DNA of 64,000 bases from Verrucomicrobiia bacterium (lineage in GTDB: Bacteria > Verrucomicrobiota > Verrucomicrobiia > Limisphaerales > UBA11358). Numbering within the stretch: the first letter of the stretch is position 1; every line of letters starts with the position of its first letter. Of this stretch, positions 1-64,000 are shown piece by piece. The notes beneath the pieces were generated by a model. The model did not search any database, was not told the origin of the DNA, and saw only the letters and a list, made by a program, of their open reading frames with translations. The position numbers and the translations under genes were made by a program. The stretch covers positions 1 through 64,000 of the forward strand of contig JARLJW010000064.1 of assembly GCA_031290985.1 (NCBI GenBank), in the 5' to 3' direction.

Positions 1-129
1 CTCGAAGTGGTCCTCCGCGAAGAGCTCCAACGCTTCTGGCAGGATGCCCGGCGGGTCCGTTCGCTTATTTTTGACTGGCTCCTCGATCAAGTAAACACTT
101 CCTCTCCAGCCGTTATACTACATTATTAA
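1..129 (+). CDS. possible C-terminal end of a truncated gene
   Basis: The first frame is open from the window edge to a TAA at 127-129 and would give 42 residues. It contains charged amphipathic stretches (EELQRFWQDARRVRS, then LIFDWLLDQV) that look like a real helical protein tail. I do not recognise the family. The fragment is short and its start lies outside the window, so chance openness is possible. Confidence 0.3.
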   Translation, partial: LEVVLREELQRFWQDARRVRSLIFDWLLDQVNTSSPAVILHY

Positions 130-411
130 CGTAGTTGGTATTAGTTGTTCATCCCATCCGTGTTCATTCGTGGTTGAAATGAAAAGGGGTGTCCCAGAAC
201 ACTGACATTCTAATTTCAGCGCCTATCCATAAAAGCTATAGCGCGGCGGCTACCGGCATCAGCGGATGCGGTCTTTTCTGTCAATGCTCTTGCGCCAGCC
301 GTCCACAACTTCGTTCCCTCCGTTCCCTTCTGTAAAACCCCGCTGAAAATTCGCGTCAATTAGTGAAATTCGTGTCAAGTCTTGGCGTCTGGTGGCGTAA
401 GCAAGCACCGC
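130..411. other. intergenic region with heptad/decad-like repeats, no gene
   Basis: No convincing coding sequence. It carries fragments of dispersed repeat classes seen elsewhere in the window: a TCCGTGTTCATTCGTGGTT-type stretch near 157-175, and an ATTCGCGTCAA / ATTCGTGTCAA direct repeat at about 348-379. The latter resembles a stretch near 22.69 kb. Confidence 0.5.
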
Positions 412-1674
412 TCAGCTCCCTTCAACCCGCTGAATCCTCGCCCCAAGCTGCTTGAGCTTTTCATCCATCTTTTCGTAGCCGCGATCCAGGTGATAGATGC
501 GGTTCACCTGCGTGCTGCCCTTCGCCGCCATGCCGGCGATGACCAGCGCCGCCGACGCGCGCAGATCGCTCGCCATCACCTGCGCGCCGCTCAGGGGTTT
601 GCCGCCCTTCACGATCGCGCTCGGCCCCTCGATCTCGATCTCCGCCCCCAGCCGCGCCAGCTCGCTCACGTGCATGAAGCGCGATTCAAAAATCCGCTCC
701 GTGAGGATGCTGATGCCCGGCGCCAGCGCCAGCAGCGACATCATCTGCGCCTGCACATCCGTCGGAAAACCGGAATACGGCAGCGTCGTGATGTCCACCG
801 GCTTCAATTTGCCCTTGCGCTTCACCACCATGTCCGCGCCCTTGCGCTCCACGGAAACATTCGCCTCGTTCAACTTGTCCAGCACCGCGCGCAGATGATC
901 CGCACGGCCGCCCTTCACCGTCACCTCGCCGTTCGTCGCGGCGGCGGCGATGATGAACGTCGCCGTTTCAATGCGGTCGGGAATCACTTCATGTTCCGCC
1001 CCGTGCAATTTGGTCACGCCCTGGATCGTGATCGTCGGGCTGCCCGCCCCGGTGATCTGCGCGCCCATCGCATTCAGGAAATTCGCCAGGTCAACCACCT
1101 CCGGTTCGCACGCCGCGCTTTCGATGACCGTGATGCCTTCGCCCAGGGACGCCGCCATCATCACGTTCGCCGTGCCCAGCACCGTCGGGCCCGCGCGTCC
1201 GCCGAGGAACATCGAGCCGCCGGTGATTTTTTTCGCTGTCGCATCAATGTAGCCGCCCTCGATCTTGATCTTCGCCCCGAGCGCGGCAAAGCCCTTCAGG
1301 TGCAGGTTGATCGGGCGCGCGCCAATGATGCAGCCGCCGGGCAGCGAGATGCGCGCCTTGTGCAACCGCGCCAGCAACGGCCCCGCGATGCAGATGGAGC
1401 CGCGCATCTTGCGCACCAGGTCGTAATCCGCGTAGCCCTTGATCTTCTTCGCGTGAACCGTCACGGTGCCGTCCTCAAACTTCGCCGTCGCGCCGAGCGA
1501 TTCCAGGATCTTCACCATGTAGCGCGTGTCGCTCAAGTCCGGCACGCGCCGGATGATGCACGGCTCAGCCGTCAGCAGCGTCGCCGCGAGGATGGGGAGC
1601 GCGGCATTCTTGCTGCCGCTGATGGTGACTTCGCCGCGCAGGGGCACGCCGCCTTTGATCAAAAAACTGTCCAT
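412..1674 (-). CDS. murA: UDP-N-acetylglucosamine 1-carboxyvinyltransferase
   Basis: First committed enzyme of peptidoglycan synthesis, transferring enolpyruvate from PEP to UDP-GlcNAc in the cytoplasm. The 420-residue length is normal for the family. The N-terminus has the MurA pattern (SGSKNAALP at about 20-28), and the catalytic loop is present as SLPGGCIIGARP with the PEP-binding cysteine. A second conserved stretch, YSGFPTDVQAQMM, is also visible. The ATG start fits the family N-terminus (MDSFLIKGG). It is the last gene of a minus-strand run, about 100 nt downstream of prmC, with repeat DNA between them. Confidence 0.97.
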   Translation of the reverse strand: MDSFLIKGGVPLRGEVTISGSKNAALPILAATLLTAEPCIIRRVPDLSDTRYMVKILESLGATAKFEDGTVTVHAKKIKGYADYDLVRKMRGSICIAGPLLARLHKARISLPGGCIIGARPINLHLKGFAALGAKIKIEGGYIDATAKKITGGSMFLGGRAGPTVLGTANVMMAASLGEGITVIESAACEPEVVDLANFLNAMGAQITGAGSPTITIQGVTKLHGAEHEVIPDRIETATFIIAAAATNGEVTVKGGRADHLRAVLDKLNEANVSVERKGADMVVKRKGKLKPVDITTLPYSGFPTDVQAQMMSLLALAPGISILTERIFESRFMHVSELARLGAEIEIEGPSAIVKGGKPLSGAQVMASDLRASAALVIAGMAAKGSTQVNRIYHLDRGYEKMDEKLKQLGARIQRVEGS

Positions 1675-1744
1675 AAATAAAAGATCTGATGGTTTAAACT
1701 AAAGCCGGACACGGATTGTTTTTGACGCGTGGAAGTTAGTTTTG

Positions 1745-1777
1745 ATCCGTGTCCATCTGTGCTAATCCGTGGTTAAA
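1745..1777. repeat. dispersed ATCCGTG-type intergenic repeat
   Basis: The stretch between prmC and murA carries GATCCGTGTCCATCTGTG followed by CTAATCCGTGGTT. The same sequence class appears in inverted orientation at 22644-22676 and as a fragment at about 157-175. It is an intergenic micro-repeat and not coding. Confidence 0.6.
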
Positions 1778-2684
1778 AATCAACCAGCCGCGCGACCAGA
1801 ATTCTGGAGCGGTGAGAGTAGTCCTCCTGCACCCTTTCCACAATCCACTTTTCGCCTTCAAAGATTTTTTTTATCGCCGCCGCCTGGCCGTCGCCAAATT
1901 CCACCATGATTTTGCCGTCTGGCTTCAGGCACGCCGCCTCCGCAGCCGCCAGCCGCCGGTAAAAATCCAGGCCGTCCGCGCCGCCATCCAGGGCCGCGCG
2001 CGGGTCAAAGTCCCGCACCTCCGGCTCCAGCGTCTCAATTTCCGCCGATGCGATGTACGGCGGGTTGCTGATGATCAGATCCAGACCCGTTTTGGCCGCC
2101 AACGTGGCAAAGCCGTCGCCCGCCAAAAACTCGATCCGCCCGGCGACCTTGTTCAGTTCGGCATTCTGCCGGGCCAGCGCCAGCGCCTCCGCCGACACCT
2201 CCAGCGCCGTGATCTGCGCCCCCGGACATTTCACCGCCAAGGCGATGGCAATGCAGCCCGTGCCCGTGCCGAAGTCGACGGCGGTCGGAGCGCCGAGCTC
2301 CAGCTCGGCGCGTTGGGGCAGGCCGCTGGCTTCGAGCCGGGCCGGTGCCCGGCGTTCCGTCAGAAACTGCCACCCCAGTTCCGCCAGCAGCTCCGTTTCC
2401 GGCCGTGGCACCAGTGCCGACCGGCTCACGGCAATTTCACACCCGCAAAAGGACGTCGAGCCCGTGATATGCTGCAACGGTTCGCGCATTCCGCGCCGCT
2501 TCACCAGTTCCCGCAGCCCATCCGTCTCCCCCGCGGTCAACGCGCGCTCAAAATTCAGGTAGAGCTTCATGCGCGGCAGCTTCAGCAGATGCGCCAGCAG
2601 CAGTTCCGCGTTCAGGCGCGGGGATTCCACGCCTTTCTTCCCGAGAAAATCGGCGCTCTTGGAAATTGCTTCGAGGACAGTCAC
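1773..2684 (-). CDS. prmC: peptide chain release factor N5-glutamine methyltransferase
   Basis: SAM-dependent methyltransferase that modifies the GGQ glutamine of release factors. The 303-residue protein has the PrmC N-terminal helical domain (about 1-75), the SAM-binding motif VDFGTGTGCIAIALA, and the substrate-amide motif ISNPPYIA followed by EVRDFDPRAALDGGADGL, characteristic of PrmC/HemK. The start is GTG at 2682-2684, four nucleotides after the stop of the upstream deacetylase-like gene, so the two are probably cotranscribed. Confidence 0.95.
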   Translation of the reverse strand: MTVLEAISKSADFLGKKGVESPRLNAELLLAHLLKLPRMKLYLNFERALTAGETDGLRELVKRRGMREPLQHITGSTSFCGCEIAVSRSALVPRPETELLAELGWQFLTERRAPARLEASGLPQRAELELGAPTAVDFGTGTGCIAIALAVKCPGAQITALEVSAEALALARQNAELNKVAGRIEFLAGDGFATLAAKTGLDLIISNPPYIASAEIETLEPEVRDFDPRAALDGGADGLDFYRRLAAAEAACLKPDGKIMVEFGDGQAAAIKKIFEGEKWIVERVQEDYSHRSRILVARLVDF

Positions 2685-2688
2685 GTGA

Positions 2689-3558
2689 TTATTTTCCTTC
2701 CACCCCTTTGAGATACGCCAGGATCAGCTCCGGCAGGTCCCGGCTGTATCCGCCCTCCAGCACATTGACCAGCGGCAGGTTTAATTTCCGGAGCGACTGC
2801 CCGAGCCAGTGAAAATCTTCCGCCAGCAACGGCGCGTCCACCAGCGGATCGCGCACATACGCGTCGAACCCGGCGGACACCGCCACGAGGTCCGGCCGGA
2901 AATGTTTCAAGTCATCCAGCGCCGAAGTCAGCGCGGCGCGGTAAACCGTCCGCGACGCCCCCGGCGCGACCGGATAATTGAAACAATTGCGCCCGCGGTT
3001 CACCGCCCCCGTATGCGGATACGCCGGGTGCTGGTGCACCGAAAAAAATTCGATCCCGGGCTGGTTCAGCAAAATATCCTCCGTGCCGTTGCCGTGATGC
3101 ACGTCGAAATCAAACACCGCCACCCGCTTCGCCCCCGTGGCCGTCGCTTCCAGCGCCGCGATCGCGATGTTGTTCAGGTAGCAAAAGCCCATTGATTGCA
3201 GCCTCGTGGCATGATGCCCGGGCGGGCGCATCAGGCTGAAGACGCTTTGGCCCTCGCGCGCCAGCTTCAGCGCATCCAACCCCGCGGTCACCGACGCGCG
3301 GGCCAGCGTGGCGATGCCCTCGAAAAAGGGCGTATCACCGTCAAAATCTTCCGCCACAGCCAGCCGTCCGACCATGGCCGGCGTATGGGCGCGGAAAATC
3401 TGCTCATCGCTGGCGCCGGTGCTGTTGGGCGTGCGCCACGTCAGTTCCAGTTCCGCCTGCTGTTTGAGGAGTTCAACCGTGGAGGTGATGCGCTGCGGCC
3501 GTTCTGCATGACCGGCCCGCGAATAACTGGTGCAATGTTCGTCGGTGATGATGATCAC
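2689..3558 (-). CDS. histone-deacetylase-like zinc amidohydrolase
   Basis: A 289-residue single-domain member of the HDAC/acetoin-utilisation/acetylpolyamine amidohydrolase superfamily. Visible hallmarks are HAERPQRI near the N-terminus, the catalytic His pair in MRPPGHHAT, the zinc-binding stretch FDFDVHHGNGTEDI, and the C-terminal glycine motif LEGGYSRDL. Bacterial members deacetylate small molecules or protein lysines; the substrate here cannot be read from sequence. It lies directly upstream of prmC. Confidence 0.9.
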   Translation of the reverse strand: MIIITDEHCTSYSRAGHAERPQRITSTVELLKQQAELELTWRTPNSTGASDEQIFRAHTPAMVGRLAVAEDFDGDTPFFEGIATLARASVTAGLDALKLAREGQSVFSLMRPPGHHATRLQSMGFCYLNNIAIAALEATATGAKRVAVFDFDVHHGNGTEDILLNQPGIEFFSVHQHPAYPHTGAVNRGRNCFNYPVAPGASRTVYRAALTSALDDLKHFRPDLVAVSAGFDAYVRDPLVDAPLLAEDFHWLGQSLRKLNLPLVNVLEGGYSRDLPELILAYLKGVEGK

Positions 3559-3566
3559 AAAAAAAT

Positions 3567-5150
3567 TTACATCGCCGGGTTCCGGGGAAATTTGGCGAAA
3601 GGCAGCCGCGCGCCGCGATATTGCGTCTGGTCCGCGCGGATCGCCGCCGGCGGCAGGAACACCGCCGCCCCGCTTGCCGCCACCAGGTCGTCCTGGTCGA
3701 TCCCGTCGCCGCTCACGCCCACCGCCCCGATGAGCGACCCGTTGCGATAGATGGGAAACCCGCCCGGAAAGATCGTGATGCCGTTCGGCAGATTCGGATT
3801 CACATTCGTCGAGGTCGTGAACACCGCGCCGTTGACGGGATTCGTCGCCAGGAACGCCGTCGGCGTGATGATGGAAAACCGTTCCTGCAACCCGAAAAAC
3901 AACCCCGGCTCCGTCCCGGTGATGCCGGGCGGGAAGGAATTTTGCGCCAGGAATCCCACCGTGCGCGCCGAGTACGCGCGGTTCGTCGCCGAAAAGAAAA
4001 CCGCCGTGCGCGCCTTTTGCACCGCCACATCCCAGCTAAACCGCGTGGCGTTTGAGGAGGTGCAGAACGTCCCGAGCACCGTCGGCGCCACGCCGTTCGA
4101 GTTCGGATTGTTCACCACCGTGATGAACACCTGCGCCGCCTGCCCGCGCGGCAGGCGGATGCCCGCGCGTGTCGTGCGGCAACGGTTGGCCGCCGCCACC
4201 AGGATGTTGGAGACCTCCAGCGCCGTCAGCCGCGCACCGCCCCCGGGCAGCGGCGTGCCCAGCGGATCATCCATGAGCGGTTGGCGCAGTTCGCCCGTCT
4301 CGCCGCCCAGCGTCACCACCGGATACGGAAATGGCGCCGGCGTGGTGATCAACGTGTACGGCAAAACATTTTTCCCCGGCAAACTTCCGAATGGCAGCAC
4401 CGTTCCCAGGCTCGTGGAACTCTCGATGTATTCCAGCCGGATGCCGTTCACCGAATCGCCTGAACCAAAGATCACGTTCGATGGCTGATACCCCGTTTGC
4501 GCCGCCAGCGCCACGTCTTCATCCGCATCCGCGCCCGCGATGATGCCCGGGGACACATTGGTGGCCGCGACGCCATTGCCCGCGATGCCCACGCCGCCAA
4601 CGAGATGACCATTAATATAGAGCGGCAAACCGCCGGGCGTCCCCTCCAGTCCGCCGGTGAGCGGCAAGGGCGTCGGCACAAGCGTCAGTCCCGGTGAACT
4701 GCCGTAGCTGATGCTGCTGCCGGGGCCTTTGAATTTGTTGATGTCCGAAAAGGCAAGCTGAGAGAAATTCACGCCCACCAGCGGCCCGGGCGGCGTGTTG
4801 GCCACGCCCGGCGGGAAATGCTGCTGCACGATGAATCCCGCCGTGCGCGAACTGAACGCGTTGTTATCGCTGCTCAAAAACGCCGCCGTGCCCGCCTTGG
4901 CGATGGCCTCGGCCACCAGGTCATCCGTGCTGGTGAGATTGGTGTTCAACGCCCAGACGCCCAGCACCCAGCCTTCGCGGTCCGTCAGCGCGATCACCGC
5001 GTTCGTCTTCAGGGGCGCCGGCAGCGCCGTGGCGCGCGTGACCGCCTGGGCGATGATCTGCTGCACATCCGGGAGCAGGAGCTGCTCCGCGGACGCCGGA
5101 CGCATCGCCAGCAGGGCGAGAAACAAAATGCCGATGATTCGTTTCACCAT
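3567..5150 (-). CDS. secreted protein with two DUF336/HbpS-GlcG-like domains
   Basis: The 527-residue protein starts with a signal peptide (MVKRIIGILFLALLAMRPASA). Two homologous modules follow, at about 25-275 and 310-515. Each has the DUF336 pattern: a helix beginning with an L-(x)-V-QQI/SNI segment, a segment on the use of the protein (VIALTDREGWVLGVWALN), AFFSATNRAYSARTVGF or its equivalent, and a glycine-rich end (GSLIGAVGVSGDGIDQDDLVAA). HbpS/GlcG proteins bind heme or act as degradation-sensing extracellular proteins; the duplication is typical of larger secreted forms. The precise role is unknown. It is separated from the downstream deacetylase by only 8 nt. Confidence 0.8.
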   Translation of the reverse strand: MVKRIIGILFLALLAMRPASAEQLLLPDVQQIIAQAVTRATALPAPLKTNAVIALTDREGWVLGVWALNTNLTSTDDLVAEAIAKAGTAAFLSSDNNAFSSRTAGFIVQQHFPPGVANTPPGPLVGVNFSQLAFSDINKFKGPGSSISYGSSPGLTLVPTPLPLTGGLEGTPGGLPLYINGHLVGGVGIAGNGVAATNVSPGIIAGADADEDVALAAQTGYQPSNVIFGSGDSVNGIRLEYIESSTSLGTVLPFGSLPGKNVLPYTLITTPAPFPYPVVTLGGETGELRQPLMDDPLGTPLPGGGARLTALEVSNILVAAANRCRTTRAGIRLPRGQAAQVFITVVNNPNSNGVAPTVLGTFCTSSNATRFSWDVAVQKARTAVFFSATNRAYSARTVGFLAQNSFPPGITGTEPGLFFGLQERFSIITPTAFLATNPVNGAVFTTSTNVNPNLPNGITIFPGGFPIYRNGSLIGAVGVSGDGIDQDDLVAASGAAVFLPPAAIRADQTQYRGARLPFAKFPRNPAM

Positions 5151-5195
5151 GGCGATGTTAATTTAATTTTTCAACACCGCCAACACCAACCAGAC

Positions 5196-5240
5196 CTTGG
5201 AGGTTGAGCGTTGAATGTTAAATGTTGGATGTTTCAATGT
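5196..5240. repeat. heptad-type micro-repeat (GTTGAAT/ATGTTGG units)
   Basis: Several degenerate 7-nt units of the type ATGTTGG/ATGTTAA/GCGTTGA follow each other between the start of the DUF336 gene and the end of the U32 gene. They match the general 7-nt periodic style of other repeats in this window. Confidence 0.55.
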
Positions 5241-5247
5241 TTTCATA

Positions 5248-7908
5248 TCATCCAGCCATCTGCCCGCGCGTCACGCCGAGCTGGTTGAACAGCTTCAATT
5301 CCCGCCAGAGCTGCGTGCCGGTGATTTCCCCGCGCAACAACTGCCGGTACTTCGCGACCACCCGCACGACCTCCTCCGGCGTTTCGTTGAGGAATTCCAT
5401 CCGGAAATTTTTCACACCCAGCGCCAGCAGTCGCGCCACAAACTCCGCCCCCGTCTGCGCCTGCGAATTGAACACCGTGTTGCGGCAGCCCGCGTCCGCC
5501 TTCAACGGATGCTCCGCGCCCACGCGGTCGCGCAGGCTCACCGCGTGCGTGTCGCACGGCCGGCCGCAGTCGTGGTAATCCTTGCCCGTCGACAGGAATG
5601 CGCAGAACACGCAGTGCTCCATGTGAAACATCGGCATGTGCTGATGGATCGTCACCTCGAACCATTCCGGCGGCGCCGCCTGCAACAACGCATCGAGCTG
5701 CAACACATTCAAGTCGTAGCTCGCCGTCACCCGCTCCAGCCCGAACTGGTTCTTGAAATAATCCGCCGTGATCCGGTTCGCCACGTTCAGCGAAAAATCG
5801 CCCACGCACCGCGCCCCCGCGAACTGCTTCAAGTGGTCGTAATTGCGGACCAGGTAACCGTCCGCATTGGCCGAGCGCACGATGTTCATGATCCACTCCT
5901 CGCCCATCTTGAAGATGCGCGGCGGCGCGACGAAGATGCCGGGCGGCGAGGATGGAGGATGGAGAATGGAGGATGGCGTGCCGCAGCCGCGCGCGGTGTG
6001 AAACAGCGTCACGGCCTCCCGATATTTCTTCGGGTCTTCAAATTCGCAATAAATGGTCGTCGCCCCGCACGTCAGCGCCGCTTCCAGTTGCGGAATATTC
6101 CGGACCAACAAAATCAACTGCGGCTCCGTTTGCGTTTCGGATTTCGGATTTCGGGTTTCGGGTTTCGGGTTTCGGGTTTCCGTCAGGGTCCACCGTTTGG
6201 GCGCGGCGCGCAGTTTTTCCAGCTCCAGGACCGCTTCGCGGCGCAGCCGGTTCAGTTCGCTCACCGGCAGGAGCACCTCGCCCGACAGAAAATTCTTCAG
6301 CGCGCCCAGCTTGAACGGCGTGCCGCCCAGCCGGCCCAGTTGGTCGCGCAATTTCTCCTCCGTCAACGGCACTTTCTCCGCCTTCGCCAGCGGCATCGTC
6401 GAGCTCACCTTCACCACATGCCCCTCCTCGTCCCGCGCGATGAAGGTCAGCGGTTTGCCGGCAAGTCCGTGGACTTCGATCTCGATCGGTCGTTGATACC
6501 GGATGGCGTCGCCTTCAAACGATTGACGCAAACGCTTGTCGAGTTCCGGATCGTTCGTCTTCCACAGCTTGTCGCCCACGTGCACCCGGAGAAAATCAAT
6601 GCCGCCGTAGCCGAAACGCAGCTCGGTCAATTCCTTGCCCGGCAGCTTGAAGCGCGGTTTTTCAATTTCGTAAATCCGTCCGCCTTCCTCCTTCTCATCC
6701 GGCCGCCCGGCGTCAAAAACGACGCCATCACCGAGCTTCACCGGCGCGGCGAGGGCCAGGATCACGCCGTCGCGGACAATCTTCTCGACCGCGCCCAAAT
6801 ACACCCCGCGCTTTTTCCCAAACCGCGCATGCACCAGCTTCTGGTTGTCATTGCCCCCAAACCAGCCGGTGAACAGCCCGCGCGAAAAACTCATCTCAAG
6901 TTCATAACGAGAATTGGCAGCCTCACCCTGGCCAGGAGACGGACCAGCCGCGCTGCCCTTCAATTCGTCATTCGTCATTCGTAATTCACCTGACGATAAT
7001 TTGTCCAGGGCCTGACGATATACCCGCGTGATGCTCGCCACATATTCCGGCGATTTGAGCCGTCCCTCGATCTTCAGCGAGGAAACCCCCGCCCGCACCA
7101 GTTCCGGCAACACTTCCAGGCCGGACAAATCCTGCGGGCTGAGCAGATAGCGTTTGTCACCGAGCGGCACCTGCTTGCCGTCGCTGATGAGATCGTACGG
7201 CATCCGGCACGCCTGCGCGCATTCGCCGCGATTCGCCGAACGGCCGCCGAGCGATTCGCTCGTCAGACATTGTCCGGAATACGCCACGCACAGCGCGCCA
7301 TGCACGAAAACCTCCAGCGGCAACGCCCCCTGCGCCGTCACGCCGGACACCGCCAGCGCGTCCGCCGCCCGGATTTTCTCGATCTCCGCAATCGAGCATT
7401 CCCGCGCCAGCACCGCCAGGTCGCAGCCCAGGTTCCGGGCGAACTCGATGCCCGCCGCGCTGGAGATCGTCATCTGCGTCGACGCGTGGATCGGAAAATC
7501 CGGCGAGAGCGACCGGATCAGCCGGCAGATGCCCACATCCTGCACGATGGCCGCGTCCACCCCGGCGGCAATGATCGAGCGCAGGTAATTCTCCGCATCC
7601 GACACTTCATTTTGGAAGATCAACGTGTTGAAGGTCACGTAGCCCTTCACTCCACGCCGGTGCAGAAACTCCATCAACTTCGGCAGGTCCGCCTCCGTGA
7701 AATTGTGCGCCCGCATCCGCGCGTTGAATTTATCCAGCCCGAAATAGATCGCATCCGCGCCGTTCTCCACCGCCGCCTTCGCGCATTCCCAATCCCCGGC
7801 CGGCGCGAGCAATTCGGGCAGCCGGCGCGGCCCGGAGCCGGGCGCGAGGGAATCCGCCGCCGCCAAAAGCGGTGGTTGTGGCTCTGATGCTGTATGTGTG
7901 CCGGTCAT
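5248..7908 (-). CDS. U32 family protein (RlhA/YdcP-like, 23S rRNA hydroxylation type)
   Basis: The 886-residue protein begins with the U32 core (LLAPAGDWECAKAAVENGADAIYFG at about 33-57). It carries the U32 signature EVFVHGALCVAYSGQC and the following ANRGECAQACR cysteines (about 205-240), then a DUF3656-like region and a second TIM-like half with more cysteines (HCVFCAF, DCGRPCDTH). E. coli RlhA, a U32 protein, is needed for hydroxylation of a 23S rRNA cytidine; the longer two-part form is common in environmental bacteria. The gene carries three in-frame micro-repeat insertions (about residues 305-315, 575-592 and 643-654), which probably lie in surface linkers. Older annotations call this family collagenase or peptidase; that activity is doubtful. 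Confidence 0.88.
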   Translation of the reverse strand: MTGTHTASEPQPPLLAAADSLAPGSGPRRLPELLAPAGDWECAKAAVENGADAIYFGLDKFNARMRAHNFTEADLPKLMEFLHRRGVKGYVTFNTLIFQNEVSDAENYLRSIIAAGVDAAIVQDVGICRLIRSLSPDFPIHASTQMTISSAAGIEFARNLGCDLAVLARECSIAEIEKIRAADALAVSGVTAQGALPLEVFVHGALCVAYSGQCLTSESLGGRSANRGECAQACRMPYDLISDGKQVPLGDKRYLLSPQDLSGLEVLPELVRAGVSSLKIEGRLKSPEYVASITRVYRQALDKLSSGELRMTNDELKGSAAGPSPGQGEAANSRYELEMSFSRGLFTGWFGGNDNQKLVHARFGKKRGVYLGAVEKIVRDGVILALAAPVKLGDGVVFDAGRPDEKEEGGRIYEIEKPRFKLPGKELTELRFGYGGIDFLRVHVGDKLWKTNDPELDKRLRQSFEGDAIRYQRPIEIEVHGLAGKPLTFIARDEEGHVVKVSSTMPLAKAEKVPLTEEKLRDQLGRLGGTPFKLGALKNFLSGEVLLPVSELNRLRREAVLELEKLRAAPKRWTLTETRNPKPETRNPKSETQTEPQLILLVRNIPQLEAALTCGATTIYCEFEDPKKYREAVTLFHTARGCGTPSSILHPPSSPPGIFVAPPRIFKMGEEWIMNIVRSANADGYLVRNYDHLKQFAGARCVGDFSLNVANRITADYFKNQFGLERVTASYDLNVLQLDALLQAAPPEWFEVTIHQHMPMFHMEHCVFCAFLSTGKDYHDCGRPCDTHAVSLRDRVGAEHPLKADAGCRNTVFNSQAQTGAEFVARLLALGVKNFRMEFLNETPEEVVRVVAKYRQLLRGEITGTQLWRELKLFNQLGVTRGQMAG
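5948..5976. repeat. in-gene heptad repeat (GGAGGAT units)
   Basis: Four 7-nt units GGAGGAT/GGAGAAT follow each other inside the U32 gene. On the coding strand they give a proline/serine/histidine-rich linker (SSILHPPSSPP). The unit length of 7 is not a multiple of 3, so three units restore frame, and the total insert keeps the gene open. Confidence 0.75.
6135..6181. repeat. in-gene heptad repeat (TTTCGGG units)
   Basis: Six consecutive 7-nt units TTTCGGA/TTTCGGG inside the U32 gene. On the coding strand they give RNPKPETRNPKSET, a charged, proline-containing linker between the DUF3656-like part and the C-terminal half. Confidence 0.8.
6963..6990. repeat. in-gene heptad repeat (TCGTCAT units)
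   Basis: Three to four 7-nt units ATTCGTC/ATTCGTA inside the U32 gene. On the coding strand they give ELRMTNDEL, sitting in a region that otherwise separates the U32 core from the next domain. Confidence 0.7.
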
Positions 7909-8030
7909 TACAGAATGAATTTACAACGAACCGCCTGCCTTACAAAGAAACTATTACGCCTGGCGGAAGCAAAGAAAACGGATGGAATTTGGGCAGTGCG
8001 ACCTGACCGGGTCGCCGCGCCTGCCGCTTT

Positions 8031-8084
8031 TTCTGGACAAACCGGACGGCTGGCAGCACAGTCAAAATCATGAAACGAGATTGG
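8031..8084. repeat. dispersed repeat copy 1 (TTTTCTGGACAAAC type)
   Basis: The stretch with TTTTTCTGGACAAACCGGA and a following TCAAAATCATGAAA element resembles the stretch at 9184-9236, which has TTTTCTGGACAAACTGGTT and TCGTTTTCATGAAAA. Both are intergenic and just upstream of small ORFs. Confidence 0.5.
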
Positions 8085-8112
8085 CAGCATTTTTTCGGGT
8101 TTATAAACGCTT

Positions 8113-8676
8113 ATGAAAAACACACTTGCTTTTGTCTTCGCCACAATCGTTCTGTCGTCCATCACTGTTTGGGGCCAGGAACAAATGACAATCGCCCGGT
8201 TTCGAGAAATTGCATCTTCCCCCGGCGACACGGTGCCGCTTAATCCAAAACTATCTGTTGCCGGACCTTTGTGGACAAATGCAACCATCGCCATTTCTCT
8301 CAAGTACGAAAACGGCAAGAACTTCAAGGAAGTGGTGGCTGAGACGGCCAAGACTGTTGGTGGCAAATATGTCGTGACCACCGTTCAGTCCCAGTTTTAT
8401 AAACAACCGATGGATAGCATCATGACCTATGATGAAAAGGCTTCGGCTTACAAAGTTTGGGCCATTTTTGGGGAGACAATAACCGAAGGCCACATCGTTT
8501 ATGATTTCCAAAAGAAGATCTACGCGATGAACTCAGCCTACGGCGATGGCTTCACCGAACTGGGGGTCGGTTCTTACACCAGCACGGAAAGTTCGGATCA
8601 AACCTTGATTTTCAAAAATGGAGTGCTGTTTTCCACCCGTGAGTCTAAATGCATGCCAGTTGACCCATCAAAATAA
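8113..8676 (+). CDS. secreted hypothetical protein
   Basis: 187 residues with a clear signal peptide (MKNTLAFVFATIVLSSITVWG, cleavage probably before QEQ). The mature part is beta-rich with patterns such as GKYVVTTVQSQFY, DSIMTYDEKASAYKVWAIFG and GDGFTELGVGSYTSTESSDQTLIF. This resembles the DUF1579-like class of small lipocalin-like secreted proteins, but I cannot assign it firmly. Base composition is visibly more AT-rich than the flanking genes, which may indicate transfer. Confidence 0.75.
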   Translation: MKNTLAFVFATIVLSSITVWGQEQMTIARFREIASSPGDTVPLNPKLSVAGPLWTNATIAISLKYENGKNFKEVVAETAKTVGGKYVVTTVQSQFYKQPMDSIMTYDEKASAYKVWAIFGETITEGHIVYDFQKKIYAMNSAYGDGFTELGVGSYTSTESSDQTLIFKNGVLFSTRESKCMPVDPSK

Positions 8677-8730
8677 CAATCTCCGGAGCCCGTCGCCGTT
8701 AAGCGGTTTTGCTCCGATGTTGCACTCGCC

Positions 8731-9138
8731 ATGAACCTCCCGCTCCCCCGCACAGAACTCGCCGGCTGCATCTGGCTGCCGCGCATCCTGGCCAAGGCCC
8801 GGCGATTGCAGGCCGGCACGCTGCCGCCGGATTATGTCGCGCGCTTTTGCCATCCGGGCGGCGTGGACGGGGCGTTTCTGGCTCATTTCGGTTTTACCCG
8901 CGAAGATATTCTGGCCGCGTCCGCCCTGCCGGATGCGGAGATTCAGTCATGGTTGCTGGCGCGGACGAACGCCGGGCGCATCGCGGAGTGGAACCATGTC
9001 GCCGTGAACCTCGGCCGCCCCGGCTTTCCGCTGGACGGCCGCCTGCCCGTGGCCTTGGCCACGACGTATAAAAATGTTGATCCACACGGCAAAACCACGG
9101 TGTTTGAAGTGCTCGAGGCGGATGAACAAGGAAATTAG
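8731..9138 (+). CDS. DUF5069 domain protein
   Basis: 135 residues. The N-terminal pattern RTELAGCIWLPRILAKARRLQAGTL matches the DUF5069 opening (LPR followed by a K/R-A-R motif and GTLP). The rest (GVDGAFLAHFGFTREDILAA and WLLARTNAGRIAEWNHVAVNLGRP) fits the small cytoplasmic family. Function is unknown. No signal peptide. Confidence 0.75.
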   Translation: MNLPLPRTELAGCIWLPRILAKARRLQAGTLPPDYVARFCHPGGVDGAFLAHFGFTREDILAASALPDAEIQSWLLARTNAGRIAEWNHVAVNLGRPGFPLDGRLPVALATTYKNVDPHGKTTVFEVLEADEQGN

Positions 9139-9183
9139 CTTTGCCATACGCAAGGGATGCGAAGGGCGCAAAGCATATTTGCG

Positions 9184-9236
9184 ATCTTTTCTGGACAAAC
9201 TGGTTGACTGAAATCATAGTCGTTTTCATGAAAACC
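9184..9236. repeat. dispersed repeat copy 2 (TTTTCTGGACAAAC type)
   Basis: Second copy of the repeat described at 8031-8084, lying between the DUF5069 gene and the next small gene. Confidence 0.5.
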
Positions 9237-9287
9237 GTTGGGCTCCAAAACCCTCCATGAGCCTGTGGTTGATGAAGCGAAACTCAT

Positions 9288-9671
9288 ATGCCCGTAAACA
9301 TCCAGATGCGCGACGGATTGGTGGAGAGCTTTTTCCATGGGGATATTGGTACGGACGATTTTCAAGAGATGGCGGAGTTCTACCGGGATGTCGAAGCGCG
9401 CCTGGAGGTCACCCCGGACCGGATTGCGGACCTGTCCGGCGCGAACTTCATGTCGTTGGACGCAGACATTTTGCGACGGTTTGCCGCCGGCCGAGCCCGG
9501 ATGCCGCTTAAGAACAGGGTCAAGTCAGCCATCATCGCCCCGCAACCGGAACAGTTCGGCCTCGCCCGCATGTTCCAGACCTATAATGAAAATCCCCTGA
9601 TCGAGACGAAGCTGTTCCGGGATGGCGTGAGCGCCTACGAATGGCTCGGCCGCGCCGCGCGGCCGGCGTAA
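9288..9671 (+). CDS. small STAS/SpoIIAA-like hypothetical protein
   Basis: 127 residues, cytoplasmic. The alternation DRIADLSGANFMSLDADILRRFAAGRARMP, then KSAIIAPQPEQFGLARMFQTYNEN and TKLFRDGVSAYEWLG, resembles the SpoIIAA/STAS-like small proteins in which a beta strand ending in a conserved Asp precedes a helix, with a C-terminal EAxxWL-type segment. This assignment is by eye. No partner gene is evident nearby. Confidence 0.65.
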   Translation: MPVNIQMRDGLVESFFHGDIGTDDFQEMAEFYRDVEARLEVTPDRIADLSGANFMSLDADILRRFAAGRARMPLKNRVKSAIIAPQPEQFGLARMFQTYNENPLIETKLFRDGVSAYEWLGRAARPA

Positions 9672-9742
9672 AAGCCGCGCCCGCTCTGGGCGGGGCCGCC
9701 ACTTCATCTTGACGCCGCCGCGCAGGGGTTTATTTTCAGGGC

Positions 9743-10330
9743 ATGAAGAAGATTTCTCTTTTGCTTTTATTGGCCACCGTGAGCGTGGCGCCGGCGTTCG
9801 CGCAGGAAAATGCCACGCAGCAGCAGTTCGACCAGTTGCGCGGCAAGCTGCAGGACATCGTGGAGGCCCAGGATGCGCAGGGCAAACGCATCGACGAACT
9901 GTCCAAACGCATCAACGACCTCGCCGACAAGGTCAACACCCCGCAGGTCAACAACAGCGCCAGCGCGGAGGATCTGAAGGCCCTCGCGGACACCGTCAAG
10001 GAGATCGACAAGAAACGCCAGAGCGACCGCGAACTCATCCTCAAGGAAATCGACAAGCTCGGCCGGGTGGCCGTCGGCACATCCACCCCGCGCACTCCCC
10101 GTACACCGACGCCTACCCAGACGGAAGACCCCGGAACCCCCGCCACCCCGCAGACGGGACATTATTATATCGTCAAAGACGGCGATTATCTGAGCACCAT
10201 CGCCAAGGCCTATCGCGACCAGGGGGTGAAAGTCACCGTCAACCAAATCTTGAAAGCCAACCCCGGCCTCGACGCCAACAAGCTCTATACCGGCAAGAAA
10301 ATCTTCATCCCGGACCCGAACGCGAAGTGA
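9743..10330 (+). CDS. secreted coiled-coil protein with C-terminal LysM domain
   Basis: 195 residues. A signal peptide (MKKISLLLLLATVSVAPAFA) is followed by a coiled-coil region (about 25-115, repeated QLRGKLQDIVEAQ, RIDELSKRINDLADKV), a threonine/proline linker (TPRTPRTPTPTQTEDPGTP) and a single LysM domain at the C-terminus (YYIVKDGDYLSTIAKAY to KLYTGKKIFIPDP). LysM binds peptidoglycan glycan strands, so the protein is probably periplasmic and cell-wall associated, with the coiled coil oligomerising or spanning distance. Confidence 0.88.
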   Translation: MKKISLLLLLATVSVAPAFAQENATQQQFDQLRGKLQDIVEAQDAQGKRIDELSKRINDLADKVNTPQVNNSASAEDLKALADTVKEIDKKRQSDRELILKEIDKLGRVAVGTSTPRTPRTPTPTQTEDPGTPATPQTGHYYIVKDGDYLSTIAKAYRDQGVKVTVNQILKANPGLDANKLYTGKKIFIPDPNAK

Positions 10331-10699
10331 GTCATTTTCAATAAACGCAGAGACGCCGAGGACGCGGAGTTACGCAGAGAAAACCGTAGGGTGTATCTTC
10401 AAAATGCGGAGTGCGGCCGTCCCGGCCGCAGCAATTTCCAAAGTGCGGAGGTTTTCCGTAAATTCCACGCACCCGGGTTGACCAGAGTTGCTGCGCCCGG
10501 GGAGTGCGAGCCTCACGGGCAGGCGCACTCCGTCAGCCGCGTTTTTGATTTTGAAGACACGCCTAATGACCATGCCGGTTCACCACTGCGCCTCTCCGCG
10601 CCCTCTGCGTCTCCGCGTTTCCCGGCCTCTCCCCAAAACATTTCCTTTGCGCCCCCTTGCGACCTTGGCGTGAGAAAGGAATTGAGTTAATTTCCCGGC
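10331..10699. other. intergenic region made of dispersed repeats
   Basis: 369 nt without a gene. It starts with a degenerate ACGCAGAGACGCCGAGG-type stretch (10344-10380), continues with the repeat at 10431-10500, an inverted GGAGTGCGAGCC/GGCGCACTCC stretch, and ends with the opposite orientation of the first class (CGCCTCTCCGCGCC, then CTCTGCGTCTCCGCG, at about 10588-10618). The two ends could pair as a long imperfect hairpin. Confidence 0.6.
10431..10500. repeat. 70-nt dispersed repeat, copy 1
   Basis: This segment aligns without gaps to 24068-24137; by hand count about 59 of 70 positions are identical (for example AAGTGCGGAG and AGAGTTGCTGCGCCC are shared). Both copies are intergenic. Confidence 0.75.
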
Positions 10700-11344
10700 A
10701 TGAACTGCATCGTCACCGCCGGGCCCACCTACGAACCGCTCGATGACGTGCGGCGGCTGACCAATTTCTCCACCGGCCGGCTGGGCACGGAACTCGCGAA
10801 CTTCCTCACCGCGCGCGGTCATCGCGTCACGCTGCTGATCGGCGAATCCGCCACCTGGCCGGGCGAACGCCGGGCGCAGTTCGTGAAAGGGTTCACCTCC
10901 ACCAAGAACCTGCGCGCCAAATTAAAAGCCTGCGCCGGCAAAAAGATCGACGCCATCTTCCACGCCTCCGCCGTCAGCGATTTTACCTTCGGCAAGATGC
11001 TCGCACCTGACGCCGCCGGAAAGCTGGTTCCCTTCAAGCCATCGAAGAAAATCTCCACGCGCGGCGGCAACCTCTTCGTGGAACTGGTGCCCACGCCGAA
11101 GATCATCGCCGAACTGCGCGGCTGGTTTCCCAAGACCCGGATCATCGGTTGGAAGTTCGAAGCCGACGGCGGTCGCGCCGACGCCCTGCGCAGCGCCCGG
11201 AAACAAATCGCCGACTGCGCCACCGACGCGTGCGTCGCCAACGGCCCGGCCTACGGCCAGGGTTTTAGTCTCGTCACCGCCCGCGGCAAAAAGCATTTCG
11301 CCGACACGGCAAAATTGTTCCCGGCGTTGGAAAAGATGATTTAG
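10700..11344 (+). CDS. stand-alone CoaB-type phosphopantothenate-cysteine ligase domain
   Basis: 214 residues corresponding to the C-terminal half (CoaB) of bifunctional CoaBC, which joins cysteine to 4'-phosphopantothenate in CoA synthesis. It shows the CoaB opening ITAGPTYEPLDDVRRLTNFSTG (nucleotide-binding; key residues GPT..P.D.VR..TN.STG), HASAVSDF, and IGWKFEADG. There is no CoaC flavoprotein domain, which would have to be encoded elsewhere. Some stand-alone homologues have uncertain activity, so a related ligase is possible. Confidence 0.85.
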   Translation: MNCIVTAGPTYEPLDDVRRLTNFSTGRLGTELANFLTARGHRVTLLIGESATWPGERRAQFVKGFTSTKNLRAKLKACAGKKIDAIFHASAVSDFTFGKMLAPDAAGKLVPFKPSKKISTRGGNLFVELVPTPKIIAELRGWFPKTRIIGWKFEADGGRADALRSARKQIADCATDACVANGPAYGQGFSLVTARGKKHFADTAKLFPALEKMI

Positions 11345-11495
11345 CGCCAGCCGTTGGATTGGTTCAACGGGCAAACGAACCACCCCAATGCTCCAGACCT
11401 GCGCCTGGGGGGAGTAGAAAGAACCGCGACGATGGCTCCGGGTTAGGTGGGGTGACGGCAAATCGGCCGCGAGGGGGAAAGCTTTCGGCAAAACG

Positions 11496-11520
11496 ACCGT
11501 GCGCAGGCACGCAGCACGGT
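11496..11520. terminator. possible bidirectional hairpin between convergent genes
   Basis: ACCGTGC (11496-11502) and GCACGGT (11514-11520) form a 7-bp stem with an 11-nt loop between the convergent CoaB-like and RCC1-like genes. No strong T-tract is visible, so terminator function is tentative. Confidence 0.35.
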
Positions 11521-11523
11521 TAA

Positions 11524-12873
11524 TCATGGCAGGGAACGGATGCGCCAAAATGTATTTGAGCCCTGGTAGCAAGCGTTGGTAAATGTCAAATACCCCAAGG
11601 AATCGGCCGTATTTGTAGCCTGAGTGGCCCAGTTGGCGGCATTTAAAATGGAGGACCTTTCCAGAATGTAACTGGTGCTGGCATCCCCCGCGTACGAAAG
11701 CTGCATGAGGGACCCATTGAGAAGTTTTGGTAACAGTTGGCGATACGTTGGGCCGGTCACCACGCGTACGGCATGGGTGCCTGCGGTCAAGGTGGTGCCA
11801 ACGCCCAATTGACCATAATCGTTGTTGCCGGAGGCCCAAAGACTTCCGTCGCTCGTGATGAAGAGGCTGTGATAATAGCCGGCCGCGAACCAGCTTGGCC
11901 CCCGCTCGAAAATCTGTATCGGCTGGTTGGTCGCGAAATTAAGAACGTTGGTCAAATTATTTCCGGACTGTCCCATCGCCCACATGCTCCCGTCGCGTTT
12001 GATGAAAAGACTATAAGCGGGGCCCGCCGCGATGCTGACGACATTGCTCGCGACGATTTCCTCCGGGATGTGAACGTCATTTGTAGTCCCGTCGCCAAGT
12101 TGGCCGACCCCATTATTGCCCATGCCCCAGAGGCTGCCGTCTGACTTGAGAAACAAGCTGTGGAAATATCCGGCGGCAATCGCCGTGACATTGCTGTAAA
12201 CGATGATTTTTGGAAGACTGACACTATTGGTCGTGCCGTCGCCCAATTGTCCATAAACATTTATTCCCATTGCCCAAAGACTGCCATTACTGGCAAGGCA
12301 CAGGCTGTGCAAGCCGCCGGCACTGATGGCGGCGATATTGGTGGTGAAAATCTGTTCGGGATAATAGCTGTTGTTCGTCGTGCCATCGCCCAATTCGCCA
12401 TCCAGATTGTATCCCATTGCCCAAAGACTGCCGTCGCTCTTCAAAACGAGGCTATGGGCAGCCCCGCCAGCGGCAGCCACGACGTTACTGGTGATTATCT
12501 GCTCAGGCATATTTGTGCCAAAGAATGGCCAATTGACAGTACCGGGCCCGCATCCCAGTTCGCCAAAATAATCCAATCCCATGCCCCACAGGCTCCCGTC
12601 GCTCTTGATAAACAAGCTGTGAAACGCGCCCGCGGCCACCGAGTCAACGCCCGCCGACAAGATTTTCCGGGGTGCGTTGGTTCGCAGGAAGGTCCCAGTT
12701 CCCAGTTGTCCGTAATCGTTATTTCCCATGGCCCATAAGCTGCCGTCAGCTTCAAGAAAAAGGCTGAAGTATTGCCCGGCGGCGGCTTTGGTGACAGTCT
12801 GCGCTTCCGCCAAGTCTCGATGGTGAAGAAAGACCACGCATAGCAGACAAAGCCTGATGATTCTTATTCCCAT
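11524..12873 (-). CDS. secreted RCC1-like beta-propeller repeat protein
   Basis: 449 residues. Signal peptide MGIRIIRLCLLCVVFLHHRDLAEA, followed by about seven RCC1-type repeats of roughly 50 residues, each with a LKSDGSLWAMG-N-x-x-GQLGDGTTN core. The C-terminal about 55 residues (from MQLSYAGDASTSYILERSS to FWRIRSLP) resemble the C-terminal module of the two giant proteins in this window. The propeller probably acts as an extracellular binding scaffold. The gene is more AT-rich than its flanks, compatible with acquisition. Confidence 0.85.
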   Translation of the reverse strand: MGIRIIRLCLLCVVFLHHRDLAEAQTVTKAAAGQYFSLFLEADGSLWAMGNNDYGQLGTGTFLRTNAPRKILSAGVDSVAAGAFHSLFIKSDGSLWGMGLDYFGELGCGPGTVNWPFFGTNMPEQIITSNVVAAAGGAAHSLVLKSDGSLWAMGYNLDGELGDGTTNNSYYPEQIFTTNIAAISAGGLHSLCLASNGSLWAMGINVYGQLGDGTTNSVSLPKIIVYSNVTAIAAGYFHSLFLKSDGSLWGMGNNGVGQLGDGTTNDVHIPEEIVASNVVSIAAGPAYSLFIKRDGSMWAMGQSGNNLTNVLNFATNQPIQIFERGPSWFAAGYYHSLFITSDGSLWASGNNDYGQLGVGTTLTAGTHAVRVVTGPTYRQLLPKLLNGSLMQLSYAGDASTSYILERSSILNAANWATQATNTADSLGYLTFTNACYQGSNTFWRIRSLP

Positions 12874-13106
12874 AATCTTTATGTTTTGAAATTAGCCCAA
12901 TCTGCCTTCCTAAGAATTGTCTGATTCATATCCGGGCGCGCTTTGGCGGTCAATGCAATTCCCCAAGGCTGTTCCGGTTTGAAGACAAAAGTTAACCATC
13001 TATGCATATATTTCCATTTCTCCCGCGGGGAAAAGGAATCTATTTGCGGGTTTGCGAGCGGCTCTGATATGGACGGTTGCCAAAGGCAAAGGTGGATGGG
13101 ACATTT
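12874..13106. other. intergenic region, no feature recognised
   Basis: About 230 nt upstream of the RCC1-like gene and downstream of the Sel1 gene. I see no gene, hairpin or clear repeat here. Confidence 0.4.
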
Positions 13107-13964
13107 TCAAAAATCTTCCGGGCCGGTGCGCCGGGGGACAAAATTTTTGGCGCGCTGCTGGGCTTCGGCCAGTTGTTCGGGTGTCAATTGGGCGGCAAAT
13201 TGGGCCATGGTCACGCCGTTGCGGTGGTTGATGTTGAATTTGTCGCCGGCGAGAAGCATCCATTTGTAGGCCTCCACGGGGTCGGTCTGCACGCCGTTGC
13301 CGTTCCAATACATGTCGGCCAGCCAGGTGGCCGAATCGGGGATGCCCTGGTTCGCGGCGGCAGTGAGCCAGACCGCCGCCTGTTGGGGATCCTTGTCGGT
13401 GCCGTCGCCCCACAGGTAGCGCAGGCCCAGGCCGTGCTGGGATTCGCCCTGACCCTGTTCCGCCGCCCGGGTGTACCATTTGACGGCCTCGGCCGGGTCT
13501 TTGTCCACGCCCTGGCCGAGGACATACATGACGCCGAGGCGGTGCGCGGCAACGGGCTGGCCGGCTTCGGCCAGGGGTTTCAAGAGCTTCATCGCCTTCT
13601 TGAAATCGCCGCGGGCCCAGGCATCGCTGCCGCGGTCGAGCGTGATCTCCAGGAGGTTGGAGGACAATTCGCTGCGTGCGGTTTCCTGCCCGGCGCGAAT
13701 GGCTTTCAACTCCGCCATGATGTCGGCCGGGGTGGCCGGGCTGCCGTCGGCGGCGGTGAAGCCGCCGTTAAGATCGGCGGCGTTTTTCCGCTGGTTGTTG
13801 GCGTTGCGGAGTTCGGCGACTTCATCGCGCAGGGCGGCGACCTCCTGCCGGAGAGCGGCGATTTCCGGGTTGGAAGCATTTGTGGCCGACCGGTGGGCGC
13901 CATAATAAATCGTGGCCAATATCAGGATGGCCAGCACCAGGATGAGCAGGACGCTTGATCTCAT
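13107..13964 (-). CDS. membrane-anchored Sel1-repeat protein
   Basis: 285 residues from the ATG at 13962-13964, chosen because it is followed at once by a transmembrane/signal-anchor segment (SSVLLILVLAILILATIYYG). An upstream in-frame Met would add an unlikely charged 36-residue extension. A short coiled coil follows (IAALRQEVAALRDEVAELRN), then three to four Sel1/TPR-like repeats (GVMYVLGQGVDKDPAEAVKWYTRAAEQG, and so on; key A...LG..Y..G.GV..D...A..W...AA). Sel1 proteins act as protein-protein interaction scaffolds. The protein is probably anchored in the inner membrane with repeats in the periplasm. Confidence 0.85.
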   Translation of the reverse strand: MRSSVLLILVLAILILATIYYGAHRSATNASNPEIAALRQEVAALRDEVAELRNANNQRKNAADLNGGFTAADGSPATPADIMAELKAIRAGQETARSELSSNLLEITLDRGSDAWARGDFKKAMKLLKPLAEAGQPVAAHRLGVMYVLGQGVDKDPAEAVKWYTRAAEQGQGESQHGLGLRYLWGDGTDKDPQQAAVWLTAAANQGIPDSATWLADMYWNGNGVQTDPVEAYKWMLLAGDKFNINHRNGVTMAQFAAQLTPEQLAEAQQRAKNFVPRRTGPEDF

Positions 13965-14088
13965 AAAAGATTCACCTTGTTTTAAAACCCGACGGCCTTT
14001 TCTAAGTGGAGCGGGTGTTTGTGTCAACCTTGTTGCGGAAAAATCGCCGCAAAATATAGCAGTTCTTGGCAAGCCTGGCAGAGGCAGC

Positions 14089-14178
14089 CGCGGTGAACCA
14101 GCGCGCGTTGGTTGGCAATCGCGGCGGGCAGAGGACTGCCCGCCCTACCTGCCGCCGTGCCAATATTAAGCTTAACCG
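14089..14178. repeat. 90-nt dispersed repeat, copy 1 (upstream of the oxidase cluster)
   Basis: Nearly identical to 54788-54878. It contains the inverted repeat GGGCAGAGGACTGCCC and ends in GCCAATATTAAGCTTAAC. A partial copy of the end is at 50157-50176. It lies about 155 nt before the cupredoxin-like gene. Confidence 0.85.
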
Positions 14179-14333
14179 CAACAGATGTTTGTGTGGGTAA
14201 AACTGGGTAATTCGGTGGATTAGCGTGGGTCAAGGGGTGCATCAGCAGGGGTTAAACCAGCGGGGTTCGGGAGGCCGAACTTGCGGGAAGGGGCGTGGTT
14301 TGATATGCTCAAAGCGCTTATTGAGCAAATTCT

Positions 14334-15035
14334 ATGAATAAATTCCTTTTTATCGCCGCATCAGCCCTGCTTTCACTCGGCATCAGCGCCATGGCGGGCG
14401 ACCTGACGGGTACGGTCACCTTCAAGGGCACGCCGCCGGCGGAAAAGAGCTTTGCGGATGCGATGCAAGCCGACCCGAACTGCACGGCGCTGTATGCGGC
14501 CGGCAAGTTCCCGACCACGCAGTGGTATGTGGTCAGCGCGAGCGGCGGGCTGGCGGACGTGGTGGTCTCGATCAAAGGTCTGCCCGCAGCTTCGGGCGCC
14601 GCGGCGGCCCCGGCGGTCCTTGACCAGAAAGGCTGTCTCTACACGCCGTCCATCCTCGCGGTGCAGGCCGGCCAGAAGGTCATCGTGAAAAACTCCGACT
14701 CGTGCGTGCATAACATCCACACGGTGCCGAAGGAAAACGAGATGAAGAACATGGTGCAGATGCCCGGCGGCCCGGATTTGGAATTCGTCTTCGACAAGCC
14801 GGAGCCCTTCCTGAAGTTCCAATGCGACGTGCATCCGTGGATGTTCGCGTGGGTGTCGGTGCAGGAGAACCAGTATTTTGCGCTGAGCGGCAAGGACGGC
14901 AAGTTCACGATCAAGAACGTGCCGGCTGGCAAGTACACGGTGCAGTTTGCGCATCGCAAGCTGGGCACCCAGACGGCGGAAGTGGAAATCAAGGACGGCG
15001 CCGTGACGCAGGACATCGCCTTCGAAGCCAAATAA
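14334..15035 (+). CDS. secreted cupredoxin-like protein of the oxidase cluster
   Basis: 233 residues with signal peptide (MNKFLFIAASALLSLGISAMAG). The central part is cupredoxin-like: QKVIVKNSDSCVHNIHTVP provides a His, and FQCDVHPWMFAWVSV gives the C-x-x-H-x-x-M copper-ligand arrangement. The C-terminal part (YFALSGKDGKFTIKNVPAGKYTVQFAHRKLG) is a carboxypeptidase-regulatory-like beta sandwich. Similar methylamine-utilisation-type plastocyanin-like proteins are found next to respiratory operons. Likely a periplasmic electron carrier or copper-binding protein for the oxidase encoded downstream. It is followed by a strong terminator. Confidence 0.8.
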   Translation: MNKFLFIAASALLSLGISAMAGDLTGTVTFKGTPPAEKSFADAMQADPNCTALYAAGKFPTTQWYVVSASGGLADVVVSIKGLPAASGAAAAPAVLDQKGCLYTPSILAVQAGQKVIVKNSDSCVHNIHTVPKENEMKNMVQMPGGPDLEFVFDKPEPFLKFQCDVHPWMFAWVSVQENQYFALSGKDGKFTIKNVPAGKYTVQFAHRKLGTQTAEVEIKDGAVTQDIAFEAK

Positions 15036-15051
15036 TTTAACTTTCCGACAG

Positions 15052-15088
15052 CGACCGCTGCGGCATCACGCAGCGGTCGTTCTTTTTC
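15052..15088 (+). terminator. strong intrinsic terminator directly before ctaA
   Basis: An 11-bp perfect stem (CGACCGCTGCG at 15052-15062 with CGCAGCGGTCG at 15069-15079), a 6-nt loop, and a T-rich tail (TTCTTTTTC). It ends only a few bases before the ATG of ctaA at 15092, so it either isolates the upstream gene or attenuates ctaA. Confidence 0.88.
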
Positions 15089-15091
15089 TAC

Positions 15092-16081
15092 ATGAACGCC
15101 AAATACAATCCCGCGCTGTTCTGGTTCGCCGTGCTGAACGCTTTCGTGACGTTCCTGCTGATCGGCCTGGGCGGTCTGGTGACGAGCCACGAGGCGGGCA
15201 TGTCCGTGCCGGACTGGCCGAACACATTCGGCTACAACATGTTTTTGTTTCCCGTGGACAAGTGGGTGGGCGGCATCTTCTACGAACATTCGCACCGGCT
15301 GCTGGCCACCGTCGTCGGTTTTCTGACGACGGTGCTGGCCATCTGGTTGTCGCTGAAAGATTCGCGCAAATGGATGCATTGGCTGGGGGTTGCGGCGTTT
15401 TTGCTGGTGATTTTGCAGGGAATTCTCGGCGGGCTGCGCGTGCGTTGGAGCTTGAACTGGCTGGGCGTGCCGCACGGCGCGGTGGCGCAGACCTTTCTTG
15501 TGCTGACCTGTGCGATCGCGCTGTTTCTGAGCCGTTGGTGGCAAAATTCGGCGACGCAAAAGCAGATGGCCGTGCCGCGCGGGTTGCGGAGCCATGTGTT
15601 GTACCTGACGATTTTGATTTTCGTCCAGTTGTTGATCGCGGCGACGATGCGGCATCAACATGCGGGGCTGGCAATCTGGGATTTTCCGGCAGCGCACGGG
15701 CAGCTTTGGCCGGCGACGACGCCGGAAGCGATTGCGGATTACAACGCGCACCGCCCGGCGGGGATGATCGGCAATTCGATCACGGCGTTTCAGGTGAACC
15801 TGCAGATGGTGCACCGGCTGGTGGCGTACCTGATCTTTCTGGGCGTGGCGGCGGTGCCGTTCATGGCGCGGAAAAGGCTGGGCGGCGCGGACGGATTGAC
15901 AAAATTTGGCTGGTTCTGGCTGGTGCTGATGGCGCTGCAGATCGCCCTCGGGGCGGCGACGGTTTTATCGAACAAGGCGGCGGACATCGCGACGGGGCAC
16001 GTGATGGTGGGGGCGCTGGCGCTGTTGACAGGCGCGTTGTGGTGGCTGGTGGCGGTGCGGCGGACCAAAGTGGCCGGCTAA
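15092..16081 (+). CDS. ctaA: heme A synthase (COX15/CtaA family)
   Basis: 329 residues, about eight transmembrane helices. It oxidises the C8 methyl of heme O to give heme A. Family marks include GGLVTSHEAGMSVPDWPNTFG near the N-terminus, YEHSHRLLATVVGF (conserved heme-ligand His) in helix 2, GGLRVRWSLNWLGVPHGAVAQTF (His), and QMVHRLVAYLIF plus ATGHVMVGAL (second pair of His) in the C-terminal half. It lies upstream of ctaB and the oxidase subunits. No obvious Shine-Dalgarno sequence is visible because a terminator T-tract fills the space. Confidence 0.93.
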   Translation: MNAKYNPALFWFAVLNAFVTFLLIGLGGLVTSHEAGMSVPDWPNTFGYNMFLFPVDKWVGGIFYEHSHRLLATVVGFLTTVLAIWLSLKDSRKWMHWLGVAAFLLVILQGILGGLRVRWSLNWLGVPHGAVAQTFLVLTCAIALFLSRWWQNSATQKQMAVPRGLRSHVLYLTILIFVQLLIAATMRHQHAGLAIWDFPAAHGQLWPATTPEAIADYNAHRPAGMIGNSITAFQVNLQMVHRLVAYLIFLGVAAVPFMARKRLGGADGLTKFGWFWLVLMALQIALGAATVLSNKAADIATGHVMVGALALLTGALWWLVAVRRTKVAG

Positions 16082-16216
16082 CCATTTTAATACTGTCCCC
16101 TGGCTTGTTTAAGGAATGCTCCTACCTTGTTTTTCAGGCGAACAACATTGACAGGAATTGCCTTGGCAGGCCAAAATAGGTTGAATTAGGCGCGGTTTTT
16201 CAGCGCCAAAAAATCA

Positions 16217-17122
16217 ATGAAAGTTTCAGCCGAAGTTTTTGATTCCAACGCCGTTCCGGAAAAGTCCTGGGCGGCGGTTTTTGCCGATTTGGTCAAGGCA
16301 CGTTTGACGCTGTTGGTGCTGCTCACCACGCTCGTGGGTTTTTATCTGGGCTGGCGCGGGGCGATGAATTTTCTCCTGATGTTTCACACGCTCTTTGGCA
16401 CGGCGCTGGTCGCCGCCGGGGCGGCGGCGTTGAATCAACTGCTCGAACGCGAATACGATGCCAAGATGCACCGCACCGCAAGCCGGCCGCTGCCTGCGGG
16501 CCGGCTGCAGCCGCCGACCGTGGCGATTTTTGGCGGGGTTTGCTCGGTGGTCGGGTTGGTTTACCTCGCGCTGGCGGTGAACCTTTTGACCAGCGTGCTC
16601 GGGGCCGTGACGCTCATCAGCTATCTGTTCATCTACACGCCGCTCAAGCGCGTGACGTGGATGAACACCCTCGTGGGCGCGATTCCCGGCGCGTTGCCGC
16701 CGCTGATGGGCTGGACGGCCGCGCGCAATGAACTGGGCGGCGAAGGGTGGGCGCTGTTCGCCATCCTCGCGTTCTGGCAACTGCCGCATTTTTTCGCCAT
16801 CGCCTGGCTGTATCGCGACGAATATGCCAAGGCCGGTTTCGTGATGCTGCCGAACATCGATCCCGACGGCAGCCGCACGGCGCAACAATCCATCAGCAAC
16901 ACCATCGCCCTGATTTTCGCGAGCCTGTGTCCGTTTGCGTTCGGGGTGAGCGGGAAGATCTATCTCGTCGCCGCGCTGGTGCTGGGCGCGGGTTTTTTGC
17001 TGTGCGCCATCCAGTTTTCGCGGCAGATGACCCTGCCGCGCGCGAAACAACTGTTTTTCGCCTCGATCATCTACCTGCCGCTGCTGCTGACGGCGATGGT
17101 GTGCGACAAGGTGGTGAAGTAA
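16217..17122 (+). CDS. ctaB: protoheme IX farnesyltransferase
   Basis: 301 residues, polytopic UbiA-family prenyltransferase making heme O from protoheme. The first Asp-rich motif is present as NQLLEREYDAKMHRTASRPLPAGR (N-x-x-x-D-x-x-x-x-RT-x-RPL). The second region YTPLKRVTWMNTLVGAIPGALPPLMGW is also typical, as is FWQLPHFFAIAWLYRDEY. It ends 6 nt before the subunit I start, so it is cotranscribed with the oxidase genes. Confidence 0.95.
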   Translation: MKVSAEVFDSNAVPEKSWAAVFADLVKARLTLLVLLTTLVGFYLGWRGAMNFLLMFHTLFGTALVAAGAAALNQLLEREYDAKMHRTASRPLPAGRLQPPTVAIFGGVCSVVGLVYLALAVNLLTSVLGAVTLISYLFIYTPLKRVTWMNTLVGAIPGALPPLMGWTAARNELGGEGWALFAILAFWQLPHFFAIAWLYRDEYAKAGFVMLPNIDPDGSRTAQQSISNTIALIFASLCPFAFGVSGKIYLVAALVLGAGFLLCAIQFSRQMTLPRAKQLFFASIIYLPLLLTAMVCDKVVK

Positions 17123-17128
17123 ATTTTT

Positions 17129-18994
17129 ATGCAAGCGAATGTCCAACAATTTCCGCCGTTCCGTGAACCGGGAGCGGCGCACGGCCACGACGACCATGGC
17201 CATGAACACCACGAGCCGGGCTTTTGGACCAAGTACATTTTCTCATCTGACCACAAGGTCATCGGCATCCAATACGGCATCACGGCGCTCACTTTTTTGC
17301 TGTTCGGATTTTTCCTGATGCTGCTGATGCGCTGGCAGATTGCGCATCCGACCCAGCCGGTGCCGTTCCTCGGGCCGCTGCTGGAAAAGATGCTCGGACC
17401 CATGGCGGCGGGCGGGGCGATCTCGGCGGATTTGTACAACGCCTTCGGGGCGATGCACGGCACGATCATGGTGTTCCTCGGGGTGGTGCCGCTGGCGTTC
17501 GCGGCGTTTGGCAACTATGTGGTGCCGCTGATGATCGGCGCGCCGGACATGACGTTTCCGCGCATCAACATGGCGAGCTATCATGCCTTCTTCCTGGGCG
17601 GCGTGGTGATGTTCGTGAGCTTTTTCATTCCGGGCGGCGCGGCGCAGGCGGGCTGGACTTCCTATTCCCCGCTGGCGACCACCATCCCGACCAACGGCCA
17701 GGCGTTCTGGCTGGTGGGCATGGTGCTGCTGATCACGTCCTCGCTGCTGGGCGCGGTGAACTTCATCGCGACCATCATCCAGTTGCGGGCGCCGGGGATG
17801 ACGTGGATGCGTTTGCCGTGGTTTGTCTGGGCGCAGTTCGTGACGGCCTTCATTTTGCTGCTGGCGTTTCCGCCGCTGGAAGCCGCTGGTGTATTGCAGT
17901 TGATGGACAACGCGCTCGGCACGAGCTTTTTCCTCCCGACCGGCCTCGCGGTCGCGGGCAAGGTGGGTGAAGCCAGCGGCGGCGGCAGCCCGCTGTTGTG
18001 GCAGCACCTGTTCTGGTTCCTGGGCCATCCGGAAGTGTACGTTTTGATTTTGCCCGCAATGGGCGTGGTCGCGGAAATTGTCGCCAACAACACGCGCAAG
18101 CCGTTGTGGGGTTATAAATCGCTGGTGTATTCCGTGCTGGCGGTCGGCTTCCTGTCCTTCATCGTCTGGGCGCATCACATGTACATGACGGGCATGGGCC
18201 AGCGGATTGCGACGTTCTTCCAGGCGACGACGATGATCATCTCGATCCCGTCGGTCATCATTCTGACATGCCTGCTCCTGTCGCTGTGGGGCGGGTCGAT
18301 CCGCATCAACACGCCGATGCTGTTTGCGCTGGGCTTCCTGCCGATGTTTGGCATCGGTGGTCTCACGGGCCTGCCGCTGGGGCTGGCGGCGGCGGATTTG
18401 TATCTGCATGACACCTATTACGTGATCGCGCACTTTCATTACGTGGTGGCACCGGGGACGATTTTTGCGCTGTTTGCCGGGATTTATTTTTGGTTCCCAA
18501 AAATGACCGGGCGCAAGATGAATGAATTCTGGGGCCGGGTGCATTTCTGGTGTTCATTCGTGTTCATGAACCTGGTGTTCATGCCGATGTTTGCGCAGGG
18601 CATCAAAGGCATGATCCGCCGCATGAGCGACGGCGGCGTGAATTATTCCGCGGCGCGTGTTCCGGGGGCGATCGACACGCTGCCGGGTTCGATCATGGAA
18701 TTGAACACGTGGATCCTCTGGGCGGCGATCGCCCTGGGCATCGCGCAGATTCCGTTCATCATCAATCTGTTCTGGAGCATCAAGCACGGCGAAAAGGTGG
18801 GCACCAACCCGTGGCAGGCCACGACGCTGGACTGGCACACGCCCACGCCGCCGCCGCACGGCAATTTCCCGCAGGAACCGCACGTTGTGCGCGGGCCTTA
18901 CGAATACAACGCGCCCGGGTTCGAGGGCGGTTTTGCGCCGCAGGCGGAATTCCCCGCCGCGGGCCAGGGTCACGCCCAACCGGCCCATCATTGA
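17129..18994 (+). CDS. ctaD: cytochrome c oxidase subunit I (caa3-like)
   Basis: 621 residues, catalytic subunit reducing O2 to water. It has the heme-copper core: GHPEVYV (CuB His, E and cross-linked Tyr), WAHHMYMTGMG (CuB His pair), and DTYYVIAHFHYV (heme a3 and heme a ligands). D-channel residues are seen in APDMTFPRIN. In the helix equivalent to the K channel, IISIPSVIILTC replaces the usual IPTG-x-K pattern, so the conserved Lys is Ile. There is a His-rich N-terminus (HGHDDHGHEHHEPG) and an extra proline-rich C-terminus. It follows ctaB with a 6-nt gap and is followed by subunit III after 9 nt. Confidence 0.96.
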   Translation: MQANVQQFPPFREPGAAHGHDDHGHEHHEPGFWTKYIFSSDHKVIGIQYGITALTFLLFGFFLMLLMRWQIAHPTQPVPFLGPLLEKMLGPMAAGGAISADLYNAFGAMHGTIMVFLGVVPLAFAAFGNYVVPLMIGAPDMTFPRINMASYHAFFLGGVVMFVSFFIPGGAAQAGWTSYSPLATTIPTNGQAFWLVGMVLLITSSLLGAVNFIATIIQLRAPGMTWMRLPWFVWAQFVTAFILLLAFPPLEAAGVLQLMDNALGTSFFLPTGLAVAGKVGEASGGGSPLLWQHLFWFLGHPEVYVLILPAMGVVAEIVANNTRKPLWGYKSLVYSVLAVGFLSFIVWAHHMYMTGMGQRIATFFQATTMIISIPSVIILTCLLLSLWGGSIRINTPMLFALGFLPMFGIGGLTGLPLGLAAADLYLHDTYYVIAHFHYVVAPGTIFALFAGIYFWFPKMTGRKMNEFWGRVHFWCSFVFMNLVFMPMFAQGIKGMIRRMSDGGVNYSAARVPGAIDTLPGSIMELNTWILWAAIALGIAQIPFIINLFWSIKHGEKVGTNPWQATTLDWHTPTPPPHGNFPQEPHVVRGPYEYNAPGFEGGFAPQAEFPAAGQGHAQPAHH

Positions 18995-19003
18995 GAATTT
19001 TTC

Positions 19004-19807
19004 ATGGATATCCCTTACACAGTCCACAACCGGCCGGATACCGGCATTTATAACGCGAAGCTGGGCATCTGGCTTTTTCTGGCGTCGGAAGTCATGTTGT
19101 TCGGCGGGCTGTTTTCCGCGTACGTTTTGCTGCGCGCCGGTGCCGAGCCGGGCATGTGGCCGCACGGCTGGCTCGACGTCCGGCTGGGCACCATCAACAC
19201 CTTGTTGCTGGCGCTCTCGGCCATCACCACGCTGCTGGCGTGGGCGGCGTGCAAGGTGCGCGAGTTCGGCAAGTTCAAATTTTTTCATGGCTGCACCATC
19301 CTGCTGGCGCTCACGTTTTTGGGCATCAAGTCCTACGAGTATCATGACAAGTTCATCCACTACGAGATCGCCTTGAACGACGGCACGTTTGTGGACGGGC
19401 ATCTGAAGGAAAAGTCGGCGGATTTTGACCTCAAGAAAAAGACCGGCACGGTGACGCTGCACGGCCGGGTCGTCCAGGACCGCAAGGAACTGATGGATTT
19501 GCGGATGCCGGCGGCGCAGGCGGCGGTGCTGGAGGAACATGTCATCCAGGCGGCGGACATCAAGAAGATGCAGAACTACGGCCCGTGGCACAACACGTTC
19601 ACGGCGATCTATTTTACGATGACCGGCCTGCACGCGCTGCACATCCTGGGCGGCACGCTGGTGATCTTCTACCTGTGGGGCCCGGGCAGCCGCATGTGGA
19701 AGACCGATCCGGAACGGTTCACCAACCGCATCGAGGTTTCCGGCCTGTTCTGGCATTTTGTCGACCTGGTCTGGATCTTCCTGTTCCCGGTCATGTATTT
19801 GACCTGA
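19004..19807 (+). CDS. ctaE: cytochrome c oxidase subunit III with extra loop
   Basis: 267 residues with the subunit III core: GIWLFLASEVMLFGGLFSAY at the N-terminus, FTMTGLHALHILGG in the middle, and FWHFVDLVWIFLFPVMY at the C-terminus. Between two helices (about residues 115-190) lies a hydrophilic insert of about 75 residues (from KFIHYEIALNDG to AADIKKMQNYGPWHN), longer than the usual loop. The insert contains TGTVTLHGRVVQDRKEL, which looks like a small beta-hairpin. Overall similarity and position between subunits I and IV leave little doubt on family. Confidence 0.92.
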   Translation: MDIPYTVHNRPDTGIYNAKLGIWLFLASEVMLFGGLFSAYVLLRAGAEPGMWPHGWLDVRLGTINTLLLALSAITTLLAWAACKVREFGKFKFFHGCTILLALTFLGIKSYEYHDKFIHYEIALNDGTFVDGHLKEKSADFDLKKKTGTVTLHGRVVQDRKELMDLRMPAAQAAVLEEHVIQAADIKKMQNYGPWHNTFTAIYFTMTGLHALHILGGTLVIFYLWGPGSRMWKTDPERFTNRIEVSGLFWHFVDLVWIFLFPVMYLT

Positions 19808-19840
19808 AGATTTATTTGAGCGAAGCTGAAATATATTGAT

Positions 19841-20164
19841 ATGAGCGAAACCGAGAAACCCGTCACACTGCAGAGTTACATCCGGCTGTGCACGGTCATT
19901 TTTATCGTGGTCATGTGCGCCGTGGGCAGCATGATCGGCACATCGTTCGCGCACATCGGCGAAGGCTGGACGGCCAAGGTGGCCATCATCCTGGCGATCG
20001 CCGCGGTGAACGCGTTTCTCGTGGCCGGTTACCTGATGCACTTGCTGTCGGAAAAGAAGCTTATTTACACCGTCCTGACGTTCACGGTGATTTTCGTCAT
20101 CGGCCTGTTCGGGCTGACGTTGTGGGCGATGACTGATTTTCCGGTCGGCACCGCGACTCATTGA
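19841..20164 (+). CDS. ctaF: cytochrome c oxidase subunit IV
   Basis: 107 residues with three transmembrane helices (YIRLCTVIFIVVMCAVGSMIG, KVAIILAIAAVNAFLVAGYLMHLL and YTVLTFTVIFVIGLFGLTLW), matching the prokaryotic subunit IV (COX4_pro type) in length and in the NAFLVAGYLMHL pattern. It follows subunit III directly in the oxidase operon. The small subunit stabilises the complex and is not catalytic. Confidence 0.85.
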   Translation: MSETEKPVTLQSYIRLCTVIFIVVMCAVGSMIGTSFAHIGEGWTAKVAIILAIAAVNAFLVAGYLMHLLSEKKLIYTVLTFTVIFVIGLFGLTLWAMTDFPVGTATH

Positions 20165-20169
20165 TAAAA

Positions 20170-20355
20170 ATGTCACTGAAAGCCTTCCATCTGATTTTTG
20201 TGACGCTGCTGATCTCGCTGGCCTTTGGCTGCGCGGCCTGGGCGTTCAACAATGGGCGGCCAGGCTGGGGCGTGGCGGCCATCGCCACGGGCATCCTGGT
20301 CATCCTCTACGGCGTTTATTTTTTGAAGAAACTGAAAAAGATCAGCTACCTGTGA
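20170..20355 (+). CDS. small two-helix membrane protein of the oxidase cluster
   Basis: 61 residues from the ATG at 20170, chosen over the TTG at 20161 that overlaps the upstream stop. Two hydrophobic helices (FHLIFVTLLISLAFGCAAWAF, then WGVAAIATGILVILYGVYF) and a basic C-terminus (LKKLKKISYL). No family recognised by name; comparable small proteins occur in oxidase operons. Its stop overlaps the GTG of the next gene (GTGA). Confidence 0.75.
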   Translation: MSLKAFHLIFVTLLISLAFGCAAWAFNNGRPGWGVAAIATGILVILYGVYFLKKLKKISYL

Positions 20356-20696
20356 AAAGCGCCAAATTCCAAGCACCAAGCTCCAGAGAAGCTTCAAGCT
20401 CCAAGCACCCATCGACGGGTGCCGGGCTTTTGAAGGTTGGTGCTTGGAGGTTGGTGCTTGGAATTTTGTTTGCCGGCATTGTGCTTACGCCGGCACGCTC
20501 GTTTGCCTGCGCGACGTGCTATGGCGCGAACATTGATTCGCCGATGGCCGACGGCATGAACTGGGGCATCTTCACATTGCTCGGCGTGGTGGGCACGGTG
20601 CTGGCGACCTTTTTGACGTTTCTCATCTACATCATCCGCAAGAGCGAGGCGATGAACGCCGCCGCCGAAGCCGCCGCCAAATCTCCACAAGTATGA
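20352..20696 (+). CDS. small secreted/membrane protein whose N-terminus derives from a dispersed repeat
   Basis: 114 residues from a GTG at 20352-20354 that overlaps the previous stop (GTGA). Residues about 4-42 (KFQAPSSREASSSKHPSTG, then KVGAWRLVLGILF) are encoded by the inverted repeat at 20362-20465. The second arm provides the hydrophobic core of a signal peptide, which continues with AGIVLTPARSFA. The mature part begins with CATCYGANIDSPMADG (a CxxC pair) and has one transmembrane helix (IFTLLGVVGTVLATFLTFLIYII). The CxxC and position in the operon suggest a role in oxidase assembly or redox; this is inference. Confidence 0.75.
   Translation: MKSAKFQAPSSREASSSKHPSTGAGLLKVGAWRLVLGILFAGIVLTPARSFACATCYGANIDSPMADGMNWGIFTLLGVVGTVLATFLTFLIYIIRKSEAMNAAAEAAAKSPQV
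20362..20465. repeat. inverted repeat (CCAAGCACCAAGCTCCA type), copy 1, used as coding sequence
   Basis: Left arm AATTCCAAGCACCAAGCTCC (20366-20385) pairs with the right arm near 20434-20465 (GGTTGGTGCTTGGAATT). The first 29 nt of the left arm (20362-20390) are identical to 60567-60595. It lies entirely inside the reading frame of the small membrane protein. Confidence 0.9.
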
Positions 20697-21484
20697 ACGA
20701 CTGGTTTGCCTCCAACATCCTCGGAATGCCGCAACGCGCCGCACTGGGCGCGAAGCCCATCGACGACCTGATCGTCTGGGTCCACTACCTCATGGCCGTG
20801 CTGTTCGTCGGCTGGATCATCTACTTCGGCTACACCCTCTGGCGTTTCAACGCGAAGCGCAGCGCCAAGGCCAATTACGCCGGCTCGAAGAGTTCGATGC
20901 CCAAGTACATCGAGATCGCCGTGGTGCTTGCGGAAGCGGTGCTGTTGCTGGTGATCGCCGTGCCGTTGTGGGGCAAAAACGTCCAGCAATTTCCCGAACC
21001 CAAGAATGCCACGGTGATCCAGATCATGGCGCAGCAGTTTGGCTGGAACTATCGTTATGCGGGGCTGGACGGACAATTTGGCGCGCAGGACATGAAGCTC
21101 ATCTCGGACAAGAACATCTTCGGCGTTGATCCGAAAGATCCGAGCGGCAAGGACGACATCCAGCTTTACAACGGCAACATCCACGTGGTGGTCAACAAGC
21201 CGGTGATCATCTACCTGAGTTCCAAGGACGTCATCCATTCGTTCAAGGTCGTGGCGATGCGCATGACCCAGGATGCGATTCCCGGCCTGCGCATTCCGCT
21301 CACGTTCACGCCGACCACACCCGGCCGGTACCAGATCGAGTGCGCGCAACTTTGTGGCGGCGGGCATTCCGCGATGGCCGGCGGGTTTGTGCTGGTCGAG
21401 TCGCAGGAAGACTTTAATCAATGGATGAAGGCGCAGGAGGCCAAGGTGGCCGCCGCCGCCGCCGGCCCGCAGAGTTTTGAGTGA
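20693..21484 (+). CDS. ctaC: cytochrome c oxidase subunit II (CuA)
   Basis: 263 residues, with two N-terminal helices (WVHYLMAVLFVGWIIYFGYTLW and IEIAVVLAEAVLLLVIAVPLW) and a cupredoxin domain carrying the binuclear CuA centre: SKDVIHSFKV (His), then CAQLCGGGHSAM (C-x3-C-x3-H-x2-M). The usual Glu between the two Cys is Gln here. The aromatic electron-entry patch is QFGWNYRY. It overlaps the preceding gene by 4 nt (ATGA) and comes last among the structural subunits, an order different from the usual II-I-III-IV. Confidence 0.94.
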   Translation: MNDWFASNILGMPQRAALGAKPIDDLIVWVHYLMAVLFVGWIIYFGYTLWRFNAKRSAKANYAGSKSSMPKYIEIAVVLAEAVLLLVIAVPLWGKNVQQFPEPKNATVIQIMAQQFGWNYRYAGLDGQFGAQDMKLISDKNIFGVDPKDPSGKDDIQLYNGNIHVVVNKPVIIYLSSKDVIHSFKVVAMRMTQDAIPGLRIPLTFTPTTPGRYQIECAQLCGGGHSAMAGGFVLVESQEDFNQWMKAQEAKVAAAAAGPQSFE

Positions 21485-21514
21485 TTTTTCCGCCGCTTTG
21501 GGCGACCCTGCTTC

Positions 21515-22174
21515 ATGCCTGAAAATCTTCGCCGCCTGCCACGCTCCCTGTGGCTCGGCTACAGCCTGGCCTTTGGCGTGATCGGCCTGGCCATCGTGGC
21601 TTCATTCCTGCAGAACGCGCACCAGCCGGCGGCCCCGCTGCCGGTGATCGGAGCGGTCGCGGATTTCACGCTGACGAACCAGGACGGCCGGACCATCACG
21701 CTGGCGGACTTCACCAACCATGTCTGGATCGCGGACATCATCTTCACGCGTTGCGCCGGGCCGTGTCCGCGCCTGACGATGCAGATGAAGGCGTTGCAGG
21801 ATAAGATTCCGGCGACGGGCACGACCCGGCTGGTCACGCTGACGACGGATCCCGAGTTTGACACGCCGGAAGTTCTGCGGCGGATTGGGATGCACTACGG
21901 CGCGGATTTCAGCCGCTGGAGTTTTCTCACGGGCACCAAGGCGGGGATCGCCGGGCTGGCCGCCAACAGTTTGAAATTGAGCGCGCAGCCGGTGAAGCTG
22001 GAGGAGCAGAAGGACGCCGCCGACCTGTTCATCCACACGACGATCTTCGTCATCGTGGACAAGCATGCGCAACTGCGGGGATCTTTTGAGACGGGCGGCG
22101 AGGGCGTGGACTGGACAAACACCGTCCTGCCCAAGATCATCGGCACCGTCAGCCAGTTGGAGAAGGAACCATGA
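21515..22174 (+). CDS. Sco1/SenC/PrrC-type copper chaperone
   Basis: 219 residues anchored by one N-terminal helix (YSLAFGVIGLAIVASFLQN). The thioredoxin-like domain has the C-x3-C copper/redox motif (TRCAGPCPRLTMQM) and the conserved His (DLFIHTTIFVIVDK). Sco proteins deliver copper to CuA of subunit II, which matches its location right after ctaC. It overlaps the following DUF420 gene by 4 nt. Confidence 0.93.
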   Translation: MPENLRRLPRSLWLGYSLAFGVIGLAIVASFLQNAHQPAAPLPVIGAVADFTLTNQDGRTITLADFTNHVWIADIIFTRCAGPCPRLTMQMKALQDKIPATGTTRLVTLTTDPEFDTPEVLRRIGMHYGADFSRWSFLTGTKAGIAGLAANSLKLSAQPVKLEEQKDAADLFIHTTIFVIVDKHAQLRGSFETGGEGVDWTNTVLPKIIGTVSQLEKEP

Positions 22175-22614
22175 GCATCCATGACCTGCCGGTGGTCAAC
22201 GCCACGCTGAACGGCTTGAGCGCGATTTTTCTGACGCTGGGCTACATATTCATCAAGCGCGGCAACAAGATCGCGCACCGGAACTGCATGATCACGGCGT
22301 TCAGCACGTCGGTGATTTTTCTGGCGTGCTATCTCACTTACCACACGTGGCTGGCGGTGGTGTTGCATCAGGGGCCGACGCGCTTTTTGAATCCGGCCTG
22401 GTTCCGGCCGATCTACCTGACCATCCTGGGCACGCACACGCTGCTCGCGGCGGTGATCGTGCCGCTGATCTTGATGACGTTATACCGGGCGCGAAAGCAG
22501 GATTTCGAGGCGCACAAGCGCATCGCGCGCTGGACGTGGCCGCTGTGGATGTATGTTTCCGTGACGGGCGTGGTGATTTATCTGTTGCTCTACCAGATTT
22601 TCCCGCAGAAATGA
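22171..22614 (+). CDS. DUF420 membrane protein (CtaM/YozB-like)
   Basis: 147 residues, four transmembrane helices (LSAIFLTLGYIFI, FSTSVIFLACYLTYHTW, IYLTILGTHTLLAAVIVPLI, MYVSVTGVVIYLLLYQI). DUF420 proteins include CtaM, required for the activity of heme A oxidases in Firmicutes. Family marks are HRNCMITAF and THTLLA. A degenerate second copy of its last about 65 nt lies 180 nt downstream. Confidence 0.88.
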   Translation: MSIHDLPVVNATLNGLSAIFLTLGYIFIKRGNKIAHRNCMITAFSTSVIFLACYLTYHTWLAVVLHQGPTRFLNPAWFRPIYLTILGTHTLLAAVIVPLILMTLYRARKQDFEAHKRIARWTWPLWMYVSVTGVVIYLLLYQIFPQK

Positions 22615-22643
22615 TGGCGGGCTAAACCGGAACGATTCTTTTT

Positions 22644-22722
22644 AACCACGGATGGACACGGATGGGCACGGATGGGAAAACCGTGACGCGAATTTCGCCA
22701 ATTAACGCGAATTTTTGATCGC
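22644..22722. repeat. ACGGATGG-type intergenic repeat followed by AATTAACGCGAATTT
   Basis: CACGGATGG units repeat with a 12-nt period (22647-22676), followed by a GACGCGAATTTCGCC / AACGCGAATTTTT stretch. These classes are seen in reverse orientation at 1745-1777 and as fragments at 348-379. The block sits between the DUF420 gene and a duplicated copy of its 3' end. Confidence 0.7.
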
Positions 22723-22728
22723 AAAAAG

Positions 22729-22794
22729 GATGTGTTTTTCGGTGACCGGCGTGGTGAATTATCTTTTGCTTTATCAGATTTTCCCGCAGAAATA
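22729..22794 (+). pseudogene. duplicated 3' end of the DUF420 gene
   Basis: This stretch aligns to 22548-22613 without gaps, with about eight differences by hand count. It would encode VTGVVNYLLLYQIFPQK plus stop. The DUF420 gene ends in nearly the same residues, and most differences in the coding part are synonymous. No start or upstream part of a gene is present, so this is a gene remnant. Confidence 0.8.
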
Positions 22795-22799
22795 GGCGA

Positions 22800-23864
22800 A
22801 TGACATCTGCCGCCACCATCAGGGTTCACGCCAGCCAGTTTCCGGAAGCTGTGCGGCGCGACCTGCTGGCCTCGTGGCGCACGCGGCGGGTGAACCACAA
22901 GTTTCATTACGACAGCCTCAAGCAGACGCAAAAATGGCTCGCCCTGCACGACGCCCACTCTCCCACACGCTACGACGATGATTGCCTGGCCACGTATGAT
23001 CGCGCCTTCACCGAAACGGCGGAACAGATAAAGTCAAAAGCCATCCACGTCATCGGCCTGGGCTGCGGCGGCGGAAAGAAGGATTCGCGGCTGCTGACCT
23101 TGTTGCAGGCGCGGGGTAAAAACATTTCTTACACGCCCAGCGATGTCAGCACGGCGATGGTGCTGGTCGCGCGCCGGGCGGCGCTGAAGGTTTTGCCGGC
23201 GGAAAATTGTTTTCCGGTGGTTTGCGATCTCGCGACGGCGGATGATCTGCCGGCGCTGCTGGCCACGCGGCATCCGTCGCTGGTCACGTTCTTTGGGATG
23301 ATCCCGAATTTCGAGCCGCAGCTCATCCTGCCGCGGCTGGCGCGGCTGGTACGGCCGCAAGACTGGCTGTTGTTCAGCGCCAACCTGGCGCCGGGTGCCG
23401 ACTACGCCGCCGGGATGCGGCGCATCCTGCCGCAATACGACAACCCGCTGACCAGTGACTGGCTGACGGCCTTTTTGTACGATCTGGGCGTGGATCCGCG
23501 CGCGGGGAAGCTGAGCTTCACGATTGAAACCGGCGGGCTGGGATTGCAGCGCATCGTGGCGACCTTTCATTTCACCCGCGCGGGTTGCGTGGACGTGGGC
23601 GGGGAAGTTTTTCAATTCAAGCGCGGTGAAGGCATCCGGCTTTTCTTTTCGTATCGCTACACGGCGGAACGGGTCCAAAAAACGCTGCGAAAGCACGGCT
23701 TGGAAGTCTGCCAGCAATGGATTGCGGCGTCGGAGGAGGAGGGCGTGTTTCTGTGCCGGTCCTTGGGGACGGCCGCCGAGACGGAAACTGGCAAGCGCCA
23801 GCACGCCGTGCCGGCGACCGGCGCTCCGTGGGCCGGGCGAGGACAGAAAGGCGGGATTCGTTGA
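22800..23864 (+). CDS. EgtD-like SAM-dependent methyltransferase
   Basis: 354 residues resembling the EgtD/histidine N-alpha-methyltransferase family (Methyltransf_33). It has VNHKFHYDSLKQTQKW near the N-terminus, the SAM loop VIGLGCGGGKKDSRLL, and YTPSDVSTAMVLVARR. Family members methylate histidine for ergothioneine or ovothiol-like pathways, but no EgtB-like partner is in the window, so the substrate is open. The last about 30 residues (GTAAETETGKRQHAVPATGAP and beyond) look like repeat-derived extension with no family counterpart that I know. Confidence 0.7.
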   Translation: MTSAATIRVHASQFPEAVRRDLLASWRTRRVNHKFHYDSLKQTQKWLALHDAHSPTRYDDDCLATYDRAFTETAEQIKSKAIHVIGLGCGGGKKDSRLLTLLQARGKNISYTPSDVSTAMVLVARRAALKVLPAENCFPVVCDLATADDLPALLATRHPSLVTFFGMIPNFEPQLILPRLARLVRPQDWLLFSANLAPGADYAAGMRRILPQYDNPLTSDWLTAFLYDLGVDPRAGKLSFTIETGGLGLQRIVATFHFTRAGCVDVGGEVFQFKRGEGIRLFFSYRYTAERVQKTLRKHGLEVCQQWIAASEEEGVFLCRSLGTAAETETGKRQHAVPATGAPWAGRGQKGGIR

Positions 23865-23904
23865 AAAGACCAGAAAAAGGGTGTCCCCAGCGCGTCCCCA
23901 ATTT

Positions 23905-23922
23905 GTCCCCAGTACTGGGGAC
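23905..23922. repeat. perfect 18-nt palindrome
   Basis: GTCCCCAGTACTGGGGAC reads the same on both strands. Two direct repeats of its left half (GTCCCCA at 23883 and 23894) precede it. Confidence 0.85.
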
Positions 23923-24005
23923 AAGCGTTAAAACGGGGATGTGTTAAGCTTTTGGCGTTGGAAGTAGTGACTCCAACAAAAAGAATTTAGAATGTTGTTC
24001 TTATT

Positions 24006-24038
24006 GAGCCCGGAGTAGTGTCCGGGCTCTTTTCTTTT
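24006..24038 (+). terminator. intrinsic terminator, possibly of a small RNA
   Basis: GAGCCCGGA (24006-24014) and TCCGGGCTC (24021-24029) form a perfect 9-bp stem with a 6-nt loop, followed by TTTTCTTTT. The nearest upstream protein gene ends about 140 nt before. An independent hairpin lies at 23956-23976, so the terminator may end a short untranslated transcript. Confidence 0.85.
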
Positions 24039-24067
24039 GTATGGGGTGCCCGCGTCCCCCGGGCTCG

Positions 24068-24137
24068 GCAATTTTCAAAGTGCGGAGAGCTTCCTTAAAT
24101 TTCACGCGGCCTGGTTGACGAGAGTTGCTGCGCCCAG
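24068..24137. repeat. 70-nt dispersed repeat, copy 2
   Basis: Gap-free match to 10431-10500, about 84% identical by hand count. Confidence 0.75.
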
Positions 24138-24167
24138 GGACGGGCGCACTCCGGGGGCAGGATTTTA

Positions 24168-25568
24168 TCAGGCCACGGCGGGGGGGCGGCGGATTTTGCC
24201 GGTCGTGGGCGTGCGCGGCACGGCCGGGACCACGTGAAAACGGGTGGGAATCTTGTAGGCGGCGAGATGTTCGCGGCAGTAGTGGGAAAGATTTTCTATG
24301 CTGGCGTCGGGCGCGGCGAGGACGATTTCGGCCTCGACGACTTCGCCGAGGTGCGGATGGGCGCGGCCGAAGACGCGGGATTCGCGGATGGCGGGATGGC
24401 GGTCGAGCACGGCCTCGATCTCCTCCGGGAACACCTTGCGACCGGCGAGGTTGATGACGGCGGTTTTGCGGGAGATGAGAAATAAAAAGCCTTCGGCGTC
24501 GATGCGGCCGAGGTCGCCGGTGATGAACCAGCCGTCGCGCAAAATGTTTTCGCGGGCCTGCCAGGGGGCGGCGTAGGCGTCGCAGATGCCGGGGCCGGAC
24601 ACGGCGACTTCGCCGATGCCGTGTTCATCGGGGGACAGGATCTGCACGCGGAAATCGGCGAGCGGCCGGCCGACGGAATTCCAGCGTCCGCGCGGATCGG
24701 CGGTGTTGAGGGCGACGAGGCCGAGCTCGATGATGCCCAGCGCGGGGACGAGCGGGCGGTTGAAGCGCTGGAAAAATTCCTCCGCGACCGCCTGCGGGAG
24801 GGCGCAGGTGGTGGAAACGGCGAGGCGGACGGAATCGATCTGCGCGCCGGAATGATCGCGCGCGAGCAGAGAGAAATGGAACGGGGCGGCGTAGAGGACG
24901 GTGCCGTGCCAGCGGTTGATGGCCTCGAGAAAGGGCCTGGCGGTGACGTGACGCGCGAGCACCACGGTGGCGCCGACGTTGAGGTAGAGGACGATGGTGA
25001 TGAGAAAATGATGCGCCATGGGCAGGCACCAGATGACGGTGTCGGCCGCGGTGATGCCAAGGGCCGAGTTGGCGGCCAGAACGCGGTCGCGGATGGTTTC
25101 GTGGGAGAGGGCGACGCCTTTGCGGGCGTTGGTGGTGCCGGAGGTGAACCGGATGAAGGCGAGGTTGAGGCCGTGGTTATCGGCGGGGTGCGCGAGGCTA
25201 AAGCGGGCGAGGAAAACGTCGGGCGTGAGCGGCGTGCTGTGTGCGAGCGGTTTCTGGCTGAGGATGGCGGACAGCTCCATGCCGGTGGCGATCTCGTGCA
25301 GCTCTTCCGGCGGACATTCGGTGGGGACGGGAACGACGACGGCCTGGATTTTCCACAGGGCGTAGGTGAGGGCGACGTAGTTGACGCAGTTGGGAAAGCA
25401 GAGACCGACGCGCGCGCCGGGCGGCAGGCCGAGGGGGCGGAGTTGTTCGGCCAAGGAATCGATTTTCTCCACCAGCATGGCGTAGGAGACGGCGGTGATG
25501 TCCTCGACGAAGGCGGTTTTTTGCGGGTGGCGCCGGGTGGAGTCATCCAGCAAGTCGATCAGATTCAT
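24168..25568 (-). CDS. AMP-forming acyl-CoA synthetase/ligase
   Basis: 466 residues from the ATG at 25566-25568, chosen because the ANL-family N-terminus starts there (MNLIDLLDDSTRRHPQKTAFVED). Motifs: AMP-binding P-loop IRFTSGTTNARKGVALSH, the hinge region DGWFITGDLGRIDAEGFLFLISRK, and the C-terminal catalytic Lys region TPTTGKIRR. The family activates carboxylic acids as acyl-AMP and passes them to CoA or carrier proteins. Substrate unknown; no acyl carrier protein or reductase is adjacent. An upstream in-frame start would include a repeat-like purine-rich stretch and is unlikely. Confidence 0.88.
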   Translation of the reverse strand: MNLIDLLDDSTRRHPQKTAFVEDITAVSYAMLVEKIDSLAEQLRPLGLPPGARVGLCFPNCVNYVALTYALWKIQAVVVPVPTECPPEELHEIATGMELSAILSQKPLAHSTPLTPDVFLARFSLAHPADNHGLNLAFIRFTSGTTNARKGVALSHETIRDRVLAANSALGITAADTVIWCLPMAHHFLITIVLYLNVGATVVLARHVTARPFLEAINRWHGTVLYAAPFHFSLLARDHSGAQIDSVRLAVSTTCALPQAVAEEFFQRFNRPLVPALGIIELGLVALNTADPRGRWNSVGRPLADFRVQILSPDEHGIGEVAVSGPGICDAYAAPWQARENILRDGWFITGDLGRIDAEGFLFLISRKTAVINLAGRKVFPEEIEAVLDRHPAIRESRVFGRAHPHLGEVVEAEIVLAAPDASIENLSHYCREHLAAYKIPTRFHVVPAVPRTPTTGKIRRPPAVA

Positions 25569-25797
25569 TGCGGAAGCTAAAATAGGGGAAAAGCGGAAAG
25601 CGAGAAAGCGGGAAAGCGGAAACGGTCGTGGGGAACAAGATTGACGGGCTTGATTTGCCAAAATTTCCACCACGGGCGCTTAGCGGGAATGCCGGCAGTC
25701 ATTTTTGGCTTTGCCGCGGGCCGCCGGCGCTCCGCGTTTTGCCTTGATTCGACGGGTGTGAATCGGTATTTGCCTGCGGTCTTTTTGATTTTGATTT

Positions 25798-27066
25798 ATG
25801 AACCCAAGCGCAATTGAGGGGCATCTCACGTTGGTTTTGATCCAGTGGATGATCATCATCACGGCGGCGTATATTTTTGGCTGGCTGGGCAAGCGCCTGC
25901 TCCACCAACCGCTGGCGGTGGGCGAGATCGCGGCGGGGATTTTGCTGGGGCCGTCGGCGCTGGGATTGATCTGGCCGCCGGACTGGCCGGTGCTGTTTCC
26001 GAAGGAGACGCAGACTTCGATGCAATTGCTGGGCAAGCTGGGGCTGGTGTTCCTGCTGTTCCAGGTGGGGATGGAATTTGATTACAGCCATCTGCGTTCG
26101 AAATCGAAGACGGTGACGGCGGTATCCCTCCTGGGGATGGTGGCGCCGTTTCTGTGCGGGCTGGTGATCGGGCCGTGGCTGCATGAGAAATTCGCGCCGG
26201 AGACGCCGCGGTTTGGTTTTCAATTTTTCCTGTGCATTGCGCTGTCCATTTCCGCGCTGCCGATCATGGGGCGGATTTTGCTGGAGATGAAGCTGGAGCG
26301 GACGGCGATCGGGGCGATGGGGGTCAGCGCGGCGGCGATTGATGATGTGATCGGCTGGATTCTGCTGGGGGTGGCGACGGCGATGGTGACCTCGGATTTC
26401 AACGTCTGGCACCTGGCGGGGCAGATCGCGTTGATCGGTGGTTTTTTTGTATTGTTACAAAAGGTGGTGGGGCCGGTGCTGCGGGGTTGCTGGCGGCGGC
26501 ACGTGCCGGATCCGCAGGAGCGGGGGATGCCGAATGCGTTTCTGGCGCTGTTATTGATCTGCCTGTTCGGGAGCTGCCTGATCACGCATTACCTGGGCAT
26601 CTTTGTGATCTTCGGGGCGTTTTTGTTCGGGACATGCCTGCATCAAGAGCCGGCGATTGTGAAGGCGTGGCGGGACCGTTTTTCGGGCGTGGTGCTGGTG
26701 GCATTCGTGCCGATTTTTTTCACGAACACGGGATTGAACACGCGGATCGGTTCGTTGGAAAACGGGGAGGCGTGGCTGGCGTGCGGGCTGGTGCTGGTGG
26801 CGGCGGTGGCGGGGAAGCTGGGCGGCTGCTATCTGGGGGCGCGGCTGACGGGCCAGCCGGCGCGGGAGGCGGGATGCATTGCGGCGCTGATGAACACGCG
26901 GGCGTTGATGGCGCTGATTGCCATCAACGTGGGGCTGGAGCTGAAGCTGCTGACGCCGCCGCTGTTCACGATGCTGGTGATCATGGCGCTGGCGACGACG
27001 GCGATGTGCGGGCCGTTGCTGCGGTGGTGGCTGCCGGCGGAATTGAAGCAACTGGTGCCGAAGTGA
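25798..27066 (+). CDS. CPA2-type cation:proton antiporter
   Basis: 422 residues, about 12-13 transmembrane helices. It shows the CPA2 pattern: QPLAVGEIAAGILLGPSALG near the N-terminus, LGLVFLLFQVGMEFDYSHLR, and SAAAIDDVIGWILLGVATAMV with the essential Asp-Asp pair in the ion-binding helix, followed by AFLFGTCLHQ. No C-terminal TrkA-N/RCK domain. It probably exchanges Na+ or K+ for H+ across the inner membrane. Confidence 0.92.
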   Translation: MNPSAIEGHLTLVLIQWMIIITAAYIFGWLGKRLLHQPLAVGEIAAGILLGPSALGLIWPPDWPVLFPKETQTSMQLLGKLGLVFLLFQVGMEFDYSHLRSKSKTVTAVSLLGMVAPFLCGLVIGPWLHEKFAPETPRFGFQFFLCIALSISALPIMGRILLEMKLERTAIGAMGVSAAAIDDVIGWILLGVATAMVTSDFNVWHLAGQIALIGGFFVLLQKVVGPVLRGCWRRHVPDPQERGMPNAFLALLLICLFGSCLITHYLGIFVIFGAFLFGTCLHQEPAIVKAWRDRFSGVVLVAFVPIFFTNTGLNTRIGSLENGEAWLACGLVLVAAVAGKLGGCYLGARLTGQPAREAGCIAALMNTRALMALIAINVGLELKLLTPPLFTMLVIMALATTAMCGPLLRWWLPAELKQLVPK

Positions 27067-27468
27067 TGGCGGAGCGTCTGGGAACCGGGATGGTCTTCTT
27101 GCAAGCGGAGCCCGTCCGACCGGGCGGAACTGGCGACTGGAAAGTCGCCCACACCGGCAGGCTGGAAAGCTGCTTGGTAGAAAGCTTACTGGCGAAGCGG
27201 GGGTATCGGTGGAAAGCGGCGCGTTCTCCCTCACCCCGGCCCTCTCCCGCTGGGAGAGGGAGTCCGTTTTGCCGCTGCAGGAGATATTGGAAGCTGCCGG
27301 TTTTTGAAGAAACACTGAACTCGGTGCAAGGTTTCTATAGAGCAGTTGGAAAGCCTGCCCTACGGCGGAGCCGGAACGTTCCTGGAACCGGCTTTTAAGA
27401 ACGGTGCCAAGAGGCGGCGGGCGGCAAGGACACGGGTTTTGCTGTGGCGGGAATTTTTAAGCGGCGTT
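27067..27468. other. intergenic region with hairpin repeats, no gene
   Basis: Contains a GGCGACT-GGAA-AGTCGCC hairpin (27132-27149), the 40-nt repeat at 27221-27260, and no convincing coding sequence. Frames that are open upstream of 27469 extend the kinase gene but have no good start or codon pattern. Confidence 0.6.
27221..27260. repeat. 40-nt repeat with CCCTCTCCC/GGGAGAGGG hairpin, copy 1
   Basis: Differs from 56338-56377 at only two of 40 positions by hand count. The 9-bp stem (27240-27248 with 27252-27260) has a 3-nt loop. It is a dispersed hairpin located downstream of the antiporter gene. Confidence 0.88.
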
Positions 27469-30400
27469 ATGATGGCCCCGATGCACCGCCGAAAATATCC
27501 ATTGCCGCGGCGTCTTTTTTCGCCGGCCGCGCTGATGGCCGGCCTGCTGGCCATTTTTCAAACGCTGCCGGCCGCGCCGGTGGATTATCTCGTGGACAAG
27601 TGGGACACGGAGGCGAATTTACCGAGCAGCACGGTGACCTCGGTAGTGCAGACGCCGGACGGCTATCTGTGGGTGGGCACGTATAACGGGCTGGCGCGGT
27701 TTGACGGCGCGCGGTTTGTGACGTTCGATCCGGTGGACCACCCGGAGCTGGGGCAGGCGCGGGTGCAGGGATTGTTTCTGGATGTGACGGGCACGCTTTG
27801 GATCAACACCTTCCGCGGCGGGTTGACGACGTATCGCAACGGGGAATTCCACAATGAATGGCCGGACCAACCGACGTTCGACCTGCACACGACGCTGGTG
27901 GCGTCATCGTCCAACCAGGTGACGTTCGTGACGCAGTACGGCGAGGTGATGCAGCGCGACCTGACGCAGCCGGATGCGAAATGGGTGATTTTCACCGCCC
28001 CGGATGTGCGGGTGGCATTTCAATGCGCGGATGCGCAGGGGCGGCTGTGGTTTTTGACGCAGGACAAACACATCATGCAATTCGCCGGTGGCAGCTTCAA
28101 GGTGTTGCCGGATGACGGCGGGCTGGCGGGCAGCCGGATTTATACGGTGGTGGCCGATGCGCAGGGAAAAATCTGGGCGGGGGCGGAGAACGAGATCGCG
28201 CGCTGGAACGGCACCCAGTTTGAGGCGATGACGCCGACCAACGGGGCGGCGGACATCCAGCCGCAGTCGTTGTTTCCCTTGAAATCGGGCGCGCTGTGGG
28301 TTTTGGACGGTGACCGGCTGCGGAAGATGTCCGGTCGGGCGTGGACGGCGGAGATTCCGTCCTGGCGCGGGCTGCTGGGGGCGGCATCCGGGCGGGCGAT
28401 GGGCGTACACGAGGACCGCGATGGCGGACTGTGGTTCAATCATTATGGCAACGGGCTGTTTCACATTACACCGGACGACGCCGGGCAGCACCTGACGACG
28501 GCGGAGGGGCTGCCGGACGTGCGGGTGGGAGCCTGGTATCAGAGCCGCGATGGCGGCATTTGGGCGGGGGTGGATCACGGGGGGCTGGTGCGGTTGCGGG
28601 ACCGGCGATTTCACGTGGTGGGGGCGGCGAGCGGATTGGGGGTGTCCACGGCGCTCTCCGTTTGCGAAGATCCGGGCGGGGGGATGTGGATCGGCACGGC
28701 GGGCGGCGGGTTGTGCCGCTGGACGAACGGCGTGGCGACGCGGTTCCCGGTGGGCTTCAGCGCCTCGGCCAACTTTGTTTTCGCGATCGCCCCGCGGCCG
28801 GACGGCGGCGCGTGGCTGAGCGCGGCGGAGGGCGAAGATCTCTTTCAATATACGGACAGCCAGATCCGGCGCGTGTCGTGGGATGTGCACGGCATCAAGT
28901 CCCTGCTGACGGACCGCCAGGGGCGGATCTGGATGGGGACGAAATATGGCATCGCGTTTTCGGACGGCCAGGAGCGGCGGATGCTGGGGACGAACAACAT
29001 GGCGACGCGCCCGGCGGTGCGCGCGCTGGTAGAGACGCCGGACGGCAACGTCTGGGCGGGGTCGGATGATGGCACGATTTATCGTTGCGAGCCGGACAAG
29101 CTGACGGCGTTTCGCCCGACAGACCCGCTGAGCGAGCAGCCGATCTATTCCATGACGGCGGATGGGAACGGGACGATCTGGGCGGGGACATTCCGCGGCG
29201 GCCTGCTGCGGTTCCGGAACGGGGTTTTTTCGCGCATCACGGCCAAGTACGGGCTGCCGGTGGATGTGATCAGCCAGATTTTGGATGACGGGCACGGGCG
29301 GCTGTGGCTGGGCACGCACAAGGGGATCTATTGCGTGGCCAAAACAGAGCTGAACGCCTGCGCAGACGGGCGGACGAACACGCTGGATTATGTGACCTAT
29401 GGCCAGCACGACGGCATGGCGTCGGTGGAATGCTCCGAGGGGTATCAGCCGGCCTGCTGGCGGGCGGCGGACGGGAAATTGTGGTTCACGACGGTGCGCG
29501 GCGGGGCGGTGTGGGTGAATCCGAACGAGGTCACCGCGCGGTCGGAGCCGCCGCCGGTGGTCATCGAGGAAATGCGCGTGGACGGGGAGCCGGTGGCGTT
29601 GACGGGCAAAAAAATCATCGTCCCGCCGGGTCACAAGCAACTGGATTTTCGTTTCACGGCGTTGAGTTTTGACGGCGGTGACAAGGCGCGGTTCCGCTAT
29701 CAACTGGACGCGGAGTGGGTGGATGTGGATACGCTGCGGACGCTGCAGTTGCGGAACCTGCTGCCGCGGGAATACCGGCTGCACGTGATCGCGTGCGACA
29801 GCCAGGGCGTGTGGAATGAAAAGGGCGCGACGGTGGCGTTCGCGGTGGAGCCGTTTTTTTACCAGACGCCGGCCTTCAAGATCATGGCGGCGGCGCTGCT
29901 GGTGGGCGGCATCTCCCTGGGCGTGCGCCGGGCGGCCACGCGAAAATACCGGCGGAAGCTGGCGCTGTTGCAGCAGCAACATGCGATCGAGCGCGACCGC
30001 GCGCGGATCGCCAAGGACATCCACGACGACATCGGCGCGGGGCTGACGCAGATCACGTTGCTGACGGAGCTGGCGCGGCGCGAGCCGGAACAGACCAACA
30101 ACAACCTGGAGCGCATCTCTGATTCCGCGCGGACGCTGACGAAGGCGATGGATGAGATCGTCTGGGCGGTGGATCCGCAGCATGACACGTTTGAAGGGCT
30201 GATGGACTATATATCAGCCTATGCGGAGGATTTTCTGCGCGTGGCGGGCATCCGTTGCCGCATGGAATTTCCGCTGCCGCTGCCGGTGCTCCGGGTGGAC
30301 GCGGAGCTGCGCTACAACCTGTTTCTCGCGCTGAAAGAGGCCTTGAACAACGTGGTGAAACATGCCCGGGCCACGGAGGTGTGGCTGCGGCTGCAGGTGG

Positions 30401-30654
30401 GGGAAAAGGGGTTCACGTTGAGCGTGGAGGACAACGGCCAGGGGCTGGCGGCGGGCGCGGAGGCGGCGGCGGCCTCCGGGCGGATCTCCTCCGGCTCCGG
30501 CCTGACCAACCTGGAAAAGCGGCTGGCGACCGTGGGCGGGCGGTGCGAGATTCACAGCGCGCCCGGCCAGGGCACGCAAGTGGTGATGACCGTATTCATC
30601 TCCGGCGGGGCATCACCAGTTATGGTGATTGGCGCTGATGAACCGGCGGGTTAG
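27469..30654 (+). CDS. sensor histidine kinase with extracellular propeller (Reg_prop/Y_Y_Y)
   Basis: About 1061 residues from the ATG at 27469 (ATGs at 27472 and 27481 are alternatives). Signal peptide segment ALMAGLLAIFQTLPAAP; then two-component regulator propeller repeats from about 25 to 690 (TPDGYLWVGTYNGLARFDG, and many D-G-x-[IL]-W-x-G-T copies), a Y_Y_Y domain (about 715-775), one transmembrane helix near 805-825, a HisKA_3 dimerisation domain with phospho-acceptor His852 (AKDIHDDIGAG), and a HATPase_c domain (ALNNVVKHARATEVWL, SVEDNGQGL, SGLTNLEKR). Such sensors often detect oligosaccharides in the periplasm. The response regulator gene follows immediately; a palindromic site lies in the last 50 nt of the kinase gene. 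Confidence 0.93.
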   Translation: MMAPMHRRKYPLPRRLFSPAALMAGLLAIFQTLPAAPVDYLVDKWDTEANLPSSTVTSVVQTPDGYLWVGTYNGLARFDGARFVTFDPVDHPELGQARVQGLFLDVTGTLWINTFRGGLTTYRNGEFHNEWPDQPTFDLHTTLVASSSNQVTFVTQYGEVMQRDLTQPDAKWVIFTAPDVRVAFQCADAQGRLWFLTQDKHIMQFAGGSFKVLPDDGGLAGSRIYTVVADAQGKIWAGAENEIARWNGTQFEAMTPTNGAADIQPQSLFPLKSGALWVLDGDRLRKMSGRAWTAEIPSWRGLLGAASGRAMGVHEDRDGGLWFNHYGNGLFHITPDDAGQHLTTAEGLPDVRVGAWYQSRDGGIWAGVDHGGLVRLRDRRFHVVGAASGLGVSTALSVCEDPGGGMWIGTAGGGLCRWTNGVATRFPVGFSASANFVFAIAPRPDGGAWLSAAEGEDLFQYTDSQIRRVSWDVHGIKSLLTDRQGRIWMGTKYGIAFSDGQERRMLGTNNMATRPAVRALVETPDGNVWAGSDDGTIYRCEPDKLTAFRPTDPLSEQPIYSMTADGNGTIWAGTFRGGLLRFRNGVFSRITAKYGLPVDVISQILDDGHGRLWLGTHKGIYCVAKTELNACADGRTNTLDYVTYGQHDGMASVECSEGYQPACWRAADGKLWFTTVRGGAVWVNPNEVTARSEPPPVVIEEMRVDGEPVALTGKKIIVPPGHKQLDFRFTALSFDGGDKARFRYQLDAEWVDVDTLRTLQLRNLLPREYRLHVIACDSQGVWNEKGATVAFAVEPFFYQTPAFKIMAAALLVGGISLGVRRAATRKYRRKLALLQQQHAIERDRARIAKDIHDDIGAGLTQITLLTELARREPEQTNNNLERISDSARTLTKAMDEIVWAVDPQHDTFEGLMDYISAYAEDFLRVAGIRCRMEFPLPLPVLRVDAELRYNLFLALKEALNNVVKHARATEVWLRLQVGEKGFTLSVEDNGQGLAAGAEAAAASGRISSGSGLTNLEKRLATVGGRCEIHSAPGQGTQVVMTVFISGGASPVMVIGADEPAG
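30612..30629 (+). promoter_or_regulatory. palindromic operator site 1 (before the response regulator)
   Basis: ATCACCAGTTATGGTGAT, a perfect 7+7 palindrome with 4-nt spacer, inside the 3' end of the kinase gene and 84 nt upstream of the response-regulator start. It matches the consensus ATCRCCA-N4-TGGYGAT shared with six other sites in the window, with compensating changes in both arms (A and T instead of G and C), which supports a palindromic protein-binding site. The -10-like sequence nearby is weak. Confidence 0.65.
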
Positions 30655-30713
30655 GCTTTTAGCATGATAACCAGCGCCTGAATTTTTCCGGCGCGGGCAA
30701 CCGACATATATTA

Positions 30714-31373
30714 ATGAGCATTTCTGTTTCCATCGTGGAAGACGACGCGCGGGTGCGCGCCAGCCTGGCGCGGCTGATTGACAGCGCGCCGGGTTTTCGT
30801 TGCGTGAGCAATCATTCCAGCGCGGAAGACGCCTTGAAGGAGATTCCCAAGTTCAAGCCGGACGTGGTGCTGATGGACATCAACCTGCCGGGGATCAACG
30901 GCGTGGAATGTGCGCGCCAGCTCAAGCCGCAGTTGCCGGCCACGCAGATCATCATGCTTACGGTGTACCAGAACACGGAGCACATTTTCAACGCCCTGGC
31001 CGCGGGCGCGACCGGCTACATGCTCAAGCAGACGCCGCCGGTGGAGCTGCTGGCCGCGATCAAGGAAGTCAATGCGGGCGGATCGCCGATGAGCGGGCAC
31101 ATCGCCCGGAAGATCGTGCAGTCATTCCAGCAGCCGGTCAATGATTCGCCGGAGGCGCAGAGCCTGTCGCCGCGCGAAGCGGAGGTTTTGGACCTGCTGG
31201 CCAAAGGTTTTCTCTACAAGGAAATTGCGGAGTCCATGAAGGTGACCTACGCGACGGTGCACACGCACATTCGCCACATCTACGAAAAGCTGCACGTGCG
31301 TTCCCGCACGGAAGCGGTGGCGAAGCATTTGAACCAGAATCGTCCGCGGCGTGAGCTGGCTGCCCAGCCGTAA
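30714..31373 (+). CDS. NarL/FixJ-type response regulator
   Basis: 219 residues. Receiver domain (1-120) with acidic pair (EDD at 9-11), phospho-acceptor Asp55 (VVLMDINLPG) and Lys105 (GYMLKQTPP); then a LuxR-type helix-turn-helix (about 150-208, LSPREAEVLDLLAKGFLYKEIAESM and TVHTHIRHIYEKLHVRSRTEAV). NarL-family regulators bind palindromic DNA as dimers. It lies 59 nt after the propeller kinase gene and so is its likely partner. A matching palindrome precedes it and the five genes downstream. Confidence 0.96.
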   Translation: MSISVSIVEDDARVRASLARLIDSAPGFRCVSNHSSAEDALKEIPKFKPDVVLMDINLPGINGVECARQLKPQLPATQIIMLTVYQNTEHIFNALAAGATGYMLKQTPPVELLAAIKEVNAGGSPMSGHIARKIVQSFQQPVNDSPEAQSLSPREAEVLDLLAKGFLYKEIAESMKVTYATVHTHIRHIYEKLHVRSRTEAVAKHLNQNRPRRELAAQP

Positions 31374-31406
31374 GGCATCCTCATAAATCATATTTTTTGA
31401 GGTGCT

Positions 31407-31424
31407 ATCCCCATAACTGGCGAT
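31407..31424 (+). promoter_or_regulatory. palindromic operator site 2 (before giant protein 1)
   Basis: ATCCCCATAACTGGCGAT, consensus match with one deviating base in the left arm. The right half continues TGGCGATGG, and a -10-like TATAGT (31446-31451) follows after 19 nt. The downstream gene starts at 31589. Confidence 0.7.
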
Positions 31425-31588
31425 GGCCGGGGATTTTTTTCATAGTATAGTGATATAAATGCCCACCCAATTTCAGAGCCGCCCGGCTTTACGCCGCAGT
31501 TTGCAGCCGTAGCGCCAAGACGCACCCGGAATTCACACGTCATCCACCGATAATTTATCCAGCCTCCCAATTCAAAGTTTTAATCGTC

Positions 31589-34500
31589 ATGAAATCAACA
31601 ATGCTCTCCATCAAACAAACGAAAATCAGCGGCCTGCTTCTGTTGGCCGGCCTGTTCGCTGCCTGGAATGCCTCGGCGGCCACCGGCATTGATACGTGGA
31701 CCGGCGGGGCCGGGACCGCCAACTGGTCGGACGCGGGCAACTGGTCGGGGGTCAACGCGCCACCGCTGCTCGGCGACACGCCGGTTTTCGGCACGGTGGG
31801 CACGGGCGGAGCCATCCTTAACATGAACCTGGTGACGCCGAACACCAATTTTTTGGGGCTGACGTTCAGCGCGGTCGCGCCGTCGTTTGTGCTCAACGGT
31901 GGCACCATCACTTCCACGGGCGGGATCGTGGACAATTCCACGAATCTGGAGACGGTCAACCTGAACCTTATTTTTGACGCCACCCGGAGTCTCAATGCCG
32001 CGGCCGGCGGCACGCTGCAGATGGGCGGCGTGATTTCGGGTGCGGGCGGGGTCACCAAAAACGGTGGCGGCACCGTGATCCTGACCAATGCAAATACCTA
32101 CACGGGCACAACCGCGGCGAATGCCGGCACGCTGAAGCTTGATTTTAGCGCGGCGGGCGCCCCGGCGTCGAACATCGTCAGAAACACTTCCGTGCTTTCT
32201 TTGGGCGGCGGCACTTACAGCATCAATGGCGCGCCGTCCGTGACCAGCGCGCAGACGAATGCCAGCGTCACTTTTGCCTCGGGGGCCAGCGCCATCACGG
32301 TGGTTTCGGGCGCGTCGGGCACGGCGTATCTGACCTTGGGAGCGATCACGCGCAACAACACCAGCACCATCAAAATCAATGTTCCGTCATCCGGTGCGGT
32401 TTCCACGACCTCGGGCACGGCGAGCACGGTGCTGGTGGGTGGGAATGGCAGCGCAGCGTATGCGTATGTGACGGACAGCAGCGGCAATGTCATGGATTTT
32501 GCGGCGAAGGATTCGGGTAATACTTTCATTGGGGCTGGCGCAACCCAGGCTTCGGCACAGTACAGCTCGCCGACCGGAACTGGTAACATCACCGTCAATG
32601 GGACGTTTGGGACGGCGGTCATGGATATAGTGAATGGGACGGGCATCCGGTTGGGAAATAATGAGAATTTGACAGACGGTATCCGGTTTAATGCGCCGGG
32701 CGCGTGGTTCATTGATACTGCAAGCGCCAACCGTTTGTTAACCACAACGGCATTTCTGGTGACTTTCAATGTCGGACCAAACAATGTGACGCTTTCAGGC
32801 GCTGGTGGCGTGCGTCAACTAACCTCTGGTGGTGACTTGATTTTCATGCAGGACAACACGCTGGGCGAGTTCTTGATGACGGGTGGCGCGATGGCCACCG
32901 GCAGCAGCTCTTCCGCCACCGCGCTGGTCAAGGCGGGCCGTGGAACAATGAATGTTTCCGTGGCCCAGTATTATACCGGCCAGACCTATGTCAACGAAGG
33001 CACCTTGGTGATCAATCAAGATGGCGGCGTGGGTGCCGTGGGCACGGGCGCGCAATTGAACCTCAACGGCGGTACACTGGTGGGGAACGCCAACTTCACG
33101 CTGGACAACGCGGGTGCCAATATCCGGGCCGTGGCCCTGGGCAACAATGGCGGCGGTCTGGCGGCGGCGGCGGGCTTCACGTTGACGGTGGATGGGGTCA
33201 TCGGCGGCGCGGCGGGAACCGGACCGCTGACCATCGGCATTCCGGCCTCGACGTTGAACGGCAACGTGGCGGGATTGGTGCCGGGCACGGGCACGGGCAC
33301 GCCGAACACGGCGATTAATGCTTCCGGCACGGTGATCATCAATGGTGCGAACACGTTTACGGGCGGCGCGGTGCTGCAAAGCGGCACGGTGAACATCAAC
33401 GGCATCAATGCCCTCGGCGGGGCGAACTATGGCGGCCTGACTTTCAATGGCGGCACGTTGCAGTATTCCAACACCCTTTCCAGCGGCAGCGATCTTTCGA
33501 TCAGCAATGGAATCACCGTGTCAGCCGGCGGCGGCACGATTGACCTCAACGGCAACAGCGTCACCTACGCCAATGCGATTGGCGGCGGCGGCAGCGGCGT
33601 GTTGACGGTGGCGAGCACGGCGGGTGGCGGCGGGTTGACGTTGTCGGGCGCCAGCACCTACACGGGCAACACGACCATCAGCGGCGGCAAGCTGGTGCTG
33701 GGGAGCAGCAGTTCGTTGTTGAGCAAAAACATAACTGTGGGCAGCGGTGCGGGCTTGGATGTCTCGGCGTTGTCCTACACGTTGGCCGGCGGCAAAACGT
33801 TGGCCGGCAGCGGCGTGGTGACGGGCAGCGTGACGGCCGCGAGCAGTTCCACCCTCATTCCGGGAACGCTGGGCACGGCCGGCACGTTGAGTTTTTCCAA
33901 CAACCTCACGTTGAGCACGGGTGAAACCAATTACTTTGACCTGTCTTCAACGACCAGTGGTTTGAACGACCGCATTGTGGTGGCGGGCACGCTCAACTTG
34001 AGCGGCACGAAGAGCGTGATTGCGATCAACTTCACGGGCATCCCGAGCGCGGGCAGGTATAAACTGTTCACTTACGGGAGCAAGACCGGCACGGCGGCGG
34101 CCAATCTGACCACGAACACCTTTACCGGGAGCAGCATCGGCACCTTGACGGCGCGCTTGGATGACTCGGTCGCCGGGGAGATTGACCTGCTGCTGACCTC
34201 GGCGCATGTGCCGACGGCCATCACGTGGCTGGGTGACGGCTCGCTCAACAACTGGGACACGACCAGCCTCAACTGGAGCAGCCCCACCAGCAAATATTTT
34301 GACTCGGATTTTGTCACCTTTGATGATTCCGGCTCGGCCAGCCCGGCGATGAATTTGACGACGGCCCTGGCACCGGGTTCGGTGAAGGTCAATGCGGCGC
34401 AAAACTACACGTTCAGCGGTCCCGGCCAGTTGGGCACGGGCAGCTTGACCAAGGACAACTCGGGCACCCTGCTGGTGCTGACCACCAACAGCCTGCCGGG

Positions 34501-37500
34501 GCCGGTGGCGATTCTTAATGGCACCTTGCAACTCGGTGACGGCACCACGTCCGGCACGATCGGTTCCGGCACGATCACCAACGACGCGACGTTCGTGATG
34601 GATTCGCCGACGACGGTGGCGACCGGGCCGGTCATCGGCACCGGGAACACGACGATTGCGACGGGCACGCTGGCCATCGGCGGCAACAGCACATTGAACG
34701 CGCTCACCTTGGGCGCGAGCGGCACGGCGGGCACGCTGGACCTGGCGGGCAGCAGCCTGTTGATTTCCGCGCTGGCCCTGGATCCGTCGGCGGCCGGCGG
34801 CACCATTGGCAACAGCAGCACCACGGCCGCAGCCTTGATCAGCTATGTCGGTGGCAGCTCCACCTACGGCGGGGTGATCCAGGACACCCTGGGTGCGGGC
34901 ACCAAAGCGGTGAGCTTGTTTGTAAATTCCTCCGGCACGCTGCAATTGAACAGCGCGAATCCCTTCAGCGGCGGCACGGTGATCAACAGCGGCACGGTGG
35001 CGCTGGGTTCGACGGCGGCCACGCTCGGAACGGGCGCGATCACGCTGACCAACGGGAGCATCTTGTCCTTGTGGTCAGGCAACAGCGGCGACCAGGGCAC
35101 GACTTCGCCCGGTAATCTGGCCAACGCCTTGATCATCCCCGCCGGCCACAACGCGACGATCTGGGATGCCGCCCGCGGCACGTTGAGCAGTTCGTTGACC
35201 GGCGGCGGCACGCTGGACCTGCGGGTCAACGGTGTGCGCGGCGATGTGAGCGGCAACTGGAACGCCTTCAACGGCGTGGTCAATGTGACTTCCCGGACGG
35301 GATCGAGCGACGATTTCCGGGTGGCGATCGGGGGCACAACGGACAACTCCTACGCGAATCTTAAAATGAACCTGGGACCCGGCGTGCATATGTATCAGAG
35401 CGTCAATCCGCCGACGGGGTCCGGAACGGAAACCAAGCACAACATTGGTGAGCTGAGCGGTGATGCCGCGTCAACCGTCGGTGGCAACCCGGTGGGCGGC
35501 CGCTTTGCCGACTGGTCGGTGGGCGGGTTGAACACGTCCGTGTCGTATGATGGCAGCATTGTTGACAACACGGGGCAAACCCGCATCAACAAGGTGGGCA
35601 CGGGCAACTGGATCTTGAACGGTGCCAGCACCCACTCGGGGGCGACGTGGATCGTGGGCGGCACGTTGACGGTGAACGGCTCTTTCAGCGCCAGCCCGTT
35701 GACCAATTACGCCTCCGGAACACTGGCGGGCTCGGGCACGCTGTTTGTGGTGGATCTGGAGGCCGGCAGCACCGTTTCACCCGGCGTGGGCGGCGTGGGC
35801 ACCCTGGCGTGCGGCAGTGATTTGACCTTCAACGGCGGCACCAATGTGGTGGATATCGTCAGCGGGGGCGGAAATGATTTGATCACGGTGGGGGGCAACT
35901 TGAACCTCACCGCCGGAGCTGTCCGGTTGGTTGTGAGCGGCACGTTGCCCAACGGCACGTATCAGTTGATCACCTATGGCGGATCCTTGAGCGGCGGGGT
36001 CGCGAATCTCAGCCTGAGCGGCTTTGCGCAACCCGGCCAGACGGCCCGCCTGTCGGACACCACGCCCAATGAAATTGACCTGGTGGTGGAAACGCCCGCG
36101 CCCAAAGATCTGGTCTGGGGCGGCGCGAACGCGGCGGATGCGCTTTGGAACATCGCCAGCTCGGTCAACTGGAGCAACGCCCCCGGCCCCGGGCTGACGA
36201 TCTTCAACAACAGCGACAGCGTCACCTTCGACGACTGGTCCCCGGGCAACACCACCATTGATGTGCGGGCGGCGGTCCAGCCTTCGGCCATCATGGTCAC
36301 GGGTGCGCAAACTTATGTTTTCGGCACCACGACGGCGGGCAGGTTTTCCGGCGCGACGAACAGCCTGATTTTGAAAGGCACCGCGACCGTGGAGCTGGAC
36401 ATGGTGAATGACTATGGCGGGCCGACGACCATCGGCAGCGGGAACACGCTGACGGTTGGCAACGGCCCCATCTCCGCCAGCCTTGGCAGCGGCCTGATCA
36501 CCAACAACGGCGTGCTGGTCTTCAACCAGACGAACAATCTCGCGCTCACCAACATCGTGGGCACCGGGAGCCTGACCAAGAACGGCAACGGCACGCTGAC
36601 GCTTACGGGGACCAACGCCTACACGGGTGCCACGACCATCGGCACCGGCTCGACCCTCCAGGTGGGCACGGGCGGCGCGACCGGCGGGTTGCTGGGCAGC
36701 GTGACGGATGATGGCACCTTGCTCATGAACCAGTCCGGCAACGTGATCCTGAACAACCCCATCAGCGGCACGGGCATATTCACCCAGAATGGCACCTCGG
36801 TGATGACGATGAACGTGGCCAATACGTACCAAGGCAACACCTTTATCAACCATGGCGTGCTGAAATTGGGCGCCAATGATGTGATTCCGGATGCCGTTTC
36901 AGCTCCCGGGAGCACTGGCTGGTTGATTCTGGATGGTAATGCCACCAATGCAGGCACGCTGGACTTGAACGGGTTCAATGAGACGGTCAATGTGTTGCAA
37001 GGCCTGAGCAACACGGTTCTGGGTGACATCACCAACAGCGCCGCGAGCGGCACGAGCACGTTGACGTTCGGCAATGATTTTAACACCGCCATCAACGGCT
37101 ACTCCGGCCTGATCACGGAGAATCCGGCGGGTGGCAAGATTGCGCTGATCAAGCAGGGCATCAGCACGAACATCTTGACCGGGGCCAACAGCTACAGCGG
37201 GGGAACCATCGTAAAGGGTGGCGCCCTGATCCTGGGCAACGGCACGGCGGCCGGCAGCGGTTCCATCACCTTGAGCAACGGGGTGGTTTTGGGTTTGCAA
37301 CAACTCGGCAGCAGTTCCATTTTTGTGGGCAACAGCATCATCACCGGAGCGGGGATGGCGGCCACGCTGACGAATGTGCCGACCCAGGTGGGCAATGCGT
37401 TTAGCGGCCTCTTTTTCTCCGGCGATACGGACAGCAGCAACATCATCGCCAGCTCCATTTCCTTCAACAGCGCCGCCGTGAAGCAATTCCAAGGATTCAA

Positions 37501-38569
37501 CGGCACGGTGCAGGTCGCGACGACTGGCGGATTGCGTTTCTCCGCCTCCGCGCTGGGAACCAACGGTGGCGACAATACGACCTTTGACATCCAGGGCACG
37601 ATCAACACCCGCAACGGCTCGTCGGCCGGTCCCGGGGTCTCGCTCGGGGCGCTGACGGGTTCCGGTTTCCTGACGGGCGGGGCGAATGCCGCCGGCCCGA
37701 GCACTTACATCATCGGCGCCAAGGGGATTGATTCCAGCTTTTCCGGAACGATCCAGGACAGCGGCAATGGCAATGTCGGCATCGTGAAAACCGGTGCGGG
37801 CAAGCTGACCTTGAGCGGCACGGTCAGTTATACGGGCAACACCACCGTGAACAACGGCACGCTGGCCCTGGTGGAACCGGTGTCGCTCGACAGCAGCCCG
37901 ACCCTCACCCTGGGCGGCAGCGCGGCGGTCCTTGATGTTTCAGGGCGGGCGGACGGGACGTTGAACCTCGGCCTGGCCAAGGTGCAAGCCTTGAACGGCA
38001 TCGGCACCATCACCGGCAGCCTGCTGGAGGCGGCGAATTCCTCGGTGCGCGTTGGTCTGGGGACGTTGACGGTGTCCACGGCGGCGACTTTCAATGGCGG
38101 TCTGACGGTGCAGGTGAACCGGACGAATGCGATCACGCATGGCGAAGTGGTTTCGCCGAGCATCACGGTGACGGGACCGTTGACGGTGTCGAACATCGGT
38201 CCGGCGCTGCAGGGCGGCGACACGTTCCAGTTGTTCAACTCGGCGGTGACGGGTTTCTCGGCCACGAACCTGCCGGCGCTGACGGGTGCGATGTACTGGA
38301 CCAACACGCTGGCCGTGGACGGCCGCATCGCGGTGATCAACCCGGTGAACACCAACGCGCCGCCGATCCAAACGGTGGTCAACGGCACGACGCTGACGTT
38401 GAGCTGGCCGACGAATTCGGGCTGGACGCTCCAGATGCAGACGAACAGCCTGGCGACGGGCCTGGGCACGAACTGGGTGGATTACATCCCGGGCAGCACG
38501 GGCGTCACCACCACGAACATCACGCTGGATCCGGCCAAGCCGACGGTGTTTTTCCGCCTGAAGCTCTGA
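31589..38569 (+). CDS. giant secreted autotransporter-associated beta-strand-repeat protein 1
   Basis: 2326 residues. Signal peptide (about 1-31, LLLLAGLFAAWNASA), then a TWTGGAGTANWSDAGNW-type start and dozens of beta-strand repeats such as GSLTKNGNGTLTLTGTNAYTGATTI and VKAGRGTMNVSVAQYYTG, the typical right-handed beta-helix pattern of autotransporter-associated repeats. Composition is dominated by Gly, Thr, Asn and Ser with few charges. There is no C-terminal beta-barrel; instead it ends in a module shared with the next gene (LSWPTNSGWTLQMQTNSLATGLGTNW, then VFFRLKL). Probably a surface or extracellular fibre-like protein; ligand unknown. An own palindromic site precedes it and a strong terminator follows. 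Confidence 0.9.
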   Translation: MKSTMLSIKQTKISGLLLLAGLFAAWNASAATGIDTWTGGAGTANWSDAGNWSGVNAPPLLGDTPVFGTVGTGGAILNMNLVTPNTNFLGLTFSAVAPSFVLNGGTITSTGGIVDNSTNLETVNLNLIFDATRSLNAAAGGTLQMGGVISGAGGVTKNGGGTVILTNANTYTGTTAANAGTLKLDFSAAGAPASNIVRNTSVLSLGGGTYSINGAPSVTSAQTNASVTFASGASAITVVSGASGTAYLTLGAITRNNTSTIKINVPSSGAVSTTSGTASTVLVGGNGSAAYAYVTDSSGNVMDFAAKDSGNTFIGAGATQASAQYSSPTGTGNITVNGTFGTAVMDIVNGTGIRLGNNENLTDGIRFNAPGAWFIDTASANRLLTTTAFLVTFNVGPNNVTLSGAGGVRQLTSGGDLIFMQDNTLGEFLMTGGAMATGSSSSATALVKAGRGTMNVSVAQYYTGQTYVNEGTLVINQDGGVGAVGTGAQLNLNGGTLVGNANFTLDNAGANIRAVALGNNGGGLAAAAGFTLTVDGVIGGAAGTGPLTIGIPASTLNGNVAGLVPGTGTGTPNTAINASGTVIINGANTFTGGAVLQSGTVNINGINALGGANYGGLTFNGGTLQYSNTLSSGSDLSISNGITVSAGGGTIDLNGNSVTYANAIGGGGSGVLTVASTAGGGGLTLSGASTYTGNTTISGGKLVLGSSSSLLSKNITVGSGAGLDVSALSYTLAGGKTLAGSGVVTGSVTAASSSTLIPGTLGTAGTLSFSNNLTLSTGETNYFDLSSTTSGLNDRIVVAGTLNLSGTKSVIAINFTGIPSAGRYKLFTYGSKTGTAAANLTTNTFTGSSIGTLTARLDDSVAGEIDLLLTSAHVPTAITWLGDGSLNNWDTTSLNWSSPTSKYFDSDFVTFDDSGSASPAMNLTTALAPGSVKVNAAQNYTFSGPGQLGTGSLTKDNSGTLLVLTTNSLPGPVAILNGTLQLGDGTTSGTIGSGTITNDATFVMDSPTTVATGPVIGTGNTTIATGTLAIGGNSTLNALTLGASGTAGTLDLAGSSLLISALALDPSAAGGTIGNSSTTAAALISYVGGSSTYGGVIQDTLGAGTKAVSLFVNSSGTLQLNSANPFSGGTVINSGTVALGSTAATLGTGAITLTNGSILSLWSGNSGDQGTTSPGNLANALIIPAGHNATIWDAARGTLSSSLTGGGTLDLRVNGVRGDVSGNWNAFNGVVNVTSRTGSSDDFRVAIGGTTDNSYANLKMNLGPGVHMYQSVNPPTGSGTETKHNIGELSGDAASTVGGNPVGGRFADWSVGGLNTSVSYDGSIVDNTGQTRINKVGTGNWILNGASTHSGATWIVGGTLTVNGSFSASPLTNYASGTLAGSGTLFVVDLEAGSTVSPGVGGVGTLACGSDLTFNGGTNVVDIVSGGGNDLITVGGNLNLTAGAVRLVVSGTLPNGTYQLITYGGSLSGGVANLSLSGFAQPGQTARLSDTTPNEIDLVVETPAPKDLVWGGANAADALWNIASSVNWSNAPGPGLTIFNNSDSVTFDDWSPGNTTIDVRAAVQPSAIMVTGAQTYVFGTTTAGRFSGATNSLILKGTATVELDMVNDYGGPTTIGSGNTLTVGNGPISASLGSGLITNNGVLVFNQTNNLALTNIVGTGSLTKNGNGTLTLTGTNAYTGATTIGTGSTLQVGTGGATGGLLGSVTDDGTLLMNQSGNVILNNPISGTGIFTQNGTSVMTMNVANTYQGNTFINHGVLKLGANDVIPDAVSAPGSTGWLILDGNATNAGTLDLNGFNETVNVLQGLSNTVLGDITNSAASGTSTLTFGNDFNTAINGYSGLITENPAGGKIALIKQGISTNILTGANSYSGGTIVKGGALILGNGTAAGSGSITLSNGVVLGLQQLGSSSIFVGNSIITGAGMAATLTNVPTQVGNAFSGLFFSGDTDSSNIIASSISFNSAAVKQFQGFNGTVQVATTGGLRFSASALGTNGGDNTTFDIQGTINTRNGSSAGPGVSLGALTGSGFLTGGANAAGPSTYIIGAKGIDSSFSGTIQDSGNGNVGIVKTGAGKLTLSGTVSYTGNTTVNNGTLALVEPVSLDSSPTLTLGGSAAVLDVSGRADGTLNLGLAKVQALNGIGTITGSLLEAANSSVRVGLGTLTVSTAATFNGGLTVQVNRTNAITHGEVVSPSITVTGPLTVSNIGPALQGGDTFQLFNSAVTGFSATNLPALTGAMYWTNTLAVDGRIAVINPVNTNAPPIQTVVNGTTLTLSWPTNSGWTLQMQTNSLATGLGTNWVDYIPGSTGVTTTNITLDPAKPTVFFRLKL

Positions 38570-38591
38570 GGGATTGAGCTGGTCATTTCAC

Positions 38592-38630
38592 GGCGCGCAA
38601 CCGCGGCAGTGGTTGCGCGCCTTTTCATTT
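38592..38630 (+). terminator. intrinsic terminator after giant protein 1
   Basis: Perfect 11-bp stem GGCGCGCAACC (38592-38602) with GGTTGCGCGCC (38611-38621), 8-nt loop, followed by TTTTCATTTT. Confidence 0.9.
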
Positions 38631-38704
38631 TCCGCCGCCGGGGAGGCAGGAATTTTCCCGAGCCGGCGAAGCGCGGAGGGGCAACATTGAAACTGGTGAG
38701 GGTC

Positions 38705-38722
38705 ATCGCCAGAACTGGCGAT
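38705..38722 (+). promoter_or_regulatory. palindromic operator site 3 (before giant protein 2)
   Basis: ATCGCCAGAACTGGCGAT, both arms exact. The right half extends TGGCGATGG, and a -10-like TAATAA (38741-38746) follows after 16 nt. Confidence 0.75.
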
Positions 38723-38812
38723 GGTAAGAATTTAAGGATGTAATAAGCTCCTGAGAACACCCTTAGTTTGAAACCCGACAACACTCATTTGTCTTTTCCA
38801 AACCCAACCCAG

Positions 38813-41800
38813 ATGCCAACCATGAACACCAACCTCGACTGCCCGACCGCGCCCCGCAATCAGCCGCCCCAAAGAATACGCCAGTTTTTGCAGGCCATGA
38901 CAGCCGCGGCAAGTTTGACCGCGGCCTTGCACGTTGAGGCGGCGAGCCAGACGTGGACGAATGCGCCGGTGAGCGGCTCGTGGTCCAATGTGTTAAACTG
39001 GGTGGCCAAGGCGGCCCCGGGAGATATTAACAACAGCACAGCCAACACGGTGAACTCGGATATTGTCACCATTAACAGCCCCATCACCGGGGGAATCGGC
39101 GGGGCGGGCAACCCGATCGTGCCCGATGACGCCACGGTGAACGGCGCGCGGAGCCGGCGGGTTTGCGGCATCGTTTTTGACACGACTAATTGCGGCGCCT
39201 ATGTGATCGCCTCGCCCAGTCCGACGCTCTTATACACGGCGGATAATCCGGCCACGGGCATACTTTTTGTCTGCCACAATACCGGGACGAACGCGCAAGG
39301 CCTCCCGCTCGGATCCATCCGGATCAATGATTCGGTCACCAACAGCCAGAAGGTGATCGTTCCCTTGTATGTCAGTTTGCCTTCCAGCACGGCCGGGATT
39401 TACAATCTGGTGAACAACTCCACCAATCCGGGGGTGACGTTGACCATCAACTCCATCACGCATGATGGCGCCACCTCGCGGGGCACCGTCTTTGTGCTGG
39501 ACGGCACCAATACGGCACCCAACGTGGTGACCAATCTTTCCGAAGGGCCTTCGGCGGCCACGGGAACCGGCGGCGGCGGCATCACCAAGCAGGGGCCGAA
39601 CACCTGGATCATCACCGGTCCCGGGACATTTCTCGGTTCTTCGACGATCAACGTCATTAACGGCTTGCTGATCGTCCGCGACCCCGCTGCCTTTGGAACG
39701 GCCTTGACCACGCCGATCAATGTCAGCAGCTTGGGCACGCTGCAAATTGACGGGGTGTCCCTGAATCAAAACGCGGTGACGCTTGGCGCCTCCGGAACCG
39801 TGCGGATGAACGGCAGCGGCACGCTCAACGGCATTACGGTTTCCAACATTCTCAGCACGACGGCGACCAATGCCACCACCAGCGCCACCGACGTGGAGAC
39901 CCTGGGCAACGCGTTGAACCGGGTCACGGGCGGGGCGGTTTCTTCCGTGCTGCATTTTACCGGACCGGGAACGATCCTGATGGATTATGCGAACAATTTT
40001 GCGGGCCGGTATTCGCTGGATTCCGGCACGAACCAGCTTTCCGATCCCGGTGCGCTGGGCGCGGCGGCGAACTATAACCTGAATGCGGGGGCGGTGCTGG
40101 ATGTGACCCCCTTGACGACCGGATCGGGCACTTACACTTTCACGCCCAAAGCGATCAGCGCCAATGGCACGGGGACCGGGGTGGGCACGACGGCTTCCAC
40201 GGTATATCTTGATCCGTCGGGCATCTTTGATTTCGGTTCCAAGGCGATGAACCTCACGTATGCCCCCGCCGCCACCAACGGCGATCTGACCCACCCGGTC
40301 ATCTATGCGCCGCAGGGCAATTTAAACTTCAATGGCAATTCCATCACGGTGGTCAACGCCTCGGCGCAGCCGCTCAATGCGGGCACGTACACGATAGTGA
40401 AGCAGGCCAGCGGGACGGCCACTTCCAGCGGCGCTTTTGTGACGATCGTGACGGGCAGCGGCCTGGCACCGGGCATGGTCGGGGAAATTGTGGCCGCCGG
40501 GGGCAGCCTGAACCTGCTGGTTTATGCTTATACGCCAAAGAGCCTCGTCTGGACCGGGACGGATCCCCTGTTGCCGGCGACGTGGGACCGGCAGGTGAGC
40601 ACCAATTTTTTGAACGGGGCGACGCCTTCTGTGTTCAACATTTATGACAGCGCGCTCTTTAACGCGACCGGAATTGGGCAGCCGGTGGTCACGCTGGCTT
40701 TCACCCTGGTTCCTGGCGGGGTGACGGTGGATACGACCGCCGGCAATTACACCTTCGCCGGGAGCGGGCAGATCGCCGGGGGCACCAGTCTGGTGAAAGT
40801 CAACGCCGGCACCTTGTTCCTGAACACGGTCAACACGTACAGCGGCGGCACGGTGATCAGCAACGGGGTGATCCAGGTGGGGATTGATAACGCCATTCCC
40901 AGCACCGGTCTGGGTGATGTGACCAACGCCAGCCCGGCGGTGCTCGACCTGAACGGCCATCAGGACACCATCGGCGCCCTGGATGGCAACGGCACGGTGG
41001 ACACCACCGGCGGCAACGCCACGCTCTCCGTCGGCGGCAATGATAATAACGGCACGTTTAGCGGTTTGCTCACAAACTCCACCGGCACGTTGAACCTGAC
41101 CAAGGTGGGACTGGGCACGCAGGTGTTGACCCGCTCCAACACATATGCGGGCACCACGGATATTGAGCTGGGCGTTTTGAAACCCTTGGATCCCTTGGGG
41201 CTTGGCGGCGGTGCCAGCGCCCTGGTGATCAATGGCGGAACCCTGGACCTGGCCACCAACCTGATCGTTCCCAGCCTGGCGGGCACTGGCGGGTCGATTG
41301 CGAACCTTTCCACCACCGCGACGAACATCCTCACGGTGCTGGCACCCGCGACGACTTCCTATGCGGGTTCGATTGTGTCGGGGGCCGGCAAAGTGGGCTT
41401 GCGGTTGCTGGGCGGCTCGCTGCGGATGACGGGGGCCAACACCTATACGAACGGAACATTTATCGGCAGCGGCGCCACGTTCCAGATTCATAATTCACCG
41501 GCGGCGGTGGCCGGCCCGTTGATTGCAAGCAATACCGCGACCCTGGGCCTCTCCGGCGGCAGCACTTCACCGGGCACGCCGGCCACGGTCACGACGGTGG
41601 ACGGGGCGACGGTGACGTTCACCTCCGGCGCGGAAGGTGAAACCTGGGGCGGACAGTTCCTGGGCAGCGCGAGCGCGACCAACCGGTTTACCTCCGCGGT
41701 ATCCATTGGCGGCGTCGCCTCATTTTCAAATTTCCTGGGCGTGGTGCAGATCGCCCTGGCGTCGGGCAACTTCCGCTTTTTCAACGGCGCCGGGGTGAGC

Positions 41801-44251
41801 GGGGGTGACAACACCACCTTCGAGTTCGACTCCGGCAACGTTCATACGCGCGATGCGCAGACGGTGTCGCTGGGTTCGATCCGGGGCGGCAGCAGCACCT
41901 GCGGCATCAGCGGCAATGGCACGGCGGGCACGGTAGCCACCTGGGCCATCGGCGCGAAGAACCAGAACGACTTCTTTGAGGGGTACATCAACCTCAGCAA
42001 CAATCTGGTGAAGACCGGCACCGGCACGCTGCAACTGTACGGCGTGGCGGTGGTCACAAACACGGACAATGCCACTTTTACCAACTACCTGTTCACACCG
42101 GTGATCAATTATCTGGGCTACACGACGGTGAGCAACGGGGTGCTGCGGGTGGTGGCGCCCAACCAGCTGACGAACTGCACCTCGATCACCCTGGCCGCGG
42201 TCGGCACGGTGCTGGATGCCTCGCAGATGGGCTATGTCAGCAACCAGCTCAGCGTGGATGACAACGTGACGCCCACCAATTCGTATGTCGTGACGAACGG
42301 CATTTTGGTGGTGCCGGCATCCACTTTCGCCGGCATACCCCAGACCCTGGCCGGCTTCGGCACGGTGAAGGGCAACGGCGTGATCAGCTACGGCACGATC
42401 AATCCGGGCAACGCCACCGCGGGCGGCACGTTGAGCATTTCCAACGGCCTGACCATCCATGCGGGGGCGACGAATTATTTCGACCTGTCCGACGACCTCA
42501 CCGGTCTGGTCAAGGCCAGCGACCTGATCAATGTCCAGGGCAATGTGACGCTGGCGGGCGCGAGCGTCGTCGGCATCGGCGCCTTGAACGGCGTGGTGAA
42601 GGCGGGCAAATATACGCTGATCAAATACTCGGGCAATCTCATCAATGAAAGCGGCATCGTGCCGCCCGGCCCGGTGGCGAACCTTTCGCTGGGCGGGCTG
42701 TTTACCGCCACGTCGCGCGCGACGATGGTGTTGAGCAACGCGCCGGGCGAACTGGACCTGGTGGTGGTGAGCCTGAACAGCAAGAACCTGACGTGGTCGG
42801 GCGATGGCGTGAGCAACCTGTGGGACGTGGTGAACAGCTACACCTTCACGAACAACGGCGCGCCGATCCAGTTCTACCAGCTCGACCTGGTGACGTTTGA
42901 CGACAGCGCCACCAACTACAATGCGCTGCTGGCGGGCACGGTGGTGCCGAGCAGCCTCACGGTGAACACGGCCACCAACTACTCATTCGGCGGCTCGGGC
43001 AACATTGGCGGCACGGTCACGTTGTTCAAGACGGGCACCGGCTCCTTGTTGCTGACGAACGGGGCGAACAGCTTCACCGGCGGCGTGGTGATCAGCAACG
43101 GGCTGGTGAGCGTGGGCGCGGACAGCGGAGGGAACCAAAACGACCTCGGGCTGGGCACGGGCCCGGTGACGGTCAGCACGGCCGGCGCGGAATTGCGGTT
43201 CGGCGGCAACGGGGGCTCGACGGTGGTGAATCACTTCGTCACCAACGCCATCATCCTCAACGGCGGCATGGTCAAGGCGCAGGACGGCGCGCAGCACCTG
43301 ACGAACTCCACGGTGACGGTGGCGGCTGGCGGGGGCACGCTGGCGACGGTGTACTCGACGAAGAACCTGGTGCTGGATTCGCCGCTCCTGGGCACGGGCA
43401 ATGTGATCATCTCGGCGGTGCCGGCGGGAACGAACGTCGCGGCGGGCGCGGTGGTCTTGAACAACCCGGCCAACTTGTTCAGCGGCACCATCAACATCAT
43501 CACGAATGCGACGCTTACGCTGAGCGGTTGGGCCGGGGTTTCCAACAGCCCGAGCATCAACATCCAACAGGGCGGCATCTTGGATGTGACCGGACGGACG
43601 AACGCGTTTACGACCCTGGTAGCCGGCCAGACCCTCATGGGGAATGGCGTGCTGCGCGGCAACCTGACCGCCGCCAGCGGCTCGACCATCGCCCCGGGCG
43701 CGGCGGCGGCGACCATCGGCACGCTGACGGCGAATTCCGCGAAGACCACGATCACCCTGGGCGGCACCGTGGTGATGGACATCAACCGGGGCGCAACGCC
43801 AAACAGCGACCGATTCGTTTCCGTCACCAATATATTTGGCGGCACGCTGACGGTGAACAACCTCGGCACGCCGCCGTTATTGGGTGACTCTTTCACGCTG
43901 TTCACCAGCGTGACGAACCTCGGCGCGTTTGCCGTGACCAACCTGCCGGCGTTGTCCAACGGCTTGGGCTGGAGCAATTCGCTCGTGCTCAACGGCAAGC
44001 TGACGGTCATCGCGGTCACGACGGTAAACACCAACGCGTTCACGCTCACGAACAGTGTGAGCGGCAATGTGCTGACGCTCTCCTGGCCGGTGGATCACAT
44101 CGGCTACCGCCTGCTGGTGCAGACCAATTCCCTGGCGAATGGTCTGGGCACCAACTGGGTGACGGTGCCCGGCTCGACCAACGTGAGCACCGCCAGCTTC
44201 ACCATCAACCCGACCAACGGCACCGTGTTTTACCGGATGATTTATCCGTAA
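38813..44251 (+). CDS. giant secreted autotransporter-associated beta-strand-repeat protein 2
   Basis: About 1812 residues from ATG 38813 (ATG 38822 equally possible; a TTG at 38768 would extend it). The N-terminus has a signal-like stretch (AMTAAASLTAALHVEAAS) followed by TWTNAPVSGSWSNVLNW. It consists of beta-strand repeats (GSLVKVNAGTLFLNTVNTYSGGTVISNG and similar) and ends in the same C-terminal module as protein 1 (LSWPVDHIGYRLLVQTNSLANGLGTNW, then VFYRMIYP). It is a tandem paralogue of the upstream gene and, like it, lacks a translocator barrel. Own palindromic site and terminator. Confidence 0.9.
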   Translation: MPTMNTNLDCPTAPRNQPPQRIRQFLQAMTAAASLTAALHVEAASQTWTNAPVSGSWSNVLNWVAKAAPGDINNSTANTVNSDIVTINSPITGGIGGAGNPIVPDDATVNGARSRRVCGIVFDTTNCGAYVIASPSPTLLYTADNPATGILFVCHNTGTNAQGLPLGSIRINDSVTNSQKVIVPLYVSLPSSTAGIYNLVNNSTNPGVTLTINSITHDGATSRGTVFVLDGTNTAPNVVTNLSEGPSAATGTGGGGITKQGPNTWIITGPGTFLGSSTINVINGLLIVRDPAAFGTALTTPINVSSLGTLQIDGVSLNQNAVTLGASGTVRMNGSGTLNGITVSNILSTTATNATTSATDVETLGNALNRVTGGAVSSVLHFTGPGTILMDYANNFAGRYSLDSGTNQLSDPGALGAAANYNLNAGAVLDVTPLTTGSGTYTFTPKAISANGTGTGVGTTASTVYLDPSGIFDFGSKAMNLTYAPAATNGDLTHPVIYAPQGNLNFNGNSITVVNASAQPLNAGTYTIVKQASGTATSSGAFVTIVTGSGLAPGMVGEIVAAGGSLNLLVYAYTPKSLVWTGTDPLLPATWDRQVSTNFLNGATPSVFNIYDSALFNATGIGQPVVTLAFTLVPGGVTVDTTAGNYTFAGSGQIAGGTSLVKVNAGTLFLNTVNTYSGGTVISNGVIQVGIDNAIPSTGLGDVTNASPAVLDLNGHQDTIGALDGNGTVDTTGGNATLSVGGNDNNGTFSGLLTNSTGTLNLTKVGLGTQVLTRSNTYAGTTDIELGVLKPLDPLGLGGGASALVINGGTLDLATNLIVPSLAGTGGSIANLSTTATNILTVLAPATTSYAGSIVSGAGKVGLRLLGGSLRMTGANTYTNGTFIGSGATFQIHNSPAAVAGPLIASNTATLGLSGGSTSPGTPATVTTVDGATVTFTSGAEGETWGGQFLGSASATNRFTSAVSIGGVASFSNFLGVVQIALASGNFRFFNGAGVSGGDNTTFEFDSGNVHTRDAQTVSLGSIRGGSSTCGISGNGTAGTVATWAIGAKNQNDFFEGYINLSNNLVKTGTGTLQLYGVAVVTNTDNATFTNYLFTPVINYLGYTTVSNGVLRVVAPNQLTNCTSITLAAVGTVLDASQMGYVSNQLSVDDNVTPTNSYVVTNGILVVPASTFAGIPQTLAGFGTVKGNGVISYGTINPGNATAGGTLSISNGLTIHAGATNYFDLSDDLTGLVKASDLINVQGNVTLAGASVVGIGALNGVVKAGKYTLIKYSGNLINESGIVPPGPVANLSLGGLFTATSRATMVLSNAPGELDLVVVSLNSKNLTWSGDGVSNLWDVVNSYTFTNNGAPIQFYQLDLVTFDDSATNYNALLAGTVVPSSLTVNTATNYSFGGSGNIGGTVTLFKTGTGSLLLTNGANSFTGGVVISNGLVSVGADSGGNQNDLGLGTGPVTVSTAGAELRFGGNGGSTVVNHFVTNAIILNGGMVKAQDGAQHLTNSTVTVAAGGGTLATVYSTKNLVLDSPLLGTGNVIISAVPAGTNVAAGAVVLNNPANLFSGTINIITNATLTLSGWAGVSNSPSINIQQGGILDVTGRTNAFTTLVAGQTLMGNGVLRGNLTAASGSTIAPGAAAATIGTLTANSAKTTITLGGTVVMDINRGATPNSDRFVSVTNIFGGTLTVNNLGTPPLLGDSFTLFTSVTNLGAFAVTNLPALSNGLGWSNSLVLNGKLTVIAVTTVNTNAFTLTNSVSGNVLTLSWPVDHIGYRLLVQTNSLANGLGTNWVTVPGSTNVSTASFTINPTNGTVFYRMIYP

Positions 44252-44305
44252 GCGGTTTGCCCGTTTGCGGATAAACGAGTTGCCTTGGTTGGAAAATCAT
44301 CACCT

Positions 44306-44334
44306 GGCCCGCTGCGGCGGGCCGGGTTTTTTTT
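44306..44334 (+). terminator. intrinsic terminator after giant protein 2
   Basis: GGCCCGC (44306-44312), 4-nt loop, GCGGGCC (44317-44323), then GGG and eight T residues. Confidence 0.9.
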
Positions 44335-44358
44335 GGGGCGGAAGGGGCATATCAAGGG

Positions 44359-44376
44359 GTCGCCATAATTGGCGAT
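44359..44376 (+). promoter_or_regulatory. palindromic operator site 4 (before pseudopilin 1)
   Basis: GTCGCCATAATTGGCGAT, one base off in the outermost position. A -10-like TATATT (44398-44403) follows the extended right half-site after 19 nt. The gene starts at 44462. Confidence 0.72.
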
Positions 44377-44461
44377 ACCCAGATAGAAATAAGCACGTAT
44401 ATTTATCACAACGCCCATTTTAACTGATTTAAGCACCAGTCGCTTTTTTAAACGAATACAT

Positions 44462-45298
44462 ATGCCAAAGATTAATTCATCGCGCTCGAGCCGGTCTCAG
44501 TCCGGCTTTACCCTGATTGAACTGCTGGTGGTCATTGCCATCATTGCCATTTTGGCGGCGATGTTGTTGCCGGCGCTGGCCAGTGCCAAGGAGCGGGCCA
44601 ACCGCACCCAATGTGTCAACAACCTGCGGCAACTTGGGCTGGGCTACGCCATGTATGCCGGGGACAGCCAGGATAATTATCCCGTCACGCAGGCGGGTGC
44701 AAACGGAGTAAATGTCATCAAGGGGGGGTATTACACCCGCTGGATTGCTTATGGACCCGGCCTCGTTAATATCAAGGTGGACCCTAACAATACGACCATT
44801 AAATTTACTGACTTTGGTTCCCTGCTGCCTGCAAAATTCGCCGGGGCGGGAAAAGTTTTTTATTGCCCGAGTTTGAATGCAAAAAACTCCGTCTTGGGAT
44901 CTATGTATTACGAGCCAATCCTGACATTCAAGGATTCCGTGCCGCCCGATGGAAATGGGAATGTTCGCGGCAGCTACTTGTGCAATCCCCGGGTAGATGA
45001 CCCGACAGCCAGCAGTCCCAAGCGAAAATACCAAAAGTCCAGCGGTGTTAAAGGCCGGGTTCTGTTCGGCATGGATTTTATTGATTACACCCAGTTCGAT
45101 ACTGCGGGCAATGTTTTGGTAACGGGGGATGATTTTGCGCACAGCCGCAGCAAAGGCTGGAACGTGTTGTTCAGTGATGGCAGCGTATCTTTTGGTAAAA
45201 ATCTCGCCGCGGCCAAGGCGGCCTATGTGGCGGGTGGTTTCCCGAGCCAATATGATGTCAAGGGAATCAACCAACTCGCCGATGCGCTGGAGCAGTAA
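44462..45298 (+). CDS. pseudopilin with H-X9-DG signature 1
   Basis: 278 residues. Prepilin-type N-terminus ([30 protein letters not shown]) with the peptidase cleavage site before F and the Glu at +5, followed by the conserved [17 protein letters not shown]. The C-terminal [16 protein letters not shown] fits the H-X9-DG signature. These proteins are processed by a prepilin peptidase, retain the hydrophobic helix and are very numerous in Verrucomicrobiota/Planctomycetota; the actual function is unclear. No secretion or pilus machinery is next to it. Confidence 0.92.
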
Positions 45299-45321
45299 GC
45301 TGCTCTTTTCAGATAAATAAA

Positions 45322-45351
45322 CCCGGCCTGCGCGAATGGGCCGGGGTTTTT
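45322..45351 (+). terminator. intrinsic terminator after pseudopilin 1
   Basis: CCCGGCC (45322-45328) pairs with GGCCGGG (45339-45345), loop 10 nt, followed by GTTTTT. Confidence 0.85.
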
Positions 45352-45374
45352 GCATTGCGCGTATGTCACTGCAC

Positions 45375-45392
45375 ATCGCCAGAATTGGCGAT
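45375..45392 (+). promoter_or_regulatory. palindromic operator site 5 (before the kelch-like protein)
   Basis: ATCGCCAGAATTGGCGAT, perfect arms and a fully palindromic centre AATT. A -10-like CATAAA (45415-45420) follows the extended right half-site after 20 nt. Gene start at 45563, leaving a long leader. Confidence 0.75.
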
Positions 45393-45562
45393 GGTCAATG
45401 ATTTGGCAAAGTCGCATAAAGGATTTCTTCACAGGTGAAAAGCCAGACAACAGGGCGGCTTGATGCGCAGGGGTTCAATGGCGCAAAAGGGGAGGGTGTT
45501 ATGGAATGCAAACGGTTTTCTCACCGATCAACTTAATGGAATGACATCAAAGGAAAAAATGC

Positions 45563-47452
45563 ATGAAAACATTCATCAATATCATTCGCTGGTTCCTGTT
45601 TATAACCATGGCAACCGCTGCATCATCGACGCTGACGGCGCAAACGTTCAACCCCTATTGGGAAGATCTTTCCAATGGTCCGTATGGCTGGTTTTTGGGG
45701 TGCGATGATAATAACATTTATTCTGCAGGGCCTGGTGATGGCATTACAACAGGCCTTGCCAAGTGGAATGCGTGTGGCGGTTCAGTGAGCATCGGCATAT
45801 TTTACGGTGACTTGTATAGCATAACTAAAAAAGGTCATTATCTGTATGCTGCCGGGCAATTTTCGAGCGTGCAGTGGGGCGTAGGACAGGAGATTGCGGC
45901 CACCAATATTGCGAGATGTGATTTAACCACGGGGGAATGGAGTGATTTGGGTTTTACAGGAGCGCTCCCTGATGGTGGCAACAGGGAAATCGACTCGGTT
46001 ACCGTTGATGCTCACAACAATGTTTATGTCGGAACGTTCTTCAGCGAGGTGACTCCGAGCGGCGTAGATCCAGATATGATAATGAAGTATGATGGGACAA
46101 GCTGGTCGGGCCTCGGAGGAGGGTTGCTGCGTTACCAGGGCCCGCTTGACCAGGAATGTACAATTCGCCAATTAGTAACGGATGGCACTAACATATTTGC
46201 ATATGGGGCGTTTATTGGTGGTTCCAATGGAACGACCTTTGTCCGTTCCCCTTTACTGATCAAATGGGATGGAGCCGAATGGTGTTCGATGGGTGGTTTG
46301 AGTGAAATTGGTTTGAACTATCAGCCAATCGACGGCTATTACGATATTTCTTCCACGGCTGCACTGGCTGTCCTGGGGACCAATTTATTTGTGGCCGGCA
46401 ATTTTATCAGTGTTTTCGATGTAGCGAACGGTTACGCGATTTCGAACAACGTCGGGCTTGCCAGATTCTCAACCCTGTCGGGAGCGCTTTTGCCCTGCGA
46501 TAGCTTAAGTTTGCAAAATAATGGAAATAATTATGGAATTGGCAAATGCTTGGTTGTGCATGATGGCACGGTTTATGTGGGCGGACGATTTGACGCAGTT
46601 AATTCAACCAATGCATATGGAATCGCCGAATGGGTTCCGGGCGGTCCGCATTGGTCATCAGTCGGAGGAGGGGTAACCTATCAAGGTAACCCGGCACAGG
46701 TTTCTGCATTGGCAGCAAACGGCAATGCAGTTTTCGCCGAAGGTCTAATCGATTCGGCAGGAACCGTGGCGCTCGGTTATCAGGACCCTGCCCGCTGGGT
46801 GACCGCGCCGGACCCTGATTGTACCCCGGTTTTGAGCAATGATAATTTGGCAGATGGAAGTTATTCATTTGATATCGCAGGGCCCCCGGGGACTGCTTGG
46901 ACGGTTTATCGGTCAGTTGATTCGAGCGAGAATCCGATAGGAACCGTATGGGAATCCATCGGCACTGCAATGTTGTTTGCCGGCACGGCGACGTTTACGG
47001 ATGATTCCTTTGGAGCAAATACCAAGTGCTACTACAAAGTCGCGCCCATCGGTGGCAATTCCGATACGGAGCCAAATTCAAACAAGATCGGGTTTAACTT
47101 TGTCACCATACCCGCTTATGGGAATGGCGAGTATCCGCTTTGGGTGACCAATTCATTTTCCTATCCGGATTCTTCGGTAGACGCGGTGATTCCGATAAGC
47201 GCTTTTTCGGGTGCAGATCCAAGTGAACTGATCAATTACGGTCTGATATTTGATATTGCAAATCCAATACCAGGAGTCACCGACTGGGATGTTTATAATC
47301 AGGGAGACGGCTGGTTTTTTTGTGAGGAATGGGCCACACATCTTCCGGACGAGTCTGCCGGGTCCTTGACATTTAATGCTGGCGACAGCCTGCTGTTTTG
47401 GAACGGGGTTGGTTCAGATTTAACCCTTGTTCTCCATGGTCTGGTTCCATGA
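45563..47452 (+). CDS. secreted kelch/propeller-like protein
   Basis: 629 residues. Signal peptide (MKTFINIIRWFLFITMATAASSTLTA). The central region (about 30-430) has repeats such as NIARCDLTTGEWSDLGFTGALPDGG, MIMKYDGTSWSGLGGGLL, LIKWDGAEWCSMGGL and YVGGRFDAVNSTNAYGIAEWVPGGPHWSSVGGGV, which resemble a beta-propeller with one W-x-x-[LMV]-G-G/GG turn per blade. The C-terminal region is a fibronectin-like segment (SYSFDIAGPPGTAWTVYRSVD, then TKCYYKVAPIGGNSD). Markedly more AT-rich than its neighbours, so probably acquired, though it carries the same operator and terminator arrangement. No name assigned. Confidence 0.8.
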   Translation: MKTFINIIRWFLFITMATAASSTLTAQTFNPYWEDLSNGPYGWFLGCDDNNIYSAGPGDGITTGLAKWNACGGSVSIGIFYGDLYSITKKGHYLYAAGQFSSVQWGVGQEIAATNIARCDLTTGEWSDLGFTGALPDGGNREIDSVTVDAHNNVYVGTFFSEVTPSGVDPDMIMKYDGTSWSGLGGGLLRYQGPLDQECTIRQLVTDGTNIFAYGAFIGGSNGTTFVRSPLLIKWDGAEWCSMGGLSEIGLNYQPIDGYYDISSTAALAVLGTNLFVAGNFISVFDVANGYAISNNVGLARFSTLSGALLPCDSLSLQNNGNNYGIGKCLVVHDGTVYVGGRFDAVNSTNAYGIAEWVPGGPHWSSVGGGVTYQGNPAQVSALAANGNAVFAEGLIDSAGTVALGYQDPARWVTAPDPDCTPVLSNDNLADGSYSFDIAGPPGTAWTVYRSVDSSENPIGTVWESIGTAMLFAGTATFTDDSFGANTKCYYKVAPIGGNSDTEPNSNKIGFNFVTIPAYGNGEYPLWVTNSFSYPDSSVDAVIPISAFSGADPSELINYGLIFDIANPIPGVTDWDVYNQGDGWFFCEEWATHLPDESAGSLTFNAGDSLLFWNGVGSDLTLVLHGLVP

Positions 47453-47480
47453 TCGGGTTGTCAATTGACCTGCCCACGTC

Positions 47481-47514
47481 AAACCCTGGTCCACGCAAGT
47501 GGTCCGGGGTTTTT
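47481..47514 (+). terminator. intrinsic terminator after the kelch-like gene
   Basis: AACCC-TGG-T-CCAC pairs with GTGG-T-CC-GGGGTT (47482-47512; minor mismatches) around a GCAA loop, followed by TTTTT. Confidence 0.8.
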
Positions 47515-47546
47515 AGTGTCGGGCTGCAGCTCATTAGTGGCCATGG

Positions 47547-47564
47547 GTAGCCAGAATTGGCGAT
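47547..47564 (+). promoter_or_regulatory. palindromic operator site 6 (before pseudopilin 2)
   Basis: GTAGCCAGAATTGGCGAT, right arm exact and left arm with two outer deviations. A -10-like TATATG (47585-47590) follows the extended right half-site after 18 nt; its overlap with the ATG at 47588 argues that translation starts further on, at 47609. Confidence 0.68.
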
Positions 47565-47608
47565 GGTGAAGGAACCGGCGGCGTTATATGTTCAGGGAAG
47601 AAACACCC

Positions 47609-48511
<903 letters not shown>

Positions 48512-48525
48512 AATCATTGCCAAGC

Positions 48526-48557
48526 AACCCGGCCTGCATGCGCAGGCCGGGTTTTTG
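48526..48557 (+). terminator. intrinsic terminator after pseudopilin 2
   Basis: Perfect 12-bp stem AACCCGGCCTGC (48526-48537) with GCAGGCCGGGTT (48542-48553), 4-nt loop, and TTTGATTTTG following. Confidence 0.92.
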
Positions 48558-48953
48558 ATTTTGTAATTTAAACCATCCTGCGTTGCCGCCAAACGGTCTG
48601 GGCTGCGTCGGTGATGGTGATGCCAATGAAGGGGAGGGGCCCAGTTTGGTGTGATCGCCCAGGCTGTGGCTGCCGGGGGCGAGATTGCGCGCCACGCGAC
48701 GCTGTCACCCGACCCCGGGTTTCCCGCCCGGCGGGGAATATGCTGCACGCATGGTACGGCGAGGAAAGCAAGCAGAAAGTTTGCGTTCAATCGGGGCCGA
48801 TTGGACGTAAACTTATTACTGGTTTTCAAATTGGAGGGGAGTTAAATGGGTAGCGGTAGAAAGGGGCTGGTCCGTGCCGGATAGGGCGTTCTTTGACACT
48901 GCTGGCGCAGGGCCACCATGGGGGCGGTGGGGCGCTGGCTCAAATTGGAGATC

Positions 48954-49026
48954 CGGCGGCAGGATGCCGCCCGAACCCGCAGCCAAGATGGCTGCGCTAC
49001 GACGGGGGCGTCGGCACGGAGGATCA
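48954..49026. repeat. GGCGGCAGGATGCC cassette, copy 1
   Basis: Shares with 49441-49515 the blocks GGCGGCAGGATGCCGCC, GAACCCGCAG, GCTACGACGGGGGCG and CGGAGGATCAAGG, separated by diverged spacers. Confidence 0.75.
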
Positions 49027-49060
49027 AGGTGAATCAAGGTGAATCAAGGTAGATCAAGGT
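49021..49060. repeat. four tandem ATCAAGGT decads
   Basis: Units GGATCAAGGT, GAATCAAGGT, GAATCAAGGT, AGATCAAGGT. A second group of three units lies at 49319-49348. Confidence 0.85.
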
Positions 49061-49440
49061 GAAAACAGGGTCGTGGGTTGGTGGTGGGAAAGCGGCGCTG
49101 AAGCGACCGCAATCCAAACGCTGCGCGACCGTCGGAGCGGCGGGTTATGCGATTGGGTACGGGTGGGTGTTTGTTCCAAGTGACTGATGTTAAGGCGGAA
49201 ATGGTTGCGGCGCGGCGATTTCCACCAGCGACGGGTCAAAGCCAGTCAAACTGGGTCAAACCGGTTTTTTGGCGAGGCGAGGATGGATGGATGGGTGCGG
49301 CAAAGCGGGCTGGAGGTAAATCAAGGTGCATCAAGGTAGATCAAGGTAGCTGGGTTAAGTATGGGACGAATGGGACTGATGGGACGAATGTTTTGCGAGA
49401 AGGCGGGTGTCGCTTGGAGCTGGTCTGAAAAATGAACATC

Positions 49441-49515
49441 TGGCGGCAGGATGCCGCCTGAACCCGCAGGCAGGATGCGGGTGCTACGACGGGGGCGCAG
49501 GCGCGGAGGATCAAG
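49441..49515. repeat. GGCGGCAGGATGCC cassette, copy 2
   Basis: Second copy of the cassette described at 48954-49026, about 490 nt downstream in the same orientation. Confidence 0.75.
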
Positions 49516-50208
49516 GGTCCGTGCCGGACGGGCCATTTTGTCACAGCGCGACCAGTGCCACCAGCAATGGGTCAAACCGGGGTGGGATCAATCAGTGAAT
49601 CAGTGAGTTTTTGGCAAAGGCTGCGAGCACGAAGCGGATTGATGGGCAGTGAGAACGAAGCCAAAACGAAGCCAATTTTCGGGGCTGCAGGAGGGGCTTT
49701 GGCGGATGGGTGAAATATGGTAACTTGCTTGTAGTTAATGTGTTATAATATTTTTTGGCGCAACGTGTGGGCTGGGCGCGGGCAGGGAAAAATTACAGAA
49801 CGAAGCCAATTTAAAAGTGGCGGGTGACGGGTGGCGGGTGACGCGTGGTGGCCGTTCGCGAGAGGCATTCGTGTTGGCCCATTCTGGCTAGGATTGGCCC
49901 CGGCAGGGCGCTTCATTTCTGTGCGCCGTCGCGGCGGGCAGGACTGCTGCTTTGAGACAATTTGTCAGCAAAACAAAGGCGGGTTGAAAAACGGCCCGGT
50001 TTGGTGTTCGGGCAAGAGTGATTTTGAGCCCCACCTGTCCCCGTCCATAGCCGCTGTCGCTGCTCCCCCATTTCATGGCGGAGAGGGGGCCAGAGGTGTC
50101 AGGTTTAAGAAAGGTTGCTGCAGAGCAGCAGGAAAGCCTGCCCGGCTTGGCACCGGGCCAATATTAAATTGAACTGCGATAATCTTCCGGGCGACCGGCG
50201 GGCTGATT

Positions 50209-51714
50209 TCAAGCCGCGCTGTCTTTGGCTTCGAGCTTTTGCCAGACGAGGCCGTAGAGGGCGATGAAGACAAAGCACACGAGCGGGACGACGAAGCCGG
50301 TACGCATCGAATGCGTGTCGGCGAGGTGGCCCATGAACGGGGCCGCGATTGCGCCACCGACGATGGACATGACGATGAGGGAGGCGCCCAGTTTGGTGTG
50401 ATCGCCCAGGCCGCGGATGCTGAGCGCAAAGATGGTCGGGAACATGACGGACATGAAGAAGAAGGTGCCAAACATGGCATAGAGGCCGAGCTTGCCACCG
50501 CCCATGCATACCGCCGTGAGCGCGACGTTGATGATGGCGTAGGTGGCCAGCACGAGGTTCGGCTTGAACTGGCTGATGACCGCGCTGCCGCAGGCGCGGC
50601 CGGTCGCGAACAAAACGAAACCGATGGCACCCAGCATATTGGCGGCTTTGGCCGGCGTTACAGCGGGGTCGTTCTCGATGATGTAATTGACGCAGAAGCT
50701 GAAAATGCCGGTCTGGGCGGCGACGTAAAGGAATTGCGTGACCACGCCGAGGGTAAAATGTTTGCGCCGGAACATGTCCCAATTTTTTGAAACCACGATG
50801 AACGAGGCGAGGTAGGCGGCCACGATCAAGCCGTATTTGGTGGGGTCCAGCAAATTGGCCGGCAGATCGACCAGCACCCAAACGAGCCCCAAAATCGGGG
50901 CGATAAAGAAATACAACAGGCCCCAGACCAGCAACAAGGCGATGCCAATGCCAGCATACTGGCCGCCGGAAGGTTTCAGGGCGGTTTTTTGACTGGCGAC
51001 TTTCTGGCTTTCATCCTCGGCGTGTAAATCGGGCACGGGTCCGAAAATAAAAACGACCAGCAGCACCGCGGCCAAAATGCCGATCCCCAAGTAGGGGGTG
51101 GACAGGCCGGCGTTGGCATTGGTGGCCGAAGCGGCGGCGCCGGCGGCGCTTGAGCCACCGCCATGTTCTCCGAAAACGAAGTAGCCACCCACGATGGGGC
51201 CCAAAATCCAGCCCAGGCCGTTGAAGGTTTGAGCGATGTTGATGCGCGTCGCACCGTGTTCGGGTGCGCCCAGCACGGTGGTGTATGGATTGGCGATGGT
51301 TTCCAGGCAGGTCATGCCGGCGGCGATGACGAACAAGCCCAGCAGAAACGCTGAGTAGGTGCCGAGGCTGGTGGCATGAATGAACCAAAATGAGCCGGCG
51401 GCAATCAAGGACAACCCGACGAGGATGCCGCCCTTGTAACCGAGCTTGCGGGCGATCAAGCCGGCGGGGATGGCCATGAGGAAGTAGGCCAGGTAGTTGG
51501 CCGATTGCACGAGGCCGGACTGTTGCTTGTTGATATGCAACGAGTCCTGGAAATGTTTGTTCAGGATGTCAATCATCCCGTTGCAGAAGCCCCAAAGCAG
51601 GAAGAGCGAGGTGACGAGGGCAAAGGTGACGAACAGGTTTCGGCCATCCGGCAGTCGGAACAAGCCGCCGCCTTGGGAGCCGGAGGAACGGGAGGTGGGA
51701 ACAGGTGCAATCAT
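50209..51714 (-). CDS. FHS-family sugar:H+ symporter (FucP-like MFS)
   Basis: 501 residues from the ATG at 51712-51714 (an upstream in-frame Met would add an 18-residue polar extension). Twelve transmembrane helices. The FHS pattern appears in LFLLWGFCNGMIDILNKHFQDSL, SANYLAYFLMAIPAGLIARKLGYKGGI and ANPYTTVLGAPEHGATRINIAQTFNGLGWILGP, as in the fucose permease. A long central cytoplasmic loop carries the Lys/Glu-rich ESQKVASQK segment. Next to pectin-degrading genes, it is likely to import a monosaccharide such as rhamnose, fucose or galactose. It is divergent from GH106 with a shared operator between them. Confidence 0.88.
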   Translation of the reverse strand: MIAPVPTSRSSGSQGGGLFRLPDGRNLFVTFALVTSLFLLWGFCNGMIDILNKHFQDSLHINKQQSGLVQSANYLAYFLMAIPAGLIARKLGYKGGILVGLSLIAAGSFWFIHATSLGTYSAFLLGLFVIAAGMTCLETIANPYTTVLGAPEHGATRINIAQTFNGLGWILGPIVGGYFVFGEHGGGSSAAGAAASATNANAGLSTPYLGIGILAAVLLVVFIFGPVPDLHAEDESQKVASQKTALKPSGGQYAGIGIALLLVWGLLYFFIAPILGLVWVLVDLPANLLDPTKYGLIVAAYLASFIVVSKNWDMFRRKHFTLGVVTQFLYVAAQTGIFSFCVNYIIENDPAVTPAKAANMLGAIGFVLFATGRACGSAVISQFKPNLVLATYAIINVALTAVCMGGGKLGLYAMFGTFFFMSVMFPTIFALSIRGLGDHTKLGASLIVMSIVGGAIAAPFMGHLADTHSMRTGFVVPLVCFVFIALYGLVWQKLEAKDSAA

Positions 51715-51838
51715 GTTTTGGTGGAGTTGTTCCCTGAAGTCTTGGGAAAAGGCGGCGCAGGTCAAGTTTCAACTGTTAACGGAGGGTTAAACAAACGTTC
51801 TATTTCTGTACCGGCTTTGGGGTGGCTTGCCGGGTGGC

Positions 51839-51856
51839 ATCGCCAGAAATTGCGAT
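51839..51856 (+). promoter_or_regulatory. palindromic operator site 7 (symporter/GH106 divergent region)
   Basis: ATCGCCAGAAATTGCGAT, left arm exact, right arm with one deviation (TTGCGAT). It lies 46 nt before the GH106 start at 51903 and 124 nt before the divergently oriented symporter start. No clear -10 at the spacing seen in the other sites. Confidence 0.6.
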
Positions 51857-51902
51857 AGTCTTCGCTTGCGCCAAAAACGGGGTTACATGGCATAATCAGG
51901 GT

Positions 51903-54722
51903 ATGAATTTCCCCGCCCAAAGGATTCTGGCCGTGCTCATTGGCATGGCCATTATCACCGGCGCAAACCTCCCGATCCGGGCGGCGGATGATCCTTTGGC
52001 CTGGCCGCCCATCGCGGCGCAGCAAAAGCCGTGGGCGTTCAACTGGTGGATGGGCAGCGCGGTGGACAAGACCAACCTCACGCATGAACTGGAGCGCTAC
52101 GCCGCCGCCGGGCTGGGCGGCATCCACATCATCCCCATTTACGGGGCCAAGGGATTTGAGGACAAGTATATCACTTATCTCTCGCCGCAGTGGATGGAGA
52201 TGATGGGCTGGGCGGTCAGCGAGGCGCGTCGGCTGGGCATGGATGTGGACATGACCACGGGAACCGGCTGGTGCTTCGGCGGGCCGCAGGTGACGGATGA
52301 TGAGGCGAACGCCAACGTGGTCGTGAAAACGTACGACGTGAAGGCCGGCGAAAAGCTGGAGCAAAAATATAGTCGCGAGGTCACGCAGGCGCTGGTGGCC
52401 TATGCGCCGGATGGAAAGGCGGTGGAACTGACGGATAAAATTTCCGCAGAAGGTGCCGTGGATTGGACGGCCCCGGCGGGCGGCACGTGGACCGTTTATG
52501 CGATCTCGCAAAAGCCTTCCGGCCAGAAGGTGAAACGGCCCGCGCCCGGCGGCGAGGGCTGGATGCTCAACCTGTTTTATCCGCACGCGATGGATGATTT
52601 TCTCAAACCGTACACGGCGGCATTTGCCAATTATCACGGGCCGAAGCCGCGCGCGCAGTTCCATGACTCCTACGAGTATCGTTCGGACTGGTCGCCGGTT
52701 TTTTTTGCGGAGTTCGAGCAGCGGCGCGGCTACCGGTTGCAGACGGAACTGCCCGCGCTGTTCAGCAAAACCCCGGATGAACACGCCGCGCGCGTGCTGT
52801 GTGACTACCGCCAGACCGTTTCCGAGATCATGGCGGAGGAGACGTTGCCGGCGTGGACGAAGTGGGCGCATGCGGAAGGCTTCATCACGCGCGACCAGGC
52901 GCACGGCTCGCCCGGCAACTGGCTGGACCTCTACGCCGCCGCCGACATCCCGGAGACGGAGATGTTTCACAGCGACCGCAGCAAGCTGATCTCCAAGTTC
53001 GCGTCGTCCGCCGCGCATGTCATGGGCAAGCCGCTGGTGAGTTCCGAGACGGGCACGTGGCTGGAGGAGCATTTCACCGAGAAGCTTTCGGATGTGAAAT
53101 ATCTGTTCGACGACATGTTTCTCTCCGGCATCAACCACATGTTTTACCACGGCTGCTGCTACTCGCCGGACGAGGCGGGCTGGCCGGGCTGGCATTTCTA
53201 CGCCTCCACGGAGATGAACCCGCGCAACTCGATCTGGCACGATGCCGATGCGGTGAACGCGTACGCGGCGAGGTGCCAGTCGATCCTGCAATCCGGCCAA
53301 CCGGACAATGACATCCTGTTGTACTGGCCCATCGAGGATTTCTGGATGCAGCCGGGGGACAAGCTGCTGCCGCAACTCACGGTGCATGCGCGGGATTGGT
53401 TTGAGGGGCAGCCGATTGGTGAAGTCGCCCAGAAACTCTATAATGCCGGACTCCAATTCGACTACGTATCCGACTCGCAATTGGAGCGGGCCAAAGCTAT
53501 TCACGGGGCGATTGAAATGCCGGGTGGAAATTATCGCGTCGTAGTTGTGCCCAAGTGCAAATATATTCCCCTGACCACCATGCAACGGCTGTATGAATTG
53601 GGGAAATCAGGTGCAACGGTCATCTTTCTAGGTGGATTGCCCAAAGACATCTCCGGGGCCAAAGACATTGAAAGACAGCGTCAAGAACTACAAAAATTAC
53701 AGGCTGCGGTTGAATATAATGATGATCATGTGCCAGCGGGAGAACATATCGGACTGTTTGAACCCTTGGGAACGCATACAGGTCGTTGGTTCATTTTTGA
53801 CGACGAGCAGTCCATTGTCTCCAGCTTGATAAGCATTGCTCCAGCCGGGAAAAGGATCGATATCGATGTTACGACCAATATGGCTCCGATTGAGCGAAGC
53901 GGGCTTTATTGCATTCGACGAGCCGTGCCAGATGGCCGCTATTACTTCATTGCCAACCGGGGAGAGACGAATTTTGATGGTTGGATCGAGCTGGCCAGTT
54001 TCTATGTCAATTACTCACCCGAGAATCCTGCATCGGTCATTATTCTCGATCCTATGACCGGTAAATCCGGTGTGGTTGCACGGAATGAAGATGGGAAGAT
54101 TCATCTGCAACTTGCCGCCGGCGAGTCCGTGATTCTCCGCGCTTTTGCCGACAAAAAAGTCGAAGGTCCGGCTTGGAATTACTGGCAGACGAACGGCCAA
54201 CCGGTGGAGATCGGCGGGCATTGGAATGTGAAATTCACCGAGGGCGGGCCGACGCTGCCGGCGGATTTTCAAACGGCCAAACTCGCTTCGTGGACGACGT
54301 TCCCGGATACGAATGCGCAGGCGTTTGCGGGGACGGCGAAATACGAGGCCACGTTTGATGCCCAAAATATCCCGGGCCGCGTAAACGCGGAACTCCAAAC
54401 CTGTGCCATCGACCTTGGCGATGTGCGGCAGAGTGCGCACGTTTGGGTGAACGGGAAGGATTACGGCAAGCTCATCATGCCGCCATTCCGCGTGATGGTG
54501 GATCATCTCAAGCCGGCGGGCAACCAATTGGAAGTGGAAGTCACCAGCGTGGCGGCCAACCGCATCCGTGATCTCGACCGGCGCGGGGTGAAGTGGAAGG
54601 TCTTCCGCGACATCAACATCGTGGACATCAATTACAAGCCGTTCGACGCGTCCAACTGGCCGCTGACGGATTGTGGTCTGCTTGGGCCGGTGACTGTGAC
54701 ATTGGTGAGCAATCAGAAGTGA
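51903..54722 (+). CDS. secreted GH106-like alpha-L-rhamnosidase
   Basis: 939 residues from ATG 51903, chosen because a signal peptide starts there (ILAVLIGMAIITGANLPIRA). The N-terminal core WAFNWWMGSAVDKTNLTHELERYAAAGLGGIHIIPIYG, with the following GMDVDMTTGTGWCFGG, is the pattern of GH106 alpha-L-rhamnosidases. The C-terminal jelly-roll (CAIDLGDVRQSAHVWVNGKDYGKLIMPPF) is the beta-sandwich of this family. The enzyme probably removes terminal rhamnose from rhamnogalacturonan-derived oligosaccharides. Between about 53430 and 54080 the base composition and codon use shift to AT-richer than the rest of the gene. Confidence 0.82.
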   Translation: MNFPAQRILAVLIGMAIITGANLPIRAADDPLAWPPIAAQQKPWAFNWWMGSAVDKTNLTHELERYAAAGLGGIHIIPIYGAKGFEDKYITYLSPQWMEMMGWAVSEARRLGMDVDMTTGTGWCFGGPQVTDDEANANVVVKTYDVKAGEKLEQKYSREVTQALVAYAPDGKAVELTDKISAEGAVDWTAPAGGTWTVYAISQKPSGQKVKRPAPGGEGWMLNLFYPHAMDDFLKPYTAAFANYHGPKPRAQFHDSYEYRSDWSPVFFAEFEQRRGYRLQTELPALFSKTPDEHAARVLCDYRQTVSEIMAEETLPAWTKWAHAEGFITRDQAHGSPGNWLDLYAAADIPETEMFHSDRSKLISKFASSAAHVMGKPLVSSETGTWLEEHFTEKLSDVKYLFDDMFLSGINHMFYHGCCYSPDEAGWPGWHFYASTEMNPRNSIWHDADAVNAYAARCQSILQSGQPDNDILLYWPIEDFWMQPGDKLLPQLTVHARDWFEGQPIGEVAQKLYNAGLQFDYVSDSQLERAKAIHGAIEMPGGNYRVVVVPKCKYIPLTTMQRLYELGKSGATVIFLGGLPKDISGAKDIERQRQELQKLQAAVEYNDDHVPAGEHIGLFEPLGTHTGRWFIFDDEQSIVSSLISIAPAGKRIDIDVTTNMAPIERSGLYCIRRAVPDGRYYFIANRGETNFDGWIELASFYVNYSPENPASVIILDPMTGKSGVVARNEDGKIHLQLAAGESVILRAFADKKVEGPAWNYWQTNGQPVEIGGHWNVKFTEGGPTLPADFQTAKLASWTTFPDTNAQAFAGTAKYEATFDAQNIPGRVNAELQTCAIDLGDVRQSAHVWVNGKDYGKLIMPPFRVMVDHLKPAGNQLEVEVTSVAANRIRDLDRRGVKWKVFRDINIVDINYKPFDASNWPLTDCGLLGPVTVTLVSNQK

Positions 54723-54787
54723 ATTATTTTTATGCCATTTCTTATCAACATTGACACACGTAGGACGCGTCACTCCGTGCGCGCCAT

Positions 54788-54878
54788 CGCGGTGAACCAG
54801 AGTGCGCTGGTTGGCAAACGCGGCGGGCAGAGGACTGCCCGCCCTACCTGGCTGATGTGCCAATATTAAGTTTAACTG
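54788..54878. repeat. 90-nt dispersed repeat, copy 2 (upstream of GH28)
   Basis: Nearly identical to 14089-14178, containing the GGGCAGAGGACTGCCC hairpin and ending in GCCAATATTAAGTTTAAC. It ends about 10 nt before the GH28 start. Confidence 0.85.
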
Positions 54879-54888
54879 TTATAGCTTT

Positions 54889-56289
54889 GTGAAATTGAGT
54901 CATAACATCAGAGGGTTGGCAGCCTTGGCGGTTGGAGTGTGTCTGGTCTCGCGGCTTCAGGCGGCGGGTCCGGAGGTTTTTTCCATCACGAATTTCGGTG
55001 CGTGTGGCGACGGCAAGACGGTCAGCACGACGGCCATCCAAAAAGCCATCGATGCCGCGGCCAAGAACGGCGGCGTGGTGCAGGTGCCGCCGGGAACCTT
55101 TTTGACGGGCGCGGTTTTTCTGAAGTCAAAGGTGGAACTGAACCTGGCCGCGGGGGCGACGTTGCAGGCCATCACGAATGACGCGGCGTATCCGCTGGTG
55201 CCATCGCGCATCGCGGGCATTGAGATGACGTGGCCGGCGGCGGTCGTGAATGTGATCGGTCAACAGGACGTGAAAGTCACCGGCACCGGCACGATCGATG
55301 GCAATGGCAGTTTTTGGTGGAGCAAATTCTGGGGGCTGGATGGCAAGGGCGGCATGTTGAAAGATTACACGGCCCGCGGGCTACGCTGGGCGGTGGATTA
55401 CGACTGCCAGCGGGTGCGGGCGCTGGTGTTTTATGACTCGAAGGACCTCGAAGTGAAGGACATCACCATCGCCCGGTCCGGTTTCTGGTCGCTGACCTTC
55501 ACGTATTGCGAGCGGGCGCATGTGGATGGCCTGAAAGTGCTCGCCAACATCGGCGGCCACGGGCCGAGCTCGGACGGCATCGACATCGATTCCTCGCGCG
55601 ATCTGCTGGTGGAGAATTGCGACATCGATTGCAATGACGACAACATCTGCCTCAAGGCCGGACGCGATGCAGACGGCCTGCGGGTAAACCGGCCGACGGA
55701 AAAGGTTGTGATCCGCAACTGCATCACGCGGGGCGGGCAGGGGATGTTCACGATCGGGAGCGAAACGTCCGGCGGCATCCGGGATGTCGAGGTGAGCCAC
55801 ATCCAGGCCATCGGCACCACCTCCGGGGTGCGTTTCAAATCCTCCGGCCAGCGCGGCGGGGTGGTGAGCAACATCCGCATCCACGATGTGCAGATGACGA
55901 ATGTGGCAAATCCATTTGAATTCAACCTGGACTGGTATCCGGCCTACAGCATGCCCACGTTGCCGCCGGAGATCGCGGCGGACAAGATTCCGGCGCATTG
56001 GAAGACGTTGATGGCGCCGGTGGTGCCGGCGGAGCGGGGCGTGCCGGAATTTACCGATGTGCATTTCAGCGACATCACCGTGACCGGAGCCAAGACGGCC
56101 ATCAAGGCGAGCGCCTTCAAATCGAAACCGCTGCTGGGGTTCACCTGGACGAATGTGGTGATCGAGGCCGGGACCGCCGGGAAGATCAGCAACGCGACCG
56201 ATTGGAACATGAACAAGCTGGTGATTCGCGCAACGGATCACAAGCCGATGCTGCTGTCGGGCGTGGTCAACGTGCCGATGCCGGATTAG
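54889..56289 (+). CDS. GH28 family polygalacturonase/rhamnogalacturonase-like enzyme
   Basis: 466 residues from a GTG at 54889-54891. Signal peptide (about 1-25, LAALAVGVCLVSRLQA). A beta-helix pattern with the GH28 opening VFSITNFGACGDGKTVSTTAIQKAIDAA. Catalytic region: DGIDIDSS (Asp229 to Asp234) and NDDNICLKAG (Asp250-251), followed by RGGQGMFTIGSETSGG, in which the usual Gly-His-Gly is Gly-Gln-Gly (Gln284), and VRFKSSGQRGG as the Arg-x-Lys motif. It hydrolyses alpha-1,4 linkages of galacturonate-containing polymers; the substrate within the family (homogalacturonan or RG-I) is not decided by the sequence alone. Confidence 0.88.
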   Translation: MKLSHNIRGLAALAVGVCLVSRLQAAGPEVFSITNFGACGDGKTVSTTAIQKAIDAAAKNGGVVQVPPGTFLTGAVFLKSKVELNLAAGATLQAITNDAAYPLVPSRIAGIEMTWPAAVVNVIGQQDVKVTGTGTIDGNGSFWWSKFWGLDGKGGMLKDYTARGLRWAVDYDCQRVRALVFYDSKDLEVKDITIARSGFWSLTFTYCERAHVDGLKVLANIGGHGPSSDGIDIDSSRDLLVENCDIDCNDDNICLKAGRDADGLRVNRPTEKVVIRNCITRGGQGMFTIGSETSGGIRDVEVSHIQAIGTTSGVRFKSSGQRGGVVSNIRIHDVQMTNVANPFEFNLDWYPAYSMPTLPPEIAADKIPAHWKTLMAPVVPAERGVPEFTDVHFSDITVTGAKTAIKASAFKSKPLLGFTWTNVVIEAGTAGKISNATDWNMNKLVIRATDHKPMLLSGVVNVPMPD

Positions 56290-56337
56290 GATTTAAACTG
56301 TTATTTGACATGGCGGAGATGTTTTTGGAGGGTGGGT

Positions 56338-56377
56338 GCGTTCTCCCTCACCCTTGCCCTCTCCCGCTGGGAGAGGG
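56338..56377. repeat. 40-nt hairpin repeat, copy 2 (between convergent genes)
   Basis: Copy of 27221-27260 with two differences. The CCCTCTCCC/GGGAGAGGG stem lies between the convergent GH28 and CE12-like genes and could act as a bidirectional transcription barrier, but it has no T-tract. Confidence 0.85.
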
Positions 56378-56454
56378 AACAGCCGTTGGACGATTGCTTA
56401 AAATCTGTGAGCCATTGAGCAGACTCAGTCGCGGGTAAACCGCGTTGAATTGCC

Positions 56455-57672
56455 CTAGTTTCCCAGCGGCTTGTCGGTGGAAGCGGTGGGGCTGGCGGGC
56501 ATCTCGAAGGTGGCGACGGCGTCGGGTTTGGCGGGGTCGAAGCCGCTGAAGTCAGCCACGATGGATTGGGCGAGCGGCAGCCTGGCCGACTGGATGCCAG
56601 CGACGACGCACTTGGCCAACTCGTAGCTGCCGTAGTTGTTGTGGTGTGTGCCGTCTTGGAACGCCTTGCCGAGGTCATCGCCGAGCGCCTGATAAAACAC
56701 CCGGCTCATCGCATTCAGATCGATCAGCGCGACGTTTTCCTCCCGGGCGACCTCGCGCACGGTTTGCGGATAATCGGCCAGCGTATCGTGGTCCACGCCG
56801 GCCTTGCGCTCCATCGAGGTCACCAGGACCGGGGTGCCGCCGAGGTCGCGCGTGCGCTGGACGATTTTTTTCAGGTTGGCCTGATAGGTTTCCAAGGCGT
56901 TCGTGGCCTTGTCCTTCATGTCATTGTGGCCGAACTGGACGAAGAGATAATCGCCCTTTTTCATGAGGCTGAAAACCTTGTCGAAACGGTGCGCTCCCAA
57001 CGAACTGCGGATGGACTCGCCGGATTCGGCGTAGTTGGCCACGGCGACATCGGGCTTGAAAAAGCGCGGCAGCATCTGGCCCCAACTGTTCCATGGCTCG
57101 GCGGGCTGATCGCAGACGGTGGAATCGCCGGTGAGGTACACCGTGGGCACGTTGGTTGGCGTGATGACGAGCGCGCGCAGCGTCGGGTGCCGGCCGTTGA
57201 ATTCGAGCGTGAGTTTTTCGTCCCAGTCCACGGTCTCGGTTTCGAGTTCGCGCTGCTTGAGGTTGACTTTTTTCCCGTCGGCGATGCGCGGCGTGCGCAC
57301 ATTCACGATGAACGTGCGGGCGGCGGCGGTGCCCGGGTGGATCTGGACTTTCTCCAGCATCAGGCGCCGTTGCTCGGACTTCACCGTGGTCACGGCCTCG
57401 CCGCTTTTGTCATTGAGCAGGGCGGTCACGGCATAATTTCCCTCCGGCAATTTCACGGAAAAGAGAAACGGCTTTTCGCTCGTGACGTAGTCCATGCCGC
57501 TGAGTTCTGCGCCCGGCTCGAAGCCGTGGCCGGCGGCGGGCGAATACAGGTTCGTGGCCGCCACGTGCGTCCAGCCCGGCGGCGATTGATGGCTGAAATC
57601 GAACTGGAAGCCGGTCTGCGCCAGCGCGGTGACGCAACTGGTGGCGAGGATGGCGGCGGCAAGATGTTTCAT
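56455..57672 (-). CDS. CE12-like SGNH rhamnogalacturonan acetylesterase A
   Basis: 405 residues with signal peptide (MKHLAAAILATSCVTALA). An N-terminal beta-sandwich, carbohydrate-binding-like domain (about 19-165; FQFDFSHQSPPGWTHVAATNLYSP) precedes the SGNH hydrolase domain. Blocks: GDSTVCDQ (Ser), NYAESGES (Gly), QFGHNDMKDK (Asn) and DGTHHNNYG (Asp and His). It removes acetyl groups from RG-I galacturonate. It is the last gene of a five-gene minus-strand operon, overlapping the previous one by 4 nt (ATGA). Confidence 0.9.
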   Translation of the reverse strand: MKHLAAAILATSCVTALAQTGFQFDFSHQSPPGWTHVAATNLYSPAAGHGFEPGAELSGMDYVTSEKPFLFSVKLPEGNYAVTALLNDKSGEAVTTVKSEQRRLMLEKVQIHPGTAAARTFIVNVRTPRIADGKKVNLKQRELETETVDWDEKLTLEFNGRHPTLRALVITPTNVPTVYLTGDSTVCDQPAEPWNSWGQMLPRFFKPDVAVANYAESGESIRSSLGAHRFDKVFSLMKKGDYLFVQFGHNDMKDKATNALETYQANLKKIVQRTRDLGGTPVLVTSMERKAGVDHDTLADYPQTVREVAREENVALIDLNAMSRVFYQALGDDLGKAFQDGTHHNNYGSYELAKCVVAGIQSARLPLAQSIVADFSGFDPAKPDAVATFEMPASPTASTDKPLGN

Positions 57673-58565
57673 GGGTTGGCCGGGGGCGCGTTGGTGGAAA
57701 TGGCGGCGGGGCTGGGCGTGTACGGTGCAACTTCCTTGCCCTGGGCGGAGAAGAAATCCGCCAGCGGATCGGGGTTCAAGCTTTTCAAGCCGGCGATGAC
57801 GCAGGCGGCGTTGAAACGCGCGCCGGTGTCAGTGGTGTGTGTGCCCTTGTCGGCGAAGAATGTCGCCACCTTGTCCGCGCCTTCTTTTTTGTAGGCATCG
57901 GTGATGACCATGGTGAGGTCGAAATAGAGCGCGCCGTTGTTTTTGGCCACCCGTTGGTCCCAATCGGCGATGGTGGTGAAGTCACGGCCGTCTTCCCAGC
58001 GCTGCTTGTGCGGAATCGGCGAGACTAGGATGACCGTTGCGCCCTTCGCCCGGGCGTCCTTCACAAACGTCGCCATGTACCAGCCGAAGGTGTGTACGAG
58101 TTCCTTGGTGCCATCGGGCTTGGTATCCTCGACGGTTTCGTCGCCGATGCCCTTGCCGTCGGCGCGGCCCTTCATCGCCGGATCGCCGATGCGGCCCTGA
58201 TCGTTGTGGCCGAACTGGATGATGACGACGTCGCCAGGCTTGATGACATCCGCGACCTTTTGCCAGCGGCCTTCGTTAAAATAGGTCCGGGCGCTGCGCC
58301 CCCCGATGGCGTGGTTGACGACGTTGATCTTGTTCGTGTCAAAGAATGGCGTGATGCGTTCGCCCCAGCCCCAGAGGCCCGCGCCGGTGCCGCCGCTGCG
58401 CACCGTGGAATCACCGACGATGTGAAACGTGGGCAGCGCGGCGTTGCCGGCTCTTTCAACGGCCACCTTGGAGGCGTCCACCACGGGGCGCTCGTCTTCG
58501 GCGGCGCGGAGAAGTCCGGCGACGAGAAGAAAAGCAAATGCGGGCGCGATCAGTCGCAGTTTCAT
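57669..58565 (-). CDS. CE12-like SGNH rhamnogalacturonan acetylesterase B
   Basis: 298 residues with signal peptide (MKLRLIAPAFAFLLVAGLLRA). SGNH blocks: FHIVGDSTVRSG (Ser), NHAIGGRSART (Gly), IQFGHNDQGR (Asn) and ADKGTHTTDTGA (Asp and His, spaced by one residue more than in copy A). The central HTFGWYMATFVKDARAKGATVILVSPIPH is typical of the YesT/RGAE group. It lies 4 nt downstream of copy C and overlaps copy A. Confidence 0.9.
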   Translation of the reverse strand: MKLRLIAPAFAFLLVAGLLRAAEDERPVVDASKVAVERAGNAALPTFHIVGDSTVRSGGTGAGLWGWGERITPFFDTNKINVVNHAIGGRSARTYFNEGRWQKVADVIKPGDVVIIQFGHNDQGRIGDPAMKGRADGKGIGDETVEDTKPDGTKELVHTFGWYMATFVKDARAKGATVILVSPIPHKQRWEDGRDFTTIADWDQRVAKNNGALYFDLTMVITDAYKKEGADKVATFFADKGTHTTDTGARFNAACVIAGLKSLNPDPLADFFSAQGKEVAPYTPSPAAISTNAPPANP

Positions 58566-58569
58566 GGCA

Positions 58570-59544
58570 TTACTCGGGGGTGTTTTTGTCTTTAACGGGG
58601 ACGGTGGGCGCGGGCGCGGGCTGGCTCAAGTCAGCGGGCGCGACGGCATCGGCCTTTTCGGAAAGAAATTTGGCTAGCGGATTTTCCTTCAACCCCTTGA
58701 GGCCGGCGACCACGCAAATGGCGTTCGTCTCCGCACCGGCCAAGCTCGTATGCGGCCCCTGGCCGGCGACAAACAGCGCGTTCACATTTTCCTGGCCGAG
58801 TTGGTCATACAGGCGCGCGATGATTTCGTTGTTGTCGATGAACGGGGCGTTTACGGATTTGGCCGCGTCTGCCGCCCAGCCGGCGGCGCTGTCGGGGCCG
58901 CTGCGTGATGCGCGACCATTCTTCCAGTTGTTGCGCGGAATCAGGGAGCAGACCATGGCCGTCGCGCCCTTGCTGCGGGCATCCGTAATCATTTGTTTTT
59001 CATACCAGCCAAACGTATGGACGATCTCAAATTTTTTCGTCACTTGATTGGTGATCGCCTGGGTGTCGTCGCCGATGCCGTGAATTTCGCCGCGCGCGCG
59101 GCTCGCATCATTGACCGCGCCGCCGTTGGTGCCGAATTGCATGATCACAAAATCGCCGGGCTTGATCATCGCGAGCACGCGGGGCCACAGGTCGCGGTAA
59201 AACGTCCGGGCGGTGGTGCCGCCGAGCGCGCGGTTGACGACGTTGAGCTTGCTCGTGTCAAAGAAGACCGCAATTTTGTCGCCCCAGCCCCATTGACCGC
59301 CGACGCCCAGGCCGGTGCCGTTGCGCACGGTGGAATCGCCGATGAGGAACAGCGAGGGCAGCGCGGGATTGGCCGGCAGGTTCTCCGGCCGGCGGACTCG
59401 CGCGGGGGCGTTGGTTGCCGGGTCATTGGTTTGCGCCCGGCCATTTCCGGTCAGGGCGGTGAAAATAAACGCCGTCGCGAGACAGGTCAAAAGGCGAGTT
59501 GATTTTGTAATTTTCATTTCAGATTGGGAGGTTGGTAAAATCAT
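58570..59544 (-). CDS. CE12-like SGNH esterase C with altered catalytic blocks
   Basis: 324 residues from an ATG at 59542-59544 that overlaps the GH53 stop (ATGA); an internal ATG at 59515-59517 would start directly at the signal peptide (MKITKSTRLLTCLATAFIFTALTG). Ser71 (LIGDSTVRNG), Gly and Asn140 are kept, but FGHND is FGTNG (Asp lost), and the Asp-x-x-His block is GQGPHTS (His265 without the Asp). Otherwise a paralogue of copy B (HTFGWYEKQMITDARSKGATAMV). The change may reduce activity or shift substrate. Confidence 0.85.
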   Translation of the reverse strand: MILPTSQSEMKITKSTRLLTCLATAFIFTALTGNGRAQTNDPATNAPARVRRPENLPANPALPSLFLIGDSTVRNGTGLGVGGQWGWGDKIAVFFDTSKLNVVNRALGGTTARTFYRDLWPRVLAMIKPGDFVIMQFGTNGGAVNDASRARGEIHGIGDDTQAITNQVTKKFEIVHTFGWYEKQMITDARSKGATAMVCSLIPRNNWKNGRASRSGPDSAAGWAADAAKSVNAPFIDNNEIIARLYDQLGQENVNALFVAGQGPHTSLAGAETNAICVVAGLKGLKENPLAKFLSEKADAVAPADLSQPAPAPTVPVKDKNTPE

Positions 59545-60695
59545 TGGTTGCCGGTTCGCGGCGCGGGCCGGGTATATTTATCAAAGACGTTCAGCACGGG
59601 CAGCGAGTTTCCATCTTCATCGAAGAAACTGCGTGAAACGAGGCCGCCACGGTTGCCCACGGCCGGCTCCCACCAAAAGATGCCCTGGCACCGCTGGTCG
59701 GGTGTCGCCAACGCGATGCGCGTGAGTTCATCCAGAAAATCGCGCTGGCCGGCGGGCGTCTCGGGGAAGGGGCCGATGCGGTCGGCGGATTCGCGCGCCG
59801 GGCGCCAGTTGTAGGCGGTCTCCACGATGATGATGTCCTTGTGATAAGTCCGGGCGGTGAAGGCGAGGTTGTCGCGCAAATCCATCAAGGTGCCTTGCCA
59901 CCAGGGATAGTAGGAGAAGCCAATGACATCGTAAGAAATGTGGTAGCCGTTCAGTTTATCGAAGAAATAGCGGGTCTTGGCGGTGCTGCCGCCCTGGTCG
60001 ATGTGGATCATGATCTTGGGGGGCGGACTTTTGCCGCGCCCGGCCTCGACGCCCTTGATGCCGGCGCGGAGGTAATCCGCAAAATTATTCCAGTTCGCCG
60101 GCAGCTTGCCGTCCGGCCAGAGCATACCCTGCGTGATCTCGTTGCCGACTTGCACCATGTCCGGCAGGACGCCCGCGTCGCGGAAGGCGGCGATGGTGTC
60201 GCGCGTGTAGGCGAAAACCGTCTTAACGCGTGCTTTGTGCGACAAGTCCAGCCAGGTGCCGGGGGTGGGCTGCTTGCCGGGGTCGGCCCAGGAATTGGCG
60301 TAGTGCAGATCGAGGAGAAACTTGTAGCCGAGGCGCTTGGCATCCTGCGCCAGCGCGAGCGTGTAGTTCAGGTCGTTGGGCAGGTTGTTGCTGACCGGTT
60401 CGACGAAGACGCGCAGGCGGATCCAGTTGTAGCCGTGATTTTTGAAGATCTGCAAACCGGGCAGCGCGTTGGTGCCGTCCTTGAAAACCTTGCCGCGGTC
60501 CTCGGCCTGCTTCAGAAAAGATAGATCGGCACCGAAAGCAAAGTCCGCTGCGTGAACGGGGAAGCTCCAAATTCCAAGCACCAAGCTCCAGAGAAACACC
60601 ACGCTCCAAACACCAAACGTACGCGACCGTTTTTTTGGATGTTGGAGGTTGGAATTCCTCTGGAGCTTGGAGGTTGGTGCTTGGTGTTTTCGCAT
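59541..60695 (-). CDS. GH53 endo-beta-1,4-galactanase with repeat-derived N-terminus
   Basis: 384 residues from the ATG at 60693-60695. The catalytic domain (about 50-380) starts FAFGADLSFLKQAEDRG; the acid/base Glu186 is in VQVGNEITQGMLWP and the nucleophile Glu292 in IIIVETAYNW. It cuts the beta-1,4-galactan side chains of RG-I. Residues about 4-45 are encoded by the inverted repeat at 60561-60690: one arm gives KHQAPTSKLQRNSNLQHP, the other gives the hydrophobic FGVWSVVFLWSLVLGIWSF that serves as signal peptide, followed by FPVHA. It is the second gene of the minus-strand operon. Confidence 0.92.
   Translation of the reverse strand: MRKHQAPTSKLQRNSNLQHPKKRSRTFGVWSVVFLWSLVLGIWSFPVHAADFAFGADLSFLKQAEDRGKVFKDGTNALPGLQIFKNHGYNWIRLRVFVEPVSNNLPNDLNYTLALAQDAKRLGYKFLLDLHYANSWADPGKQPTPGTWLDLSHKARVKTVFAYTRDTIAAFRDAGVLPDMVQVGNEITQGMLWPDGKLPANWNNFADYLRAGIKGVEAGRGKSPPPKIMIHIDQGGSTAKTRYFFDKLNGYHISYDVIGFSYYPWWQGTLMDLRDNLAFTARTYHKDIIIVETAYNWRPARESADRIGPFPETPAGQRDFLDELTRIALATPDQRCQGIFWWEPAVGNRGGLVSRSFFDEDGNSLPVLNVFDKYTRPAPRTGNQ
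60561..60690. repeat. inverted repeat (CCAAGCACCAAGCTCCA type), copy 2, used as coding sequence
   Basis: The left arm includes 29 nt (60567-60595) identical to 20362-20390; the right arm (about 60636-60690) contains GGAGCTTGGAGGTTGGTGCT and pairs with it. It encodes the N-terminus of GH53 on the minus strand. Confidence 0.9.
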
Positions 60696-60740
60696 GTTTC
60701 AGTCCGGGGACGGCACATCATGCCAGAAACGGGGGTAAAC

Positions 60741-63113
60741 TCATCTCAACAGTTCTGGCGATGCCTTGAGGGTGAGCGAGCCGGCGGACAGGCCAGCGGC
60801 GGTCGCGGCCAAAGTGATTTTGCCGGACGTGGCGGTGGCCTTTACGAACGCGACGCAGCCGCCTTGGAAGGCATGGCGTTCGGCTGCCTGAAAGGGTTCG
60901 TGGCTGACAGGATCGGCGTTGTCCACGGCGGCGATGACACCGGGGCCGGAAATCTTAAACGAAACCAGAGCATCCGCGCGCGGCACGGTGATGTCGTGGG
61001 CATCCACAATGGTCGCGCGCACGATGGCCACATCATCCCAGCCCGGCGAAAGTTTTTTGGTTTCCGTGGATAAGACGATCTTCGCCGCCTTGCCCGCCGT
61101 GAGCAGTTCGTCTTTGGCGACGACTTTGCCGTTGTTCCTGGCCACGGCTTTGAGGGTGCCGGGCGCGAAGGGAACTTTCCAAATGCGGGGCGAGGCGTCG
61201 GCGTGAATTGCTTGCGAGCCAAGAGATTTGCCATTTAAGAACAGTTCAACCTCCCGGCAGTTGGAATAGGCTTCCACGGTTTCATCGTGCGGCGCGGTGT
61301 TGCGTGGATTCCAATCGGCGAACTGCACCTGCGTGTGCAGTTCCGGGCCGCCGTAGCCGGGATCGTCCGGCATCCGGTCGTTGGGCGCGGTGCGGCGGGC
61401 GAGGCGCACCATCGGCGCGGGGCTCCACCAGCTTTGCCGCTCGAAAGCCATGGGCTTCACGTTGCCGGTGCGGTCCAGCAGGCCGGAAGAGTGGTTGACC
61501 AGCGGCCAGTGCTGCGATTCGCCGAGATAATCGACACCCGTCCAGAGGAACTGCCCGGAGTGCGAGGGGTTGTCGCGCAACCAGAGCCAGGTCTGCCGGT
61601 CGTGCCGCTGCTCGGTGCCGATGATTTTCCGCTCCGGCTTGGCGCGCTGCGCGGCGAGCAGTTCGTTGTCGCGATAGTTTGTGCCGACGACATCAAGCAG
61701 ATCGGCGAGGCCGTCATCGTAATCATGGCTCACGTTGGGGCGGAACAGCGCCTGCGTGACGGGGCGCGTGGGGTCGTTCGTGTGGCAGACGGCGACCAGT
61801 CCGCGCAGGATGGGGATGGCGAGGTCCGCGTTGGGCGTGTCGTGGATCTCGTTGCCGACGGAATAAAGCACCACGCTCGGATGATTCCGGTCGCGGCGCA
61901 CGCTGTCGGCGGCATCGATCGGCGACCAGTCATTAAAGTACAGATGATAGTCGTAGGGATTTTTGGCCACGGTCCAGCAGTCGAACAGCTCATCCATCAC
62001 GAGGAAGCCCATGTGGTCGCACAGGTTGAGAAATTCTGGCGCGGGCGGATTGTGCGCGGTGCGGATGGCATTGGCCCCGAGGGATCGCAAGGCTTTGAGG
62101 CGTTGCTCCCAGATCGCCAGCGGCACGGCGGCGCCGAATGCACCGCCATCGTGATGCAGGCAGACGCCGTAGAGGACGACTTTTTTGCCGTTGAGCACGA
62201 AGCCCCGGTCGCTGGTGAACCGGGCATCGCGAATGCCGAAGTTATTCGTCGCGTCATCCAAAACAACACCGGCAGAGACCGCCTGATCGGATATGATTTC
62301 ACTTACGGCGTGGTAGAGTTTGGGGTCATCCAGATTCCATAACTGGGGCTTGGGGAAGCTAATCTGCTGCGACACGGTTTCAGCGGTGCCGTTCGTCAAA
62401 TCGAGGTCGGACTCGATGGTGGCCACCGTTTTCCCGTTGGGCGAAAGGAGCGTCGTCCGGATTTTGACTTCGTGGATCACAGCATCTTCATTGGTAACCA
62501 AGGTTTGTATGCGGACGGTTGCCTTGGCGGCCGTGACCTCAGGCGTGGAAATGAAAACGCCGTGCTCCGTAAGATGCACCGGATCGGTCACCGTCAGCCG
62601 GACGTGCCGGTAAATGCCCGCGCCGGAATACCAGCGGGAGGCGGGTTGCGCGGAGGTGTCGCAGCGGACGGCGATGACGTTGTCGCCGCCGAAATTCAGA
62701 TGGCCGGTCAGCGCATAATTGAAGCTGACATAACCAAACGGGCGGTGGCCGAGATGAAAGCCGTTGATCCAGACATCGCTGTTCTGCATCACGCCGTCGA
62801 ACCCGATGGCCACGGACCTGCCCGCGTCGGATTGGGGCAGGGAAAAATGCTTGCGATACCAACCGATGCCGCTGGGCAGGAACGCGCCGGCGCCGCCGGT
62901 CTGGTTCGTCTCGGCAAACGGGCCTTCGATGCTCCAGTCATGGGGCAGGTCAAGCTGGCGCCAGGTGGAATCCGCGAACGCGGCCTGCTCCGCGCCGGGG
63001 GCGTCGGCCTTGAGGAAGAGCCAGCCGGCATCAAAGTTTTCCGCCGCCGGTGCGGACGCGATGAGGCCCGAAAGACAGCTCGCGGCGATAATGATGGCGC
63101 GGAGGGGTTTCAT
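60741..63113 (-). CDS. GH2 family beta-galactosidase-like enzyme
   Basis: 790 residues from the ATG at 63111-63113, chosen for the signal peptide (MKPLRAIIIAASCLSGLIASA). GH2 architecture: sugar-binding jelly roll (FDAGWLFLKADAPGAEQAAF, DLPHDWSIEGPF, GIGWYRKHF), immunoglobulin-like domain, TIM barrel with ANAIRTAHNPPAPEFLNLCDHMGFLVMDE and the acid/base in YSVGNEIHDTP. The candidate nucleophile Glu is in KIIGTEQRH. C-terminal DUF4982/BIG-like domains (TVEAYSNCREVELFLNGKSLG). It would act on galactose oligomers produced by GH53. First gene of the five-gene operon, 45 nt before GH53. Confidence 0.88.
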   Translation of the reverse strand: MKPLRAIIIAASCLSGLIASAPAAENFDAGWLFLKADAPGAEQAAFADSTWRQLDLPHDWSIEGPFAETNQTGGAGAFLPSGIGWYRKHFSLPQSDAGRSVAIGFDGVMQNSDVWINGFHLGHRPFGYVSFNYALTGHLNFGGDNVIAVRCDTSAQPASRWYSGAGIYRHVRLTVTDPVHLTEHGVFISTPEVTAAKATVRIQTLVTNEDAVIHEVKIRTTLLSPNGKTVATIESDLDLTNGTAETVSQQISFPKPQLWNLDDPKLYHAVSEIISDQAVSAGVVLDDATNNFGIRDARFTSDRGFVLNGKKVVLYGVCLHHDGGAFGAAVPLAIWEQRLKALRSLGANAIRTAHNPPAPEFLNLCDHMGFLVMDELFDCWTVAKNPYDYHLYFNDWSPIDAADSVRRDRNHPSVVLYSVGNEIHDTPNADLAIPILRGLVAVCHTNDPTRPVTQALFRPNVSHDYDDGLADLLDVVGTNYRDNELLAAQRAKPERKIIGTEQRHDRQTWLWLRDNPSHSGQFLWTGVDYLGESQHWPLVNHSSGLLDRTGNVKPMAFERQSWWSPAPMVRLARRTAPNDRMPDDPGYGGPELHTQVQFADWNPRNTAPHDETVEAYSNCREVELFLNGKSLGSQAIHADASPRIWKVPFAPGTLKAVARNNGKVVAKDELLTAGKAAKIVLSTETKKLSPGWDDVAIVRATIVDAHDITVPRADALVSFKISGPGVIAAVDNADPVSHEPFQAAERHAFQGGCVAFVKATATSGKITLAATAAGLSAGSLTLKASPELLR

Positions 63114-63402
63114 GTGGATTGGAGCAGCATCAGGGAAAGGTGACGCGGCCACAAGTCACCGAAACTGTGGATGGGGCTGGCCCGGCACCAAGGTGAAAGC
63201 CATCCTGCAATTTGGTTTGACCCGATTTGACTGGGTTTGACCACCCCCTCGTCCTCGCGCCTTGTTGTCCAATTCGTGTTAATTTGTGAAATTTGAATCT
63301 CATATTTTTTTTAATTTTTTAGGTCGGATTAGCTCGGATCAACTCGGATAACCGCTGTTTTCATGATGCCTCAACCAGCAACCCGCAACCCTCCGATGGC
63401 CC

Positions 63403-63415
63403 GTGCGGCTCGCAC
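63403..63415. repeat. GTGCG-GCT-CGCAC hairpin, copy 1
   Basis: 5-bp inverted repeat with a 3-nt loop; identical copies at 63620-63632, 63710-63722 and 63862-63874. Confidence 0.85.
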
Positions 63416-63619
63416 CTGTACGCCAGTACTTTAATCTGGTTTAATTTACCTTAATTTGATTGCCCGTCCGGCATCGGACTTTTTGTGTTTTCATTGGCCT
63501 TTTTTCAATGTTTCCCGGAGCGCGGCGTTTACGCCGTTTCCCCGATCAGGAACTGCTTGCTACCTTCGCGCTCTTTGCGTGAGGCTCGTCGCGCCATGGT
63601 GGCTGACTGCCAAGTCCCC

Positions 63620-63632
63620 GTGCGGCTCGCAC
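63620..63632. repeat. GTGCG-GCT-CGCAC hairpin, copy 2
   Basis: Identical to the copy at 63403-63415. It is followed by ACTTTTAAAATTTC; copy 4 has a similar ACTTTTTAATTTTA after it. Confidence 0.85.
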
Positions 63633-63709
63633 TTTTAAAATTTCTTGGGGCTAATAAAGGCTAACCAAGGCTAACGACCCTTGATATCCAAGACCTTGCA
63701 GGGTGGCCA

Positions 63710-63722
63710 GTGCGGCTCGCAC
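63710..63722. repeat. GTGCG-GCT-CGCAC hairpin, copy 3
   Basis: Identical to the other three copies. The nearby CGACTGCAAAGTCCCC resembles the GACTGCCAAGTCCCC that precedes copy 2. Confidence 0.85.
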
Positions 63723-63861
63723 CCGACTGCAAAGTCCCCAAGCGGCCTCGGACACGCCGAGGGCCAACGGCCCGCCCCCATCCCAGCCTGAGGCAACGCG
63801 CCCCAACCGGAGCGAGGGCTGAGAGCCCGTCCTATGATCAATGCCTGATTCATATTGGCCC

Positions 63862-63874
63862 GTGCGGCTCGCAC
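63862..63874. repeat. GTGCG-GCT-CGCAC hairpin, copy 4
   Basis: Identical to the other copies, followed by a T-rich stretch. Confidence 0.85.
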
Positions 63875-64000
63875 TTTTTAATTTTATGGTGCCGATCATC
63901 GGCTTTTTAATTTTATATTTTTAATTCAGATTTGCCCCATCCTACCACCTTCCAAAATAACCTTCATTCCGAATAGATTCCGATTCATTCCGACTTCATT

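Follow-up and report, generated by a model that had tools for sequence, protein, structure and literature searches.

NarL/FixJ-type (LuxR-type) response regulators such as NarL, VraR and DevR combine a receiver with a GerE domain and bind palindromic sites. The regulator that we describe shares this architecture, but its palindrome has a 7-4-7 layout, its targets are others, and its own predicted promoter is overprinted on the stop codon of a kinase gene. LuxR at the lux box is an example of a class II activator promoter. As at such promoters, the palindrome described here is centred near −42 of the predicted start and lies over the −35 region; unlike at the lux box, the operator may lie inside coding sequence, and the start sites are predicted. 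A Reg_prop periplasmic part is known from the hybrid two-component systems (HTCS) of Bacteroides polysaccharide loci. In these systems too, a sensor kinase stands beside carbohydrate genes (PMC11253607). Unlike in HTCS, the kinase (27346–30654) and the response regulator (30714–31373) are here separate open reading frames, and the DNA-binding domain is GerE rather than of the AraC type.

In uncultured Verrucomicrobia, a single conserved 18-bp palindrome, placed at a constant distance from each promoter, apparently allows a two-component response regulator to activate giant repeat proteins, pilin-like proteins and the regulator's own gene. Our literature searches on class II lux boxes, on overlap between stop codons and −10 elements, and on verrucomicrobial small RNAs found no paper, and those on the control of verrucomicrobial PATR giants or DUF1559 pseudopilins found none as judged by title and abstract. 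For a verrucomicrobial isolate, one study lists 67 homologues of a PulG-like pseudopilin and a pseudopilin among the genes over-expressed on alginate, in keeping with substrate-dependent control of such genes (PMC13274419).

Palindromes and predicted promoters in the window

The window, that is, the whole stretch of 64,000 nucleotides analysed, encodes on its plus strand a sensor histidine kinase (27346–30654; TTG start as listed mechanically) with a Reg_prop propeller, Y_Y_Y, HisKA_3 and HATPase_c, and a NarL-type response regulator (RR; 30714–31373, plus strand) with a receiver and a GerE helix-turn-helix (Pfam Response_reg, 90.4 bits, cut-off 30.2; GerE, 63.3 bits, cut-off 23.5). The best PDB match of the RR was NarL (E = 2.3 × 10−31), and its phosphoacceptor aspartate aligns with that of NarL (VLMD in the query, ILLD in NarL). 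Against NCBIfam, no equivalog cut-off was reached among the best 25 of 107 families.

A sequence-only reading of this DNA had placed seven copies of an 18-bp palindrome, ATCRCCA-N4-TGGYGAT, at 30612, 31407, 38705, 44359, 45375, 47547 and 51839, and we found every one of them there. Three match the consensus exactly (30612, 38705 and 45375), three carry one mismatch (31407, 44359 and 51839) and one carries two (47547). With at most one mismatch allowed, we counted 6 matches in the window where 0.05 would be expected, and none of 100 shuffles reached 6; with at most three, the excess is weak (18 against 10.6 expected; 1 of 100 shuffles reached 18). The palindromes are a real, non-chance sequence feature.

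Most copies stand ahead of genes on the same, plus strand. Operator 2 (31407–31424, with TATAGT at 31446–31451) is followed by a gene for a 2326-aa PATR repeat protein (31589–38569; PATR E = 8 × 10−31), operator 3 (38705–38722, with TAAGCT at 38744–38749) by one for an 1827-aa PATR repeat protein (38768–44251; E = 3.9 × 10−12), and operator 4 (44359–44376, with TATATT at 44398–44403) by a DUF1559 pseudopilin gene (44462–45298). Operator 6 (47547–47564, with TATGTT at 47587–47592) belongs with a second DUF1559 pseudopilin gene, listed at 47588–48511, whose start is more likely at an internal ATG 3′ of the predicted promoter. Operator 5 (45375–45392) precedes a gene for a 629-aa protein without assigned family (45563–47452). 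This protein had been called kelch-like, a label that the searches do not support: Pfam gave nothing at 0.001, a Rax2 propeller model matched once below threshold (E = 0.0099), and a PDB search found no relative at E ≤ 1.

A −10-like hexamer had been claimed for five copies, and TANNNT does lie 21–22 nt past the palindrome at five of the seven (30612, 31407, 38705, 44359 and 47547). At 45375 we found only the weak −10 CATAAA at 22 nt (45415–45420), which makes this copy a weak candidate for a class II target. The imperfect palindrome at 51839–51856 (plus strand), between the symporter and GH106 genes, has no hexamer at the expected distance; the symporter/GH106 pair was for this reason given up as a class II target, and the copy is a doubtful member of the set. 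Weak sites elsewhere adjoin RhaT genes (G020 and G022), a GH106 gene (G015) and an arabinofuranosidase-like/GDSL pair (G018), and TANNNT at 21–22 nt is absent from them as well. A possible rhamnose or pectin link of these weak sites is only a hint.

The class II geometry was borne out in related genomes. The count began with 126 site-orientations (score ≤ 2), from which 42 deep in open reading frames and 33 without a downstream gene were excluded. The 51 that remained were intergenic and had a gene downstream. Of these, 26 carried TANNNT exactly 21 nt past the palindrome, and no other offset among the 62 gave a count above 5; without two loci picked from earlier matches, the figure was 24 of 49. 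The filter loses true sites, as 38705 and 44359 are not among the 51 and the excluded deep-in-ORF set held 4 hexamers at offset 21. Site and downstream −10 are separated by a fixed distance, and the site overlaps the −35 of start sites predicted from the hexamers. We also rejected the idea that the palindrome works as an RNA element transcribed with the target genes, since it lies upstream of the −10.

We consider it very likely that the palindromes are operators of the RR at 30714–31373, and that its phosphorylated dimer is a class II activator of the PATR giants, the DUF1559 pseudopilins and its own gene. Upon a presumed signal, the propeller kinase would phosphorylate the RR, whose dimer would bind ATCRCCA-N4-TGGYGAT with its centre some 42 bp ahead of the start site, over a degenerate −35, and would recruit RNA polymerase. 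The targets would be PATR giant proteins and DUF1559 pseudopilins, in the cluster and elsewhere. The RR gene would be its own target through an operator and −10 overprinted on the last codons and stop of the kinase, which predicts positive feedback. A palindrome over the −35 at a fixed distance from the −10 would also suit an RR that binds and represses, its dimer blocking polymerase until a signal releases it. We regard repression as improbable, since the consensus holds no good −35 hexamer, which suggests promoters needing an activator, and since class II activators typically show such base-exact spacing.

Linkage of the sites to one response regulator clade

The link between regulator and sites, inferred in the sequence-only reading, holds in relatives. 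Of 26 RR orthologues, 24 had a site no more than 1 kb away, compared with 0 of 58 more distant RRs and 0.0 of 26 in shuffled regions. In the RR tree the 26 orthologues form one group (SH-aLRT 87), and 9 of 10 loci fetched after the rule was formed conform to it. The 26 loci include near-duplicates (L164/G034, L158/G008 and L147/L148), so independent cases are fewer than 26. One genome (G019) has the RR without a kinase-tail operator and retains one weaker site, with TATATT, ahead of a 2782-aa protein; another locus (L163) has a decayed palindrome only. Two loci with an identical recognition helix (L169 and L170) have no site nearby, so that the recognition helix alone is not supported as a predictor of the site.

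A genome-wide motif scan, proposed with the original observation, was unspecific when performed with the bare palindrome (≤ 2 mismatches): it hit 71 places in the 5.98-Mb assembly, and 12 of the 18 viewed outside the cluster were flagged inside open reading frames. We therefore dropped it as a regulon finder for a composite pattern of palindrome, N21 and TANNNT (≤ 1 mismatch), which occurs at 4 places in the assembly, 3 in this cluster and 1 ahead of a pseudopilin gene. All 11 congeners that carry the RR had the composite pattern, as did 2 of the 12 that lack it, compared with 0 of 13 genomes of other families; one genome (G014; 75% complete) has four matches and no RR orthologue found. We viewed 14 of the 19 off-contig composite places in context. 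Seven were ahead of PATR genes (5, of which two fell narrowly short of the Pfam cut-off) or pseudopilin genes (2), in further support of the regulator-site link. Other targets were a look-alike, whose available part matched nothing in Pfam, and a GH2 enzyme, and four places (L225, L237, L240 and L253) had no coherent target. The result is a candidate regulon, open to experiment, for PATR giants and DUF1559 pseudopilins in Verrucomicrobia.

The assembly holds at least 51 NarL-type candidates, and a transcription factor other than the RR, with its gene elsewhere, might bind the palindromes and have the RR gene as merely one target; the identical helices without sites in L169 and L170 and the sites without a found RR in G014 would be in keeping with this. 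We think it hardly likely, as the presence of sites follows this RR clade and the genes of a sister RR clade are accompanied by a palindrome of their own.

The predicted promoter of the response regulator gene

Unnoticed in the sequence-only reading, operator 1 (30612–30629, plus strand) lies not in a spacer but within the 3′ end of the kinase open reading frame (27346–30654), and 24 of the 26 orthologue loci have a site in this very position. The predicted −10 of the RR gene is TAGGCT (30652–30657, plus strand), the first three bases of which are the kinase stop codon. The predicted RR promoter is therefore overprinted on the last codons and stop codon of the kinase gene, a compact case in which operator, −10 element and stop codon share bases. 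The reversed orientation of the 30612 copy was ruled out, as the −10 is on the same side as at the other copies.

This arrangement is kept in the relatives with a kinase-tail site. TANNNT lies 22 nt downstream of the palindrome in 24 of 24, with T1, A2 and T6 of the hexamer constant in all 24, and in 23 of 24 the kinase stop codon forms the first half of the hexamer. Where the hexamer serves as the kinase stop, the codon is TAA or TAG in 23 of 23, compared with TGA at 213 of 435 background frames, and the third base past the stop is T (135 of 435 in the background, which comprises stop-to-stop frames of at least 300 codons on both strands, some of them spurious). That the 30612 copy is a by-product of the conserved kinase tail peptide SPVVAIG and no operator is very improbable: the peptide is alike in most orthologues, and the constancy of the CCA codon (background 16%) is partly circular, as a match to the palindrome was the criterion for picking the 24 loci, but neither the type of stop codon nor the third base past it, both constant, entered that selection, distal tail residues vary among orthologues at constant length with SPKLAM, SPILAI and SPVVVI all retaining the palindrome, and in one locus (L160; possibly an assembly error) the kinase ends 5′ of the site, yet site and hexamer persist.

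A sister clade and its predicted small RNA

A sister RR clade, whose recognition helix differs at positions 180, 185 and 188, has a different palindrome at the same spacing, found at 17 of 32 loci, which again favours the regulator-site link. Its palindromes precede a predicted small RNA. GacA-type regulators activate small RNAs, and the sister clade resembles them in that palindromic sites of a NarL-type RR stand ahead of short RNAs ending in a terminator; it differs in its operator and in its RNA, which has no Rfam match at gathering scores. At these scores Rfam gave 0 matches in the window and only tRNAs in 12 loci of the 17 with the small RNA beside the RR. The small RNA alignment holds 16 of the 17 sequences (L267 omitted).

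Two RR clades with different palindromes and one promoter layout would aid the reading of NarL-type specificity from sequence. Tentatively, and with a little less than even confidence, we suggest that the propeller-kinase/NarL pairs of this order are a family of paralogues in which a recognition-helix-to-operator code is set on a single, fixed class II promoter layout. One clade would act on PATR giants, pseudopilins and itself through a stop-codon-overprinted promoter, the sister clade on a multi-copy small RNA unknown to Rfam, and the kinase would owe its C-terminal tail chiefly to the need to translate through the operator. One sister-type unit is present inside the window (23905–24038, plus strand) as a related element outside the control of operators 1–6: the palindrome GTCCCCAGTACTGGGGAC (23905–23922) is followed by TAAGCT (23945–23950) and a predicted small RNA (23951–24038) that ends in an intrinsic terminator (24006–24038).

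Palindromes in the window and their link to one regulator clade

The window, part of contig C23 in a 5.98-Mb assembly, carries the palindrome ATCRCCA-N4-TGGYGAT at all seven positions listed by the sequence-only reading (30612, 31407, 38705, 44359, 45375, 47547 and 51839), with six matches at one mismatch or fewer versus 0.05 expected. A propeller histidine kinase (27346-30654, +) and a NarL-type response regulator (RR; 30714-31373, +) are followed by two PATR repeat giants, two DUF1559 pseudopilins and a 629-aa protein for which no family assignment was found, and then by a FucP-like symporter and a GH106 alpha-L-rhamnosidase. The giants, ending at 38569 and 44251, have similar aromatic-rich tails (FFRLKL and FYRMIYP), a possible C-terminal sorting signal. 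At 50209-63152, a FucP-like symporter clusters with GH106, GH28, GH53 and GH2 genes and with three for GDSL esterases, a set suggestive of pectin (rhamnogalacturonan/galactan) use.

The proposed link between regulator and site was supported by comparison. We assembled 26 RR orthologues of at least 76% identity: 15 from same-genus relatives in a 59-genome search, 10 further loci from a public genome collection (24 loci at 76-89%, 14 of them, judged by length, on contigs already in the first set), and the window's own RR. Relatives with this regulator are mostly metagenome assemblies of Verrucomicrobia subdivision 3/Limisphaerales. Sites were scored by mismatches, with half weight for A in place of G (arm position 4) and for T in place of C (position 15), and accepted at 1.5 or below. 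Of the 26 orthologues, 24 have such a site no more than 1 kb from the RR; some of the 26 are near-duplicates and so represent fewer independent cases. None of 58 RRs with 48-68% identity has one, and shuffled regions gave 0.0 of 26. Of 10 loci fetched once the rule was set, nine obey it. The orthologues form one group in a 117-row RR tree (SH-aLRT 87), where the two lacking a site occupy separate positions.

Predicted promoter geometry and a probable operator at the kinase 3' end

Across 51 intergenic site-orientations followed by a gene, a -10-like TANNNT hexamer occurred 21 nt past the palindrome in 26 (24 of 49 without two cases from loci picked on earlier hits), and at any other of 62 offsets in at most five. 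A -10 element usually lies 6-7 nt from the start of transcription, which would place the palindrome centre near -41.5 to -42.5 of the predicted starts, its right arm overlapping the -35 region. This one fixed offset supports the class II geometry suggested earlier. The 26 promoters share the consensus ATCnCCAGAACTGGCGATGG-N19-TATATT, and CCC begins 8-11 nt past the hexamer in 18 of 26 target promoters versus 3 of 42 coding controls. Conserved, CCC-containing predicted transcript starts are seen behind operators 2-4 (window ~31452, 38750 and 44404) and in relatives.

The putative operator of the RR gene lies inside the kinase 3' end (30612 in the window), 22 nt ahead of a TANNNT hexamer at 24 of 26 orthologue loci, and at 23 of those 24 the hexamer opens with the kinase stop codon. 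This stop is TAA or TAG in 23/23, while background frames end in TGA in 213 of 435; the third base after it is T in 24/24 versus 135/435. The proline codon within the operator is CCA in 24/24 (background 16%), a partly circular comparison, since a palindrome match was the basis for selecting the loci. Distal residues of the kinase tail vary, while its length, palindrome and hexamer are constant, and at locus L160, where the kinase ends ahead of the operator (frameshift or assembly error), operator and hexamer are still present. Together these features make an RR-dependent promoter of the RR gene itself, overprinted on the kinase 3' end, the most likely reading. Genome G019 keeps a TTGG/TAAATT promoter at the kinase end with the palindrome absent, and the palindrome at L163 has decayed. 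Most kinases read beside distant RRs stop soon past the last HATPase strand, without such a tail.

Candidate targets in relatives and a proposed mechanism

We searched 36 genomes for a composite pattern (palindrome, N21 and TANNNT, at most one mismatch). It was found in 11/11 RR-bearing congeners, 2/12 RR-lacking congeners and 0/13 genomes from other families; the two RR-lacking carriers are G014 (75% complete; four matches) and G013 (one match with a poorly fitting hexamer). Context was read for 14 of the 19 composite places off RR-bearing contigs. PATR proteins lie downstream at five (L233, L235, L241, L242 and L244, the last two with matches just under the Pfam cut-off) and pseudopilins at two (L252, on C94 of the window's assembly, by Pfam; L226, on C13 of G010, by the FTLIELLVV signature only). 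L230 precedes a look-alike protein that Pfam does not match over the part read, L251 is the site facing that of L230, and L246 has a GH2 enzyme downstream; no coherent target was found at L225, L237, L240 and L253. In G018 (L229), a further PATR gene stands behind a site on the RR contig, 28 kb away from the regulator, and a weaker site in the window's assembly (C88, L022) is upstream of a similar-looking protein without a Pfam match.

In the proposed mechanism, a signal would cause the propeller kinase to pass phosphate to the RR, whose dimer at the palindrome would recruit polymerase in class II fashion, activating the PATR, pseudopilin and RR promoters. Beyond the sites, all these steps extrapolate from NarL-type regulators; the best PDB match of the RR is NarL. 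The adjoining symporter, GH106, GH28, GDSL, GH53 and GH2 genes hint at a pectic polysaccharide as signal, against which counts the lack of promoter spacing at 51839. The original observation therefore stands with corrections, and the candidate regulon is supported except for the symporter/GH106 pair, dropped as a target for that missing spacing. The components are of known kinds; what sets this system apart is its putative overprinted self-promoter, together with the target set and the difference in operator between two clades.

A sister clade with another palindrome and a predicted small RNA

Sister-clade RRs have the recognition helix YETVHTYIRR versus YATVHTHIRH in the window clade. At 17 of 32 sister loci (34 examined, two belonging to other clades) we found palindromes of GTAACCA-, GTCACCA- or GTCCCCA-type with TANNNT at 22 nt. 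Helix and palindrome change together between clades, which speaks for binding of the site by the RR; a counterexample is the L169/L170/L255 clade, whose helix is that of the window RR although neither L169 nor L170 has a site nearby.

No consistent gene was found downstream of the 17 sister palindromes. They are followed by a conserved stretch of 80-171 nt ending in an intrinsic terminator, a predicted small RNA with no Rfam match at gathering scores. We trained a covariance model on 16 of the 17 sequences; it matched in 44 of 59 genomes (E ≤ 0.001). Base pairing in the model is confined to the terminator hairpin, where 2 of 16 sequences show a change on both sides of one pair. It is therefore chiefly a model of sequence, and its weakest matches may be no more than terminators. 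Among 23 further matches read, 17 follow closely on a palindrome pairing at 6 or more of its 7 arm positions. The window holds one such predicted unit (23905-24038, +), with a GTCCCCA-N4-TGGGGAC palindrome, a -10 and an intrinsic terminator, and model matches mark further copies in its assembly (G000) at C102:17227-17312 and C43:1452-1535. There, the best match to a sister RR is the window RR (63%), all others reaching at most 59%. The assembly has a large paralogous set of such regulators, with 82 places matching a NarL-type RR query (E ≤ 0.001), some via the receiver domain alone.
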